Assembly: GCF_022965805.1 (NCBI RefSeq)
Contig: NC_133117.1
Span: 13,664,183 to 13,728,182, forward strand
Reading direction: 5' to 3'
Source of the DNA: Primulina eburnea
Lineage: Eukaryota; Streptophyta; Magnoliopsida; Lamiales; Gesneriaceae
Length of the DNA stretch: 64,000 bases
Shown here: positions 1 to 64,000 of the stretch, one piece after another
Layout: each line of letters opens with the position of its first letter
Numbering within the stretch: the stretch's first letter is position 1
Translations under genes and position numbers: made by a program
The notes under the pieces: generated by a model
Told to the model about the DNA's origin: nothing
Seen by the model: the letters and a program-made list of their open reading frames with translations, nothing else
Databases searched by the model: none

Positions 1-1358
1 TTTACCGTCTTGGCAACGCAATCAATCACTGCACGGTAAGTTGATAGCCAATCCATGCCAAGTACAATATCAAACGCAACCATCGGAATAACAATCAAAT
101 CAGCATAAACCACTTGCTCCTCGATTTGAACAGAACATGAATACACAATAGACGTCGGGCACAACACATCTCCCGAAGGCAATACAACATTAAACTTGGG
201 GGGAATAGCAGAAGGAACTATACCCAAAGATCTCAAAAATAGTTCGGACATAAAAGAATGAGTAGCACCTGTATCAATCAATGTCGTAGCTACTCTGCCT
301 GAAATTAAAATAGTACTAGAGATCACAGAAGAATCAGAATTTATACCTTCCTTCGTCATGGTGAAGATGCGACCCTGCACCTTCTCTTTATTCGCTCCTC
401 TCGGACAATCCTTGGCAATATGGCCCGCAGTGCCACATCGGTAGCAAGTATAAGAACCAAACTTGCACTCTCCCCGATGATGCCTACTGCACTTGGGACA
501 CAATGGCTTCTCGGGATCAAATGGAACTGCCGGTGGTTTAGGACTCGGCTCTAACTTGCCTTTCCCTTTGAAACGATCCTTTCCTCTTTGATTCGAACTC
601 TGGCCTCTCTGAGCAATGGCCTGCTGTCTCGCCTGTCTCTCTCTTGCAATTTCTTTCTCATCTTGTTCAGCCAACAGAGTCTTAGCCACAATCTCCTTGA
701 ATGTCACAGCTTTTGACATGTTAATGTCCCTTCTGATTTCTGCTCTAAGGCCTCTAATGAAATGAGCACCCTTATCTTTGTCATTGGAAGCAATGTATGG
801 GGCAAACAGACAGCCCTCCTCGAACTTCAGAATATACTCATCAACATTCATACCTCCTTGACGAAGTTCTAGAAACTCAGTCACCTTCTTGGCTCGAAGT
901 GCATCTGGGAAGTACTTGTCATAGAAAAGATCAGTGAACTCTTGCCATTTCAACGTCGAAACATCCACACTAACCTTGGTAGCATTCCACCAAATGCGTG
1001 CAGCCTTGACTAACATGAACACTGCACAACTGATTCTGTCCTTGTCTTCAAAGTTAAGATGATCAAAAATAGCCTCAAGTGCCTTGACCCACTCTACAGC
1101 CACTAATGGATCAATGCTTCCTGCAAATTCCTGTGGATCCATCATCTTGAAAGCAGTAAATACCCCATCGGTTCCAACTGTTTGAACCACTTTGTCTCTT
1201 CCTTGGCCTCTACCTTGACCTGTACCTTGCATACGGAGTAACTGTTGGATCTGCTCACTCTGGACCATGGCTTGCTCTTTCAATAACTTGCCGAACTCGT
1301 CGACAACTCTAGATGAAGAACTATCCTCACCCTCTGAAGCATTTCGCTTAGGAGGCAT
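1..1358 (-). CDS. Partial gag-protease polyprotein of gypsy element A1
   Basis: The minus-strand frame starts with ATG at 1358 and stays open for 452 codons to the window edge; I translated it through without meeting a stop. The N-terminal part is a Ty3/gypsy gag (capsid-like, with a WWNATK segment and a LRQGGMNVDEY segment). A zinc knuckle CX2CX4HX4C (CYRCGTAGHIAKDC) lies at 405-446. Retropepsin follows, with the catalytic DTGATHSF segment (DTG at 267-275) and an ILGMDWL-type motif near the left edge. RT, RNase H and integrase would lie left of the window. The start is supported by an upstream primer-binding site and LTR. The same protein is recognisable but broken in A2 at 43-44.6 kb. An unbroken frame suggests a relatively young, possibly autonomous copy; that is inference. 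Confidence 0.9.
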   Translation of the reverse strand, partial: MPPKRNASEGEDSSSSRVVDEFGKLLKEQAMVQSEQIQQLLRMQGTGQGRGQGRDKVVQTVGTDGVFTAFKMMDPQEFAGSIDPLVAVEWVKALEAIFDHLNFEDKDRISCAVFMLVKAARIWWNATKVSVDVSTLKWQEFTDLFYDKYFPDALRAKKVTEFLELRQGGMNVDEYILKFEEGCLFAPYIASNDKDKGAHFIRGLRAEIRRDINMSKAVTFKEIVAKTLLAEQDEKEIARERQARQQAIAQRGQSSNQRGKDRFKGKGKLEPSPKPPAVPFDPEKPLCPKCSRHHRGECKFGSYTCYRCGTAGHIAKDCPRGANKEKVQGRIFTMTKEGINSDSSVISSTILISGRVATTLIDTGATHSFMSELFLRSLGIVPSAIPPKFNVVLPSGDVLCPTSIVYSCSVQIEEQVVYADLIVIPMVAFDIVLGMDWLSTYRAVIDCVAKTV

Positions 1359-1477
1359 AACTCCTACAATGTGCTCACACAATACATATCAATAGATAAC
1401 AATGAATAGATGTAGAAGAAGACATACCCGGACTGTTGAAAGTAGACGAAGTCATATGCATTGGTCTGAAGAACGGT

Positions 1478-1489
1478 GCTCTGATACCA
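1478..1489 (-). other. Primer-binding site of A1
   Basis: On the minus strand it reads TGGTATCAGAGC, the complement of the 3' end of plant initiator-Met tRNA. It lies five bases inside the LTR boundary at 1495, which fixes the element's orientation. Confidence 0.9.
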
Positions 1490-1494
1490 CTAAA

Positions 1495-3270
1495 TGTGAC
1501 ACCTCTGACCCAATTTAATAAAATAACAGCGGAAATTAAAAATTTTACTCTTATAGGAAGGAATGATTTAAAACTTCTCTTGACATAAACACATTTTCAA
1601 TATTTACAACCAAAAGTATAAATACATGATCAATCAAATGATGCAACAAAAAACAAAACATCATTTTAATGATCATGCCAAAGTGCTAACAAAATACTCT
1701 TCTTCCTTCCCTCTCTTATGCATATGACCCCGGCTCCAATCAACGTCCTGGCCCGTCACTCTTATCTGCATCACATGAATAACTGAAATGAGTATAAAAC
1801 TCAGCAAGTGGAACTCTTACATAGAAATGTACATAGCATACTCTGTAAAACATGGGTTTGAAAACATTCAATACCATCAACTCTGAAACAGGAATATCAT
1901 AGCAATACTTAGCAATAACGATGGTATTTCTCTTTACTCTGGTGGATTGATATCAATAGTATCTCTGTCTGTGGGATACTTGTATCCCATCGATATAAAT
2001 CGATAACTCTGTCGGGATAAAAGCCTATGGTCGTTGATCAACTAATTGCATGCAATCTCTGACTATGTATCTATCAATCCAATAAAACATTTAAACTCTC
2101 TCTTGGGCATTAAATCAAACACTTTGCATACTCTTTTCTCTTGGATTCCCTTTGACATAATTGAGACATAAAATGCCTCCATAATATACAACAAAGTGTA
2201 TCAATACATAATATGAATCAAATGAAGGGAATAACACTTTAAAACCATTGAAACACCATACATATATTATCATGTGAGCACAAGGAATGAATTTCCACTT
2301 ACAACCAACAAGAACACCTTCAATCTAAACCCTTGGTTGAATTCCTACAACAATAAACCATATATAATACCATCAATATCTCAATAATAAAAAACCCATA
2401 TCAATTAATCCATAAACCAACACCATCAACAAACCCATATCATCTCCAACACCAAAAACTAAGAATAAACTAGACCAAAAGCTTACCTTAGCTTCCTTGA
2501 ACCCAAAACTATCTTGATCTCACTTCAATAATCCAACAAAATGCTTGAATCATAGGAAGGAAATGAAAGGAAAAGGAACCCTAGCTTCCTTGCTCTGAAG
2601 AAACCGAGAGAATGGGAGTAAAACACCAAAAACACGACTTTACTATTCACAGACCGCGGGTGCGCTACAACATACACCGCGGGTGCGCTCTTGCTACGGA
2701 AAAACAACCAAAATTGTGAAGCCTGAGACCGCGGGTGCGGTCATCATTTGGAGCGCGGGTGCGCTCTCCACTCTGCGCACAGCTTCTCCAAAGATCGCCT
2801 CCGAAACGCCTCTTCCCATCATAATTTGGAAAAATGATAAACTACAAAGTTGTAGCTCTATGTCTTTTCTTGAACCCCTCTAAATTTCAGAACATTTGGA
2901 GGTCTGAGTAAAAGGTTATGCTAAATCTCCCAACATGTGTCACTGGAGGAACTTCGAAACACACGACACACTTCGGGGCACTTTTGGCTTACCTTCCACA
3001 ATGATTTGAACAAAACTCAAAATAAGAAAGTTAGACCTCTATGTCTTATCTAACCACTCCAATTGGCCTCATATCAATTGGATCAACATACGAATTATCA
3101 TGAATTTAATCGTAACGACGCTACAATCGAACTACACAACATCTATCATCAACAACACTATAAATCATAAATCGTCATCCTTAACATCAAAACTATACTT
3201 AAACTTACCCAAATAGTCAATAAACATAAGAAATCCTAAACCATACCGATCATCAAGCTTGGATATTATA
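1495..3270 (-). repeat. 5' LTR of gypsy element A1
   Basis: This LTR belongs to a minus-strand element. Its inner end (TGTGACACC on +) abuts the primer-binding site. Its outer end at 3270 aligns with the outer end of the A2 LTR, except that the terminal TG has become TA. It is about 1776 bp, longer than the 1369 bp A2 LTR because of an extra block of roughly 480 bp beyond the GC-rich cassette. Part of that block (about 2790-3030) is homologous to 63280-63570 in LTR A'. Flanking DNA at 3271 resumes element D. The candidate TSD GTTGT (3271-3275) cannot be tested because the other end is outside the window. Confidence 0.85.
2653..2765 (-). promoter_or_regulatory. GC-dyad cassette of the A1 LTR
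   Basis: Four 14-bp dyads begin at 2653, 2676, 2728 and 2752 (+ coordinates), such as ACCGCGGGTGCGGT and AGCGCGGGTGCGCT. They have 5-bp arms and a GGGT core. Start-to-start spacing is 23, 52 and 24. In the LTR sense direction, the first dyad of each pair follows CAG-N7 (CTG at 2773-2775) or CCG-N7 (CGG at 2697-2699). No clear TATA box follows in this copy. The function is unknown. Confidence 0.8.
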
Positions 3271-3351
3271 GTTGTTATATGTCACTATTGTTTTATCTCG
3301 GATCATGTTGTGGCTGATAAGCCTATATATATTGATATACATGAGATCGTA
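3271..3351 (+). repeat. Fragment of element D 5' LTR
   Basis: It aligns with 36597-36674 inside the D 3' LTR, sharing the segment reading ATCATGTTGTGG and then TTGATATACATGAGA. It is bounded on the left by A1 and on the right by element E. The last five bases, TCGTA (3347-3351), are duplicated at 27705-27709, where the D LTR resumes. Confidence 0.8.
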
Positions 3352-4015
3352 TGTAACGTCCGAAAAACCAACCTACGTAAATCGCATGATACAAATTATT
3401 TTAATTTCTTAATTTTTTTTAATTGATTAAATATATGATTTCATGATTAAATGATAATATGACATGATAACATGAAATGAATGATTTTATTCAATATTTG
3501 ATAATAGGCAGGAGAAAGGAGACTGGGGACGACCAAGACAAGAATATGTATTTTTCTTTAAATATGTGCAAGGCTTCCTAATATGATTAATTTTTTTTTT
3601 AATATTTCTAAAAATGTTGGAGTTTGAGGTCGTCCAACGTCGCACCCTCGCCAACGATCGTATATTCGAGTGTTATAAATGCAAAGACACGTTTTCTAAA
3701 CCTTTTTAAACATCATACGAATCGTAATTTTTGTGTTTTAATTGATTATGCATGAAAAATACGTGGGTTCTATTATTTTATGGTATGATACGTATTTTCA
3801 AAGTTTTTACGGTTTTACGGTTGTTTAAAAAAATCGTTTTGAATCCAACGGACACGCTGCCAATACACGTTAAAATATGAATGAATTATAGCCAAAACTT
3901 GATAAATTTAAAGGTAACAAAAGCTGGAAACCATAGGATTCTAGCAAAGAAGGAACCGTGGGTTTGTCTGCTTGTTGTGGTTCAAGAGACTCGGTTGCTT
4001 TGCATGGGGCTTGGG

Positions 4016-4606
4016 GGCTCGGACAGGGCTAGATGGGGACCGAGGAAGTTCAGGGGCGAGAGCCTAGTATAGTTATAGTGGGCTAGGACTCGCGCAGCAG
4101 GGCTGGGGAAGAGTCCTCGCTGCATAGGACTCTTCCCATGGGAGTTTTCTGGTTTGGCTGAGAGTTCCAAGGGGAGGCTCGGTTTGGGGTTGAGCTAGGT
4201 GGTTTATCAAGGCCTATGGTGATGGAAAGGGGTCAAGACAGGGGCTGGAGCGGCTGGGCTCGCTGTTGGCTTGAGCAAACGAGAGAGGCGTGGAGTATAA
4301 TGGCGCGCAGGCTGCTGTTCACGTGCAGGTGGCTCGTGCGCCGGTTCTAGGGCTTGGGCTGGTCTGGGTTGGGTCTAGGCGTGGTCCATGGATGGTTAGT
4401 GTCAGGTGGACTCGGTGGTGGCTCGGCTGGAAGTGCCCTATTTGGCTAAGAGTCTTGGTGAAGAGGAAGCTCACACACAGAATCTGGTGGCTCGGTTGCA
4501 GGGCTGTTGAGAAAGCTAGGGTTAGGTTCTATGGGTTGGGCTTGGTCATGAGAGTGCCTAGGTGGGTTGGCTCGGGTTTGGCTCGAGGTGGCTCGACCAT
4601 GGCTCG
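4016..4606 (+). repeat. G-rich GGCTCG microrepeat tract in element E
   Basis: The hexamer GGCTCG recurs many times here (for example 4016, about 4165, 4423, 4488, and several between 4568 and 4606) inside otherwise AT-rich DNA. It creates accidental open frames such as 4290-4616 with no recognisable protein. It does not follow the 22/50-bp dyad pattern seen in other LTRs. Confidence 0.6.
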
Positions 4607-4994
4607 AGTATTTTAGGAGATGGCTCTGTGTGTCCTTGCATGTGTCAAAAATGAGATTTTAAAGATTAAAATTGGAACCATGGGTCCACGGATGTGGTTC
4701 ATGGCTCACAAGGGTAGTTTAGGTAATAAAAATGATATGTTTAAAATTTGGAAAGAAAATAATGAGTTTTGGATTTATCCAGGATTTAATTACGAAACAT
4801 TAATTAAATAATTATTTGAAACACCTAAAATTAAGCTGAATAAAATTCTGAAAAATTATATTTAAACTTAAATAATTATTTATAATATGCCCATGTTATT
4901 AAAAGTGAGAAAAATATAAAATCAATAATTTTTACATAAAGAGGCAAACGACCATTTTACATTCGGGAAAATACGAAATGCTTGACAGCGTCTC

Positions 4995-7265
4995 TGTAGA
5001 ACCTATTAAACCAGACTACATATAAGCCATGTACAATTACTATTATTTAAATTAAAATGATCTTTTTATGGATGAGGATTTATATTCATTCTTATAAAAT
5101 TGGTTGAGTTGTGATCATTTGTTTTAAATCGTAGAAGTTTAGTGATAAAATTTAATGATAAGAAAATATTCCTAGAATTTATTTAAGATAAAGAATAATT
5201 TATTTTAATGAAAAATAATGTTTAGGGATTTAATTAATTAATTAGAGATAAATTGTAAATAAGTTCCTTTATGTCCAATAATTAATTAAAAGCCTAAATT
5301 AAATTGTATGACCAATTGAGATAAGTTAATCTAGGCTTATTTTATTTAAGAAATTGTAACTTAACATGCTAGTAATTTAATTTAAAGAATTAGCCATGCA
5401 TGCAAGATAATTACCATCCTAAATTAAATTTACTATTTCACTAAAATACATAATTAGTGTTTAAAACTTTAAAGAGTTAAAATTAATAATTTAAGAAATA
5501 TTTTACCCCATTGTATCTAGCAAATTTCGGCCACCACACTTTGAGGATTTGATTAATTTTAGTAACTCTATATTGATATCTTTCCTTAATCCTTTCATGG
5601 CATAGTTAATTCCCTCATTCTGAATCCTCAATAATTATTAATTAATCAATATTCCTACCCATATTTGATAGAAGAAATCGGCCATGCACCTCCTAAATAT
5701 CTCTCAAATCCCTTGATATCATATCATTTCCTATCTAACAAACTCAAAGGATAGAAAGATTTTATCTTGCCTTTCAAATCTCCCATCTATTTTGCAACTT
5801 CCTCATTCATCTCCTAGCCATTTCCCTCTCCTCATTCTCGAAATTTCAGAGCATATTCAGTAGAAAAAAGTGAGAAGCTCAAGCAAGATAATAAGAGAGA
5901 AACTAGTAGAAAAGAAAAAGAACTCCGTCTCCGCCGCGCCGTGTTCGTCGTAATCGTTTGTTTTCTTTCAGAACAAATTCAAGGCATGTTTATATTATCT
6001 TTTGCTTTTCAATCAAGTCATATACCTATTTTAAACCATGATATGTTCATGAATCTTGTAACAAAAACCAAAACTATGTCACACAATTTTCGAAAAACCA
6101 TGCACAGAATTTTTGGCTCTCCCTTGTGCCTTCACGGTTTGGCTTGTTCTGTTGATTTGCAAGTTGGCTCAGTTACTAGGCTCCCAAGGCTGCTTATGGT
6201 CATGACCTAGGGTATGTTAGGGTCAAGTTTGATCAAGGGTTCAAGCCAGAAAACCGTAAGTTAGGTGCTCGACTCGGTAAGTGAGAAACAAGTGTCTTAT
6301 TCGAGGTTCATTTTCTGTCATTGGCTTGCATAGGATAGTGTTCGAGTCATGGCTGGCCTAGGGCCGGTAGCCATGGCTAGGCCCTCCCATAGCAAGCATA
6401 GGACGTGGTCCAGTCAGTCCTAAGTGGCTTGAGCCATGTCCCAATTCATTCGGACAGAAACAAGACAAGCGCCCCTTCGAACCCTTTTCTTTTCCAGCAT
6501 GTGTAGTTTCGGTTTTGAGGTTGGTGTGGATATTGCTTGGGTTTTTAGCCCTTAGCCATGGTTCACGCAATACCTCGTGATGTCTAGATCATGCCATGAT
6601 CGATCACATGGCCACTGAAATTTTACATGACAGCAAAACAATCGCATTACCCTACGCGTGCAGTATGCGTTCTCGGGTGAAGCGTTGCATTGTCGTAGGT
6701 TTTTGCTTGGATTGTGGTTGGCCTAGGGCCCTTAGACATGGTTAAAACCACACATTAGGATGTTGGGAAGAAGCTCTGGTCTGTGGTTTAAGCCCCAATG
6801 ACCATTAGCCTTGTAATCGAAGCGAAGCAAGCACAGCTCCTGCCGCTGGAATTTTACAGCAGCTTTGCTGCGGTTCAGAGGTCACGTACGAGTTCTTTGT
6901 TGGCTTTTAGCCTATGGCCTTGGACTGGACAGTATCGTATTGAGTTAGGAAGGTCATGTTTTTGGCCGTTCGTGATTTGGTTAAGTTTAGAGGTCATATG
7001 AGAATTTACGGTGCAATGTGCCAAAGTGACTCTCGAAAGTGCGTTTCATGGTTTTGGCCTCCATACACAGTTTTCGTGTATTACAACCCTTGGTATTTAT
7101 TTTCCAGCATTTAGGTGTATTTTAATCATGACTAAACGATGGTTCGATGTTGGTTCTTGTTGGTACGGAGTCATGGTTAGAGACTAAGTTTGTTGGGCGT
7201 AATTGTCTCGTCTTTGATTCGGTTATGAAGTGTTGGTCAAATTGAGAGTATTTGCATTTGTCTCA
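4995..7265 (+). repeat. B LTR 1 (left)
   Basis: It starts TGTAGAACCTATTAAACC and is about 2271 bp. It lacks a roughly 51-bp segment near 5143 that LTRs 2 and 3 carry (10415-10467 in LTR 2). Left flank is element E. A TGGCCTAGGGCC-type motif with CATGG downstream recurs at about 6354, 6539, 6719 and 6901, giving a degenerate spacing of about 180 bp. Confidence 0.85.
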
Positions 7266-10236
7266 TGCATAGAGGGTGTCGAGCGTTCTTAGCAACTTTT
7301 GTATCCGTTCCCGAGGCACCTAGTAAGTCAGCCTCCGATGTCCCAATTGTTAGAGATTTTCTAGACGTACCTGAGGACGTCTCCGGTATTCCACATGAGC
7401 GAGAGGTGGAGTTTTCTATTGAGCTTATGCCAGGTACGGTTCCGATCTCAAAATCACCGTACCGATTAGCACCGACAGAGATGGCAGAACTTAAGAAGCA
7501 GATTTAGGAACTTCTTGACAAGGAGTTCATTCTCCCGAGTTTTTCACCATGGGGCGCGCCAGTCTTGTTTGTGAAGAAGAAGGATGGTACGATGAGGCTC
7601 TGCATTGATTACCGGGAATTGAACAGGGTTACAGTGAAGAACAAATACCCACTTCCGCGGATTGAAGATTTATTTGATCAGTTACAGGGAGCTTCAGTAT
7701 TCTCTAAGATCGACCTGCGTTCCGGCTATCATCAGTTGAGGGTGAAAGACGCAGATGTTCTCAAGACTGCTTTTAGGACTCGTTATGGCCACTTCGAGTT
7801 CCTTGTGATTCCGTTCGGTTTGACGAATGCGCCAGCGATCTTCATGGATCTCATGAATCGCGTATTTCAGCCGTATCTTGATCAGTTTGTGATAGTATTC
7901 ATAGACGAAATCCTCGTCCACTCAAATAATCAAGAGGATCACAGCAGACATCTTACCGCAGTTTTGCAGACCTTGCAAAAGCTTAAGCTATTCGCGAAGT
8001 TCAGTAAATGCGAATTCTGGTTAGAGAAGGTGGCGTTCTTAGGCCACATCGTTTCTAGCAGCGGTATTGAGGTAGACCTAGCGAAAATTGCAGCAGTCAG
8101 AGATTAGGTTGTGCCGCAGAATGAATCAGAGATTCGTAGTTTCCTTGGGCTAGCAGGATACTATCGGAAGTTTATTGAGGGATTCTCCTCTATCGCAGTT
8201 CCACTCACGTCGTTGACAAAGAAGAATGTTAAATTTGTGTGGAGCGATGAGTGTCAAAAGAGCTTCGATACTTTGAAGCAAGCTCTTATATCAGCGCCAG
8301 TTTTGGACATGCCGTCAGGGCCTGGCGAGTTTGTTTTGTATACCGATGCTTCGAAGCTCAGGTTAGGCGCATTGTTGATGCAGCATGGGAAGATGATAAC
8401 GTATGCTTTTCGTCATTTTAAAATCCATGAGAAGAACTACCCTACCCACGATCTAGAGTTGGCCGCCGTAATTTTTGCCTTGAAGATTTGGAGGCATTAT
8501 TTGTACGGAGAGAAGTGCCAGATCTTTACCGACCATAAGAGCCTCAAGTACTTCTTTACGCAGAAAGAGATGAATATGCGTCAGAGGCGTTGGTTGGAGC
8601 TAGTGAAGGCCTATGACTGTGACATTAGCTACCACCCTGGCAAAGCTAATGTAGTTGCGGATGCAATGAGCGAGAAAAGTCGCAGTGATGGCTCATCTAG
8701 CGAATTCGAGGCCTCTTCAGCCTGAGATGCAGAGGTTTGATCTAGAGACTTATCCTCGAGGTAGAGTTCCTCGTCTATCTACTTTAACGATTCAGTCTTC
8801 CCTTCTAGACCGTATTTGCAGTGGTCAGTCAGCATATGAGCAGTTGGCAAAGTGGAAGTAGAGAGATGAGGCCAAGGGCAGTATTTTGTATAAAGTTAGC
8901 GACGGTATTGTGAGATATCGAGACAGAATGTGGGTTCCTAGCAATGATTCTATTCAAGCATATATTTTATCCGAGGCCCACATGTCGCCGTACTCTATTC
9001 ATCCTGGGTGTACGAAGATGTACAAAGACCTGTAGTTGTTGTATTGGTGTCCCGAGATGAAGAAGGATATCAGACGTTTTGTATCCGAGTGTCTGACGTG
9101 CCAGCTAGTGAAAGCGGAGCATCAGAGACCAGCAGGCTTGCTCAAGCATCTTCCTATTCCCGAGTGGAAGTGGGAGAATATTACCATGGACTTTGTGGTA
9201 GGTTTGCCGAAGTCAGTCAGAGGATCAAATGCTATCTGGGTGATTGTTGATCATCTTACCAAGTCAGTGCACTTCTTGTCTATCAAGACGAATTTCACCA
9301 TGATTCAGTATGCAGAGTTGTATATCCGAGATATAGTCAGACTTCATGGTATTCCCGTTTCTATAGTGTCTGACCGAGATCCTAGATTCACTTCCGCATT
9401 TTGGAAGAGTCTGCATTCAGCAGTGGGTATGAAGTTGTTGTTTAGCACAGCTTTCCACTCTCAGACAGATGGGCAGTCAGAGAGAGTTATCCAGATTTTG
9501 GAGGATCTTCTCCGTGCTTGTGTAATCGATTTCTCAGGGAGTTGGGAGTTGAATTTGCCAATGGTAGAGTTCACCTATAACAACAGTTTTCAGTAGTCTA
9601 TAGGTATGGCTCCGTATGAAGCACTGTATGGTCGTAAGTACAGATCGCATTTTCATTGGGATGAAGTCGGCGTGAGATCAGAATTGGGTCCGGAGGTCAT
9701 TCAGCAGGCTGCCGATGTAGTAGTCAAGATCCGTGATAGGATGAGGACTGCTCAGAGCCGACAGAAGAGTTATACGGATCAGAGTAGGAGAGATCTAGAG
9801 TTTGCCGTTGGCGACCATGTTTTTGTGAAGGTAGCACCTATGAAAGGTGTCATGCTGTTCAAGAAGAAAGGAAAGCTCAGTCCGAGATTCATCGGACCAT
9901 TTTAGATCCTCGACAAGGTTGGGACGTTAGCTTATCATGTTGCTCTTCCGCCGAATCTGGCCGGAGTGCAAATGTGTTCAATTCCACGTCTCTATTCTGA
10001 GGAATTATATGGAAAATCCTTCGCATGTCTTGAACTTTGAGCCGCTGCAGCTCACTCCGAACCTGTCTTATGAAGAGAGACCAGTGCAAATCTTAGACAG
10101 ACAGGAGAAGAAGCTTCAGAACAAACTGGTGAAGCTAGTGAAGGTTAAATGGCTTAATCATTCGGAGGAGGAAGCTATGTGGGAATCTGAGCTAGAGATG
10201 CGGAGTCAGTACCCCGAGTTATTCGGTAAGTTTTAA
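7266..10236 (+). pseudogene. B copy 1 pol remnant: RT, RNase H, integrase, chromodomain
   Basis: The order is protease-RT linker, RT (7508-8107), RNase H with YTDAS, HDLEL and TDHKSL segments (8111-8690), integrase zinc region (CLTCQ), DD35E core with DRDPRF and TDGQSER, and a short chromodomain-like tail (PVQILDR to YPELF). It is broken by TAG at 7505, 8105, 8859, 9033, 9594 and 9903, and by frameshifts near 8675 and 9975. The RT box reads FIDE (7898-7909) instead of the family's FIDD. Gag and protease are absent, so it is a dead, non-autonomous remnant. All these lesions recur in copy 2 at +5328. Confidence 0.9.
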
Positions 10237-10250
10237 TTTCGAGGACGTAA
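10237..10250 (+). other. Conserved dyad before the polypurine tract, B copy 1
   Basis: TTTCGAGGACGTAA is an imperfect TTTCG-N4-CGAAA dyad just upstream of the polypurine tract. Related versions occur at 15565, 25478, 35343 and, on the minus strand, 40434. Confidence 0.6.
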
Positions 10251-10258
10251 TTTCTTTT

Positions 10259-10271
10259 AAGGGGGGAGAGT
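10259..10271 (+). other. Polypurine tract of B copy 1
   Basis: AAGGGGGGAGAGT directly precedes the TG of the middle LTR at 10272. It is the plus-strand primer for gypsy reverse transcription. Confidence 0.85.
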
Positions 10272-12593
10272 TGTAGAACCTGTTAAATCAGACTACGTAT
10301 AAGCCATGCATAATTACTATTATTTAAATTACAATGATTTTTTTATGGATGAGGATTTATATTCATTCTTATAAAATTGGTTGAGTTATGATCATTTGTT
10401 TTAAATCGTAGAAGTTTAGTTTTTGTCTTTTCGGTTAAATAAACGAGGCCGGACCGGAGTTGTAGTATTGAGATAAAATTTAATGATAAGAAATAATTCC
10501 TAGAATTTATTTAAGATAAAGAATAATTTATTTTAATGAAAAATAATGTTTAGGGATTTAATTAATTAATTAGAGATAAATTGTAAATAAGTTCCTTTAT
10601 GTCCAATAATTAATTAAAAGCCTAAATTAAATTGTATGACCAATTGAGATAAGTTAATCTAGGCTTATTTTATTTAAGAAATTGTAACTTAACATGCTAG
10701 TAATTTAATTTAAAGAATTAGCCGTGCATGCAAGATAATTACCATCCTAAATTAAATTTACTATTTCACTAAAATACATAATTAGTGTTTAAAACTTTAA
10801 AGAGTTAAAATTAATAATTTAAGCAATATTTTACCCCATTGTATCTAGCAAATTTCGGCCACCACACTTTGAGGATTTGATTAAATTTAGTAACTCTATA
10901 TTGATATCTTTCTTTAATCCTTTCACGGCATAGTTAATTCCCTCATTCTAAATCCTCAATAATTAATAATTAATCAATATTCCTACCCATATTTGATAGA
11001 AGAAATCGCCTATGCACCTCCTAAATATCCCTCAAATCCCGTGATATCGTATCATTTCCTATCTAACAAACTCAAATGATAGAAAGATTTTATCTTGCCT
11101 TTCACATCTCCCATCTATTTTGCAACTTCCTCATTCATCTCCTAGCCATTTCCCTCTCCTCATTCTCGAAATTTCAGAGCATATTCAGTAGAAAAAAGTG
11201 AGAAGCTCAAGCAAGATAATAAGAGAGAAACTAGTAGAAAAGAAAAAGAACTCCGTCTCCGCCGCGCCGTGTTCGTCGTAATCGTTTGTTTTCTTTCAGA
11301 ACAAATTCAGGGCATGTTTATATTATCTTTTGCTTTTCAATCAAGTCATATACCTATTTTAAACCATGATATGTTCATGAATCTTGTAACAAAAACCAAA
11401 ACTATGTCACACAATTTTCGAAAAACCATGCACAGAATTTTTGGCTCTCCCTTGTGCCTTCACGGTTTGGCTTGTTCTGTTGATTTGCAAGTTGGCTCAG
11501 TTACTAGGCTCCCAAGGCTGCTTATGGTCATGTCCTAGGGTATGTTAGGGTCAAGTTTGATCAAGGGTTCAAGCCAGAAAACCGTAAGTTAGGTGCTCGA
11601 CTCGGTAAGTGAGAAACAAGTGTCTTATTCGAGGTTCATTTTCTGTCATTGGCTTGCATAGGATAGTGTTCGAGTCATGGCTGGCCTAGGGCCGGTAGCC
11701 ATGGCTAGGCCCTCCCATAGCAAGCATAGGACGTGGTCCAGTCAGTCCTAAGTGGCTTGAGCCATGTCCCAATTCATTCGGACAGAAACAAGACAAGCGC
11801 CCCTTCAAACCCTTTTCTTTTCCAGCATGTGTAGTTTCGATTTTGAGGTTGGTGTGGATATTGCTTGGGTTTTTAGCCCTTATCCATGGTTCACGCAATA
11901 CCTCGTGATGTCTAGATCATGCCATGATCGATCACATGGCCACTGAAATTTTACATGACAGCAAAACAATCGCATTACCCTACGCGTGCAGTATGCGTTC
12001 TCGGGTGAAGCGTTGCATTGTCGTAGGTTTTTGCTTGGATTGTGGTTGGCCTAGGGCCCTTAGACATGGTTAAAACCACACATTAGGATGTTGGGAAGAA
12101 GCTCTGGTCTGTGGTTTAAGCCCCAATGACCATTAGCCTTGTAATCGAAGCGAAGCAAGCACAGCTCCTGCCGCTGGAATTTTACAGCAGCTTTGCTGCG
12201 GTTCAGAGGTCACGTACGAGTTCTTTGTTGGCTTTTAGCCTATGGCCTTGGACTGGACAGTATCGTATTGAGTTAGGAAGGTCATGTTTTTGGCCGTTCG
12301 TGATTTGGTTAAGTTTAGAGGTCATATGAGAATTTACGGTGCAATGTGCCAAAGTGACTCTCGAAAGTGCGTTTCATGGTTTTGGCCTCCATACACAATT
12401 TTCGTGTATTACAACCCTTGGTATTTATTTTCCAGCATTTAGGTGTATTTTAATCATGACTAAACGATGGTTCGATGTTGGTTCTTGTTGGTACGGAGTC
12501 ATGGTTAGAGACTAAGTTTGTTGGGCGTAATTGTCTCGTCTTTGATTCGGTTATGAAGTGTTGGTCAAATTGAGAGTATTTGCATTTGTCTCA
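10272..12593 (+). repeat. B LTR 2 (middle, chimeric)
   Basis: About 2322 bp. The first roughly 820 bp carries LTR 3-type variants (the 51-bp segment, GATTAAATTTAG, CACGGCATAG, CAAATGATAG near 11086). From about 11165 it carries LTR 1-type variants (CATTCTCGAAAT, GTAGAAAAAAGTGAG). The switch lies between about 11090 and 11165. Confidence 0.85.
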
Positions 12594-15564
12594 TGCATAG
12601 AGGGTGTCGAGCGTTCTTAGCAACTTTTGTATCCGTTCCCGAGGCACCTAGTAAGTCAGCCTCCGATGTCCCAATTGTTAGAGATTTTCTAGACGTACCT
12701 GAGGACGTCTCCGGTATTCCACATGAGCGAGAGGTGGAGTTTTCTATTGAGCTTATGCCAGGTACGGCTCCGATCTTTAAATCACCGTACCGATTAGCAC
12801 CGACAGAGATGGCAGAACTTAAGAAGCAGATTTAGGAACTTCTTGACAAGGAGTTCATTCTCCCGAGTTTTTCACCATGGGGCGCGCCAGTCTTGTTTGT
12901 GAAGAAGAAGGATGGTACGATGAGGCTCTGCATTGATTACCGGGAATTGAACAGGGTTACAGTGAAGAACAAATACCCACTTCCGCGGATTGAAGATTTA
13001 TTTGATCAGTTACAGGGAGCTTCAGTATTCTCTAAGATCGACCTGCGTTCCGGCTATCATCAGTTGAGGGTGAAAGACGCAGATGTTCTCAAGACTGCTT
13101 TTAGGACTCGTTATGGCCACTTCGAGTTCCTTGTGATTCCGTTCGGTTTGACGAATGCGCCAGCGATCTTCATGGATCTCATGAATCGCGTATTTCAGCC
13201 GTATCTTGATCAGTTTGTGATAGTATTCATAGACGAAATCCTCGTCCACTCAAATAATCAAGAGGATCACAGCAGACATCTTACCGCAGTTTTGCAGACC
13301 TTGCAAAAGCTTAAGCTATTCGCGAAGTTCAGTAAATGCGAATTCTGGTTAGAGAAGGTGGCGTTCTTAGGCCACATCGTTTCTAGCAGCGGTATTGAGG
13401 TAGACCTAGCGAAAATTGCAGCAGTCAGAGATTAGGTTGTGCCGCAGAATGAATCAGAGATTCGTAGTTTCCTTGGGCTAGCAGGATACTATCGGAAGTT
13501 TATTGAGGGATTCTCCTCTATCGCAGTTCCACTCACGTCGTTGACAAAGAAGAATGTTAAATTTGTGTGGAGCGATGAGTGTCAAAAGAGCTTCGATACT
13601 TTGAAGCAAGCTCTTATATCAGCGCCAGTTTTGGACATGCCGTCAGGGCCTGGCGAGTTTGTTTTGTATACCGATGCTTCGAAGCTCAGGTTAGGCGCAT
13701 TGTTGATGCAGCATGGGAAGATGATAACATATGCTTTTCGTCATTTGAAAATCCATGAGAAGAACTACCCTACCCACGATCTAGAGTTGGCCGCCGTAAT
13801 TTTTGCCTTGAAGATTTGGAGGCATTATTTGTACGGAGAGAAGTGCCAGATCTTTACCGACCATAAGAGCCTCAAGTACTTCTTTACGCAGAAAGAGATG
13901 AATATGCGTCAGAGGCGTTGGTTGGAGCTAGTGAAGGCCTATGACTGTGACATTAGCTACCACCCTGGCAAAGCTAATGTAGTTGCGGATGCAATGAGCG
14001 AGAAAAGTCGCAGTGATGGCTCATCTAGCGAATTCGAGGCCTCTTCAGCCTGAGATGCAGAGGTTTGATCTAGAGACTTATCCTCGAGGTAGAGTTCCTC
14101 GTCTATCTACTTTAACGATTCAGTCTTCCCTTCTAGACCGTATTTGCAGTGGTCAGTCAGCATATGAGCAGTTGGCAAAGTGGAAGTAGAGAGATGAGGC
14201 CAAGGGCAGTATTTTGTATAAAGTTAGCGACGGTATTGTGAGATATCGAGACAGAATGTGGGTTCCTAGCAATGATTCTATTCAAGCATATATTTTATCC
14301 GAGGCCCACATGTCGCCGTACTCTATTCATCCTGGGTGTACGAAGATGTACAAAGACCTGTAGTTGTTGTATTGGTGTCCAGAGATGAAGAAGGATATCA
14401 GACGTTTTGTATCCGAGTGTCTGACGTGCCAGCTAGTGAAAGCGGAGCATCAGAGACCAGCAGGCTTGCTCAAGCATCTTCCTATTCCCGACTGGAAGTG
14501 GGAGAATATTACCATGGACTTTGTGGTAGGTTTGCCGAAGTCAGTCAGAGGATCAAATGCTATCTGGGTGATTGTTGATCATCTTACCAAGTCAGTGCAC
14601 TTCTTGTCTATCAAGACGAATTTCACCATGATTCAGTATGCAGAGTTGTATATCCGAGATATAGTCAGACTTCATGGTATTCCCGTTTCTATAGTGTCTG
14701 ACCGAGATCCTAGATTCACTTCCGCATTTTGGAAGAGTCTGCATTCAGCAGTGGGTATGAAGTTGTTGTTTAGCACAGCTTTCCACTCTCAGACAGATGG
14801 GCAGTCAGAGAGAGTTATCCAGATTTTGGAGGATCTTCTCCGTGCTTGTGTAATCGATTTCTCAGGGAGTTGGGAGTTGAATTTGCCAATGGTAGAGTTC
14901 ACCTATAACAACAGTTTTCAGTAGTCTATAGGTATGGCTCCGTATGAAGCACTGTATGGTCGTAAGTACAGATCGCATTTTCATTGGGATGAAGTCGGGG
15001 TGAGATCAGAATTGGGTCCGGAGGTCATTCAGCAGGCTGCCGATGTAGTAGTCAAGATCCGTGATAGGATGAGGACTGCTCAGAGCCGACAGAAGAGTTA
15101 TACGGATCAGAGGAGGAGAGATCTAGAGTTTGCCGTTGGCGACCATGTTTTTGTGAAGGTAGCACCTATGAAAGGTGTCATGCTGTTCAAGAAGAAAGGA
15201 AAGCTCAGTCCGAGATTCATCGGACCATTTTAGATCCTCGACAAGGTTGGGACGTTAGCTTATCATGTTGCTCTTCCGCCGAATCTGGCCGGAGTGCAAA
15301 TGTGTTCAATTCCACGTCTCTATTCTGAGGAATTATATGGAAAATCCTTCGCATGTCTTGAACTTTGAGCCGCTGCAGCTCACTCCGAACCTGTCTTATG
15401 AAGAGAGACCAGTGCAAATCTTAGACAGACAGGAGAAGAAGCTTCAGAACAAACTGGTGAAGCTAGTGAAGGTTAAATGGCTTAATCATTCGGAGGAGGA
15501 AGCTATGTGGGAATCTGAGCTAGAGATGCGGAGTCAGTACCCCGAGTTATTCGGTAAGTTTTAA
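12594..15564 (+). pseudogene. B copy 2 pol remnant
   Basis: This is a near-exact copy of 7266-10236 shifted by 5328 bp. It has the same domain order and FIDE box (13226-13237). It shares TAG codons at 12833, 13433, 14187, 14361, 14922 and 15231 and the same two frameshifts. Differences are a handful of substitutions, such as GTTCCGATCTCA to GCTCCGATCTTT near 12767-12779 and GTCGGCGTG to GTCGGGGTG near 15000. Shared lesions mean the sequence was already dead when it was duplicated as DNA. Confidence 0.9.
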
Positions 15565-15586
15565 TTTCGAGGACGTAATTTCTTTT

Positions 15587-15599
15587 AAGGGGGGAGAGT
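15587..15599 (+). other. Polypurine tract of B copy 2
   Basis: Identical to 10259-10271; it precedes the third LTR at 15600. Confidence 0.85.
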
Positions 15600-17924
15600 T
15601 GTAGAACCTGTTAAATCAGACTACGTATAAGCCATGCATAATTACTATTATTTAAATTACAATGATTTTTTTATGGATGAGGATTTATATTCATTCTTAT
15701 AAAATTGGTTGAGTTATGATCATTTGTTTTAAATCGTAGAAGTTTAGTTTTTGTCTTTTCGGTTAAATAAACGAGGCCGGACCGGAGTTGTAGTATTGAG
15801 ATAAAATTTAATGATAAGAAATAATTCCTAGAATTTATTTAAGATAAAGAATAATTTATTTTAATGAAAAATAATGTTTAGGGATTTAATTAATTAATTA
15901 GAGATAAATAGTAAATAAGTTCCTTTATGTCCAATAATTAATTAAAAGCCTAAATTAAATTGTATGACCAATTGAGATAAGTTAATCTAGGCTTATTTTA
16001 TTTAAGAAATTGTAACTTAACATGCTAGTAATTTAATTTAAAGAATTAGCCGTGCATGCAAGATAATTACCATCCTAAATTAAATTTACTATTTCACTAA
16101 AATACATAATTAGTGTTTAAAACTTTAAAGAGTTAAAATTAATAATTTAAGCAATATTTTACCCCATTGTATCTAGCAAATTTCGGCCACCACACTTTGA
16201 GGATTTGATTAAATTTAGTAACTCTATATTGATATCTTTCTTTAATCCTTTCACGGCATAGTTAATTCCCTCATTCTAAATCCTCAATAATTAATAATTA
16301 ATCAATATTCCTACCCATATTTGATAGAAGAAATCGCCCATGCACCTCCTAAATATCCCTCAAATCCCTTGATATCGTATCATTTCCTATCTAACAAACT
16401 CAAATGATAGAAAGATTTTATCTTGCCTTTCAAATCTCCCATCTATTTTGCAACTTCCTCATTCATCTCCTAGCCATTTCCCTCTCCTCATTCTTGAAAT
16501 TTCAGAGCATATTCAGTAGAAAACTCGTGAGAAGCTCAAGCAAGATAATAAGAGAGAAACTAGTAGAAAAGAAAAAGAGCTCCGTCTTCATCGCGCCGTG
16601 TTCGTCGTAATCATTTGTTTTCTTTCAAAACAAATTCAAGGCATGTTTATATTATCTTTTGCTCTTCAATCAAGTCATATATGTATTTTAAACCATGATA
16701 TGTTCATGAATCTTGTAGCAAAAACCGAAACTATGTCACACAATTTTCGAAAAACCATGCACAGAATTTTTGGCTCTCCCTTGTGCCTTCACGGTTTGGC
16801 TTGTTTTGTTTATTTGCAAGTTGCCTCGGTTCCTAGGATCCCAAGGCTGCTTATGGTCATGTCCTAGGGTATGTTAGGGTCAACTTTGATCAAGGGTTCA
16901 AGCTCGAAAACCGTAAGTTAGGTGCTCGACTCGGTAAGTGAGAAACAAGTGTCATATTCGAGGTTCATTTGCTGTCATTGGCTTTCGTAGGATAGTGTTC
17001 GAGTCATGGCTGGCCTAGGGCCAGTAGCCATGGCTAGAACCCTCCCCTAGCAAGCATAGGACGTGGTTGAGTCGGCCCTAAGTGGCTTGAGCCATGTCCC
17101 AAGTCATTCGGACAGAGACAAGACAAGCGCCCCCTTCAAACCCTTTTCTTTTCCTGCATGTGTAGTTTTGGTTTTGAGGTTGGTGTGGATATTTCTTGCC
17201 TTTTTACCCCTTAAACATGGTTCATGCAATACCTCGTGATGTCTAGATCATGCCATGGTCGATCACATGGCCACTGGAATGATACATGAGAGCAAAACAA
17301 TCGCAACACCCCACGCGTGCAGTATGCGTTCTCGGGTGAAGCGTTGGATTGTCGTAGGTGTTTGCTTGGATTGTGTTTGGCCTAGGGCCCTTAGCCATGG
17401 TTTAAGCCACACCTTAGGATGTTGGGAGAGGCTCTGGTCAGTGGTTCAAGCCCCAATGACAATTAGCCTTGTAATCGAAGCGAAGCAAGTACAGCTGCTG
17501 CCGCTGGAATTTTACAGCAGCTTTGCTGAGGTTCAGAGGTCACGTACTAGTTCTTGGTTGCATTTTTACCTATGGGCTTGGACTGGACAGTACCTTATTG
17601 AGTTAGGAAGGTCATGTTTTTGGCCGTTTGTGATTTGGTTTAGTTTAGAGGTCATACAAGAATTTACGGTGCAATGTGCCAAAGTGACTCTCGAAAGAGC
17701 GTTTCATGATTTTGGCCTCCATGAACAATTTTCATGTATTACAGCCCTTGGTATTTATTTTAAAGTATTTTAGGTGTATTTGAATCATTACTAAACGATG
17801 GTTTGATGTTGGTTCGGGTTGGTACGGAGTCATGGTTAGATACTAAGTTTGTTGGGCGTAATTGTCTCGTCTTTGATTCAGTTATGAAGTGTTGGTCAAA
17901 TTGAGAGTATTTGTATGTGTCTCA
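15600..17924 (+). repeat. B LTR 3 (right)
   Basis: About 2325 bp. Its first third matches LTR 2 closely. From about 16490 it diverges from LTRs 1 and 2 by many substitutions, consistent with its being the original 3' LTR. Similarity to LTRs 1 and 2 stops just after TGTCTCATG at 17918-17926. Its last part also shows an accidental open frame (17255-17773) with no known domain. Confidence 0.8.
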
Positions 17925-19601
17925 TGTTAGAATTAGGTCGCAGCGAGCCTGGAAACGATTCAACCCAATTGGTAAAATAAAAAAAGATTTTTAATTATAT
18001 TACGTGCATAATATAAAATGTTTATTTTTGAGATATATGCAATATGTCTTGTGGCCACCTCACGCTTATGGGATTCAGCTTATGAGATTATTACTTCACC
18101 CGGTGAATTACGACCGGTTAATGTTCATGTATGGGTACGGATATCCAATCCAAGGACTGTGATGATCTCTACCGCCTAGTATGCTGTAGTTTATTCTGAT
18201 CAAACAATTCATGTTATGTTATGGGCCACTTACGTAGAACATTATCTCAATAGAAAATTATGAAATGCTATTTTATGACAGGGCTCTATCGAGCAAACAT
18301 TTTACATACGATTTTTCAGATATGCACGTATTTATAATTATTCATGATATGATTTTCACGTGACGCTTTGCGATACGATATTTTTACGTTACGCCGAATT
18401 TTATGATATATTTACTTGTTATCCATGATATATGCATGCTGAGTCTTTAGACTCACTAGAATTGATTGTTGTAGGTACTGATGAGGTCGAGACCGAGCGC
18501 GGGGACCAGTGAGCTAGCTTGGGTCGGCAATAGTAGGAACCCGATGACCTCATGTATCATCTTATTTATCATTTTTATGCTCAAACTCATTTTTGTCTTG
18601 TTGAAATATTTTTAAGTGATTGTTTCGAAACAATATTTACTTCCGCTGCTATTTTGACATTTAAACAATTTTTATCAGTTTATTTTATGAACGAGGCATG
18701 TTATTTACTTTTAAAGGAAAATTTTAAATTATTCCTCAAATTTTCAAATACGAAATACGAGCCTCTACAGTCCCAAAGGATCATAATGATTGTTAAATGA
18801 TATTTTTATGATTTATAATATGATTTTGATGAAAATATAATATTTTATGATTTATGGTATAGTTGTGCAATTTATACTGTTTAAAATGCTATTTTTGAAA
18901 AGCTATGTTATTTTAGGATTTTTAAAGAAAAGAAAAAATATTTTAAGGGATGTGAATTAACTGTGACATGTGATATATGTTTTTTTTTGGGGATTCGTTT
19001 ATGTGAGAACAGTGAACTTACAATTTTGTGGAGATGTCGTGAGGGCCAAGGCCCCACATGGTGCCCATATACGGGCCAAGGCCCTAGAGCGACCCGGTGT
19101 ATGGGAAAAGGCCCCAGAGGACCACGACGATCGTATTTTCATGGTGGAGCCTAGTGCATACCCCCATGGGCCATGTGGAGTTGAAGACTGATCAGTTGAC
19201 CGGAGGATAAAAGCTAGTGACTTTCAAGGATCAAACTTCACTCAAAATGATATATGATTGAAGGCTTTACGATAAAAATGATTTTATGATATATGATGCT
19301 TAAAGCTATTTAAAATGATTTATTTATAATCAAACTTTTTTTTAAATATTTTACAAGTTATGATTGAATTATTTTTAAAATGATTTTAAAAGTTTTAATT
19401 ATGTTTAAAAGCTATTTTAAATAAAAGTATGATTTTAAATGCATGTGAATGTATATGTATTATTTGATATCAATGTTTAGAACGTGCTGAGTCTTTATAC
19501 TCACTAGGATTGTATGATGAAGGATTTGAGGATTTATGGGAGGCACTGACGATTGAGTGGATCGAGTGCAGCAGTACACACCCGAGGGTTTTTATGTTTC
19601 C
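17925..19601 (+). repeat. Element E, middle segment
   Basis: Non-coding AT-rich DNA between nested B and C. It contains GCTGAGTCTTTAGACTCACT at 18438 and a near copy at 19486, and a CCAAGGCCCC-rich patch at 19040-19115. The last five bases, TTTCC (19597-19601), are the left TSD of element C. No coding similarity was seen. Confidence 0.65.
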
Positions 19602-19762
19602 CGTAATGCATGAGATTTGCGCACTGTAATCAGACAGTAATTAATTGACAGAATGACAATTAATAAAGATTTCAGGGGCTAAAGTGCAAGAAATGAGATT
19701 GAATAGGAAAAGAGTTGGAATGACATGGGAAGCATGTTCATCAGTGGAAATCCAGCAGATGT

Positions 19763-20009
19763 CGCGCACATGCGCGAGAGTATGCGCGCATATGCGCGAG
19801 AGGCCAATTGCGAAGGTAGAGGACCTCGCGCATCTGCGCGAGATAGGCTGCGCATATGCGCGAGGAGATGAGAAAGTGATTGCAAAGTCCAGATAAGTGG
19901 GCGCATGTGCTTCGAGTGAAGGCGCGCATATGCGCGAGAGGTAGTGAAGCAAGAAGTCCTGACAGAACTTCCGGGGCATATGCGCGGGACTTGGGAGTGA
20001 ATATGCGCG
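19763..20009 (+). promoter_or_regulatory. GC-dyad cassette of C 5' LTR
   Basis: Eight 14-bp dyads start at 19763, 19785, 19827, 19849, 19900, 19923, 19973 and 19996. The best form lies inside CTCGCGCATATGCGCGAG, a perfect 18-bp palindrome. Arms are CGCGC and GCGCG with an ATAT-type core. Start-to-start spacing is 22, 42, 22, 51, 23, 50 and 23. The first dyad of each pair follows CAG-N7 (TAG-N7 at 19817). Some dyads have decayed arms, such as 19996. Confidence 0.85.
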
Positions 20010-20057
20010 AGGCATGCAGAACGAAAATGAACCACTTGTCTTCAGCATGTGAGTTGA

Positions 20058-20067
20058 TATATAAATA
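20058..20067 (+). promoter_or_regulatory. TATA box of C 5' LTR
   Basis: TATATAAATA lies 49 bp after the last cassette dyad. It is the likely core promoter for the element RNA. Confidence 0.7.
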
Positions 20068-21548
20068 TGAAAATTTCCACAAACCTTCAGCAAACGAACC
20101 GAGAGAAATCTTCTGTAGAATCCTTAAACTTCTTCAAGCGTTAGACTTGTGATATAGAAAGATTCAGCGATCCGATTTTCAATCTGAATATATTTCTGTG
20201 ATCCTCGTGTTAGCGGCTTCACACGGACGTAAGTTTTATTGATTTCCAACATGATTTGAAATTATGATATTGGAGGAATTATGATTTGCTTATTAGTATG
20301 TGTTATGGATATACTGATCAGTATATAATTGAAGTCAGATCGAAGAACAGACTGTTTATAAAATTGTTATTATTTTACAGAATTGATATGATCGAGATTG
20401 TACAGATTTGAGATTATGATCTGTTATTGTTAAGATTATGAGTTGTGTCTGTGATGTTAAGATTGACGGGGTTGTCGAGATTGTGTTATTATGCCGTCGA
20501 AACATCAGTAGATTGATATTAATGAGACTGGTTATTGATTTGAGTAGTATATTGATATTTTACTCCTCGATATTATCATTGCCAGATTGGATATTGACAG
20601 GCTTTGAGTTTGAGACTTCGACTTCATCAGATTGATAGAAAGAAAGGTATAAATCAATGTTGATCCGGGATTGCACAACTCGAGTTTGATTTAACTTGAG
20701 TTTCCCAAAATCACATACTTGATTGTCATTGCCTCGATATTTTGCAATGTATGAGATTGATATGCTTATTCTATTGATTTATATAGTTTAAGCGTATGTT
20801 ATGTAAAGAGTCATGGGTGGATGTACCTAGTTATGGGCTGAGTCACCAAGTCTTCGGCTGAGTCGCCAAGACACCAGACGTTTGGTCATATCGATGTTGC
20901 ATAGGAGAAGAGCGACTTCTATTGTGAGATTCGATATGGACAGGACCAAAGTCCGTAAATAAGAACGTACCACCACGATCGGGAGAGTAGGTGAGAGATT
21001 GTTGCGTTCTTATTCAGATCGGGATCCCTAGATTAGGAAAGAGTCAAGCCAGAGATTATGAGTCAGAGTTTGATTTACAGTTTTATATCGATTCATGTCC
21101 TTCAGATTTGATATATGTTATTGATATTTGTTTCATGCTTTTATATTGTTTATATGATTGCATGTATACATGATTTATACTGGGAATGTATTTTTCACCG
21201 GAGTTATCCGGTTGTTTTCTTGTTTGTATGTGTGCATGACAACAGGTGGGACATGATCAGGGTCAAGAAGAGGATGAGAAAGGACAATTAGCGTGGAGAT
21301 CCGGACTTAGAAGTAAGCATGTTTCATCACCTGATATGTAGTGAAGGAACAATAGTTGTTATGATTTACTTTTTTACAGGACTTGTACTTAGATCTGAAA
21401 ATTGATCTTGTAAATGAAAAAAGATTTATTTCATATGTTGTGCACTCTTGTATTTTAAAAAAAAATTAGACCCTGTTTTTCTTAATAGTTTGTAATTATT
21501 CCCAAGAACGAATAAGAAACGTATTAGCGTCCGGGTCCCCACAGCAGG

Positions 21549-21560
21549 TTGTATCAGAGA
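21549..21560 (+). other. Primer-binding site of element C
   Basis: TTGTATCAGAGA, just inside the 5' LTR, is a slightly decayed match to TGGTATCAGAGC (initiator-Met tRNA). Confidence 0.75.
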
Positions 21561-21851
21561 AGTAGGTTCCTTAGACTGAGATAGGAGCTAGTGTGCGGGG
21601 TAGAATGAGTTTTCTTTCCTTACTTTGGATTGAGAACATGATTTACTGTTTTAATATGTGCTTACTTGATTATCTGATTTGATTTGGTAACGTGTATTAT
21701 TGATAATGAATACAAAACCGATTCTTGATCAGCAGTAAGATGATCAGAGGAGGACTGAAACAGGTTTGTTGTATTTGGTTACTAATTCTTTTGGTAATCA
21801 GATATACCTCCTCGAAGAATTCCAGAACGAGGAAGTATTTCGACTAATCAG

Positions 21852-22440
21852 ATGGATGTGTCAGAAACTCCGATGGAAACAATGTTGAAGAGGTTTCAGT
21901 CATTTCAACTGCCGATTTTGAAGGGTACTGATACGTCTGATGATTGTGAGAGTTGGCTAGATGATATAGAAATGTTGTTTGATTCACTTTATTACCCAGA
22001 CGAACGTAGAGTTCAACTGATTCGGCACCAGTTACACGAGGTCGCAAAAAGTTGGTGGATCGCAACCAAGGAAGCCTTAGAACAGCATGGTACGGTAATT
22101 ACATTGAAAATCTTCAAAGCTGAATTCTATCAAAGGTTTTTCCTAGGATCGTACCGAAAGGACAAGAGTACAGAATTTGACAACTTGAAACAGGGCCAAC
22201 TGAATATTGAAGAATATGTAGAAAATTCTCTACCTAGCCACGTTTTGCTCCTCACGTGGCAGGGAATGATGAATTTGTAGCTGATCAGTTTATTAATGGA
22301 TTTAATCCTGAGATATCTGCATTGGTAAATGTGGAGCGACCCCATAATTTTGCTGACGCCTTGAACAGAGCAAAGGAAGCTGAGGCAATTTTAATCCAAC
22401 AGCGAGGAATGCCGTATGTTGCTCAACTATAGAAACAACA
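21852..22440 (+). pseudogene. Element C gag remnant
   Basis: ATG at 21852 opens a 142-codon frame with gypsy gag features: FKGTDTS-like start (LKGTDTSDDCESWLDD), SWW segment and LKQGQLNIEEY. A frameshift near 22255 is followed in another frame by ADQFINGFNPEI and a coiled segment (FADALNRAKEAEAIL) up to about 22430. The start was chosen because it lies about 300 bp after the primer-binding site, with the conserved gag order behind it. Confidence 0.8.
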
Positions 22441-22602
22441 ACAACCTCCATCTCAATTCTTGCAATCACCGTCTAGATTTGATAGCGGCAGTAGTAGTGG
22501 GGGAAAGAAAGATTTTTTGAAAGCTTGAAGAAAACAGTTTAAGAATTTAGGGAGTAGTTCATCTAGTTCCAGTGGTTCTAGCCAGAGTTATACAGGGTTT
22601 TA

Positions 22603-23052
22603 TTGCAGAACTTGTGGAGGCAGACATCCACAGATCAGTGCCGCGGAGTGTTTGGTAGTTGCCGCATCTGCAGACATCCAAGACACTTTGCTAGAGTTTG
22701 TCCACAGCGAGGTTTCCAGGGATCCCAAGGAACAGAATCATCTGGATCAGTGGCACAGCCTGATAGACAATCATCTGTTGTTCACTCTTTTCAACCAACC
22801 TCTACTCAGTCACAGCCAAGGCCAGGCACACCTAACGATGTAGTTGCAGGTAATGGTTTCCTGTGTGGTTATTTTGCATATGTATTGATAAATATTAATG
22901 CATTTCATACGATTATCTTTGAACGAATTGCGTTGATATATGATGTGTCTATTGAGTCATTATCTGCTGTAGTATTTATCTTTTCACCTTTGAGGAGGGG
23001 TTTTGTATCATTGACGTCTGTTAGAAATTGTATGCTACAGTATTACGGATAG
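22603..23052 (+). pseudogene. Element C zinc knuckle and decayed protease
   Basis: The frame carries an intact CX2CX4HX4C knuckle (CRICRHPRHFARVC) at 22660-22701. A retropepsin-like stretch follows in which the expected D-T-G-A catalytic segment has become N-I-N-A (LININAFHT). It is therefore catalytically dead. Upstream, 22500-22602 is a serine-rich linker (SSSSSSGSSQS). Confidence 0.75.
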
Positions 23053-23382
23053 CGAGAGTGAGTTAGATTGTATTGTGCTTGAATTTTCTGATTTTGATTA
23101 CGTTAACAGTATTGATCTGCTTACCAAGTACAGAGATACCGTTGATTGATTCCAGAAGATTGTGAGATTCAGACCTGATATGGCTGATGGATGGAAATTC
23201 TACGGTAAGGGTTCCAGAGTTCGGAGTCCTGTGATATCTGTGTTAACTATGACTCGATGATTACAGAAAAGAACAGAGGGATTCCTTGTGTATTCAGTTG
23301 ACATACTGAAATCGAGCCTATCATTGGCTTATTCGCTAATGGTGTATGATTTGCTGATGTTTTCTCAGATGAGATTTCGGAA

Positions 23383-23860
23383 TTGCTTCCAGTCAGAGAA
23401 ATAGATTTCAGCATTGAATGCGTACCAGGTACAAGTCCTAACTTTCAAATACTGAATAGGATGGTACTGATTGAATCGAAAGAGTTGAAAGAGCAGTCTG
23501 AATATTTACCGGCCAAGGGGTACATTAGACTAAGTGTTTTTCCTTGGGGTATTTCAGTTATGTTTAGAGATTAATGAATCGTGTATTTCAGAAGTACTTT
23601 GATGATTTTTTGAGTATATTTATTGATGATATTTTGATATATTAGACAAATATGACTGATTATGCTGAACATTTGAGAATTGTGTTGAGTATTTCGAGAG
23701 CAGAGAAATTGCATGCAAAATGTGAGTTTTGGCTGAGACAGATTATATGTTTGGGGCACATTATATCCGAAGATGGTATAACGATTGATCTGAACAACGT
23801 TGAAGATGTGATTAGTTAGCCAAGACCGACAGCATTGTCAGAAATTGCATTTTTGTGAGC
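23383..23860 (+). pseudogene. Element C truncated reverse transcriptase
   Basis: The protease-RT linker (VREIDFSIECVPGTSP) runs to FPWG and then joins almost directly to MNRVFQKYF near 23550-23575. The fingers and first palm strand, about 85 codons in relatives, are deleted. The downstream FIDD catalytic box at 23619-23630 is still intact, followed by the GHIISEDGI segment and several stops. It cannot make a working RT. Confidence 0.8.
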
Positions 23861-24159
23861 TTATCAGATCGGTATCGATGATTGATGTTTCAAATCTGAT
23901 TAATTATTTCTGTTGTTCTGAATCCGTGTTTGAAACTGATAGTAAACCGTTGAGATAATATGTTGTTCAATTTGAACCAGAGCTGATTTTAAGAATTAAA
24001 TCGGCTTAGAAAGTTGAACATAATGTGCAGAACTTGATAGCGATGATCATAGCAGAGCATCGATCAGAATATCAGGTACGTGATCATGTACTGTATGTTA
24101 ATAATCGTCTTGTTGTGCCGAATATTTCAGATTTTAAACGATAGATATTGTAAGAAACA
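23861..24159 (+). pseudogene. Element C RNase H region, heavily decayed
   Basis: By position this should encode RNase H, but stops and gaps remove nearly all recognisable motifs. Only weak traces remain before the integrase zinc region at about 24180. Confidence 0.5.
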
Positions 24160-25406
24160 CATAGCAGTCGATTCAATATTCGTTCTGGTGGCAGAAAAGT
24201 GTACAATGATTTGAAAAGACAGTTCTGGTGGAAACAGATGAAAGCTGAGGTTGCAGAGTTTGTATCCAGATGTCTGAATTGCCAACATGAGAAAGCAGAA
24301 AGAAAGAAATAGGAAGGACTGTTACAAAGCTTGTCAATTCCTGAATGGAAATGGGATCACATTTCTATGGATTTCGTGACGAAGCTACCACGTTCTTCCC
24401 GAGGTTGCGATGTGATTTGGGTCGTGATTGACAGATTGATTAAATCTGCATGCTTTATTTCGTACAAGATGACATACAGACATGACCAGATGGCAAAGAT
24501 CTATGTCTGAGAAGTGGTCAGATTGCACGAAGTGCCGAAATCGATTGTTTCAGCCCGTGATTTTCGGGTTACTTCGCACTTTTGGCGGAGTTTATAGCAG
24601 GCTCTGGGTACGAAGTTACATTTGAGTACCGCATATCATCCACAGACCGACGGACAGTCAGAGCGGACTATCCAGACACTGAAATATATGCTTAGAGCTG
24701 TAGTGCTTGATTTTAGCACTAGTTGGCAAGAATCTTTGCCACTTTGTGAGTTTTCGTATAACAACAGCTATCAGACAAGTATTGAGATGGCTCCTTTTGA
24801 GGCATTGTACGGTGAGAAATGCAGATCCCCTCTTTATTGGGACGATATTTCTGAGGTTCCTGAGAATGGACCTGATGTGATTCGAGAGATGACAGAAAAA
24901 AGAAGCTGATTCAGAAGAGAATGAAGGCATCTCAAGATAGACAGGCCAAATATGTCAATGTTTGAAGTATACCATTAGTATTTGAGGCAAGAGACAGAGT
25001 ATTCTTGAAGATTTCACCTTTCCGAGGATTTGTCAGATTTGGAAAGAAAGGGAAGTTGTCTCCGCGTTACATTGGGCCATATGAAATTCTCGAGAAGATA
25101 GGAGATCGTGCATATCGACTCGCATTACCGCCTTCTTTATCTGGAATACATGATGTCTTTCATGTGTCGTTATTACGGAAGTATATTCCTAATACTTCAC
25201 ATATTCTTCAACCAGACGAGGCCGAGCTGGCCGAGACTCTGAGTTACTTCGAGAAGCCGATCCAAATTCTCGATCGTAAAGAAAAGCAGCTCAGAACGAA
25301 AACTATTCCACTGGAGAAAGTTCAAGTAAGTCGTCATGGTATTGAAGAAGCAACTTGGAAAACTGAATCAAATATGAGACAGGAATTTCCAGAGTTATTT
25401 CACTGA
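24160..25406 (+). pseudogene. Element C integrase and chromodomain-like tail
   Basis: The frame contains a zinc-binding remnant (RCLNCQHEKAE), IPEWKWDHISMDFV, the first core Asp region (WVVIDRLIKSA), a damaged second Asp segment (SARDFRVTS) and AYHPQTDGQSER with the core Glu. Stops lie near 24310, 24508 and 24595, and a frameshift lies between 24909 and 25005. The 25005-25406 part is open: FGKKGKLSPRYIGPYEIL, FHVSLLRKY, then a PIQILDRKEKQLRTK to FPELFH tail like Tekay/Del chromodomains. Confidence 0.82.
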
Positions 25407-25477
25407 TGTGATTTTTATTTCAGCTTCTGGTACTTTATTTATTTATGAATTGATTGAATATGATATGATGTTTGAGA

Positions 25478-25513
25478 TTTCGAGGACGAAATCGTGTCTT
25501 AGAGGGGGAGAAT
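25478..25513 (+). other. Pre-PPT dyad and polypurine tract of C
   Basis: TTTCGAGGACGAAA (25478-25491) is the intact dyad. AGAGGGGGAGAAT (25501-25513) is the polypurine tract just before the TG of the 3' LTR at 25514. Confidence 0.85.
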
Positions 25514-25674
25514 TGTAATGCCTGAGATTTGAGCACTGTAATCAGACAATAATTAATTGACAGAATGACAATTAATGAAGATTTCAGGGGATAAAGTGCA
25601 AGAAATGAGATTGAATAGGAAAAGAGTTGGAATGACATTGGAAGCATGTCCATGAGTGGAAATCCAGTAGATGT

Positions 25675-25889
25675 CGTGCACATGCGCGAGAGTATGCACG
25701 AGAGGCCAATCGCAAAGGCAGAGGACCTCGCGCATATGCGCGAGGAGATGAAAAGGTGATTGCCGAGTCCAGAGAAGTGGGCGCATGTGCGCCGAGTGAA
25801 GGCGCGCATATGCGCGAGAGGTAGTGAAGCAAGAAGCCCGGACAAAACTTCCGGCGCATATGCGCGGGCCTTGGGCGCGCATATGCGCG
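25675..25889 (+). promoter_or_regulatory. GC-dyad cassette of C 3' LTR
   Basis: Dyads start at 25675, 25729, 25780, 25803, 25853 and 25876. The 51, 23, 50 and 23 spacings of the second half match the 5' LTR. The final dyad at 25876 is intact here (CGCGC-ATAT-GCGCG) but decayed in the 5' LTR. The CAG-N7 before 25729 (CAG at 25719) is intact, where the 5' LTR has TAG. Confidence 0.85.
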
Positions 25890-25931
25890 CGGCATTCAGA
25901 ACAAAAATCACTTGTCTTCAGCATGTGAGTT

Positions 25932-25940
25932 TATATATAA
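25932..25940 (+). promoter_or_regulatory. TATA box of C 3' LTR
   Basis: TATATATAA lies about 43 bp after the last dyad, at the position matching 20058. Confidence 0.65.
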
Positions 25941-27441
25941 GTGTGCAAATTTCCTCAAACATTCAGCAAACCAACCGAGAGAAATCTTATGTAGAATCCT
26001 TAAACTTCTTCAGGCGTTAGACTTGTGATTTAGAAAGATTCAGCGATCCGATATTAAATCTGAATATATTTATGTGATCCTCGTGTTAGAGGCTTCACAC
26101 AGACGTAAGTTTTATTTATTTCCAACATGATTTGAAATTATGATATTGGAGGAATTATGATTTGCTTATTAGTATGTGTTCTGGATATACTGATCAGTAT
26201 ATAATTGAAGTCAGATCGAAGAACAGACTGTTTATGAAATTGTTATTATTTTCAGAACTGATATGATCGAGATTGTACAGATTTGAGATTATGATTTGTT
26301 ATTGTTATGATTATGAGTTGTGTCTGTGATGTTGAAATTGACGGGGTTATCGAGATTGTGTTATTATGACGTCGAAACATCAGTAGATTGATATTAATGA
26401 GACTAGGTATTGATTTGAGTAGTATATTGATATTGTACTCCTCGATATTATCATTGCTAGATTGGATATTGAAAGGCTTTGAATTCGAGAATTCGACTTC
26501 ATCAGATTGACAGAAATAAAGGTGTAAACCAATGTTGATCCGGGATTGCACAACTCGAGTTTGATTTAACTGGAGTTTCCCAAAATCACATACTTGATTG
26601 TCATTGCCTCAATATGTTGCAATGTCTGAGATTCACATGCTTATTCGATTGATTTATAGTGTAAGCGTATGTTATGTAAAGATTCATGGGTGGATGTAGC
26701 TAGTTCTGTGCTGATGTTCCTTGTTATTGGCTGAGTCGCCAAGTCTTCGGCTGAGTTGACAAGACAACGGAAGTTTGATCATATCGATGTTGCATAGGAT
26801 TAGAGCGACTTCTATCGCAAGATTCGATATGGACAGGACCAAAGTCCGTAAATAAGAACGTACCGCCACCATGATCGGGTGAGTAGGTGGGATATTGTTG
26901 CGTTCTTATTCAGATCGGGATCCCTAGATTAGGAAAGAGTCGAGTCAGAGATTATGAACCAGAGTTTGATTTACAGTTATATATCGATTCATGTCCTTTA
27001 GATTTGATATATGTTATTGATATTTGTTTCATGCTTTTATGTTGTTTATATGAATGCATGTATACATGATTTATACTGGGAATGTAATTCTTACCGGAGT
27101 TATCCGGATGTTGTCTTGTTTTTATGTGTGCATGACAACATGTGGGACAGGATCAAGGTCAAGAAAAGGATGAGAGAGGACAATTAGCGTGGAGATCTGG
27201 ACTTAGAAGTAAACATGTTTCATCACCTGATATGTAGTGAAGGAACAATAGTTGTTATGATTTACTTTTATACAGAACTTGTACTTAGATCTGGATATTG
27301 ATCTTGTAAATGAAATAAGATTTATTTCATATGTTGCGCACTCTTGTATTTTATTAAAAAAAATTAGACCCTGTTTTTCTTAATTGTTTGTAATTATTCC
27401 CAAGAACGAATAAGAAACGAATTAGCGTCTGGGTCTCCACA

Positions 27442-27704
27442 TTTCCACACTAGCTATATAGATTTATGATTTAAAGATTTGTGTTAAGGATTTTTATTAG
27501 AGATATTTTTATACTTTATTTTATTGTTAGTTGATATTTAAAGGTCTATTTAGGTGTTTTGGTTAGTCAATGATTTAGGATTTATTTTATCCACTTGAGA
27601 TTTCATATGTTAATTTATTATTGATTGTTAGAAATCTTAAGTTGTTTATTTTAGAATTTTTGAGTTTATGATTTATGATTAAAAAAAACGTCGAGGTCGT
27701 TTCA
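27442..27704 (+). repeat. Element E, right end
   Basis: It begins with the right TSD of C (TTTCC) and ends AACGTCGAGGTCGTTTCA. TSD TCGTA follows at 27705. It is AT-rich, with no coding signal. Confidence 0.7.
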
Positions 27705-27709
27705 TCGTA

Positions 27710-28622
27710 AATATGATCGAACAATCATGTAGTTAGTGCAGCCTTTTGTGGTGAGTGTTGAGATTGTGTCACCAGTTGTTTTGTGCCATTCCTGTTATAT
27801 ATCGTTACAGCTGTATGGAGGCTGAGTTGGGGGTATTGATTTGCACAGCCTGGCATACCTCGCATTTTTGGTAGGGCGGTTTAGCTACATGATGATATAG
27901 CTTCCTGGTGTGTTGCTCGAGCATTATTCTTGTTGATCATATCGTTCATTTGGCTCTGTTTACCCTATTGATATTGAGATGTGTTCATGCTTTTCATATT
28001 TAATCTAAATATATATTGATGCATGATTTATGTTATTGATTATATTTGTTGAACTGTTTCATACCAGAATACTAACCTTAGTTGTTTACTGGGTGCTGCT
28101 GTGGTTGATTTTGGGCACCATGGTAGATCTCCCGAGTAATTTTGTAGCACCAAGCAAAGGTTCCGCTGGCGGAGCTCGTGGTTGAGGTTGGATTGTTTAG
28201 TTTTGGTTCGTTGGAGTCTCCCAGCTAGTCTTTATGGTTGTTTTGGATTTTGTCTTAGTTCTATGTCGTTTTTTTTATCCAGGGAGATGCCCCGTGTATC
28301 TGTATAGTTATATGGAATTAATTTATGTTGTTAGGGAGCCTTGCTGGCTTATTTGAACTGTTGTCTATGATATTTATTTCTTGTGCCTGACAGGTACTTG
28401 CATGTAATTGTCCATGATTATTGTTGTGTCGGTCTTGAGTCATTTTACTATTTTCTAATGCTTGAGTTTTTCGGGATATCCTACTTACGAGGAGGTCATG
28501 CCAAAAGTTTTCTAGGCCATGAGGTCCATTTTTAATGTATTGTTAACCATTTTCCACTATAGAGTTAAATCAAACCATTATTGTTTTATCATTATTTATC
28601 ATTAGAATAAATGGGCATCACA
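27710..28622 (+). repeat. Element D 5' LTR, 3' portion
   Basis: It aligns over its length with 36675-37593 of the 3' LTR, for example the shared segment reading TTGATTTGCACAGCCTGG. It ends GGGCATCACA just before the primer-binding site. The earlier part of this LTR is separated by element E. Confidence 0.85.
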
Positions 28623-28623
28623 T

Positions 28624-28636
28624 CTTGTTATCAGAG
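28624..28636 (+). other. Primer-binding site of element D
   Basis: TTGTTATCAGAGT is a decayed initiator-Met tRNA site, two bases from the LTR end. Confidence 0.7.
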
Positions 28637-28792
28637 TGTAACTTGGGATATGCTCGAACATGAGTCTAGGACACTTGAGTCTTGGCACTAAAATGGTTGT
28701 TGTGCCTGTGTTCGCTACTTGACAGTGTTCTTATTTGATTATATGGTTTGTTTCTTTCCATTCTAATTGTTATAAACGTTATATGGTATAGA

Positions 28793-29848
28793 ATGGAAGG
28801 ACATGGTGAGATTCTTGTTGTTAGTGGTCGTGGTCGTGGACATGGTAGGCCTTGTACCCGTGTTGATGATACAAATGCTGAGCAAGCTTCTGATCAGTTA
28901 GAGCAGCTTAGGATGGACGAGTTAGTTGCCCGTTTTCACTCTATGAAACCACCTTGATTCAATGGTTTTGAGGAAGCTGAACTATCTGAGATTGATGAAT
29001 TGTTTGATCTGATCGAGTATCCCTGAGAGCGTTGAATTATATTTGTTGTCCATAAGTTGAAAGATCGTGCCAAAATGTGTTGGTCCACTACCTTGATGAC
29101 CATGTATGCTTAGAGGATTGTTCCATTGTGGAATATATTTCAGCTGAAATTTAAGGTCATTCACTGTCCTCCATCATTTACAGTTGTAAGGCTTTGGAGT
29201 TTCATATCTTGAAACAGGGTGATAGGTCGGTTAAGGAGTATGTTGATAAGTTCTATAATATGCTGAGATAAGCTCCTCATGTTGCTGCAAGTAAGCTAGT
29301 TGTTGTTGAAAGTTTCATTGAATGTTTGAATGGTCATTTGCACCCTTTTGTTTCTACCAGTAAGGCAGTGAATTATCTTGAAGCAGTGGAGATAGCAAAA
29401 ATGGCTGAAGCTAGTCTAAAGAGGAGAAGTAACAAAGTTCCTACCCAACACCATCAGTTTGGGAGACAACAGTTCGTCAATCTGGTTCTACATCTTTTTG
29501 CCCTCGTGGTAAGCAATTCAAGAAGTCTGGTTCTAGTTCTTCGAGTTCGGGGAGTTCAAGGAATCGTGGTGAGTATTGTTATAGTGGACCTTATTGTGAT
29601 CAATATGGTGGCAAGCACTTTAGTAACCAGTGTGTGGGAGTTCATGGGGTTCGCAAAATTTTGGTCGCCCGAGTCATTTTGCTATAGTCTGTCATAATCA
29701 AATTGGGAAGTCAGCCCAGGCAGGTAGTGGAGCTCCAGGTAATAGATTTCCAGCAGGATCTCAGTCTTCCCACCAGCCTAGTCGCCATCCAAGTCAGTCT
29801 AGAGGGAAGGGTGGTCAACAGAATCAGTCACCTGTTCGTGTGCCTTAA
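28793..29848 (+). pseudogene. Element D gag remnant
   Basis: ATG at 28793 starts a basic Gly/Arg-rich N-terminus (SGRGRGHGRP), then PPxFNGFEEAE with a stop at 28957. Capsid-like pieces continue in shifting frames (FHSMKPP, LKQGDRSVKEY near 29210-29245, YLEAVEIAKMAEASLKRR at 29370-29440). A decayed zinc-knuckle region lies at 29570-29690, with SHFAIVCHNQ at its end, followed by a Ser/Gln-rich linker to 29848. Confidence 0.7.
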
Positions 29849-30190
29849 CTGAGAACGAGGCTCAGGCAGTTTCGGGTACTGTCATTATCGGTAATTGCAC
29901 TTTATTTGGTTTTACAGCACAAGCGTTATTTGATACTGGAGCATCCCATTCCTTTGTTTCATATGAACTCGTTGTTCCGCTCGACCTCGCACCACTAGTA
30001 TGAATTCTAATCTTTTTGTTGCTACTCTGATTGGCAAAACGATTATCATTGATAATAAAGTGTTCAATGTGGTGTTGTTCTGCGATGAAAATTTATTGTA
30101 TATGAATCTCATAGTCCAACCTATGAATGACTTTGATTGTATTGTTGGAAGTTTTGACTGTGAATCGTGTCATTGTTGACTTTTCGCATC
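29849..30190 (+). pseudogene. Element D protease
   Basis: A retropepsin segment reads ALFDTGASHSFVSYE, with the DTG triad intact at 29932-29940. A stop follows near 30001. The domain ends abruptly around 30180, where [10 protein letters not shown] joins RT sequence from the middle of the palm. The C-terminal protease flank and the first part of RT are missing. Confidence 0.78.
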
Positions 30191-30700
30191 ATATACGGAC
30201 ATTTGAATTTTTGGTTATGTCTTTTGGTTTGACCAATGCTCCTGCTGTATTCATATATATGATGAATCGAGTATTTCGTAAATATCTCGATCGTTTTGTG
30301 ACTGTATTCATTGATGATATTCTTTTTTATTCTATGTCCGAGAAAGAGCATGCCAAAAACTTGAGGACAGTTCTTCGAATTCTTCAAAAGAAGCGGTTGT
30401 ACTCCAAGACATCCGAGTGTTAGTTTTGGTTAGATAGAGTTGTGTTTATGGGCCATGTCATATCTTAACATGGTATCTTTGTCGATCCGAGTAAAGTGGA
30501 GGTAGTGCTGAACTGGGAACGACCAACCAATGTGCCAGAGATTCATAGTTTCATTGGTTTAGCTGGTTATTATCGGGGATTTAACGATAATTTCTCAAAG
30601 ATTGATAGACCTATTACTCAGTTGACTCAGAAAAATCATAGATTCATTTTGTTTGATGAAACGAGTCAAGTTTTTTCAAGTTAAAGAAGAGATTGACCTC
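30191..30700 (+). pseudogene. Element D reverse transcriptase, N-terminally deleted
   Basis: It starts at the [17 protein letters not shown] segment and contains the FIDD catalytic box (30307-30318). It continues through GHVIS, VPEIHSFIGLAGYYRGF and the connection region. Stops at 30421 and near 30467 break it. The fingers subdomain and linker are lost, so it is inactive. Confidence 0.8.
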
Positions 30701-31090
30701 TACACAAGTTCTTATCATTCCAAGTGGTTCTGGAGGATTTGTTGTTTGTACCGATGCATCAAATCGATGACTAGGTTGTGTACTGATGAAGTATGGCATA
30801 TTTGTGGCATATGCTTCTCGTCAGTTGAAAACACATGAGTCTAAGTATCCTACACATGACTTGGAATTGGCTGCTACTACTTTTGCTCTCAAGATTTGGA
30901 TACATTATTTGTTTGGTGATTAATTTTTAATCTATTCAGATCACAAAAGCTTTAAGTATCTGTTCTCTCAGTCAAATATGAATATGAGACAGAGACGTGG
31001 ATGGATCTTTTTACAGATTAAGATTATGAGATCTTGTATCAGCCAAGGAAAGTGAATATCCTTGTTGATGCTTTGAGTCGTAAGGTTGTC
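30701..31090 (+). pseudogene. Element D RNase H
   Basis: A recognisable RNase H in broken frames: CTDAS near 30750, [11 protein letters not shown] near 30845-30875, ALKIW, YSDHKS near 30935 and NMRQRR near 30985. Stops and frameshifts separate these pieces. Confidence 0.72.
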
Positions 31091-31323
31091 GATGTTAATT
31101 TATCCTCGATTCATGTTTCCAAGTTACGTGAATATATTTGTACATCGGGCTGAGATTTTTAAATCCAAGGTAATGTTGTTTGTGTGCAATGATTTTTGTG
31201 GAGTTAGAATTGAATCATATTGTGAAATCATATCAAAAAACTGATGATCTGGTTTTGAAATCTTATGAGTTAGTATCTTAAGGACATCAATCTAGTTTTT
31301 CAATTCATTCAGATTATTCTCTT

Positions 31324-31687
31324 TTGTTGAATAGTAGATTGGTTGTTCCATATATTTCTGACTTGCGTACATTCACCCTCAAAGAAGCTCAGTGTACTCG
31401 TTATAGTATTCATCCTGGGGGTACAAAGATGTATAATATTCTAAGACCTCAGTTTTGGTGGGAAAACATGAAAAAGGATGTGGCTGAGTTGGTGTCTCAT
31501 TGTATGATCTGTCAGCAAGTCAAAGCAGAACGTATGAAACCAGGAGGATTACTGAACAATATTGAAGTTCCTCAGTGGAACTTGGAGCATGTGGTTATGG
31601 ATTTTGTCATGCATTTGACTTGTACTTCTAGCCATTTTGATGCAATTTGGGTTATTGTCGATATATTATCTAAATCGGCACACTTTA
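31324..31687 (+). pseudogene. Element D integrase, N-terminal part
   Basis: The frame shows the HHCC zinc domain (YSIHPGGTKMY, CMICQQVKAER) and the start of the catalytic core (DFVMHL, WVIVDILSKSAHF with the first core Asp). It is cut at 31687 by LTR F. Before insertion the reading passed through the CTTTA target into the sequence that resumes at 34353. Confidence 0.85.
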
Positions 31688-32646
31688 TGTGGGGACCCGG
31701 ACGCTAATCATGTTCTTAATCATCATTGGGACAATTAAATCAATTATAATAAACATGGTTTAATTTTTTTTAAATACAGTATTAAATGCGGAACGTAATG
31801 GAATACATTCTAATATACATGTCAGTATTAAAGTACAAGTCTTGTACTATATACAATCATTCAAACTAAGGTTTAACAACTAAATATCAAGTGTCCAAAC
31901 CCTATCTCTAATCAAAGTCTGTAGTCTCCACTCTAATCACGATCTCTCTTCATCTCCTTGACCCCGATCATGTCCCACCTGTTGCCATGCACACATACAA
32001 ACACGACAACAGCCGGATAATTCTGGTGAGAATACATCCCAGTATCAATCAACGAACATGCAATCCTATAATAAATATAAAGTATGAAACAGATATCGGT
32101 AATATGTATCAAAATCTAAAAACATAATCAATATAAAACTGTCAATTAGACTCGTGACTCCACGTCTCAGACTAGACTCAATCCTAATCTAGGGATCCCG
32201 GTTTCCAGACGTTGGTATTCCATATCGAATATCAATAATAGAATAAACTCCAATTTTATCCACTTCGATATAACCAAACATTCGGTGTCTTGACCTATCC
32301 GTCCCAGACTTTGGCACTTTCGCCAAATCACTATCCTGTGACAATGTGCAATGTTCCAGTGACGATTCCATCACTATCGGCACCTATGTCACAAGATCAC
32401 TCGTCTAATACTCGTCTAATCCATGCTTTCTATAAATCAATAGAACAAGCATATCAAATCAAATCAATGCACATAATAACAATAAGTATGTGATTTAGGG
32501 AAACTCAAGTATTTCATACTCGAGTCGTTCTCCCGGTACCACATTGACTTATACCTTTCTTTTATTGCAGTTCTGACGTCGTTCCCGTCTGGAATTCAAA
32601 GTCTGTCAACCCTCAATCTGGCAATGACAATATCAATAATATCATA

Positions 32647-33043
32647 TGTGAGGCCCGGGGCCGAAGACGGCGGGGGGTGATCGCCGGTGCCATCAGTTCC
32701 ACGGACAATGAGCGGCTCCTGGCAGGCTTCTAGGTGGAGGAAACATGAATGAACCGACCCATACGGGAATGAGAGGGATTCCGAGACTGTTCAATGTAAT
32801 GGACTGTACAGTTGAAGAGGGCTTAAAAGATTTGATTGCTACTACTCATATCACGAAGGTGCATCTTCTTTTCAGAAGCTCATCACATAAGAACTTCAAA
32901 GTTAAGCGTGCTTGACTTGGCGCAATTTTGGGATGGGTGACCCCCTGGGAAGTTTCCTAGAGTTCGTGTGAGTGAGGACATAAGCATGCTGGAAAGACTC
33001 GTCTTGGTACAGTGAGGACAGTCGTCGAATCTGGGGCGTTAGA
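32647..33043 (+). repeat. TRIM 5' LTR
   Basis: 397 bp, starting TGTGAGGCCCGGGGCCGAAG. It is similar throughout to 33114-33506 apart from small indels near its start. Confidence 0.88.
32892..32953 (+). promoter_or_regulatory. 5S-rRNA-like internal promoter, TRIM 5' LTR
   Basis: It carries AAGTTAAGCGTGCTTG and then GGATGGGTGACCCCCTGGGA, matching the A-box and C-box parts of plant 5S rRNA. The middle is altered. It is an RNA polymerase III-type promoter relic, not a full 5S gene. Confidence 0.85.
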
Positions 33044-33045
33044 AG

Positions 33046-33058
33046 TGGTATCAGAGCC
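33046..33058 (+). other. Primer-binding site of the TRIM
   Basis: TGGTATCAGAGCC is an exact initiator-Met tRNA match, three bases after the LTR. Confidence 0.88.
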
Positions 33059-33113
33059 GACCTCTCTTAGTACGGTGTGGTTCGGGGACGAACCAAGCGG
33101 AAGTTGGTGAGCA

Positions 33114-33506
33114 TGTGAGGCCCGGGGCCGAAGAGGAAGGGGGGTGATGGTGCCATCAGTTGCACGGACAATGAGCGGCTCCTGGCAGGCTTCTAGGTGG
33201 AGGGAACATGAATGAACCGACCCACACGGGAATGAGAGGGATTCTGAGACTGTTCAATGTAATGGACTGTACAGTTGAAGAGGGCTTAAAAGATTTGATT
33301 GGTACTACTCATATCATGAAGGTGCATCTTCTTTTCGAAAGCTTATTACATAAGAACTTCAAAGTTAAGCGTGCTTGACTTGGGGAAATTTTTGGATGTG
33401 TGACCCCCTGGGAAGTTTCCTAGAGTGCGTGTAAGTGAGGACATAAGCACGCTGGAAAGACTCTTCTTGGTACAGTGAGAACAGTCGTCGAATCTGAGGC
33501 GTTACA
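33114..33506 (+). repeat. TRIM 3' LTR
   Basis: 393 bp, ending GGCGTTACA, then TSD TCATA. It carries a second 5S-like block at 33357-33416 with an intact A-box (33362-33373) and a C-box with one change (GGATGTGTGACC). Confidence 0.88.
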
Positions 33507-33979
33507 TCATATCAATATATTGCTCAAATCAATACCAATCTGATTAGTCTGGATTCAACTCAAAATCAATGGCATAACGACATAATCTCGATATTCCCAT
33601 CAACACAATCTCAATAGATATTAATTACAATCCATAACCAATATCCAATACAATCGTAATCAATCCATAATCAAAATCTGTCCAATATCAATCGATATAT
33701 TCTGAAAAATCATAACAATTTCATAATCAATCTGTTTCTCAATCTGACTTCAGTTCTATGATGTCTAACATGTCAAGAACATCATATATGAATCATATTC
33801 GATTCTGGCAATACCATAATTTCAAAACATAAAAAACCATAAGAAACTTATGTCCAGTTGAATTCTGAACCAGACTGATGGAATTCTAACAACCTTCAAT
33901 TTAAACTTACAAAGTTTGCACCTTTCCCCTGAAGTTTTCCCCTTTCTCTCGAATTCTGAATGAAAGTTAAACATATGTG

Positions 33980-33994
33980 TATATATATATATAT
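33980..33994 (-). promoter_or_regulatory. TATA-type run of LTR F
   Basis: An alternating TA run lies about 50 bp downstream, in the minus sense, of the last dyad of the F cassette. This matches the TATA position in the C LTRs. Confidence 0.55.
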
Positions 33995-34043
33995 CCTAAG
34001 TTGCATGATTAGGCTACGTGTCTCTTTTTCTTAAACTTCGGTC

Positions 34044-34222
34044 GGCGCTCGGGCGGTGCTAAACAATCGCTTGGGCGCGGCATTCTCTGTCCAAGCACTT
34101 TCGGATTGCACCTTGGCGCTTGGGTGGTCACAAACTACCGCTTGGACGCCACACCTTCTGCCCGAAACATATATTTGATAAACTCTGGCGTTCGGGCGGT
34201 CAACAACTACCGCTCGGGCGCC
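34044..34222 (-). promoter_or_regulatory. GC-dyad cassette of LTR F
   Basis: Six 14-bp dyads start at 34044, 34066, 34115, 34137, 34187 and 34209 (+ coordinates), spaced 22, 49, 22, 50 and 22. Cores are TCGG or TTGG, as in GGCGCTCGGGCGGT and ACCGCTCGGGCGCC. In the minus sense each pair is preceded by CAG-N7 (CTG on + at 34087, 34158 and 34230). Motif sequence differs from the C LTR cassette although the LTRs are the same family. Confidence 0.85.
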
Positions 34223-34352
34223 AACCGTTCTGCCCAAAAATTGCATAATTCATATGATTTGCCCAATCTGGTCTCGGAATGGCCCGTCTATAATCATATC
34301 AGTTCATAATCAATAATCTCAGATTAACAGAATCAGAATCTCAGGCATTACA

Positions 34353-35300
34353 CTCTATTCCGTATGAGATGACATATTCATACAAGAAGATGGCTCCTTT
34401 GTTTATTGAAAATGTTTTAAGACTTCATGGAGTTCCACTTGCAATTCTCTCAGCTCGTGACCCTCGTTCACATCAAAGTTTTGGGCTGGTTTCCAAAAAA
34501 AATGGGTACACGACTTTCAATGAGTAATGTGTACCATCCTCAGACAGATAGTTAGACAGAGCGTACGATCGAGACACTTGAAGATTTAATTCGGGCCGTG
34601 GTTATGGACTTCAAGGACAGTTGGCAAGAAACTTTACCATTAGTTGAGTGCTCTTATAATAACAGTTTCCAGGTGACATTGGTATGGTTCATTTTGTGGC
34701 TTTGTATGTACGATGATGTAGATCACCTCTTTGTCAGGATAAGTTCAGTGAGAAGCTGTTGACTGGACCTGTGATTGTTTAAGAAATGCATTATAAAGTT
34801 CAGTTGATTTTCCAGAGAATGAAAGATGCCCAAGATCGGCAAGCTAGTTATGCTAACAAATGTCGTCGACCTCTAGAATTTCAAGTTGGAGATTATGTGT
34901 TTCTGAGATTATCTCCGTTTAGAGGTGTTGTTTGTTTTGGCATGAGTAGTAGGTTGTCACCTTTTTTCGTTGGTCCCTATGAGATTGTCCAATGTATTGG
35001 GACTTGGGCCTATCGGCTAGAGTTGCATCAGTCATTGTATGGCATCCACGATGTTTTCCATGTTGCGTAAGTATGAGCCCGATCCATCTCATGTGATTCA
35101 GCCTGATGAGGTTGAACTTGACCCTTCTCTATCGTATACCGAGTATCTTGGATCATAAAGACAAATTTTTAAGCAATAAAGTTATACATACCACTTGTAC
35201 GTGTTTAGTGGTCGAGGCATGGTGTACAAGAATAAAAGTTGGAAACAGAAGAGAAGATGAGAGAATCTTATTCATATTTGTTTTATTTTTATGAATGTAT
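34353..35300 (+). pseudogene. Element D integrase, C-terminal part
   Basis: Resumes after LTR F: PYEMTYSYKKMAPLF, LRLHGVPLAILSARDPR (second core Asp), a damaged HPQTD segment with a stop near 34551, and the core Glu region. It then runs through KCRRPLEFQVGDYVFLRLSPFRGV and GPYEIVQCIG to a decayed chromodomain-like tail. Stops and frameshifts are frequent. Confidence 0.78.
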
Positions 35301-35342
35301 TGTTGGTTTATCGTGTGTAAGATGTATGTGTATAAACAGAAA

Positions 35343-35377
35343 TTTCGATGACAAAATTTTTTTGAGGGGTAGAGAAA
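35343..35377 (+). other. Pre-PPT dyad and polypurine tract of D
   Basis: TTTCGATGACAAAA (35343-35356) is a decayed form of the dyad. TTGAGGGGTAGAGAAA ends at 35377, next to the TG of the 3' LTR. Confidence 0.75.
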
Positions 35378-37593
35378 TGTAAGGCCCTAGAATATATTAT
35401 TAGGTAATCTATTATAATTAGAATAATTATTGAGTTGATAAATAAAAATAATTATTTATGCCAAATAATTTTTTAAAGTGTGTTAAAAAAATATACTTTA
35501 TAGTATCAGAGTTAGTACGATGTAAATTACATATATAGATCGAAATAACACACAAGAGCAAAGTAGATTCAAAACCGGGATTAATGGGCTGGAGTTACAA
35601 TTTTTAGGAACCATTTAATATTATAATACATATATATATATATATATATTAATACATTACACACACCCAAAAAAGTAAAGAAGAAGGAAAAAAAGACCAA
35701 GCCTTTCCTTTGTTTTCCCATCGCCCTCATCCCTGTGTTTTTCTGACCTCCAAACGTTGTCTTACTGCTGCAGATCGTTGCAGCGAGCACTGTGGAAGGT
35801 AGCTGAGGGTTGGATGTAGCTTGTATAGGCTGGAATCAGAAGAAACGAGCAGATCGAAGCTCTTTTTTGTGAGCGTTGTTTTTGTGTATTAGTTTTTGGT
35901 GAGTTAGAATCTGGATTTTTGGTTCGGATAAAAGTTGTACATCTTTGTGTTTTCTTTGAAATGAGACTTGAATCTTTATATTCAAGTATGAATTGAGAAA
36001 GTTATGCTCGTCTTTCTGAAACTGGTTAGTATGCGAGGTTTCTTCCGTGAAATTCGTGAATAGTAGTGTGTTCTGTATAATTCTAGGATATTGAGATTCT
36101 GAAGATGGTTTCTTCTATACAAACTTAAATATTTGAGTTGCCTTTCATTTACAATTGGCGGATATTGATTTGAGACATTATTGAGGGAGATGTGAATTTC
36201 ATGCTATTAAGTGCCGAATCTAGAACTATAACATGTTTTTTTTGTTTTTGGGCATTTAAATCGTGTTGAGATGATTGAATTTCTCTGGTGAAATGGATTA
36301 TTATTCTTCTTATTGTTATGTGTTTTACGCCGAGAATATTGAAGTAAAGTTGATAATTGAATTTGTCAATTTGGTATAGTTTTGTTACAGTTTGATAACG
36401 TAGAACGGTAACACATTTAATCATAGATAATTGTTTTTATTGTTGTTTACATGCTTATATTTGTTATTTGTGTTGCTAAATGCCTCGTTGTTTTATATGA
36501 TCATTATGTGGCATATTATATGGCATTTAGTATAGGGCATGATATTATGACATTCATGTTGAGCCCTATCGTTTTTGTTAGCAGTTGTCGATATTCGTTG
36601 TTTTCTGGCAATATTTTTTTTTATCTCAGGATCATGTTGTGGTTGATAGGCCTATATACATTGATATACATGAGACCGTAGATATGATGGAACAATCATA
36701 TGGTTAGTGCAGCTTTTGGAGGTGAGCGCTGGGATTGTGTCATCCAGTTGTTTTGTGACATTCATATTATATATCGTTATAGTTGTATCAAGGTCGAGTT
36801 GGGGGTGTTGATTTGCACAGCCTGGCATACCTCTCATAATTTGAAGGGAGTTTTAGGTGCATGACGATGTAACTGTCCTATGTGTTGCTCGAGCATTATT
36901 CTTGTTGTTTGTATAATTCATTTGGCTCTGTTTACCCCATTGATATTGAGCCTTGTTCATGCATTTCATATTTCATACACATATATATTGATGCATGATT
37001 TATATTATTTATTATATTTGTTGAACTGTTTAATACCAGAATACTAACATCAGTTGTATACTGGGGGCTGCTATGGTTGCTTTTGGGCATCATGGTAGAT
37101 CTCCTGAGTGGTTCTGCAGCATCGGGCAGAGGTTCTGCTGGCGGAGCTCGTGTTTGAGGTTGGATTGTTTGGTTTTGGTTTGTTAGAGTCTCCCATCTAG
37201 TCTTTATGATTGTTTTGGAGTTTGTGTCAGTTCTATTTCATGTTTTATTATCCCGGGAGATTCCTCGTGTACCTGAATTGTTATTTGGATTTAATTTACG
37301 TTCTTTGGGAACCTCTGGATTATTTGAACTGTTGTATGTGATATTATGTCTTGTGCCTTGCCAGCACTTGCATGTGATTGTTTATGATTTGTCGCAGCGT
37401 CAATCTTGAGTCATTTTACTATTTTCTAATGCTTGAGTTTTTCGGGATGTCCTATTTATGGAGAAGTCATGCCGAAATTTTTCTAGGCCCTGAGGTCCGT
37501 TTTTAAAGTATTGTAAATCATTTTCCACTGAAAAGTTAAATCAAATCATTATTGTTTGATCATTAATTGTCATTAGAGTAAATGAGCCTCATA
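35378..37593 (+). repeat. Element D 3' LTR
   Basis: About 2216 bp, from TGTAAGGCCCTAG to ATGAGCCTCATA. It matches 27710-28622 and 3271-3351. It contains a TA microsatellite at 35630-35650 but no GC-dyad cassette. Confidence 0.85.
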
Positions 37594-37814
37594 CTTAAAC
37601 ACTACCAAACTGAAATTTTAGTTTTTCTTACACAATATATCAGTTTAACTGAATAGCTCAAATAAGGTGCTTGGATGCTACAAATATATTAATGAGTTGT
37701 GGGCTAGAGATTGTGATTTTCAAACAGAATAGAAACTTGAAAATGGATTGCAACTCGCTGAAAAAAACTGATTGTTCTTGTTGTTCGTTACCGACTGTTG
37801 TTTTTCACTAACTT
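37594..37814. other. Unassigned stretch between D and G
   Basis: AT-rich sequence with scattered CAGTTTAACTG-like words. No coding or LTR boundary is recognised. It may belong to G remnants. Confidence 0.4.
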
Positions 37815-38688
37815 TGATAGGATCGGTTCAGACACCTTTAAAGGTGCTTCAAAAACAATATTCTCAATGAGATGCAATAGCTCGTGTTGTATGAATGTAA
37901 ACATCGATGAATTAGAACTAGTTTTGTTTTAAACAAAGCGAAAAATACTCGAAATAATCATTCGATAAGAAAGCTAATCAGTTTAAAGCTTTTAACTTGT
38001 ATAAACTGATTAGCTGATATAAGGGGTATCGGTTCTTGCGTATATCAGTTCACTTATGGTGAGAACTTAACTAATAAAGTTCGAATTGATCAAATCAGTT
38101 TGAAAACAATAGTTAAACAGTTAAGTACACAAGATATGTTTATGGATGATCGTAAAGTTCAACTACTCCTACTTCATCCCTTCTACTTCCTCGGGTAGGA
38201 TACACTAGAAGACTTTTATTTATACAACACCTTGTACAAACTCACTCAGCTTAGGACTTAGTCTACTGCTTAACTGAACTCCTAGTCAAGACTGAAGGCA
38301 ATATGTTCTAGCCAACACTTGTTTAACGTCTGTGTGTCAAAGACTACATACACAAGTTTTACGTTTTTGTGCAAGACTCACTCAACTGATCTTTAAGATC
38401 TACTCTCTGATATATGTGAGTGATACTGTGTGAGTATGTGTGAGAACTGAACAATGAATACACCGGGAAGGTGTTCTCACACACTGAGAGAAAAGAGCTT
38501 CTATACTAAGCTGATAACACGTTGAAGTGTTCCCTCACAACTGGACTGATTACTTCTTGTAAGCTGATAAGGCTTTAAGTGTGCTCTTCTTCTGCACACA
38601 CTCTTGTTGGTTCGTTTTCTTAATTGATCTTCATCTTCTATTTATAGGCTCGAAATTTGATCGTACAGTGAGACTCTGAAGAATCGTG
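37815..38688 (-). repeat. G LTR remnant, truncated copy
   Basis: It aligns with 38689-39044 plus 46099-46560. Shared features are the start (ACCTTTAAAGGTGCTTC), the CAACACCTTGTACAAA segment and a minus-strand TATA (CTATAAATAG form, 38638-38647). It stops about where the U3 region of the second copy begins, so only the R-U5-like part remains. Confidence 0.65.
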
Positions 38689-39044
38689 TGATGGGCACCT
38701 TGAGGTGCTTCAAATACAATATTCTCAATGAGCTGCAATAGCTCGTGATCTTAGAATTTGTACATCGATTAATTAAATCGAGTTTGGTTAGAAACCAAGC
38801 GGAAAATACTAAAAATAATCCTTCATTAAGAAACACTGATATATTTTATATATTGTGCAACTGAATAACTGAAAATTACACAGGATCAATTTTGGCTTAT
38901 ATTAGTTCAATTATGGACATAACTGAATTGATAACAGCTTAACTGATCAAATCCATTTAGAACAAAAAAAGCATTTAAACAGAAATAACACAAGATATTT
39001 TTATGGATTTTCGGAGACTTCATCTGCTACTACGTCACCCATTC

Positions 39045-40413
39045 TGTAACACCCTCGACCGGTTTAAAAAAAATAATAGCGGAATTTAAAATTTTCTTTA
39101 AAATGGAGGAAGGATTCAAAGTACATTTCAATGTATAAACAAAAGTATATACATGATCAATAAAATGACACAACAAAATACAAAATATCATTTTTGTAAT
39201 CATGTCCCATTGCTAGCAAAAATAGTCTTCTTCCTTCCTCTCATGCATATGACCTCGGCTTCAATCAATGTCCCGGCTCGTCGCTCTTATCAGCATCACA
39301 TGAAATAACTGAAATGAGTATAAAACTCAGCAAGTGGAACTCTTACATAACAATGGATATATATATCATACTTTGTAAAACATGGCTTTGAAATCATTAA
39401 ATTCCAACAACTCTTGAAACATGAATAACATAGCATAATATAACAATAAGATGATATTTCTCTTTTCTCTATTGGATTGATATCTATATAGTATCTCTGT
39501 CTCTGTACCTATATCCCATCGATATACATCGATAACTCTGAGGGATATAAGCCTATGGTCGTTGATCAACTAATTGCATGCAATCTCTGACTATGTATCT
39601 ATCAATCCAATAAATCATTTAAACTCTCTCGTTGGCATTAAATCAAACACTTTGAAGACTCGTTTCTCTTGTATTCCATTTTTCACAATTGAGACATAAA
39701 ATGCCTCCATAATATACAATAAAGTGTATCAATACATAACATGAATCAAATGAAGGGAATAGCACATTAAAACCATTGAAACACCATACATATATTATCA
39801 TGTGAGCACAAGGATTGAAATTCCACTTACAACCAATAGAAACCTTGATTCTATACTCTTGGTTGAATTCCTACAACAATAAACCATATATTGTACCATC
39901 AACATCTCAATAATCATAAACCCATATCAATTAATCTATAAAACCAACACCATCAACAAACCCAATATTTCCCCCAACACCAAAACCAAGAAATAATCAA
40001 AGCCACAAGCTTACCTTAGCTTCTAGAACCAACAAGAACCTTGTTCTCACAACAAATAACCAACAACAAGCTTGAATCAAAGATAGGAAATGAAAAGAAT
40101 GAAACCCTAGCTCTCCCTTGAAGAGAAGAATCGAGAATGGAGGAGAAAAAATGAGAAAAAGTGAGCCAACTCTTGCATTTAAACACTTAAATCGCAAAAA
40201 CACCCTTCTACAGTTCACGCACCGCGGGTGCGCTACTTTCTTCACCGTGGGTGCGGTGTGCCTACGGCACCTCAACCAAAAAATCCAAAAATGTCTACCG
40301 CTGGTGCGGTGTGTTTTCGGCAATCTCATCAAAAATCTGAATTAAAGACCGCGAGTGCGGTCTTCTCTTGAGCGCGGGTGCACTGTCACTGTTCACCAGG
40401 CTTGGCTATTACA
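39045..40413 (-). repeat. 3' LTR of A2
   Basis: 1369 bp, running from TGTAACACCCTCGACC to GCTTGGCTATTACA on +. It is close to the other LTR, with differences spread along it and several CpG losses in the dyads. Confidence 0.93.
40221..40384 (-). promoter_or_regulatory. GC-dyad cassette of A2 3' LTR
   Basis: Five dyads start at 40221, 40244, 40297, 40348 and 40371, spaced 23, 53, 51 and 23. Several have lost a CpG relative to the 5' LTR (ACCGTGGGTGCGGT, ACCGCTGGTGCGGT, ACCGCGAGTGCGGT). A TTTAAA box (40178-40183) lies 38 bp downstream in the minus sense. CCG-N7 precedes the dyads at 40244 and 40297. Confidence 0.82.
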
Positions 40414-40447
40414 ATCTCCCCTCCTTAAAGGAATTTCGTCCTAGAAA
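40414..40447 (-). other. Polypurine tract and dyad of A2
   Basis: In the minus sense, AAGGAGGGGAGAT abuts the 3' LTR and TTTCTAGGACGAAA (40434-40447) lies just upstream. Confidence 0.85.
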
Positions 40448-40453
40448 TTGACG

Positions 40454-43400
40454 TCACTGTGCAAACAACTCAGGATATTTCTCTCTAATTTCATCTTCTG
40501 GTTCCCACGTGGCTTCTTCAATCAAATGATTCCTCCAAAGGACTTTAACAATGCCGATCTCTTTGTTTCTCAATACTCTATATTTGCGATCAAGAATCTG
40601 GACCGGAATCTCTTGATACGTCAAATTCGGCGTCAAATCCAATGGCTCATGGCGAAGAACATGGGAAGGATTCGCAATATACTTCCTGAGCATGGAAACA
40701 TGAAAAACATTATGAACTATGTCAAGATCTGGCGGTAGGGCTAACCTGCATGCTCGATCACAAACTCTATCCAAGATCTCAAATGGGCCAATGAATCTCG
40801 GACTCAACTTTCTCTTTTTTCCAAACCGCATCACACCCTTAAGAGGTGCTATCTTCAAGAACACATGGTTGCTAATTTCAAACTGTAACGGCCTACGACG
40901 AACATCAGCATAACTCTTCTGTCTCGACTGTGCTGTCTTCATCCTCTCTCGAATGACAGCAACAACATCAGCTGTCTGTTGGACCAACTCTGGACCCAAC
41001 ATCTTCCTCTCACAAATCTCGTCCCAAAACAAGGGCGATCTACACTTCCTGTCATAAAGTGCTTCATACGGTGCCATGCCAATCGTTGCTTGGTAGCTAT
41101 TATTGTACGTAAACTCAACAAGAGGCAATTTGGAATCTCAGCTACCAGGATAATCGATAGTACAAGCTCTGAGCATATCCTCTAGAATCTGAATAACTCT
41201 CTCTGATTGACCGTCACTCTGGGGGTGATAAGCTGTACTGAATGCTAACCGTGAACCCATAGCTCTGTGCAAACTCTTCCAAAACTCTGAGGTAAATCTA
41301 GGGTCACGATCAGACACAATCGACACAGGGACACCATGAAGTCTAACAATCTCTGCTATGTACTCTTCGGCATACTGGTTCATGGAATACGTCGTCTTGA
41401 CTGGAAGAAAATGCGCTAATTTGGTCAACGATCAACAATCACCCAAATAGAGTTAAAACCTTTCAGCATTTTGGGAAGACCAGTCACGAAGTCCATAGTA
41501 ATGTGCTCCCATTTCCATTGAGGAATCGGCAATGAAAACAATGTCCCAGCAGGTCTCTGGTGCTCGATCTTCACCTGCTGACAAGTTAGGCACTGAGAAA
41601 TAAACATGGCAATATCTTTCTTCATACCTGGCCACCAATAGAGTCTACGAAGATCCTGATACATCTTGGTGTTGCCTGGATGTATCGAGTATGGCGCGGT
41701 ATGAGCCTCTGTCAAGACATCTCGCCGAATATAATCGCCAACAGGAATACAAATACGACCTCTGAATGTCACCAAACCATCTCCATTCGTCCCAAATTCT
41801 GAATTACCTCTCACCTCTGCTCTGGCTCTCAACTCTGACAACTGTAAATCATTGACCTGCTCTCTACGGATCCTGTCCGTCAATGTAGCCCGAATGACCA
41901 ACGCTGAAAAGCGAGCAAAGGTTCCTGGGACTACTAAAGTTATCTCCTCTCGTTGCAAGTCAAACAACAACGGCTGCTGAATCATCGAACTCAAAGAAGA
42001 ACTCGACTTACGGCTCAATGCATCTGCTACAACATTCGCTTTCCTTGGGTGGTAACTAATCGTTACATCATAGTCTTCTGAACCACTGGGCAATGCAAGT
42101 ACCGGAGCTGTCGTCAACTTATCTTTCAACTCTTGGAATCCACTTTGGCAATCATTGGACCACTCAAACTTCACAGTCCTCCTCGTCAGATTGGTTAACG
42201 GCAGAGCAATCTTGGAAAAATCTGAAATGAAACGTTGATAATAACCCGTCAAACCAAGAAAACTACGTACCTCTAATACAGTAGTAGGAATAGGCCATTT
42301 CTGAATCGCCTCTATTTTCACAGGATCAACAGCAATACCATCCTTATAGACAACATGTCCTAAGAAAGAAATCTGCTCCAACCAGAACTCACATTTCTTC
42401 AACTTAGCATACAACCTCTTCTCTCTCAGCAATTGAAGAGCAACTCTGAGGTGCTCTGCATGAAGCTTTCTGGTCTTGGAATAAATCAATATATCATCGA
42501 TGAAAACAATGAAAAAGCTATCCAAATACGGCTTGAACACTCGGTTCATCAGATCCATGAAGACTGAAGGAGCATTAGTCAGACCGAATGACATCACAAG
42601 AAATTCATAATGACCGTACCTGGTCCAGAACGTCGTCTTAGGGATATCAGACTCCCTAACCTTCAACTGATAATAGCCAGATCGCATATCGATCTTCGAA
42701 AACACGGTAGCCCCCTGCAGTTGGTCAAAAAGATCGTCTATCCGTGGCAACGGATATTTATTCTTGATAGTCACCTTGTTGATCTTTCTGTAATCAATAC
42801 ACAGCCGCAGAGTCCCATCTTTCTTCTTGACAAAAAGAATCGGAGCTCCCCAAGGCGAAGAACTCGGTCGAATAAAACCTTAATCCAAAAGATCTTGCAA
42901 CTGCGTCTTCAACTCTTTCATCTCTGTAAGGGCCATTCTATACAGAGCCTTAGAAATAGGAACCGTACCTGGAACTAGATCAATCACAAACTCCACATCT
43001 CTGTCCGGCGGTAAAACCGGCACATCATCCTCAAAAACATCAGGAAACTCTCTCACAACATCAATATCATCAATATTCAACTTCACAATTCTATCTACAT
43101 CCACAATCGAAGCCAAAAACCCATCACCACCTCTAAACAACAAATTCTTAGCCTCAAGGCATAAAATAAAAGGAAGGACCAGCGAAGTACCTGCACTGGC
43201 GAGCATACCTTCCTTATTGCCGTCATCTGCAAATTTCAACGTCTTAGCAACGCAATCAATCACTGCACGATAGGTTGATAGCCAATCCATGCCAAGTATA
43301 ATATCAAATGCAACCATTGGAATAACAATCAAGTCGGCATAAACCACTCGCTCATCAATTTGAACAAATCATGCATACACAATAGAGGTCGGGCACAACA

Positions 43401-44591
43401 CATCCCCAGAAGGCAAAACAACATTAAGCTGGAGGGGAAGAACAGAAGGAACTATGCCAAAATATATTAAAAATAGTTCAGACATAAAAGAATGAGTAAA
43501 ACCTGTATCAATCAATGGCGTAGCTACTCTGACTGAAATTAAAATAGTGCTATAGATCACAGGAGAATCATGGTTTATACCTTCTTTCGTCATGGTAAAA
43601 ATGCGACCCTGCACCTTCTCTTTACTCGAACCTCTCGGACAGTCCTTGGAAATATGGCCTGCCGTGCCACATCGATAGCAAGTATGAGTACCAAATCTGC
43701 ACTCTCCCCGATGATGTCTACTGCACTTGGGACACAACGGCTTCTCAGGATCAAATGGAACTGCCGGTGGTTTAGGACTCGGCTCTAACTTGCCTTTCCC
43801 CTTGAAATTGCATTTTCCTCTTTGGTTTGAACCTTGACCCCTTTGAGCAATGGCCTGCTGCCACGCCTGTCTCTCTCTGGCAATGTCTTTCTCATCTTGC
43901 TCGGCCAACAATGCTTTAGCAACAATCTCTTTGAATGTCACTGCCTTCGACATGTTGATGTCTCTTCTGATCTCTGCTCTAAGGCCTCTAATGAAATGAG
44001 CACCCTTGTCTTTGTCGTTGGAAGCAATATATGGGGCAAACAGACACCCTCCACGAACTTCAGAATATACTCATCGACATTCATACCTCCTTGACGAAGC
44101 TCCAAAAACTCAGTCACCTTCCGGGCTGGAAGTGCATCTGGGAAGTACTTATCATAAAAAAGATCAGTGAACTCTTGCCACTTCAATGCCGGAACATCCA
44201 CACTAACCTTGGTAGCATTCCACCAAATGCGTGCAGCTTTGACTAACATGAACACTGCACAACTGATTCTGTCCTTGTCTTCATAGTTGAGATGATCGAA
44301 AATCGCCTCAAGAGCTTTGATCCACTCTACGGCCACCAACGGATCAGTGCTTCCTAAAAATTCAGGCGGATCCATTCTCTTGAAAGCAGTAAAGATCCCA
44401 TCAGTACCAACTGCTTGTGCGACTTGGCCTCTCACTTGACCTCTAGCTTGACCTGTTCCTTGCAAACAGAGCAACTGTTGGATCTGCTCACTATGGATCT
44501 TGGCTTGCTCTTTCAATAACTTGCCGAACTCGTCGACAACTCTAGATGAAGAACTATCCTCACCCTCTGACGCCTTTCTCTTAGGAGGCAT
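40454..44591 (-). pseudogene. A2 gag-pol polyprotein, disrupted
   Basis: It starts MPPKRKASEGEDSSSS at 44591. Gag is followed by a CCHC knuckle (CYRCGTAGHISKDC) and protease with LIDTGFTHSF (Ala after DTG changed to Phe). RT carries [10 protein letters not shown]. RNase H is gutted, and integrase has [22 protein letters not shown] and HPQSDGQSER. The end is a chromodomain-like tail PVQILDRK to YPELFAQ. Lesions: 1-bp loss near 44046 (gag), TGA at 43366-43368, TAA at 42877-42879, in-frame loss near 42080, frameshift near 41428 and TGA near 41135. The deletion joins LPSGS to YDVTISYHP, removing YTDAS, the catalytic Glu region and TDHKSL. Relatives in this window have roughly 110 residues there. 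Confidence 0.92.
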
Positions 44592-44709
44592 ACTCCTACA
44601 ACGTGCTCACATAATACACATCAATAGATAACAATGAATAGATGTAGAAGAAGACATACCCGTACAGTTGAAAGTAGACGAAGTCATATGCATTGGTCCG
44701 AAGAACGGT

Positions 44710-44721
44710 GCTCTGATACCA
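44710..44721 (-). other. Primer-binding site of A2
   Basis: In the minus sense TGGTATCAGAGC, five bases from the LTR edge, identical in layout to A1. Confidence 0.9.
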
Positions 44722-44726
44722 CTAAA

Positions 44727-46093
44727 TGTAACACCCTCGACGGTTTAAAAAAAATTAATAGCGGAATTTAAAATTTTCTTTAAAATGGAGGAAGGATTCA
44801 AAGTACATTTCAATGTATAAACAAAAGTATATACATGATCAATAAAATGACACAACAAAATACAAAATATCATTTTTGTGATCATGTCCCATTGCTAGCA
44901 AAAATAGTCTTCTTCCTTCCTCTCATGCATATGACCCCGGCTTCAATCAACGTCCCGGCTCGTCGCTCTTATCTGCATCACATGTAATAACTGAAATGAG
45001 TATAAAACTCAGCAAGTGGAACTCTTACATAACAATGGATATATATCATATTCTGTAAAACATGACTTTGAAATCATTAAATACCATCAACTCTTGAAAC
45101 ATGAATAACGTAGCATAATATAACAATAAGATGGTATTTCTGTTTTCTCTGTTGGATTGATATCTATATAGTATCTCTGTCTCTGTACCTATATCCCATC
45201 AATATACATCGATAACTCTGAGGGATATAAGCCTATGGTCGTTGATCAACTAATTGCATGCATTCTCTGACTATGTATCTATCAATCCAATAAATCATTT
45301 AAACTCTCTCTTTGGCATTAAATCAAACACTTTGAAGACTCTTTTCTCTTGTATTCCCTTTTTTACAATTGAGACATAAAATGCCTCCATAATATACAAT
45401 AGAGTGTATCAATACATAACATGAATCAAATGAAGGGAATAACACATTAAAACCATTGAAACACCATACATATATTATCATGTGAGCACAAGGAATGAAA
45501 TTCCACTTACAACAAATAGAAACCTTGATTCTATACTCTTGGTTGAATTTCTACAACAATAAACCATATATTGTACCATCAACATCTCAATAATCATAAA
45601 CCCATATCAATTAATCCATAAAACCAACACCATCAACAAATCCAATATTTCCCCCAACACCAAAACCAAGAAATAATCAAAGCCACAAGCTTACCTTAGC
45701 TTCTAGAACCAACAAGAACCTTGTTCTCACAAAAAATAACCAACAACAAGCTTGAATCAAAGATAGGAAATGAAAAGAATGAAACCCTAGCTCTCCCTTG
45801 AAGAGAAGAATCGAGAATGGAGGAGAAGAAATGAGAAAAAGTGAGCCAACTCTTGCATTTAAACACTTAAATCGCGAAAACACGCTTCTACTGTCCACGC
45901 ACCGCGGGTGCGCTACTTTCTTCACCGCGGGTGTGGTGTGCCTACGGCACCTCAACCAAAAAATCCAAAAATTTCGACCGCGGGTGCGGTGTGTCTTCGG
46001 CAATCTCATCAAAAATCTGAATTAAAGACCGCGGGTGCGGTCTCCACGTGAGCGCGGGTGCACTGTCACCGTTCACTAGGCTTGGCTATTACA
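44727..46093 (-). repeat. 5' LTR of A2
   Basis: 1367 bp, same ends as the 3' LTR. The leader side contains AGCTAGGGTTTC (about 45783-45792 on + as the complement), a telobox-like word. Confidence 0.93.
45901..46064 (-). promoter_or_regulatory. GC-dyad cassette of A2 5' LTR
   Basis: Dyads start at 45901, 45924, 45977, 46028 and 46051, with spacing 23, 53, 51 and 23, exactly as in the 3' LTR. Three dyads are intact ACCGCGGGTGCGST; 45924 has GTGGT for GCGGT, and 46051 ends GCACT. Confidence 0.85.
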
Positions 46094-46517
46094 CATTCTA
46101 CCACCTCTGGTAGGTTCCACTAGAAGAATTTGATTTATGCAACACCTTGTACAAAACCACCCAGCTTAGGACTTACTCACTGCCTAACTGAACTCATAGT
46201 CTAGATTGAAGTCATCACCTTCCAGCCAACACATGTTTAACGTCTGAGTGTCAAAGACTCCATACACATCTTTTACATCTTTGTGCAAGACAGAATTTGA
46301 AAGGTGGTATGTGTGTGTGTGTGTGAGAACTGATCTCTAAAAACTACCCGAAAGTGTTCTCACACACTGAGGGATTCTAAAACTAAGATGATAACACATT
46401 GAAGTGTTCTCTCTAGGCTGATTGCTTCTTCAAAGCTGATAAGAATTATGCGTGCCCTCTCTGTATTTTATCTTTTCACTTGTCAACTCTCATCATTTCT
46501 TCACTGAGCTTCGGCTT

Positions 46518-46527
46518 CTATTTATAG
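46518..46527 (-). promoter_or_regulatory. TATA box of LTR G
   Basis: In the minus sense CTATAAATAG, a textbook plant TATA box, downstream of the CAGTTGAACTG-rich tract at 46740-47480. Confidence 0.7.
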
Positions 46528-47603
46528 GAATTTGGCTGAACGTACAGTGAGACTTAGTGAATGAATTCGTTGAAGTTTGAATTTGTTCCCCCAAAAAGAT
46601 ATCTAGAACATTTGGCTTTAAGCGATGCTGAAACGTCTTTTATTGTATCTTGATCGTACAATAGTTCTTGTACCTTTGTACACAGATGGATTAAGCTTGT
46701 AGTATGTACAAACTTGTTTGTTCCTAACTGATGTTCTGAACTGGTGAGGTGAAGTCAGTTGACTCGTCAGTTGAACTGATTTCACTGATACAGTTGAACT
46801 GGTCAGTTGGGCTCTTCATCAGTTGAACACTTTCTCAGCTGGCCGGGCTTCTGAAGGTCTTCTGCAGAACCACCTATCAACTGGGCAATCAGTTGAACTG
46901 CTCTTGATACTTCAGTTGTACTGGTTCAGTTCGATCAATCATTTGGAACTTTCAGTTTGCGACTCGATAACTTCAGTTTAAGCTTCGTAAATGATTAGTT
47001 CGAAGCCTGATTATTTTTAGTTTTTGTGCACTTATGTAAACTCATTAGAAACAAATAAACAAGTTTTGTTAACATCAAAATCAAGATTGCGAACATGAAA
47101 TATTCCAATAGACTTAATTATTTCGTTGCATTTTGAATCCATTCCTTGATATTTGTCTTGTACTTTTCGACAGCGATTCTTGAAAGTTTTGGATTTAAAC
47201 ACTGATGCAATGTCTATTATTGTCCTTTGGATGGACAATTATTTTTGTACCTTTGTGCACATCTAGATTCCATTGAATAAGCTTGTCGTGTCCTGCAACT
47301 GATTGCTTCTAACTGATGCTTTGAACTGGTCATCTGAACTGATCTTCAGTTGGGATGGTGAAATCAGTTGACTCGTCAGTTGAACTTATTTCACTCTTTC
47401 AATTGAACTAGTCATATGTATGTGCTCTTCATCAGTTGAACTGATTCAGTTCAATTAATCAGTTGGTACTTTCAGTTTGCATTCTTCGATAGTTTCAGTT
47501 ACGTTTAGCTAACTACATACTTAGGTAAGTTCACTAGTAAGAAAATAACAAGTTTTGTTAACATCAAAATCAAACAAGATTGAAAACATGAAATGTTCCA
47601 ACA

Positions 47604-48159
47604 AACTTGATCGTTAACCTCTTCACAACTGAACTCCTCATCTATATATAGTTCTTCGATTCCAGTGGTCACATTGAATGATTATTTAATGGTATCTGTT
47701 GAGTCGTATTTTAGTCTATGTAGACATCCTTTTTCTGACAGAGGTACGGTGCATTAGACTATTAAGCTTCGTATATTCTGCTTTGGTACGGACTGTCAGT
47801 TTGTCTACTGAGATTCAAATTGCAATTGATGACGTACTAATTGATTATGAGTCAAACAGGTCGACTGATCAGTTCAGCTGGTTTATATCAGTTCTAACTG
47901 ATGTTCTTTCATTTTGAAAGTTCTGAAATCAGTTCAGTTTGATCGTTTCAGTTCAGCTCTATCAGTTCTGCGAATAATATTTTCATTTTTAGTCTTCAGT
48001 TATGATATCCGATATGTTTATCAATATTCGATTCATCATATTGAGACTTATTAATACTTATGAGAACTCAAGTTTATTACTTCAGTTCTTAGTCCATTTC
48101 AGTCTGATATGTCTCTTTCAGTTCTGAGATCAGTTACGTTCTTTCAGTTCAGTTGCTTG
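47604..48159 (-). repeat. H, minus-strand LTR remnant, left part
   Basis: It carries CAGTTC/CAGTTGA words and a minus TATA (CTATATATAG, 47642-47651), like G but different in sequence. It continues at 57977-58043, where in its own sense it begins TGTTGGAATC. It is split by copia element I, whose TSD is GCTTG (48155-48159). Confidence 0.6.
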
Positions 48160-50560
48160 TGTTAGAGTGGGTACCCGGCAAGCCAACTTATGGCTTGGAC
48201 TTTATTGACTCTAATGTAAAACAATCTTTATTTTAATATAATTTTACGATTTTATTCGATTATGGCATTATACTTTATCTGTATACCCATGCAAGCTGCA
48301 TAGATAAAGTCCTTGAATATACAATAGGTACCATGAGGTCTGCGACTCAACGTAAGATCATGAAACTCTTTAGCAAGTGTACCGTATATTCTAAACAGGT
48401 TCCTAGTCGAATCAGCCGCCTAAAACAAGGATAAAGGTCGCTCGAGCTCGAGACTAGCATTTGTGATGTAAACGCCAAGTTTCATTGGCAAGGGCATGGA
48501 GATGTCCATTCACACAGATGGGTGATCATATGATGATGCACTGAACAACCCTCCCTCGGACTATCCAAGTGGTTCCCACTTATCGAGTGGAATAGTCCAC
48601 GGTTATGGTTGTACACCATTAGTCCTTTGACCCGGGACAATGTAGGGGCTATACGTACTAGCATGCACTTTGATCCGTTTACCGACTCCATTGAGGGTCA
48701 TCAGGTGGCGAGGTTGGGTGTAGTTTCGAAATACGTATGAGCAAATGCATTGTACTCGGGGATTCAACGTTCGCCTACGGGAGAAGATATCCTATGTGAT
48801 CTGATAAGTTAATAGTGCAAGGAGTCTCTGGCCAGAGCAAGAAATGTGCTTTAGGAAAAGGTGTTTTCTTAGTTGAAAATACCATGTCACTATTAGTACT
48901 AAAAGATAAATCGCATCGTTATCGAATTCATATGCAACTCTCGATATACCAATGGTTGCAGATTCGATCGGGATATATGTGTTGAAGGGACCGTACTATA
49001 CGCTAACCATGACTAAAGGTTCTTGCAGGCACTATCAGTGATACCTAGGGGATCATGGGGCGATGCTACTAGACGCTATTACCATGATCCGATGGGTGCA
49101 ATCAGAAGTGAGTTCTGACATTCTTGATCAAGGAGTTGATGAAAAGAATGGGGTTAACTAGGGTAAACCCGAATAAGAATAAATGTTATTCTGAATCACA
49201 TGGAGATGTGAACCCACGGCTAGCTGTATCCCTGAACCATTGAGGGTCACACAAGTATCGGATTCTGTGTTCCCGTTGAGATAGTCAAATTTCAAGGAGT
49301 TGGAATTTGGCGAGTATTGTTTGATGGAGATCAAACAGTAAGCTTATAAAGGAGTTTATGAGCTGATTCCATATGATGGAAGAAGTGGAAGTTAGCATGA
49401 TTTCTAAATAAGGAAGGAGAGTGGAACTGCCTGTTTTGTGAAGGAGTTCACTAAAACTGGCAGCTACCAAATATGGTAACTGTCATATATGGCAAGTTCT
49501 AAATTTGGTAAATGAAAATTTTGATCTTCGAAATTTTCGATTTTCATTATATAAACAAAATTTGTATCCTTGGTACATCGGCGCTCTCGGATCGTCGTTC
49601 GGGGTTAAAATGAGTTCGGAATAATTTTTTTAGTGAATTTGGAATTTACTAATTAAATGATTATGCTAGTAGTGGTGACTACAAACTTGCACAAGTTCTC
49701 ATATATGTTCTAGAGGAGTCTAAAATTAAATTAACGAATGAGTTAATTTATTAATTAAATAATGGTTATTTAATTTAATTAATATACATGTATATTTTAT
49801 ATGGAGATATAAATTATGTGTATATAATATTATTATATCATGTATTATTAAATGTTAATAAAATAAATTATATGAGAGTTTAAATATAATGAAATTATTA
49901 GAGTCCTTGTGTGAGATGGACTCCTAATTATATTATGAGTCTCACTCTTTAAATACAACATTAGGGCTTATTGTTTGATGATGAAAATTTGCACACAAAG
50001 CAAATCAAAATCCTTCTTTTTCCCCCTTGAAACCCACGGCCAACCTCATGTTTTTGGTGGAAATTTTAGCCATGAAAGCAAATGGGATTTGCTTTATTGT
50101 TGATTAAAAAATCAATAATTAATTGTTAATTATTGGTTAATAATCAATTAGCACAAGATCCATGATTTAAAATCATGGAAGTCTCGGCCACTTGCAAAAT
50201 TTCGAAGAAAATATTCGGCTTTTTGGTTTCTTCCACGCCGCGCTATACTAACTCCGAATTTTGGAAATTTGGAGGCAACAGTCTCAACGCAAAATCGTTT
50301 GTGATTTCTAGTGCAATCCAAGCGAGGAACATACCTTTCGATCGTGGACCTAATTAGACGGTCAAAGGAGGCAAGCCGTTCGTAGAGATTTACAAGAAGG
50401 GCTATATCTGCCTCAAACAGAATAGTTTGGAGTCCAGCGTTTAGAACGTAAAGGTATAATTCTTAGAACACCCTATGAATTGTTTAAACACACGACGCCC
50501 AAGAACAAAATATTTTAAACTTCCGCTGCATCTTGGGCGCGAGAATACAATGTCCCAACA
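48160..50560 (+). repeat. 5' LTR of copia element I
   Basis: 2401 bp, TGTTAGAGTGGG to GTCCCAACA. It aligns end to end with 55564-57971, with scattered substitutions and short indels. No GC-dyad cassette. Confidence 0.93.
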
Positions 50561-50561
50561 G

Positions 50562-50574
50562 TGGTATCAGAGCC
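50562..50574 (+). other. Primer-binding site of copia element I
   Basis: TGGTATCAGAGCC follows the LTR by one base, an exact initiator-Met tRNA match. Confidence 0.92.
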
Positions 50575-50726
50575 AGGTTATTCTCTATCGTGTGTTTTTA
50601 TTAAATTGTGTTGAGTTTATTATTTCTAACCGCGTAATAATTTTTATGAAAAACGTCCCTAAAAATTATTTTTGAAAAATCTGTTTTTGAAAAAAAAACG
50701 TTTAAAACAAATATTTTTTTTGGGTC

Positions 50727-50975
50727 AGCCCGGAATTGTTCCGGGCAGACGCGTGCGCGCAGGCGCTGCACGGCAGGCTCGCAGCGCGCGTGCACGGTGC
50801 CGCACGGCAGGCGCAGGCGCGCGCGCACGGCCTGCACGCCTGTGCGCGCGGCCAGCGCACATCGCGCCAGCCAGCGCCTGATCGGATAGGGCAGCGGGCG
50901 GGAGGGTGCCCGGGAATGTCTCGAGTACCGTGCTGGGTCGTGGGCTTGAATTGTTCAGGCCCGGGGGCGGTTTTC
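50727..50975 (+). repeat. GC-rich low-complexity tract in copia leader
   Basis: A stretch dominated by GCGCGC, GCACGG and GCAGGC words between AT-rich flanks. It gives overlapping Ala/Arg-rich frames on both strands with no protein similarity. No gag motif is seen here. Confidence 0.6.
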
Positions 50976-51903
50976 TGATTTTTTAAAGTTGGGGTTAAAT
51001 TGATATTTTATGAAAATACTGACGATTTTAGCCAAACAATAATTTTTATAAAATCAATTTCTTACAAAATAAATAATTAAAATTTGATTTGAATTATTTA
51101 TGGTAAAAGGTGTTTTACAAGAAATTTAATTATTTGAAATTAAATAAAAGTGTTTATTTAATTTGATAATTATGGCGGTTAGTGATAATTTACGAGATAC
51201 ACGATTTATTGATAGTATGTGATATTATCGGATTTATATAATATATGATATTATATGTTAAAAGGATGATCGAGAGCCATGACCAATTTGCTAGGGTTAT
51301 GTTAGGTTTTTACATGTTGTATTTTTTATTATTTGATAATTAAAAGTGGACCTGGCTTATGGTCCGTTCCCACCCTCTAAATTTGTATCCCAATGTGCCA
51401 TGGATATTTAATGTAAATATTAGAATTAGTGGGAGATCAAGATTTGAAGACGGTGGGCCCGAGAACCTTGAAAGGAGTTTTGAAGATCGAAAACAAGTAA
51501 ATTTTGGAAGCTTATGTAATAGTTGCATTTGCATCCCTGCATTTCCCTAGGCTATGGACATGGATCCGTATGTGGCTCGTACGGATCAATTAGCTCTCGG
51601 TTATCGATCATCCTTTATTATTATTTGTGATGTATGTGATATATTATAAATAATATGTATGTGCGTTATTATTAATATAATGACAAGAGTTGCATGAATC
51701 CGACAATCATACAAACGATCATGGCACGAGTTTTTTAAAATTAATGATTAGACAAATTTTTAAAATTAAAATCCCTCATTTTGGATGAGATCCAAAATTT
51801 AAATCAAGCCCATTAAAAGGATAATTAAAAGAAAGTTTAATAATTCCTTGCCTTCCATCAACGGTGGTTGCATGATGAACGCTACCCGCGGTCAGTGTCT
51901 GGC

Positions 51904-52187
51904 TCATATTATTGGGGAGGCCTGGACGCCGGAAAGCTGTGACTTCCACTGACATATTTGATGTGAACTACGTGGAACTCCCATGACTTCGGCTCATATT
52001 ATTGGGGGATCTCATGGCGACCGTCCATTAAGGTTCAACATTGATGGGCCGGGCTCGACACGTGAAGAGAAAGGGGATCATATTATTGGACCCTCCTCAA
52101 ACGTGAGGCAAAATTACGTAAGGGTTGCAAGGAGTTGCAATTGGGATCTACCTTTTGGAAGTTATGATTGGCTGATATTATTCGGGA
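51904..52187 (+). repeat. Four spaced CATATTATTGG repeats in copia leader
   Basis: TCATATTATTGG occurs at 51904, 51994 and 52078, with a variant TGATATTATTCGG at 52173, spaced 90, 84 and 95 bp. The first two share GGCTCATATTATTGGGG. The sequence between copies differs. The open frame at 51983-52261 is accidental. Confidence 0.65.
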
Positions 52188-52449
52188 TCATAATTTTGCA
52201 ATTGGGCCTTTCGTACTCACTAAGGAAATTGGATTTCCCGCTTGTCGTCAAAGGGTCGTGAAAATGTAAAAATAGTGGGAGGCACATCGTAAAAACAAAA
52301 GACCATATTTTATGTCTTATAAAATATTTTAAAATAGTCGGTAACGTTTATTCTGTTTCCATATCAGTATATTTACGATTTCGTCGCGTAATCCATTTCT
52401 ATCATTAAAACAAGCTAACCGAACACTAATTTTCAAGATTGGCAGAGAA

Positions 52450-52860
52450 AATTGTTCTAAATTCAGAGAGAATAGCATACACACTAATGTCAGTCTTGCT
52501 GAACTGACTAAGCATGCAAGATGGTAGGACCATAGTATGCAAGCTAAAGTGTTATATGCTAGCGCCTATGTCAAATGAACTGTAGAGACAGTTTGAGGAA
52601 ATATCGAATGCTGCTGACATTCAAATAACACATGCAAGTATTGCATGGTGCATGAAACTCGCATAATGATGCACACTACTTAGGAGCTCATGACCACACG
52701 TATGCAAGATGGGGCTCTTGCCCATGAGCATAGTGTATATATGATTGGGCCTATTGAGAAGGTGGTGGGCCTGAAATTTGACAAAGCTCGATAATTTAGA
52801 ACATGTATGTTTCACTGCTAGAAGCCTGGACATAAGAAATTATCTGGGCCAGAAATGTTT
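52450..52860 (+). pseudogene. Copia element I gag remnant
   Basis: Pieces of copia gag remain in broken frames: MSNEL-RQFEEISNAADI near 52565-52620 and a zinc-knuckle remnant at 52804-52845 (C-M-F-H-C, stop, KPGHKK) whose last Cys is Ser. Several stops interrupt it. The earlier gag part between 52261 and 52450 is not recognisable. Confidence 0.65.
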
Positions 52861-52939
52861 TGGCAATGATAAGTGAATGTCCAAGTAAACATGATTTCAA
52901 CGACAACCAAAAGAAAACAAGATTGTCTAAAATAAAGCA

Positions 52940-53730
52940 CATTTCTGGCACGTTAGGCCAGCATACATTTACCAAAGAAGGATTTACAATCTAGTAGGAG
53001 AGGGCATGTTTGACTCGTCAGACATAAACTCTCTAAAAGTATGTGAGTCTTGTCTGAAAGGAAAAATGACCAAGGCCCCTTTCCTAGGGAAAGTGGAATG
53101 TGCACATGATCTGTTGGATTTGATCCATACAGATGTGTGTGGCCCGCTAAGTGTTAGCACGAGATTTGGTCATTCCTACTTCATTACCTTCACCGATGAC
53201 CATTCGAGGTTTGGGTATGTGTATTTAATGAAATACAAGTCTGAAGCCTTTGAAAAGTTCGAAGAATTCAGAGCAGAAGTAAAGAAACAATTAAGAAAGA
53301 GTATTAAAACACTACGATTATTTCGGGGTGGAGAATACTTGAGTACTCGGTTTCAAGACTACCTTAACGAGAATAGGATTCTCACACAGTGGGCTCCGCC
53401 TGCCACACCCCAGTTGAGTTGTGTGTCAAAACGTCGTAATCGGACATTGATGGAAATGGTCCGATCTATGATGGGATTCACTGAGTTGCCGCCATCCTTT
53501 TGGGGATATGCGTTTGAAACAGCGGCAATGTTGTTGAATCAAGTCCAAACAAAGGCAGTGAAGAAAACTCCATATGAGATATGGATGGGAAATATTCTTT
53601 CTTAATAATATGGGGATGCTCTGCTTACGTGAAGCAAGCACTGGGAGACAAATTGGAAAGTAGAGCCAATTTATGCTACTTTGTGGGATATCCAAATAAT
53701 TATGTTGGATACTACTTCTATTTATCCTAG
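52940..53730 (+). pseudogene. Copia element I integrase
   Basis: A GAG-pre-integrase zinc segment (FWHV, RIYNLVGEGMFDSS, VCESCLKGKMTKAPF) leads into the integrase core: LIHTDVCGPL and ITFTDDHSRFGYVY with core Asp. A damaged second-Asp segment reads LFRGGEYLS where the family has SDxGGEYLS, and the Glu region is altered (SCVSKRRNRTLMEMVRSMM). The longest frame is 53006-53605; it then frameshifts and stops. The normally upstream protease is absent. Confidence 0.85.
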
Positions 53731-55558
53731 TGAAACAAAGGGGTTTCTTTCAAGGAATGCCAACTTCTTAGAGAAGGAGTTTCTATTAGATAGAAAAGTC
53801 ATGATGATAGAACTCGATCGGATTCGAGAACCACCCATGACACATATAGCATAATCCACACCCCAACAGCCAATAAAAGAAACACAAGATCTTAGAAGAT
53901 CCGAAAGGATCTCAAGGCCACCTAAAAGGTTGAGCCTGCTTCTTGAAGAGGGCCTAGGTGAGCCCATTCCTAGATGTGATCCAAGAAATTTGAAGGACGC
54001 ATTGTCTGATGTCGATTCATCTAGATGGCTTGAATCCATGCAGTCCGAGATGGACTCCATGTATTCGAACCAAGTATGGTCCTTAGTGGATCCACCAGAG
54101 GGAATTGTTCCCACAGGATGCAAATGGATTTACAAAAGGAAACTTGGAACGGATGAGAATGTGGTGACCTTCAAAGCTAGATTGGTAGCAAAAAGATATA
54201 CTCAAAGACAAGGTGTTAACTATGAGCAAATATTTTCTCTAGTCACGATATTCAAGTCCATTAGGATACTTCTAGCCATAGCAGCATGGTATGACTATGA
54301 AATATGGCAGATGGATGTGAATACAGCCTTCCTTAATGGGGATATTAAGGAAGAGATTTACATGTCTCAACATGAAGGATTCACATCAGTAGGAAGTGAG
54401 CATAAAGTATGCAAACTTCAGAGATCCATTTATGGATTCAAACAGGCATCAAGGAGCTGGAACCTCAGATTTAACAACAGCATCAAAGAGTTTGATTTTG
54501 AAAAAAAAATCCTGAGGGACCTTGTGTATACAAGAAGATTAGTGAGAATGCAGTGACATTCCTAGTGCTTTATGTTGATGACATACTACTCATTGGGAAT
54601 GATGTAGGGATGTTGCAGTCAACTAAAGTATGGTTAGCTGGTAAGTTCTCCATGAAGGATATGAGTGAAGCATCATATGTATTAGGAATACAGATCTATA
54701 GGGATAGATCAAAAGGATGCTAGGGCTCACCCAATCCACATATATCGATACCATACTGAGGATATTCTCTATGGAGGAGTCCATGAGAGGATATCTCCCA
54801 ATGTCTCATGCTGTGAATCTATCTAAGTTTATGTGCCCTAAGACTGATAAAGAGATAGAAACCACGAGCCGCATGCCAGCTGCGTCTGCCATAGGCAGTA
54901 TTATGTATGGTATGATATCTACTCAACCTGATGTGGCATATGCATGTTGCCAGCTGATATCAGTCGAATCCCGGTCCACTGCATTGGAAAGCAGTGATGA
55001 ACATTCTTAAGTACTTAAGAAGAACTACGAATTTGTTCTTAGTATACGGAGTTGAGAACTAAAATTGGAAGGCTACATTGATTCTAGCTTGCAAACAAAT
55101 GTGGATGATTCGAAATCAACCTCTGGATTTGTATTCAAGCTCAATGGTGGTGTTGTCTCTTGGAAGAGTTCCAAGCAAGACACCACGGCGGATTCAACCA
55201 CTGAGGCCGAATACATAGCTGCATCGGCTGCAGCAAAGGAGGGTGTTTGGATGAGGAATTGATCCAAGAGTTGGGTGTCATTCCTCAAACATTTGATCCA
55301 ATCCCGGTCTACTGTGACAACACCAGTGCCATAGCGTAAGCGAAGGAACCGAGGTCTCATCAGCGATCCAAACATATACTGCGCAAGTTCCACATAATCC
55401 GAGAGATTGTGGGAGGAGGAAATATTTCAGTAGAGAGAGTCACCTCAAAAGATAACGTTGCTGATCCACTGACGAAACCCCTGCCAGGACTATTGTTTAA
55501 GAAGCATCGCGAAGCAATGGGTCTAAGATCTATGGGTAGTTGGCTATAGGGCAAGTGG
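53731..55558 (+). pseudogene. Copia element I reverse transcriptase and RNase H
   Basis: RT begins after a RRSERISRPPKR segment: WLESMQSEMDSM, CKWIYKRKLG, FKARLVAKRYTQ, DVNTAFLNGDI and SIYGFKQASRSW. A run of nine A (54501-54509), where the family reading needs seven, shifts the frame. The YVDD catalytic box (54571-54582) is intact in the next frame. RNase H follows: DVAYACCQL, the GYIDSS segment, TSGFVF, SSKQDTTADSTTEAEYIAAS, CDNTSAI and KDNVADPLTKPL. Stops lie near 55008 and 55259, among others. Confidence 0.88.
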
Positions 55559-55563
55559 GAGAT
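55550..55563 (+). other. Polypurine tract of copia element I
   Basis: The GGCAAGTGGGAGAT stretch immediately precedes the TG of the 3' LTR. Confidence 0.85.
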
Positions 55564-57971
55564 TGTTAGAGTGGGTGCCCGGCAAGCCAACTTATGGCTT
55601 GGGCTTTATTGACTCTAATGTAAAACAATCTTTATTTTAATATTATTTTACGATTTTATTCGATTATGGCATTATACTTTATCTGTATACCCATGAAAGC
55701 TGCATAGATAAAGTCCTTGAATATACAATAGATACCATGAGGTCTGAGACTCAACGTAAGATCATGAAACTCATTAGGAAGTGTACCGTATAATCTAAAC
55801 AGGTTCCTAGTCGAATCAGCCGCCTAAAACAAGGATAAATGTCGCTCGAGCTCGAGACTAGCATCTGTGATGTAAACGCCATGTTTCATTGGCAAGGACA
55901 TGGAGATGTCCATTCACACAGATGGGTAATCATATGATGATGCACTGAACAACCCTCCCTCGGACTATCCAAGTGGTTCCCACTTGCCGAGTGGAATAGT
56001 CCGCGGTTATGGTTGTACACCATTAGTCCATTGACCCTGGACAATGTAGGGGCAATACGTACTAGCATGCACTTTGATTCGTTTACCGACTCCATTGAGG
56101 GTTATCAAGTGGCGAGGTTGGGTGTAGTTTCGAAATACGTAGGAGCAAATTCATTGTACTCGGGGATTCACCGTTCGCCTACGGGAGAAGATATCCTATG
56201 TGATCTGATGAGTTATTGTGCAAGGAGTCTCTGGCCAGAGCAAAAAATGTGCTTTATGAAAAGGTGTTTTCTTAGTTGCACATACCATGTCACTATTAGT
56301 ACTAAAAGATAAATCGCATCGTTATCGAATTCATATGCAACTCTCGATATACCAATGGTTGCAGATTCGATCGGGATATATGTGTTGAAGAGACCGTACT
56401 GTACGCTAACCATGACTAAGGTTCTTGCAGGCACTATCAGTGATACCTAGGGGATCATGGGGCGATGCTACTAGACGCTATTACCATGATCCGATGGGTG
56501 CAATCAGAAGTGAGTTCTGACATTCTTGATCAAGGAGTTGAGGAAAAGAATGGGGTTAACTAGGGTAAACCCGAATAAGAATAAATGTTATTCTGAATCA
56601 CATGGAGTTGTGAACCCACGGCTGGCTGTATCCCTGAACCATTGAGGGTCACACAAGTATCGGATTCTGTGTTCTCGTTGAGATAGTCAAATTTCAAGGA
56701 GTTGGAATTTGGCGACTATAGTTTGATGGAGATCAAACAGGAAGCTTATAAAGGAGTTTATGAGCTGATTCCATATGATGGAAGAAGTGGAAGTTAGCAT
56801 GATTTCTAAATAAGGAAGGAGAGTGGAACTGCCTGTTTTGTGAAGGAGTTCTCTAAAACTGGCAGCTACCAAATATGGTAACTGTCATATATGGCAAGGT
56901 CTAAATTTGGTAAATGAAAATTTTGATCTTCGAAATTTTCGATTTTCATTATATGAACAAGATTTGTATCTTTGGTACATCGGCGCTCTCGGATCGTCGT
57001 TCGGGGTTATAATGAATTCGGAATCATTTTTTTAGTGAATTTGGAATTTACTAATTAAATGATTGTGCTAGTAGTGGTGACTACTAACTTGTACAAGTTC
57101 TCATATATGTTCTAGAGGAGTCTAGAATTAAATTAACGAATGAGTTAATTTATTAATTAAATAATGGTTATTTAATTTAATTAATATACATGTATATATT
57201 TTATATGGAGATATAAAATATGTGTATATAATATTATATAATGTATTATTAAAGGTTAATAAATACATTATATATTAATTATATGAGAGTTTAAATATAA
57301 TGAAATTATTAGAGACCTTGTGTGAGATGGACTCCTAATTAGATTAGGAGTCTCAGTCTTTAAATACAACATGAGGGCTTATTGTTTGATGATGAAAATT
57401 TGCACACAAAGCAAATCAAAATCCTTCTTTTTCTCCCTTGAAACCCACGGCCAACCTCATGTTTTTGGTGGAAATTTTTGCCATGAAAGCAAATGAGATT
57501 TGCTTTATTGTTGATTAAAAAATCAATAATTAATTATTAATTATTGATTAATAATAAATTAGTACAAGATCCATGATTTAAAATCATGGAAGTCTCGGCC
57601 ACTTGCAAAATCTCAAGGAAAATATTCGGCTTTTTTGTTTCTTCCACGCCGCGCTATACCAACTCCGAATTTTGGAAATTTGGAGACAACAGTCTCAACG
57701 CAAAATCGTTTGTGATTTCTAGTGTAATCCAAGCGAGGAACATAACTTTCGATCGTGGACCTAATTAGAAGGTCAAAGGAGGCAAGCCGTTCGTAGGGAT
57801 TTACAAGAAGGGCTATATCCGCCTCAAACAGAATAGTTTGGAGTCCAGCGTTTAGAACGCAAATGTATAATTCTTAGAACACCCTATGAATATTTTAAAC
57901 ACACGACGCCCAAGAATAAAATATTTTAAACTTCCGCTGCATCTTGGGTGCGAGAATACGATGTCCCAACA
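55564..57971 (+). repeat. 3' LTR of copia element I
   Basis: 2408 bp, ending ATGTCCCAACA, then TSD GCTTG and H sequence. Confidence 0.93.
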
Positions 57972-57976
57972 GCTTG

Positions 57977-58043
57977 TTCAGTTCAGGCCTTCTGTTCTTT
58001 TACTGATCAGTTATTCAAACGCTAAAACTTATAGATTCCAACA
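57977..58043 (-). repeat. H, right part
   Basis: It resumes H after copia I. In the minus sense it begins TGTTGGAATCTATAAG. Confidence 0.55.
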
Positions 58044-59408
58044 TCTTATTTATAAAAATCATTGCGATCTATAAAGCCTACCAATTGCCTCAATTCTTCA
58101 ATTTTCTCGTTTTTATAATTTATTTTCTCGACTCTCTAAAATTATGTAGCCTTTTTTTCCCACCATATATTTATTTCATTTGAATATACTAAAAATTATT
58201 TTATTATCCATTTAGTATTATTATTCCAATTTATTTTGCGGTGTTCTCTTCTTCAAGCCGTGGTTGTGCTCGTAGGAATGTTAATGTTCTTAACACGATT
58301 GCAGAGTTTGAAGATAATTCGAACTTCCATGGTTCGGATAGCCGATACGATCGAGAGCAAGCCATCGAGACTAGTAAAACGAAACAAAATTTGGGATCAA
58401 TAAAAAAAAAAAACAAGGTACCAATGATTTTGTTGCAATTTATAAATTATGGAAAAATTCTTATTTTCATGAGCAAACTTTTGAGATGTACGGTAGAAAA
58501 GTAACCCATTAACAAATTAATCTATTAATTGGTTCAAATTTTGTTATAATTGATAATATTTCAGGTAGAGCCCTTATCAGATTTGTGGTTGGATAAGAAC
58601 ATCATTTTATTATTTGTGAGTATGATATTTTGTCGAATTTTCCACAAATTACCTTATCAGATTTGTCGTTAGATAAGAACTATCCAACCAGATTTTTTAA
58701 ATGTTTTTACACAAACACAGGATCATGTTGTACAAATTCAAGAGTATTAATGCAAAATTAAAAGTTATGCTTCTGGAGAACACCAAAATATCAAATCATT
58801 CGTGCTGAAAAGGTATTAATTTCTAACATACAAGAGAGAGTTCCGATAAATACTCAAAATTATTTCATTAATAACAGAGAACCATTATATTACACTATAA
58901 TCTCTACACACGCGGCATTCATAGATATTAAATTTTTTTAATGTAAAATAATGTCTATTTGAAATATTTATAAATTATGTTTAATTTTAAAATATTTTTT
59001 ATAATTATATTATCTTTTAAAAGTTTAAAAGTAGATAAAGTTAAATGAAAATTTTATTGATATATATTAGTGATAGATAAAATATAAATTTACTAAATTA
59101 TATTTTTATAGTTTTTTTTATTTAAATGAATTATAAATATTTTTAAATCTTAAAAACGTATTTTTGTAATAAGTTTGTATAGTATAGATATATAGTATAA
59201 GTAGTATAATTATATGTATAACGCAAATATGTAGATATAATATATTGAGAGCTCTAACTAAAATATATTTAACGATAATATCACTCCATATTTGAATTTT
59301 AAAACTTTTCTATCTTTTCATCATAGATTAGGAATTTTTAGATCGCTTGATTCAAATAAACTACAATATATTTTATTAACTTAAATTTTGGAAAACTATA
59401 TTTTTGGT
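58044..59408. other. AT-rich intergenic stretch
   Basis: No recognised gene. A less AT-rich patch at 58241-58440 has an 87-codon open frame (with NTIAEFEDNSNFHGSDS) followed by AAGGTACC, which could be a splice donor; I do not recognise the protein. Two copies of a hairpin, CTTATC-N13-GATAAG, lie at 58573-58597 and 58653-58677. Confidence 0.4.
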
Positions 59409-59590
59409 CTAGAGTGGGTCTCATGTGAGACCGTCTCACGGATCTTAATCTGTGAGACGGGTCAACCCTATCGATATTCACAATAAAAAGTGATACTATT
59501 AGCATAAAAAGTACTATTTTTTCATGGATAACCCAAATAAGAGATTCGTCTCACAAATACGGCCCGTGAGACCGTCTCACACAAGTTTTT
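59409..59590. mobile_element. MITE-like repeat with palindromic termini
   Basis: GTGAGACCGTCTCAC, a near-palindrome, occurs at both ends (59425-59439 and 59566-59580). Internal CTGTGAGACGGGTC and TTCGTCTCACAAATACG pair as longer inverted repeats. It is non-coding. I recall very similar repeats in many asterid genomes; that is from memory and unverified here. Confidence 0.7.
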
Positions 59591-62070
59591 GTCTTTTGTC
59601 ACTCTATGATTTTGGTCTACTATGTTATTAAATTTTAGTTTTGAAAATTTTAATTTAAACATTTTTCATTGAAGGTATAGACGTAACACTATATATGTTA
59701 ATGCCATATTAATATTGTATTAATACCACATCAACTATTTATTAGCACTACGTCAACACGAAGTTGGAAAATTGACTAAATTTTTTTAAAAAAATTAAAG
59801 ATTATGGACTAAAACTGATATATGACAACACGGTGGACCAAAATCAGAAAGATGCATACATATATATAAAAAAAACATAAATTTCTCTTTAAATTTATAT
59901 TAAACTGATAATATATATTTATCCTTGTTTTTCGATATGATTATCTGCATACAATCTAAAGATTCTTTCATATAACAATTATAATTTGAATATAAAATTA
60001 GAATATTAATCCAACACACTAGCTATTGCCCTCATTTCTCAACTCTTAAACGCTGTTTTTTTCCTTCATTCTGCAAAAATGAAAACTCTCGTTAATTTTG
60101 ATCTTCTATATTTTTTATTTCACGTCGTTCATGGATCCAATGTTACTTCCACTGCTGATGGTCGTAAAGTGTGTTGGATTATGTGTATATGTGTAACAGT
60201 TAATTTTTTTTAGTTTAGTTTTATAAACAACACCTTATTTTCACTCACATCTATAAAAAATGAAATATAATATCGTTAATAATTAAAACCTTTGGATTGA
60301 ATATGGACCTAATTAATCATATTTTTTTTTTCTTTTAGTTAGTTAGTTCGTAGTCCGAAGTAAATAATTTTATTTTCAGATAACATTCAAGATGCATTGT
60401 TTTCGATGTGACATGAATGAAACTCCATCTATTTGAATATCAGTTGTTTTTGGTATATAAGTGGGGTTTTTCCAATTTATGTTATAATGTGTGTTGGAAA
60501 TTTATATTCTTCGCCATATTACATACAACACAAAAACCATTTTTGGTTTGTTGTGTGTTTTATTTTAAATTTTTTAATTTTTCCTTCTAATTTATTGTTT
60601 CTATATTTTATTTGTGGAATATTTACATGAATTTTGTAAATAGGATTTTGTTCTAGATAATTTCATATTTTGTCTTGTTTTTCACACCATTACATAGTGT
60701 AAATGGGATTTCATTCATTTCCCAACAGTGAATCTGTGATTGTTTTAATTATCATAATTATAATTTGCATGTGTACTTGATTAGATATAATTGATTACAT
60801 AGGGTTGGTTTTGGGTATTGGCCAATTAGCTAAAGTTAAAATCTTAAATAAATATTAAGATACATAATTTTTTTAAAAAAAAATGAAACACCAATGGTTA
60901 ATAATAGACATATAATTGGGATATTTTAGTATGTTTTGATTAAAATTTTAATAGAATCAATAATAATTTAACAAGTTTTCTTTCTCTTGCATAGTATGAT
61001 GCTAATTCTTCAAACTCTAGCACAACATGTCATTTAGATGTATAAAGATGTCAAACAAAACTAAGAAAAAAGTAAAGAAGAAAGCTTTTTTTTTTGTTTG
61101 AAAGCTAAAAACTTAAATGCTCACAAATGTAATGAAGTAAACTATTTATAGTAGTCATCTCATGAATAAATGGTTATGATCAATACAATCGTACGATGAA
61201 AACTAAGTCTCCAAAATCATCCACAAATATCTTTGAAGAAGTTCTGAAATATATATGGGTGAACTTTCTAGAGATGTATTAAATTTTACATATTGTAACG
61301 TGTTTTTTTAAAAAACTAAAAATAATATATTTAAGGTCTAGAAATTCGAACGACGTAAACTGACTGCATGTAAATCTAGGGTATTATTATTATGTCTAAA
61401 TTATTATTTTAAATCCACTAAATACATGATTATGACATGATTTTTATGATCATATGGCATGGTTTACTTGATTGCATAAAATGGGGTTTTCAGCAGTATT
61501 CGATGCTCGAACGGAGAACGGAGATCGTAGACATCTTGAGGAATTTTTTTTTAAAAATAATTATATTAAATAATCATTATTTAATATATAATGTATTTAA
61601 TTCTAATTTTCTAAAAATAGGATTTTATGATAGATTTTTTTTCGAAATTGTTGCGACTCTGATTGTTGCACTCCCAAAAGCAGGTTGTCCACAAGTAGTA
61701 CAATTCGGTGAGTCCGATATCGTATCCACAGGGAAGCTAAGGTAATTACAAGTCCACTACAATGTCTTTTTGTTTTGTTTTGTTTTTGTTTCTTTTTAAT
61801 TTTAATTGTTTGAATCTTTAATGGGTAAATTTTAATTGTTTCAAATTTTAATTTAAGTAGTTGAGATTAAAGGATCCACTCTTGGTATTTTAATAAAGTT
61901 AACATTAACGAACAATATTAAAATCCACTTAATAAAATGGTTCCAATATATTAAATAATCATATTTATATTATATTATATTATATATTATTATCTTATAA
62001 GTATATAATATAGACCAAAACTTATAAATGTGGTCAAGTATTTATTGTGCTATATATATTTGTAAACACT
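59591..62070. other. AT-rich intergenic stretch
   Basis: Homopolymer-rich DNA with short accidental frames (for example 60433-60630, hydrophobic and AT-driven). 61660-61745 is less AT-rich (AAAAGCAGGTTGTCCACAAG and a CCACAGGGAAGCTAAG word) and resembles dispersed repeat ends, but I cannot assign it. Confidence 0.4.
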
Positions 62071-62270
62071 AAATCAAGATTCTCACTTTAAATGGTTGGT
62101 AAAACCAAACTAACATTTAAATGGTACCAAGAAATTAATATTATGATATATTCATATATAATAAATCAAGGAATCCACTTTAAATGGTTGATAAAACCAA
62201 ATTAACATTTAAATGGTTCCAATAATTTAGTGTAACATATAGAAACAATAAATCAAAACTCCTACTTATA
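62071..62270 (+). repeat. About 90-bp degenerate tandem repeat
   Basis: AAATCAAG, then CACTTTAAATGGTTG and AACATTTAAATGG, occurs from 62071 and again from 62163. A third, weaker start (AAATCAAAACTCC) is at 62250. The period is about 92 and 87 bp. Confidence 0.55.
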
Positions 62271-62569
62271 AGTAGGCTATAAAAATACTTAAAGAAATAA
62301 ATATAACATAAACAATAAATAATGATTAAATAATATAAAACATAGATTCTTACCTTTTAATAACTTATTATCATGCCAAGAGTTTCACCTTTTCATCTCA
62401 ACTTTAGGAAGTTAGCTATTCATTATTCAAAGTGTAAAACTTTGAATATGAAATTATCATGCTAATTATATTTAAATGAATAAATAAAGGAAAAATATAG
62501 AGAGAAATATTATGAACTCAAAGGTTTGTTCATAGAATGAGGGATATCTTAATACATTACAATGCACCC

Positions 62570-62579
62570 CTATTTATAG
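62570..62579 (-). promoter_or_regulatory. Minus-strand TATA box, probable LTR relic
   Basis: In the minus sense CTATAAATAG followed by GGGTGCATTGTAATG, typical of retroelement leaders. Neither end of an LTR could be fixed. The rest of 62271-62968 shows nothing else. Confidence 0.45.
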
Positions 62580-63593
62580 CCAAATTTGGGGAGACAACCA
62601 CAAATAAAATATTATTTTTTTACACAAAAGTCTTCATTGGTGTTCCAAGATATTATATTATATTACACATCACTTTTGAAAATCTTCTTCTCCGAATTTT
62701 CTTCTTCACATAAAAAGAAACATGTGGATAATTGAGTTGTCTAGTTGTGGTAATTTTTTCAAACCATTTGACCAAGTAATTTGAGAGATATGGTCAAAAT
62801 ACTAGAGCATGGTAAAACTGCAACTCCTTTGGTAACTTTATTATAGATATTAACATCAACTTTCTACAGGTCCAAGAATCATCTTAATCTCATTTGAAAC
62901 TCCAAGTTTATTCTTGTTTTATCGAACCTGTAAAAAATAGTAAAAACTTGTAATTACACAACAACTTATGTAACGCCCAGACATTCGTATGCATATGATG
63001 TAAGGTAATGATTATGATTAAGTATGGTCATTATTACTTTTATGGTTTATTATGTTGAACGTTTGGGATATGCTATGTAATGGTGCTGGTTTATGGCTTC
63101 AAGATATGATATGAATGGTATTGAATGATTTAGAATGGAACCGAGAATGGATGGGTAGAATGGAAAGTTGATCCTTAGTCAAATAAGTAATGGAAGTGCT
63201 AAAACGGTATGAAACTGTGGCAGTAGTTGTGGTTTTTAGCTTAATGTTTTGTATATTGATCCAAATGATGTGAGGTCACTTTCATTAGAAAGATAAGACA
63301 TAAGGCTATAACTTTGTTATTTTGGGTTTTGTCCAAATCATTGTGGAAGTCAAGCTAAAAGCGCCCCGAAGTGTGTCGTGTGTATCGTAGTTCCTCCAGT
63401 GACACATGTTGGGAGATTGAGCATAACCTTTTACTCAGACCTCCAAATGGTCTGACATTTGGAGGGATTCAATTTAAGACATAGAGCTACAACTTTCTAG
63501 TTTACCATTTTTCCACATTATGAAGGGAAAAGGCGTTTCGGAAGCGATCTTTGACGAGGCTATGCGCAGAGTGCACGCCGGGACAGCAGGTGC

Positions 63594-63702
63594 CGCGCTA
63601 GGGCGGTATAGTTTGAGCGCCCCAGCGCCCCTGGCACTAAAATTTTGGGTTTCGGACAGTAAGTTCCGCGCTAGGGCGGTAAAACTTGACCGCCCCAGCG
63701 CC
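63594..63702 (+). promoter_or_regulatory. GC-dyad cassette of LTR A'
   Basis: Four 14-bp dyads: CGCGCTAGGGCGGT at 63594 and 63667, AGCGCCCCAGCGCC at 63616 and ACCGCCCCAGCGCC at 63689. Spacing is 22, 51 and 22. Each pair is preceded by CAG-N7 (CAG at 63584 and 63657). Cores are TAGG then CCCA. Confidence 0.85.
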
Positions 63703-63739
63703 CTGTTCAGTGGAAAAGAGTTTTTTGGGAGAATTAAGG

Positions 63740-63747
63740 TATAAAAT
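63740..63747 (+). promoter_or_regulatory. TATA box of LTR A'
   Basis: TATAAAAT, 38 bp after the last dyad and upstream of a pyrimidine-rich leader. Confidence 0.75.
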
Positions 63748-64000
63748 CGGTTGAGACACAACTTTTCCTCATTTCTCTTCTTTTCTTTCTCTTCACCAAC
63801 AATTCCAAGCTAGGGTTATGCATTTTCTTCTTATCCTTTCTTTCAATCAAGCAATTAATCTTCAATCCGGAGTTGGAACTTCATCTTTTTAGCAAAAGGA
63901 GCAAAGGCAAGTGAATTTCTTCTTGTTCTTGAGTTATTGAAGATGGTGGAGTTAGGATTGATAGTTGTGATAGATGTATTGGGTTAAATGGTCATCTAAT

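Follow-up and report, generated by a model that had tools for sequence, protein, structure and literature searches.

The window, a stretch of 64,000 nucleotides from Primulina eburnea (GCF_022965805.1, NC_133117.1, positions 13,664,183 to 13,728,182, forward strand), carries several LTRs containing arrays of a 14 bp GC-rich dyad. The LTRs and arrays are as follows, with distances between dyads given in the LTR sense and one mismatch allowed.

1495..3094, minus strand: A1 LTR, approximate, ends not fixed
2653..2765, minus strand: A1 array, four dyads, core ACCC in the LTR sense, distances 24/52/23
19602..21543, plus strand: C 5' LTR, which holds the C1 array
19763..20009, plus strand: C1 array, cores AYAT/ATCT, five strict dyads, distances 22/42/22/51/23/50
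25514..27441, plus strand: C 3' LTR, starting TGTAATGCCTGAGATTTG behind the polypurine tract AGAGGGGGAGAAT
25675..25889, plus strand: C2 array, five strict dyads, distances 54/51/23/50/23
31689..34352, minus strand: F LTR, apparently solo, inside a gypsy integrase gene and with other repeats nested within it
34044..34222, minus strand: F array, core CCRA, three strict and three one-mismatch dyads forming three pairs, distances 22/50/22/49/22
39045..40413, minus strand: A2 3' LTR, TGTAATAGCC...GGGTGTTACA, with the polypurine tract AAGGAGGGGAGA before the LTR
40221..40384, minus strand: A2 array of the 3' LTR, five dyads (three strict), one unpaired
40454..44591, minus strand: A2 internal ORFs, with Gag, CCHC, protease, RT, H2C2 integrase, and Tf2-1 SH3
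44727..46093, minus strand: A2 5' LTR, 96% identical to the A2 3' LTR
45901..46064, minus strand: A2 array of the 5' LTR, five dyads (three strict), distances 23/51/53/23
62969..64000, plus strand: A' LTR, starting TGTAACGCCC and running beyond the window edge
63594..63702, plus strand: A' array, four dyads, cores TAGG then CCCA, distances 22/51/22

The A2 element is a chromovirus-like Ty3/gypsy retrotransposon. A scan of its pol domains gave clear matches to RVT_1, H2C2, and Tf2-1 SH3, and a Chromo match (E 4.4e-5, 23.7 bits) under the cut-off of 25.1. Both A2 LTRs have the Del U5 att type A (GGG at -8 to -10), the LTR end being GGGTGTTACA, and the array of the 3' LTR begins approximately 30 bp inside the LTR.

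All seven cassettes of the preliminary description were found at the coordinates given there, and the array observation is confirmed as real and extends beyond the window. There are 31 strict CGC-N4-GCG dyads here, against a mean of 3.1 and a maximum of 10 in 300 local dinucleotide shuffles. The LTR cassettes account for 27 of them, and the other 4 belong to a GC-rich stretch, 50750-50846. When gaps of 0-15 were scanned, N4 was the most frequent (31), followed by N6 (23). The window also has two copia LTRs, neither of which contains CGC-N4-GCG. Nine dyad pairs 22–24 bp apart are found, with 0 in each of the 300 shuffles. The measured distances, with one mismatch allowed, show the pairing at 22–24 bp, the single 42 in C1, and the one unpaired A2 dyad. 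The half-sites CGC and GCG, described as constant, are found in all cassettes, but 10 of the dyads counted carry one mismatch, 6 of these being CpG transitions as judged by eye. The arrays have a CpG observed/expected ratio of 1.10–1.43 (GC 0.53–0.61), versus 0.49–0.90 in the remainder of each LTR.

In the 812-Mb assembly from which the window comes, dyads 20–24 bp apart occur at 106,437 places, versus 6,017 for the reversed pattern, which serves as a composition-matched control. Among 50 distinct pairs listed, the gap is 12 in 42, 13 in 7, and 11 in 1, as counted by eye. Distances of 48–54 bp make up 67,541 of the 117,621 in the range of 40–69 bp, versus 2,840 of 9,482 in the control.

These pairs have a direction. 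CAG or CCG is present seven bases before NNCGC in 12 of 15 window units (the A2 3' LTR and three C1 units being dropped from this count as near-copies), while no other offset between -30 and -3 has it in more than 4 of the 15. Genome-wide, CAG nine bases before the pair (CAG-N9) is found 40,687 times, covering approximately 38% of pairs, with 197 in the control and 1,167 for CAG-N8. CMG is present at this offset in 50 of 66 pairs and at the mirror position in 1 of 66; in a larger set it is present in 69 of 109 pairs versus 2 of 109 at the mirror position, the other 40 having no CMG.

A sample of 45 arrays, mostly hand-picked, with 36 chosen from match listings, was used for finer measurements. 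The first TATAWA is 39–57 bp past the last dyad in 20 of the 45, and in none on the mirror side in that range. In 24 there is no TATAWA within 120 bp, as is the case after the last strict dyad of A1, A2, and C1, and one array has TATAWA at 12 bp. In the other window arrays the distance from the last strict dyad is 44 bp in C2 (TATAWA), 39 bp in A' (TATAAA), and 52 bp in F (TATAWA).

All 202 distances of up to 60 bp between adjacent strict dyads in these arrays are within 20–24, 30–31, 40–44, or 48–54 bp, four classes about 10 bp apart with none in between. All four are present in each of the A-, C-, and F-type arrays. Among matches listed by position for dyads 40–69 bp apart, 0 of 52 are at 55–61, and among those listed for 25–39 bp, 39 of 50 are at 30–31 and 11 elsewhere. 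The best-fit period is 9.6–10.0, not 10.5. Admitting one-mismatch dyads brings in off-class distances (for example 17, 28, 29, 33, and 35), although some of these sites may be due to chance. At least 80% of the dyads are of one core type in 43 of the 45 arrays, using core-type classes drawn up after inspection of the data; an array from a random sample (L027, distances 76/30/23) has mixed cores and departs from this rule. Since the units of an array look in part like diverged tandem copies, and the families have common ancestry, these 45 arrays cannot be counted as independent of one another.

Each array has something of the appearance of a tandem repeat that has diverged. It might be that an ancestral unit was copied in early LTRs and the spacing inherited with no present selection. 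The A1, A2, and A' linkers appear homologous by eye, unit-to-unit distances of 53–54, 63–66, and 70–74 recur, and some arrays are near-copies. However, dyad core identity is 0.87 within families and 0.24 between, while that of the flanks is 0.38 and 0.36, and the dyads have therefore been kept or homogenised while the linkers drift. That the ~10 bp classes hold in all three well-sampled core types, that CpG-rich dyads persist within LTRs otherwise poorer in CpG, and that the TATAWA distance is nearly constant where TATAWA is present also argue against descent by itself, which we consider unlikely.

The core was said to change by family. The core types do differ, but the independent families are fewer than was listed: A1, A2, and A' cannot be counted as separate families, and the same holds for C and F. 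The flank from -24 to -3, which contains the CMG tag, ranks first of 117 registers in both directions as common to the two LTR groups, and outside the tag the between-group similarity of this flank is not significant. The A1 LTR is 87% identical to A' over 326 bp upstream of the array and 86% identical to A2 over 1032 bp downstream of it, while A' downstream of the array has no similarity to A1 or A2. The downstream part of the F LTR matches the C LTR at 70–73% in four blocks, yet their core types differ. This gives partial support to the recombining module of the preliminary description. In such a module the palindromes would be points of strand transfer or exchange and the grammar would spread by cassette swapping. 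An F-type array is found again in a distant Ty3/gypsy lineage (the L006 element), which is similar to F in the array only (83% over 42 bp), as cassette swapping would predict, although convergence could also produce this. Exchange would account for the spread of the arrays but not for the helical spacing, polarity, or TATA distance, and as the whole explanation it is improbable.

The array occurs, then, in at least two Ty3/gypsy lineages. The hosts of the L006 and L045 arrays, candidate members of the Athila/Tat lineage, have RT and RNase H sequences 36–42% identical to those of chromovirus B of the window, and this second lineage has a third, extra ORF behind pol that carries Transposase_32. 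At all four loci read, internal arrays precede the start of one and the same ORF, its ATG being 219–242 bp past the last strict dyad with TTTATAWG in between; a TATA-like word is here approximately 7 bp past the last dyad, not ~50.

The genome-wide excess over the composition-matched control, the polarity, and the TATA distance, together with the quantised spacing in three core types and the copy before the internal ORF, give good support to the proposal of a selected upstream element. The likeliest explanation is that the arrays act upstream of LTR promoters as helically phased activating modules, which a dimeric factor would read. Each dyad (~SCGC-N4-GCGS) would probably be bound by a nuclear factor that is dimeric and sequence-specific, a reading with which its symmetry and the helical steps are consistent. 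Two dyads 22–23 bp apart would form the unit, and units repeating at ~20, 30–31, 40–44, or 48–54 bp would therefore hold bound proteins in a similar helical register. The unit takes its direction from a CMG tag lying nine bases ahead of its first dyad, and the array ends ~50 bp before the TATA box, where there is one. Binding by a common reader would activate transcription. A more tentative proposal, which we hold to be possible rather than probable, is that distant Ty3/gypsy lineages converged on or exchanged one helically quantised array with its paired dyads, CMG tag, and ~50 bp to TATA, that one host complex reads its geometry while the 4 bp core is particular to each array, and that one lineage uses it as an internal promoter for the extra ORF.

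The arrays might instead function at the RNA level, by folding near the 3' end of the element transcript, in packaging, dimerisation, or as a hairpin feeding small-RNA silencing. Folding z-scores are strong for some arrays (L045 -12.1, L036 -9.6, C2 -5.2, F -4.0, A' -3.2), but two A-type arrays (-1.4 and -2.4) are nearer to shuffles, and in a small sample of 25 F-type pairs there is no core covariation (9 and 11 of the 25 can pair, where shuffling gives means of 9.4 and 11.4). In maize, Sirevirus LTR palindrome clusters are reported to be hotspots of small RNAs (Bousios et al. 2016, per the parts of PMC10760457 consulted); these, too, lie together in the cis-region of the LTR and are predicted to form strong RNA structure, but in a silencing context and another superfamily. 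A hairpin does not need helical steps, CMG polarity, or a TATA distance, and an RNA function is improbable as the explanation.

The CpG contrast between the arrays and the remaining LTR could also indicate an anti-silencing or methylation switch, whereby a protein of the element or the host, recruited by the CpG-dense arrays, would keep methylation off the promoter. The core uniformity described above is expected if motif and reader co-evolve, and there is a precedent in VANC proteins at VANDAL motif arrays. VANDAL elements are Mutator-like DNA transposons. However, the A2 ORFs scanned show gag-pol domains only, and in the second lineage the domain of the third ORF is Transposase_32. We regard this switch as rather unlikely. 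It overlaps with the activating module, placing the function in chromatin rather than in activation. In the portion of the VANC study consulted (Hosaka et al. 2017, PMC5735166), short tandem motif arrays in non-coding TE regions differ in concert between related TEs, but the motif is AT-rich, the reader is element-coded, and the word "spacing" is absent from the main text as consulted.

Repeated cis-elements upstream of TATA are likewise present in Tnt1 and other plant LTRs as activator boxes in U3, but these are few in copy, of other sequences, and in copia elements. Tnt1 is mentioned in the consulted parts of PMC3601003 and PMC2829016. The closest known system is the palindromic CGG-CCG boxes of Sirevirus LTRs, the 2010 description of which qualifies the earlier statement that no description was known to its author. 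According to the sections consulted (Bousios et al. 2010, PMC2829016), these RM boxes are high-copy palindromic GC boxes in CpG islands of the upper LTR half, with TATA following the island at a mean distance of 37 bp, further copies upstream of the env gene behind pol, and a symmetric core that is constant while the bases between vary by element; they were proposed to be cis-regulatory and stated to be Sirevirus-specific. The arrays here are similar in their palindromic dyad clusters upstream of TATA (39–57 bp, 20 of 45 arrays) and in their CpG islands, judged by CpG observed/expected of 1.10–1.43. The Sirevirus copy threshold is at least 8 per element, and at least 8 strict dyads are present in 8 of the 45 arrays, counted per array. 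The core is CGC-N4-GCG here but CGG-CCG in Sireviruses, which are Ty1/copia while the A2 host is Ty3/gypsy, and the paired 22 bp unit, helical linker classes, and CAG tag do not appear in those sections of PMC2829016. For Del chromoviruses, whose type A U5 end A2 shares, the text consulted (Cruz et al. 2014, PMC4029996) reports a CpG-dense, length-variable 5' LTR part and a eudicot Del group without CpG islands; it describes no dyad or spacing, and "palindrom", "tandem", and "spacing" are absent from it. The arrays differ from the Sirevirus boxes in their half-site, in the superfamily of their hosts, in the grammar of the pairs, and in the polarity tag.

Descriptions of plant LTR promoters generally present them as sequence that evolves fast, with little common grammar beyond TATA. 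That several transposon families share an array of GC palindromes with steps of about one helix turn suggests a possible shared switch, and if the grammar holds, one class of host promoter reader would be exploited by several retrotransposon families. The linker steps predict that insertion of a half turn would break function and that a full turn would not. The internal copy of the array bears on the expression of extra ORFs behind pol, and a single genome of 812 Mb with over 100,000 dyad pairs would hold a large store of potential promoters and of sources for small RNAs.

The motif CGC-N4-GCG occurs 31 times in the window, with 27 copies within the seven cassettes and four at 50750-50846, in a GC-rich stretch close behind the LTR of a copia element (48160-50561) where the spacing departs from that of the arrays. 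In 300 local dinucleotide shuffles the mean number of dyads was 3.1 and the maximum 10, and pairs of dyads 22-24 bp apart, of which there are 9 in the window, were not seen in any shuffle. Read in the LTR sense, 12 of 15 units have CAG or CCG (the CMG tag) 12 bases ahead of the CGC that opens their first dyad, and no other offset between -30 and -3 exceeds 4 of 15; the 3' LTR of A2 and three of the C1 units, being near-copies, were left out of this set. The preliminary description had proposed that the cassettes are built from paired dyads with a fixed spacing and polarity, and the excess of dyads and pairs over the shuffles and the position of the tag bear this anatomy out, with small corrections.

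The element carrying the A2 cassettes is of the Ty3/gypsy type, with Gag, CCHC, protease, reverse transcriptase, H2C2 integrase and Tf2-1 SH3 regions and a chromodomain slightly below the cut-off, and the U5 end of its LTRs (TGTAATAGCC...GGGTGTTACA) is the one described in Del elements. The integrase and chromodomain regions of the C element are 55-57% alike to their A2 counterparts. F is apparently a solo LTR sitting in a different gypsy integrase gene; nested in this LTR is a direct duplication of about 395 bp (32646-33504, 93%, copies 467 bp apart), near which a TGTAACGCC-like LTR start is found on the minus strand at 33506. A further set of three LTRs, B, belongs to a chromovirus that matches A2 at 67% in the reverse transcriptase and 63-67% in the chromodomain region. 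By direct count, CGC-N4-GCG is absent from the three B LTRs and from the two copia LTRs of the window, which indicates that such arrays are a feature of some chromovirus-like elements and not of the LTRs here in general. The direct count was used in place of a search for the commonest dyad of each LTR, which also missed the A1 and F arrays and so gave no evidence for the absence of arrays. Chromovirus B itself occupies 4995-17926, where it has LTRs at 4995, 10272 and 15600 together with two successive internal regions. These match at 97% over 7.6 kb, as unequal recombination would leave them.

Upstream of the array, A1 and A' are 87% identical over 326 bp, and downstream of it A1 and A2 are 86% identical over 1032 bp; the downstream part of A' has no similarity to A1 or A2 at E 1e-3. 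The C and F LTRs share their first 16 bp and four downstream blocks at 70-73%, and despite this kinship their cores differ, being AYAT in C and CCRA in F. Core identity is 0.87 within families and 0.24 between them, as against 0.38 and 0.36 for the flanks. Between the two LTR groups, the true register of the flank from -24 to -3 ranks first of 117 both ways, over a range that includes the CMG tag; the flanks on either side of the tag (-9 to -3 and -24 to -13) are not significant, with ranks of 8-23 of 117. The observed/expected CpG ratio is 1.10-1.43 in the arrays and 0.49-0.90 in the remainder of the same LTRs.

The spacing was examined in 45 arrays, 6 from the window, 3 from a random sample of the host assembly and 36 from match listings (L006, L030-L043, L045 and L047-L066), which have common ancestry and are not therefore independent trials. 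The 202 distances of 60 bp or less between adjacent strict dyads fall at 20-24 (113), 30-31 (19), 40-44 (15) and 48-54 bp (55), with none at 25-29, 32-39, 45-47 or 55-60 bp; 13 more adjacent distances span 64-116 bp, and some off-class distances appear when dyads with one mismatch are included. All four classes are present in each of the A-, C- and F-type arrays, and the two A'-type arrays have the 20-24 and 48-54 bp classes only. One core type accounts for at least 80% of the dyads in 43 of the 45 arrays, using core classes drawn up post hoc. A Rayleigh test on 42 linker distances showed them to be far from uniform, none of 5000 uniform draws coming up to the observed value, but the test was set aside; since its best period is 9.6-10.0 and its flat null ignores common ancestry, the argument rests instead on the empty distance classes.

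Of 109 pairs, 69 have CMG where it is expected and 2 have it in the mirror position (50 and 1 of 66 in a smaller set of 25 arrays). This ratio is partly circular for the fetched loci, which were oriented by the tag; for the window arrays the LTRs gave the orientation. The side on which a TATA box lies is an independent check on orientation. Twenty of the 45 arrays have their first TATAWA 39-57 bp past the last dyad, one has it at 12 bp, and the other 24 have none within 120 bp downstream; on the mirror side TATAWA is found in 4 of 45, never at 39-60 bp.

Throughout the host assembly (812,487,562 bases in 1224 contigs), where all counts are lower bounds, patterns were compared with the reversed pattern of equal composition. 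There are at least 106,437 dyad pairs with a gap of 10-14 bp (control at least 6,017), at least 17,030 with a gap of 15-29 bp (at least 2,360) and at least 117,621 with a gap of 30-59 bp (at least 9,482). A gap of 38-44 bp, equal to a distance of 48-54 bp, gives at least 67,541 against at least 2,840. CAG-N9-pair occurs at least 40,687 times (20,638 + 20,049) against at least 197 (103 + 94), and CAG-N8-pair at least 1,167 times against at least 21. Among the 50 matches listed in position order for gap 15-29, 39 are at a distance of 30-31 bp, 5 at 28-29 and 6 at 32-39. The 52 so listed for gap 30-59 include 11 at 40-46, 31 at 48-54, none at 55-61 and 10 at 62-66, some of these distances being sums across an intervening dyad, such as 22 + 31.

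In twenty 10-kb stretches of the assembly at preset positions there were four arrays and 29 dyads, the reversed control giving 13. Three of the arrays obey the grammar (20, 22-23 and 51-52 bp), and the fourth, L027, is off-grammar (76/30/23) with mixed cores. Similar linkers are seen in arrays with the core GGCC (contig C1, 4787253-4787367) and with the cores CCCC and TCCC (L043, contig C1, 8323300-8324000), and these additional cores may mean that there are array families beyond the four studied.

Five F-type pairs are present in L006, a locus at 39.8 kb on contig C1, and the first L006 unit is repeated identically 9,972 bp on, as two LTRs would be. Between the repeats lies a Ty3/gypsy pol, possibly Athila/Tat-like, with a reverse transcriptase and RNase H just 36-42% identical to those of chromovirus B. 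L006 is 83% identical to the F array over 42 bp; beyond the array, nothing in the window matches it at E 1e-5. A further F-type array, L045, is also found between the repeats, where it precedes an ORF matching Pfam Transposase_32 (E 4e-41):

Contig C1, 46.6-48.3 kb: internal array and Transposase_32 ORF region (L045 172-336 with L046 205-1332)

At all four such loci read (L045, L048, L051 and L054), the ATG of this ORF comes 219-242 bp after the last strict dyad ends, and TTTATAWG is about 7 bp past the last dyad, whether strict or with one mismatch.

Of the arrays folded as RNA, those of C, F, A' and the second lineage gave strong structures and two A arrays weaker ones. Given this weaker folding, and the lack of core covariation in 25 F-type pairs, selection is unlikely to have acted on a hairpin as the feature common to the arrays, although one may attract small RNAs. 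The idea that a long hairpin across each pair is the selected feature was discarded on the same covariation result and because A- and F-type pairs have non-complementary cores. The E2F-like site TTSGCGC, considered as a candidate for the first half-site of the F type, was rejected as a general answer, as A-type dyads do not fit it. The symmetry of the dyad suggests that a dimer would read each one, and, from the roughly 10-bp steps in distance, the side of the helix would seem to matter. The presence of the tag on one side, together with the TATA distance, points to a complex that would engage the core promoter in one direction, while the family-specific core, uniform within each array, suggests either co-evolution with its reader or homogenisation by exchange.

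An exact scan of IMG/VR for the A'-type pair gave five matches, on contigs of 58-71% GC and without array spacing nearby, which were taken as chance; no relatives of the A2 polymerase were found there. Protein searches for arrays in other plants, using chance ORFs spanning the C and L006 arrays, gave no matches, and the four papers matching six dyad strings in text searches were unrelated by title. In the literature searched, which covered few subscription papers, no description was found of CGC-N4-GCG pairs, their linker classes or the CAG tag. Anti-silencing proteins are described as targeting tandem motif arrays (Hosaka et al. 2017, PMC5735166), and Del LTRs as having variable 5' CpG islands, with none in the eudicot group (Cruz et al. 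2014, PMC4029996). Work on Sirevirus LTRs describes palindromic CGG-CCG boxes forming CpG islands, a TATA about 37 bp after the island and additional copies of the boxes upstream of env (Bousios et al. 2010, PMC2829016).

The internal dyad array before the extra ORF parallels these boxes upstream of env, and is likely to be an internal promoter for that ORF, its transcription being inferred. Promoter function is argued for most strongly by the finding that arrays of this kind precede two different transcription units.
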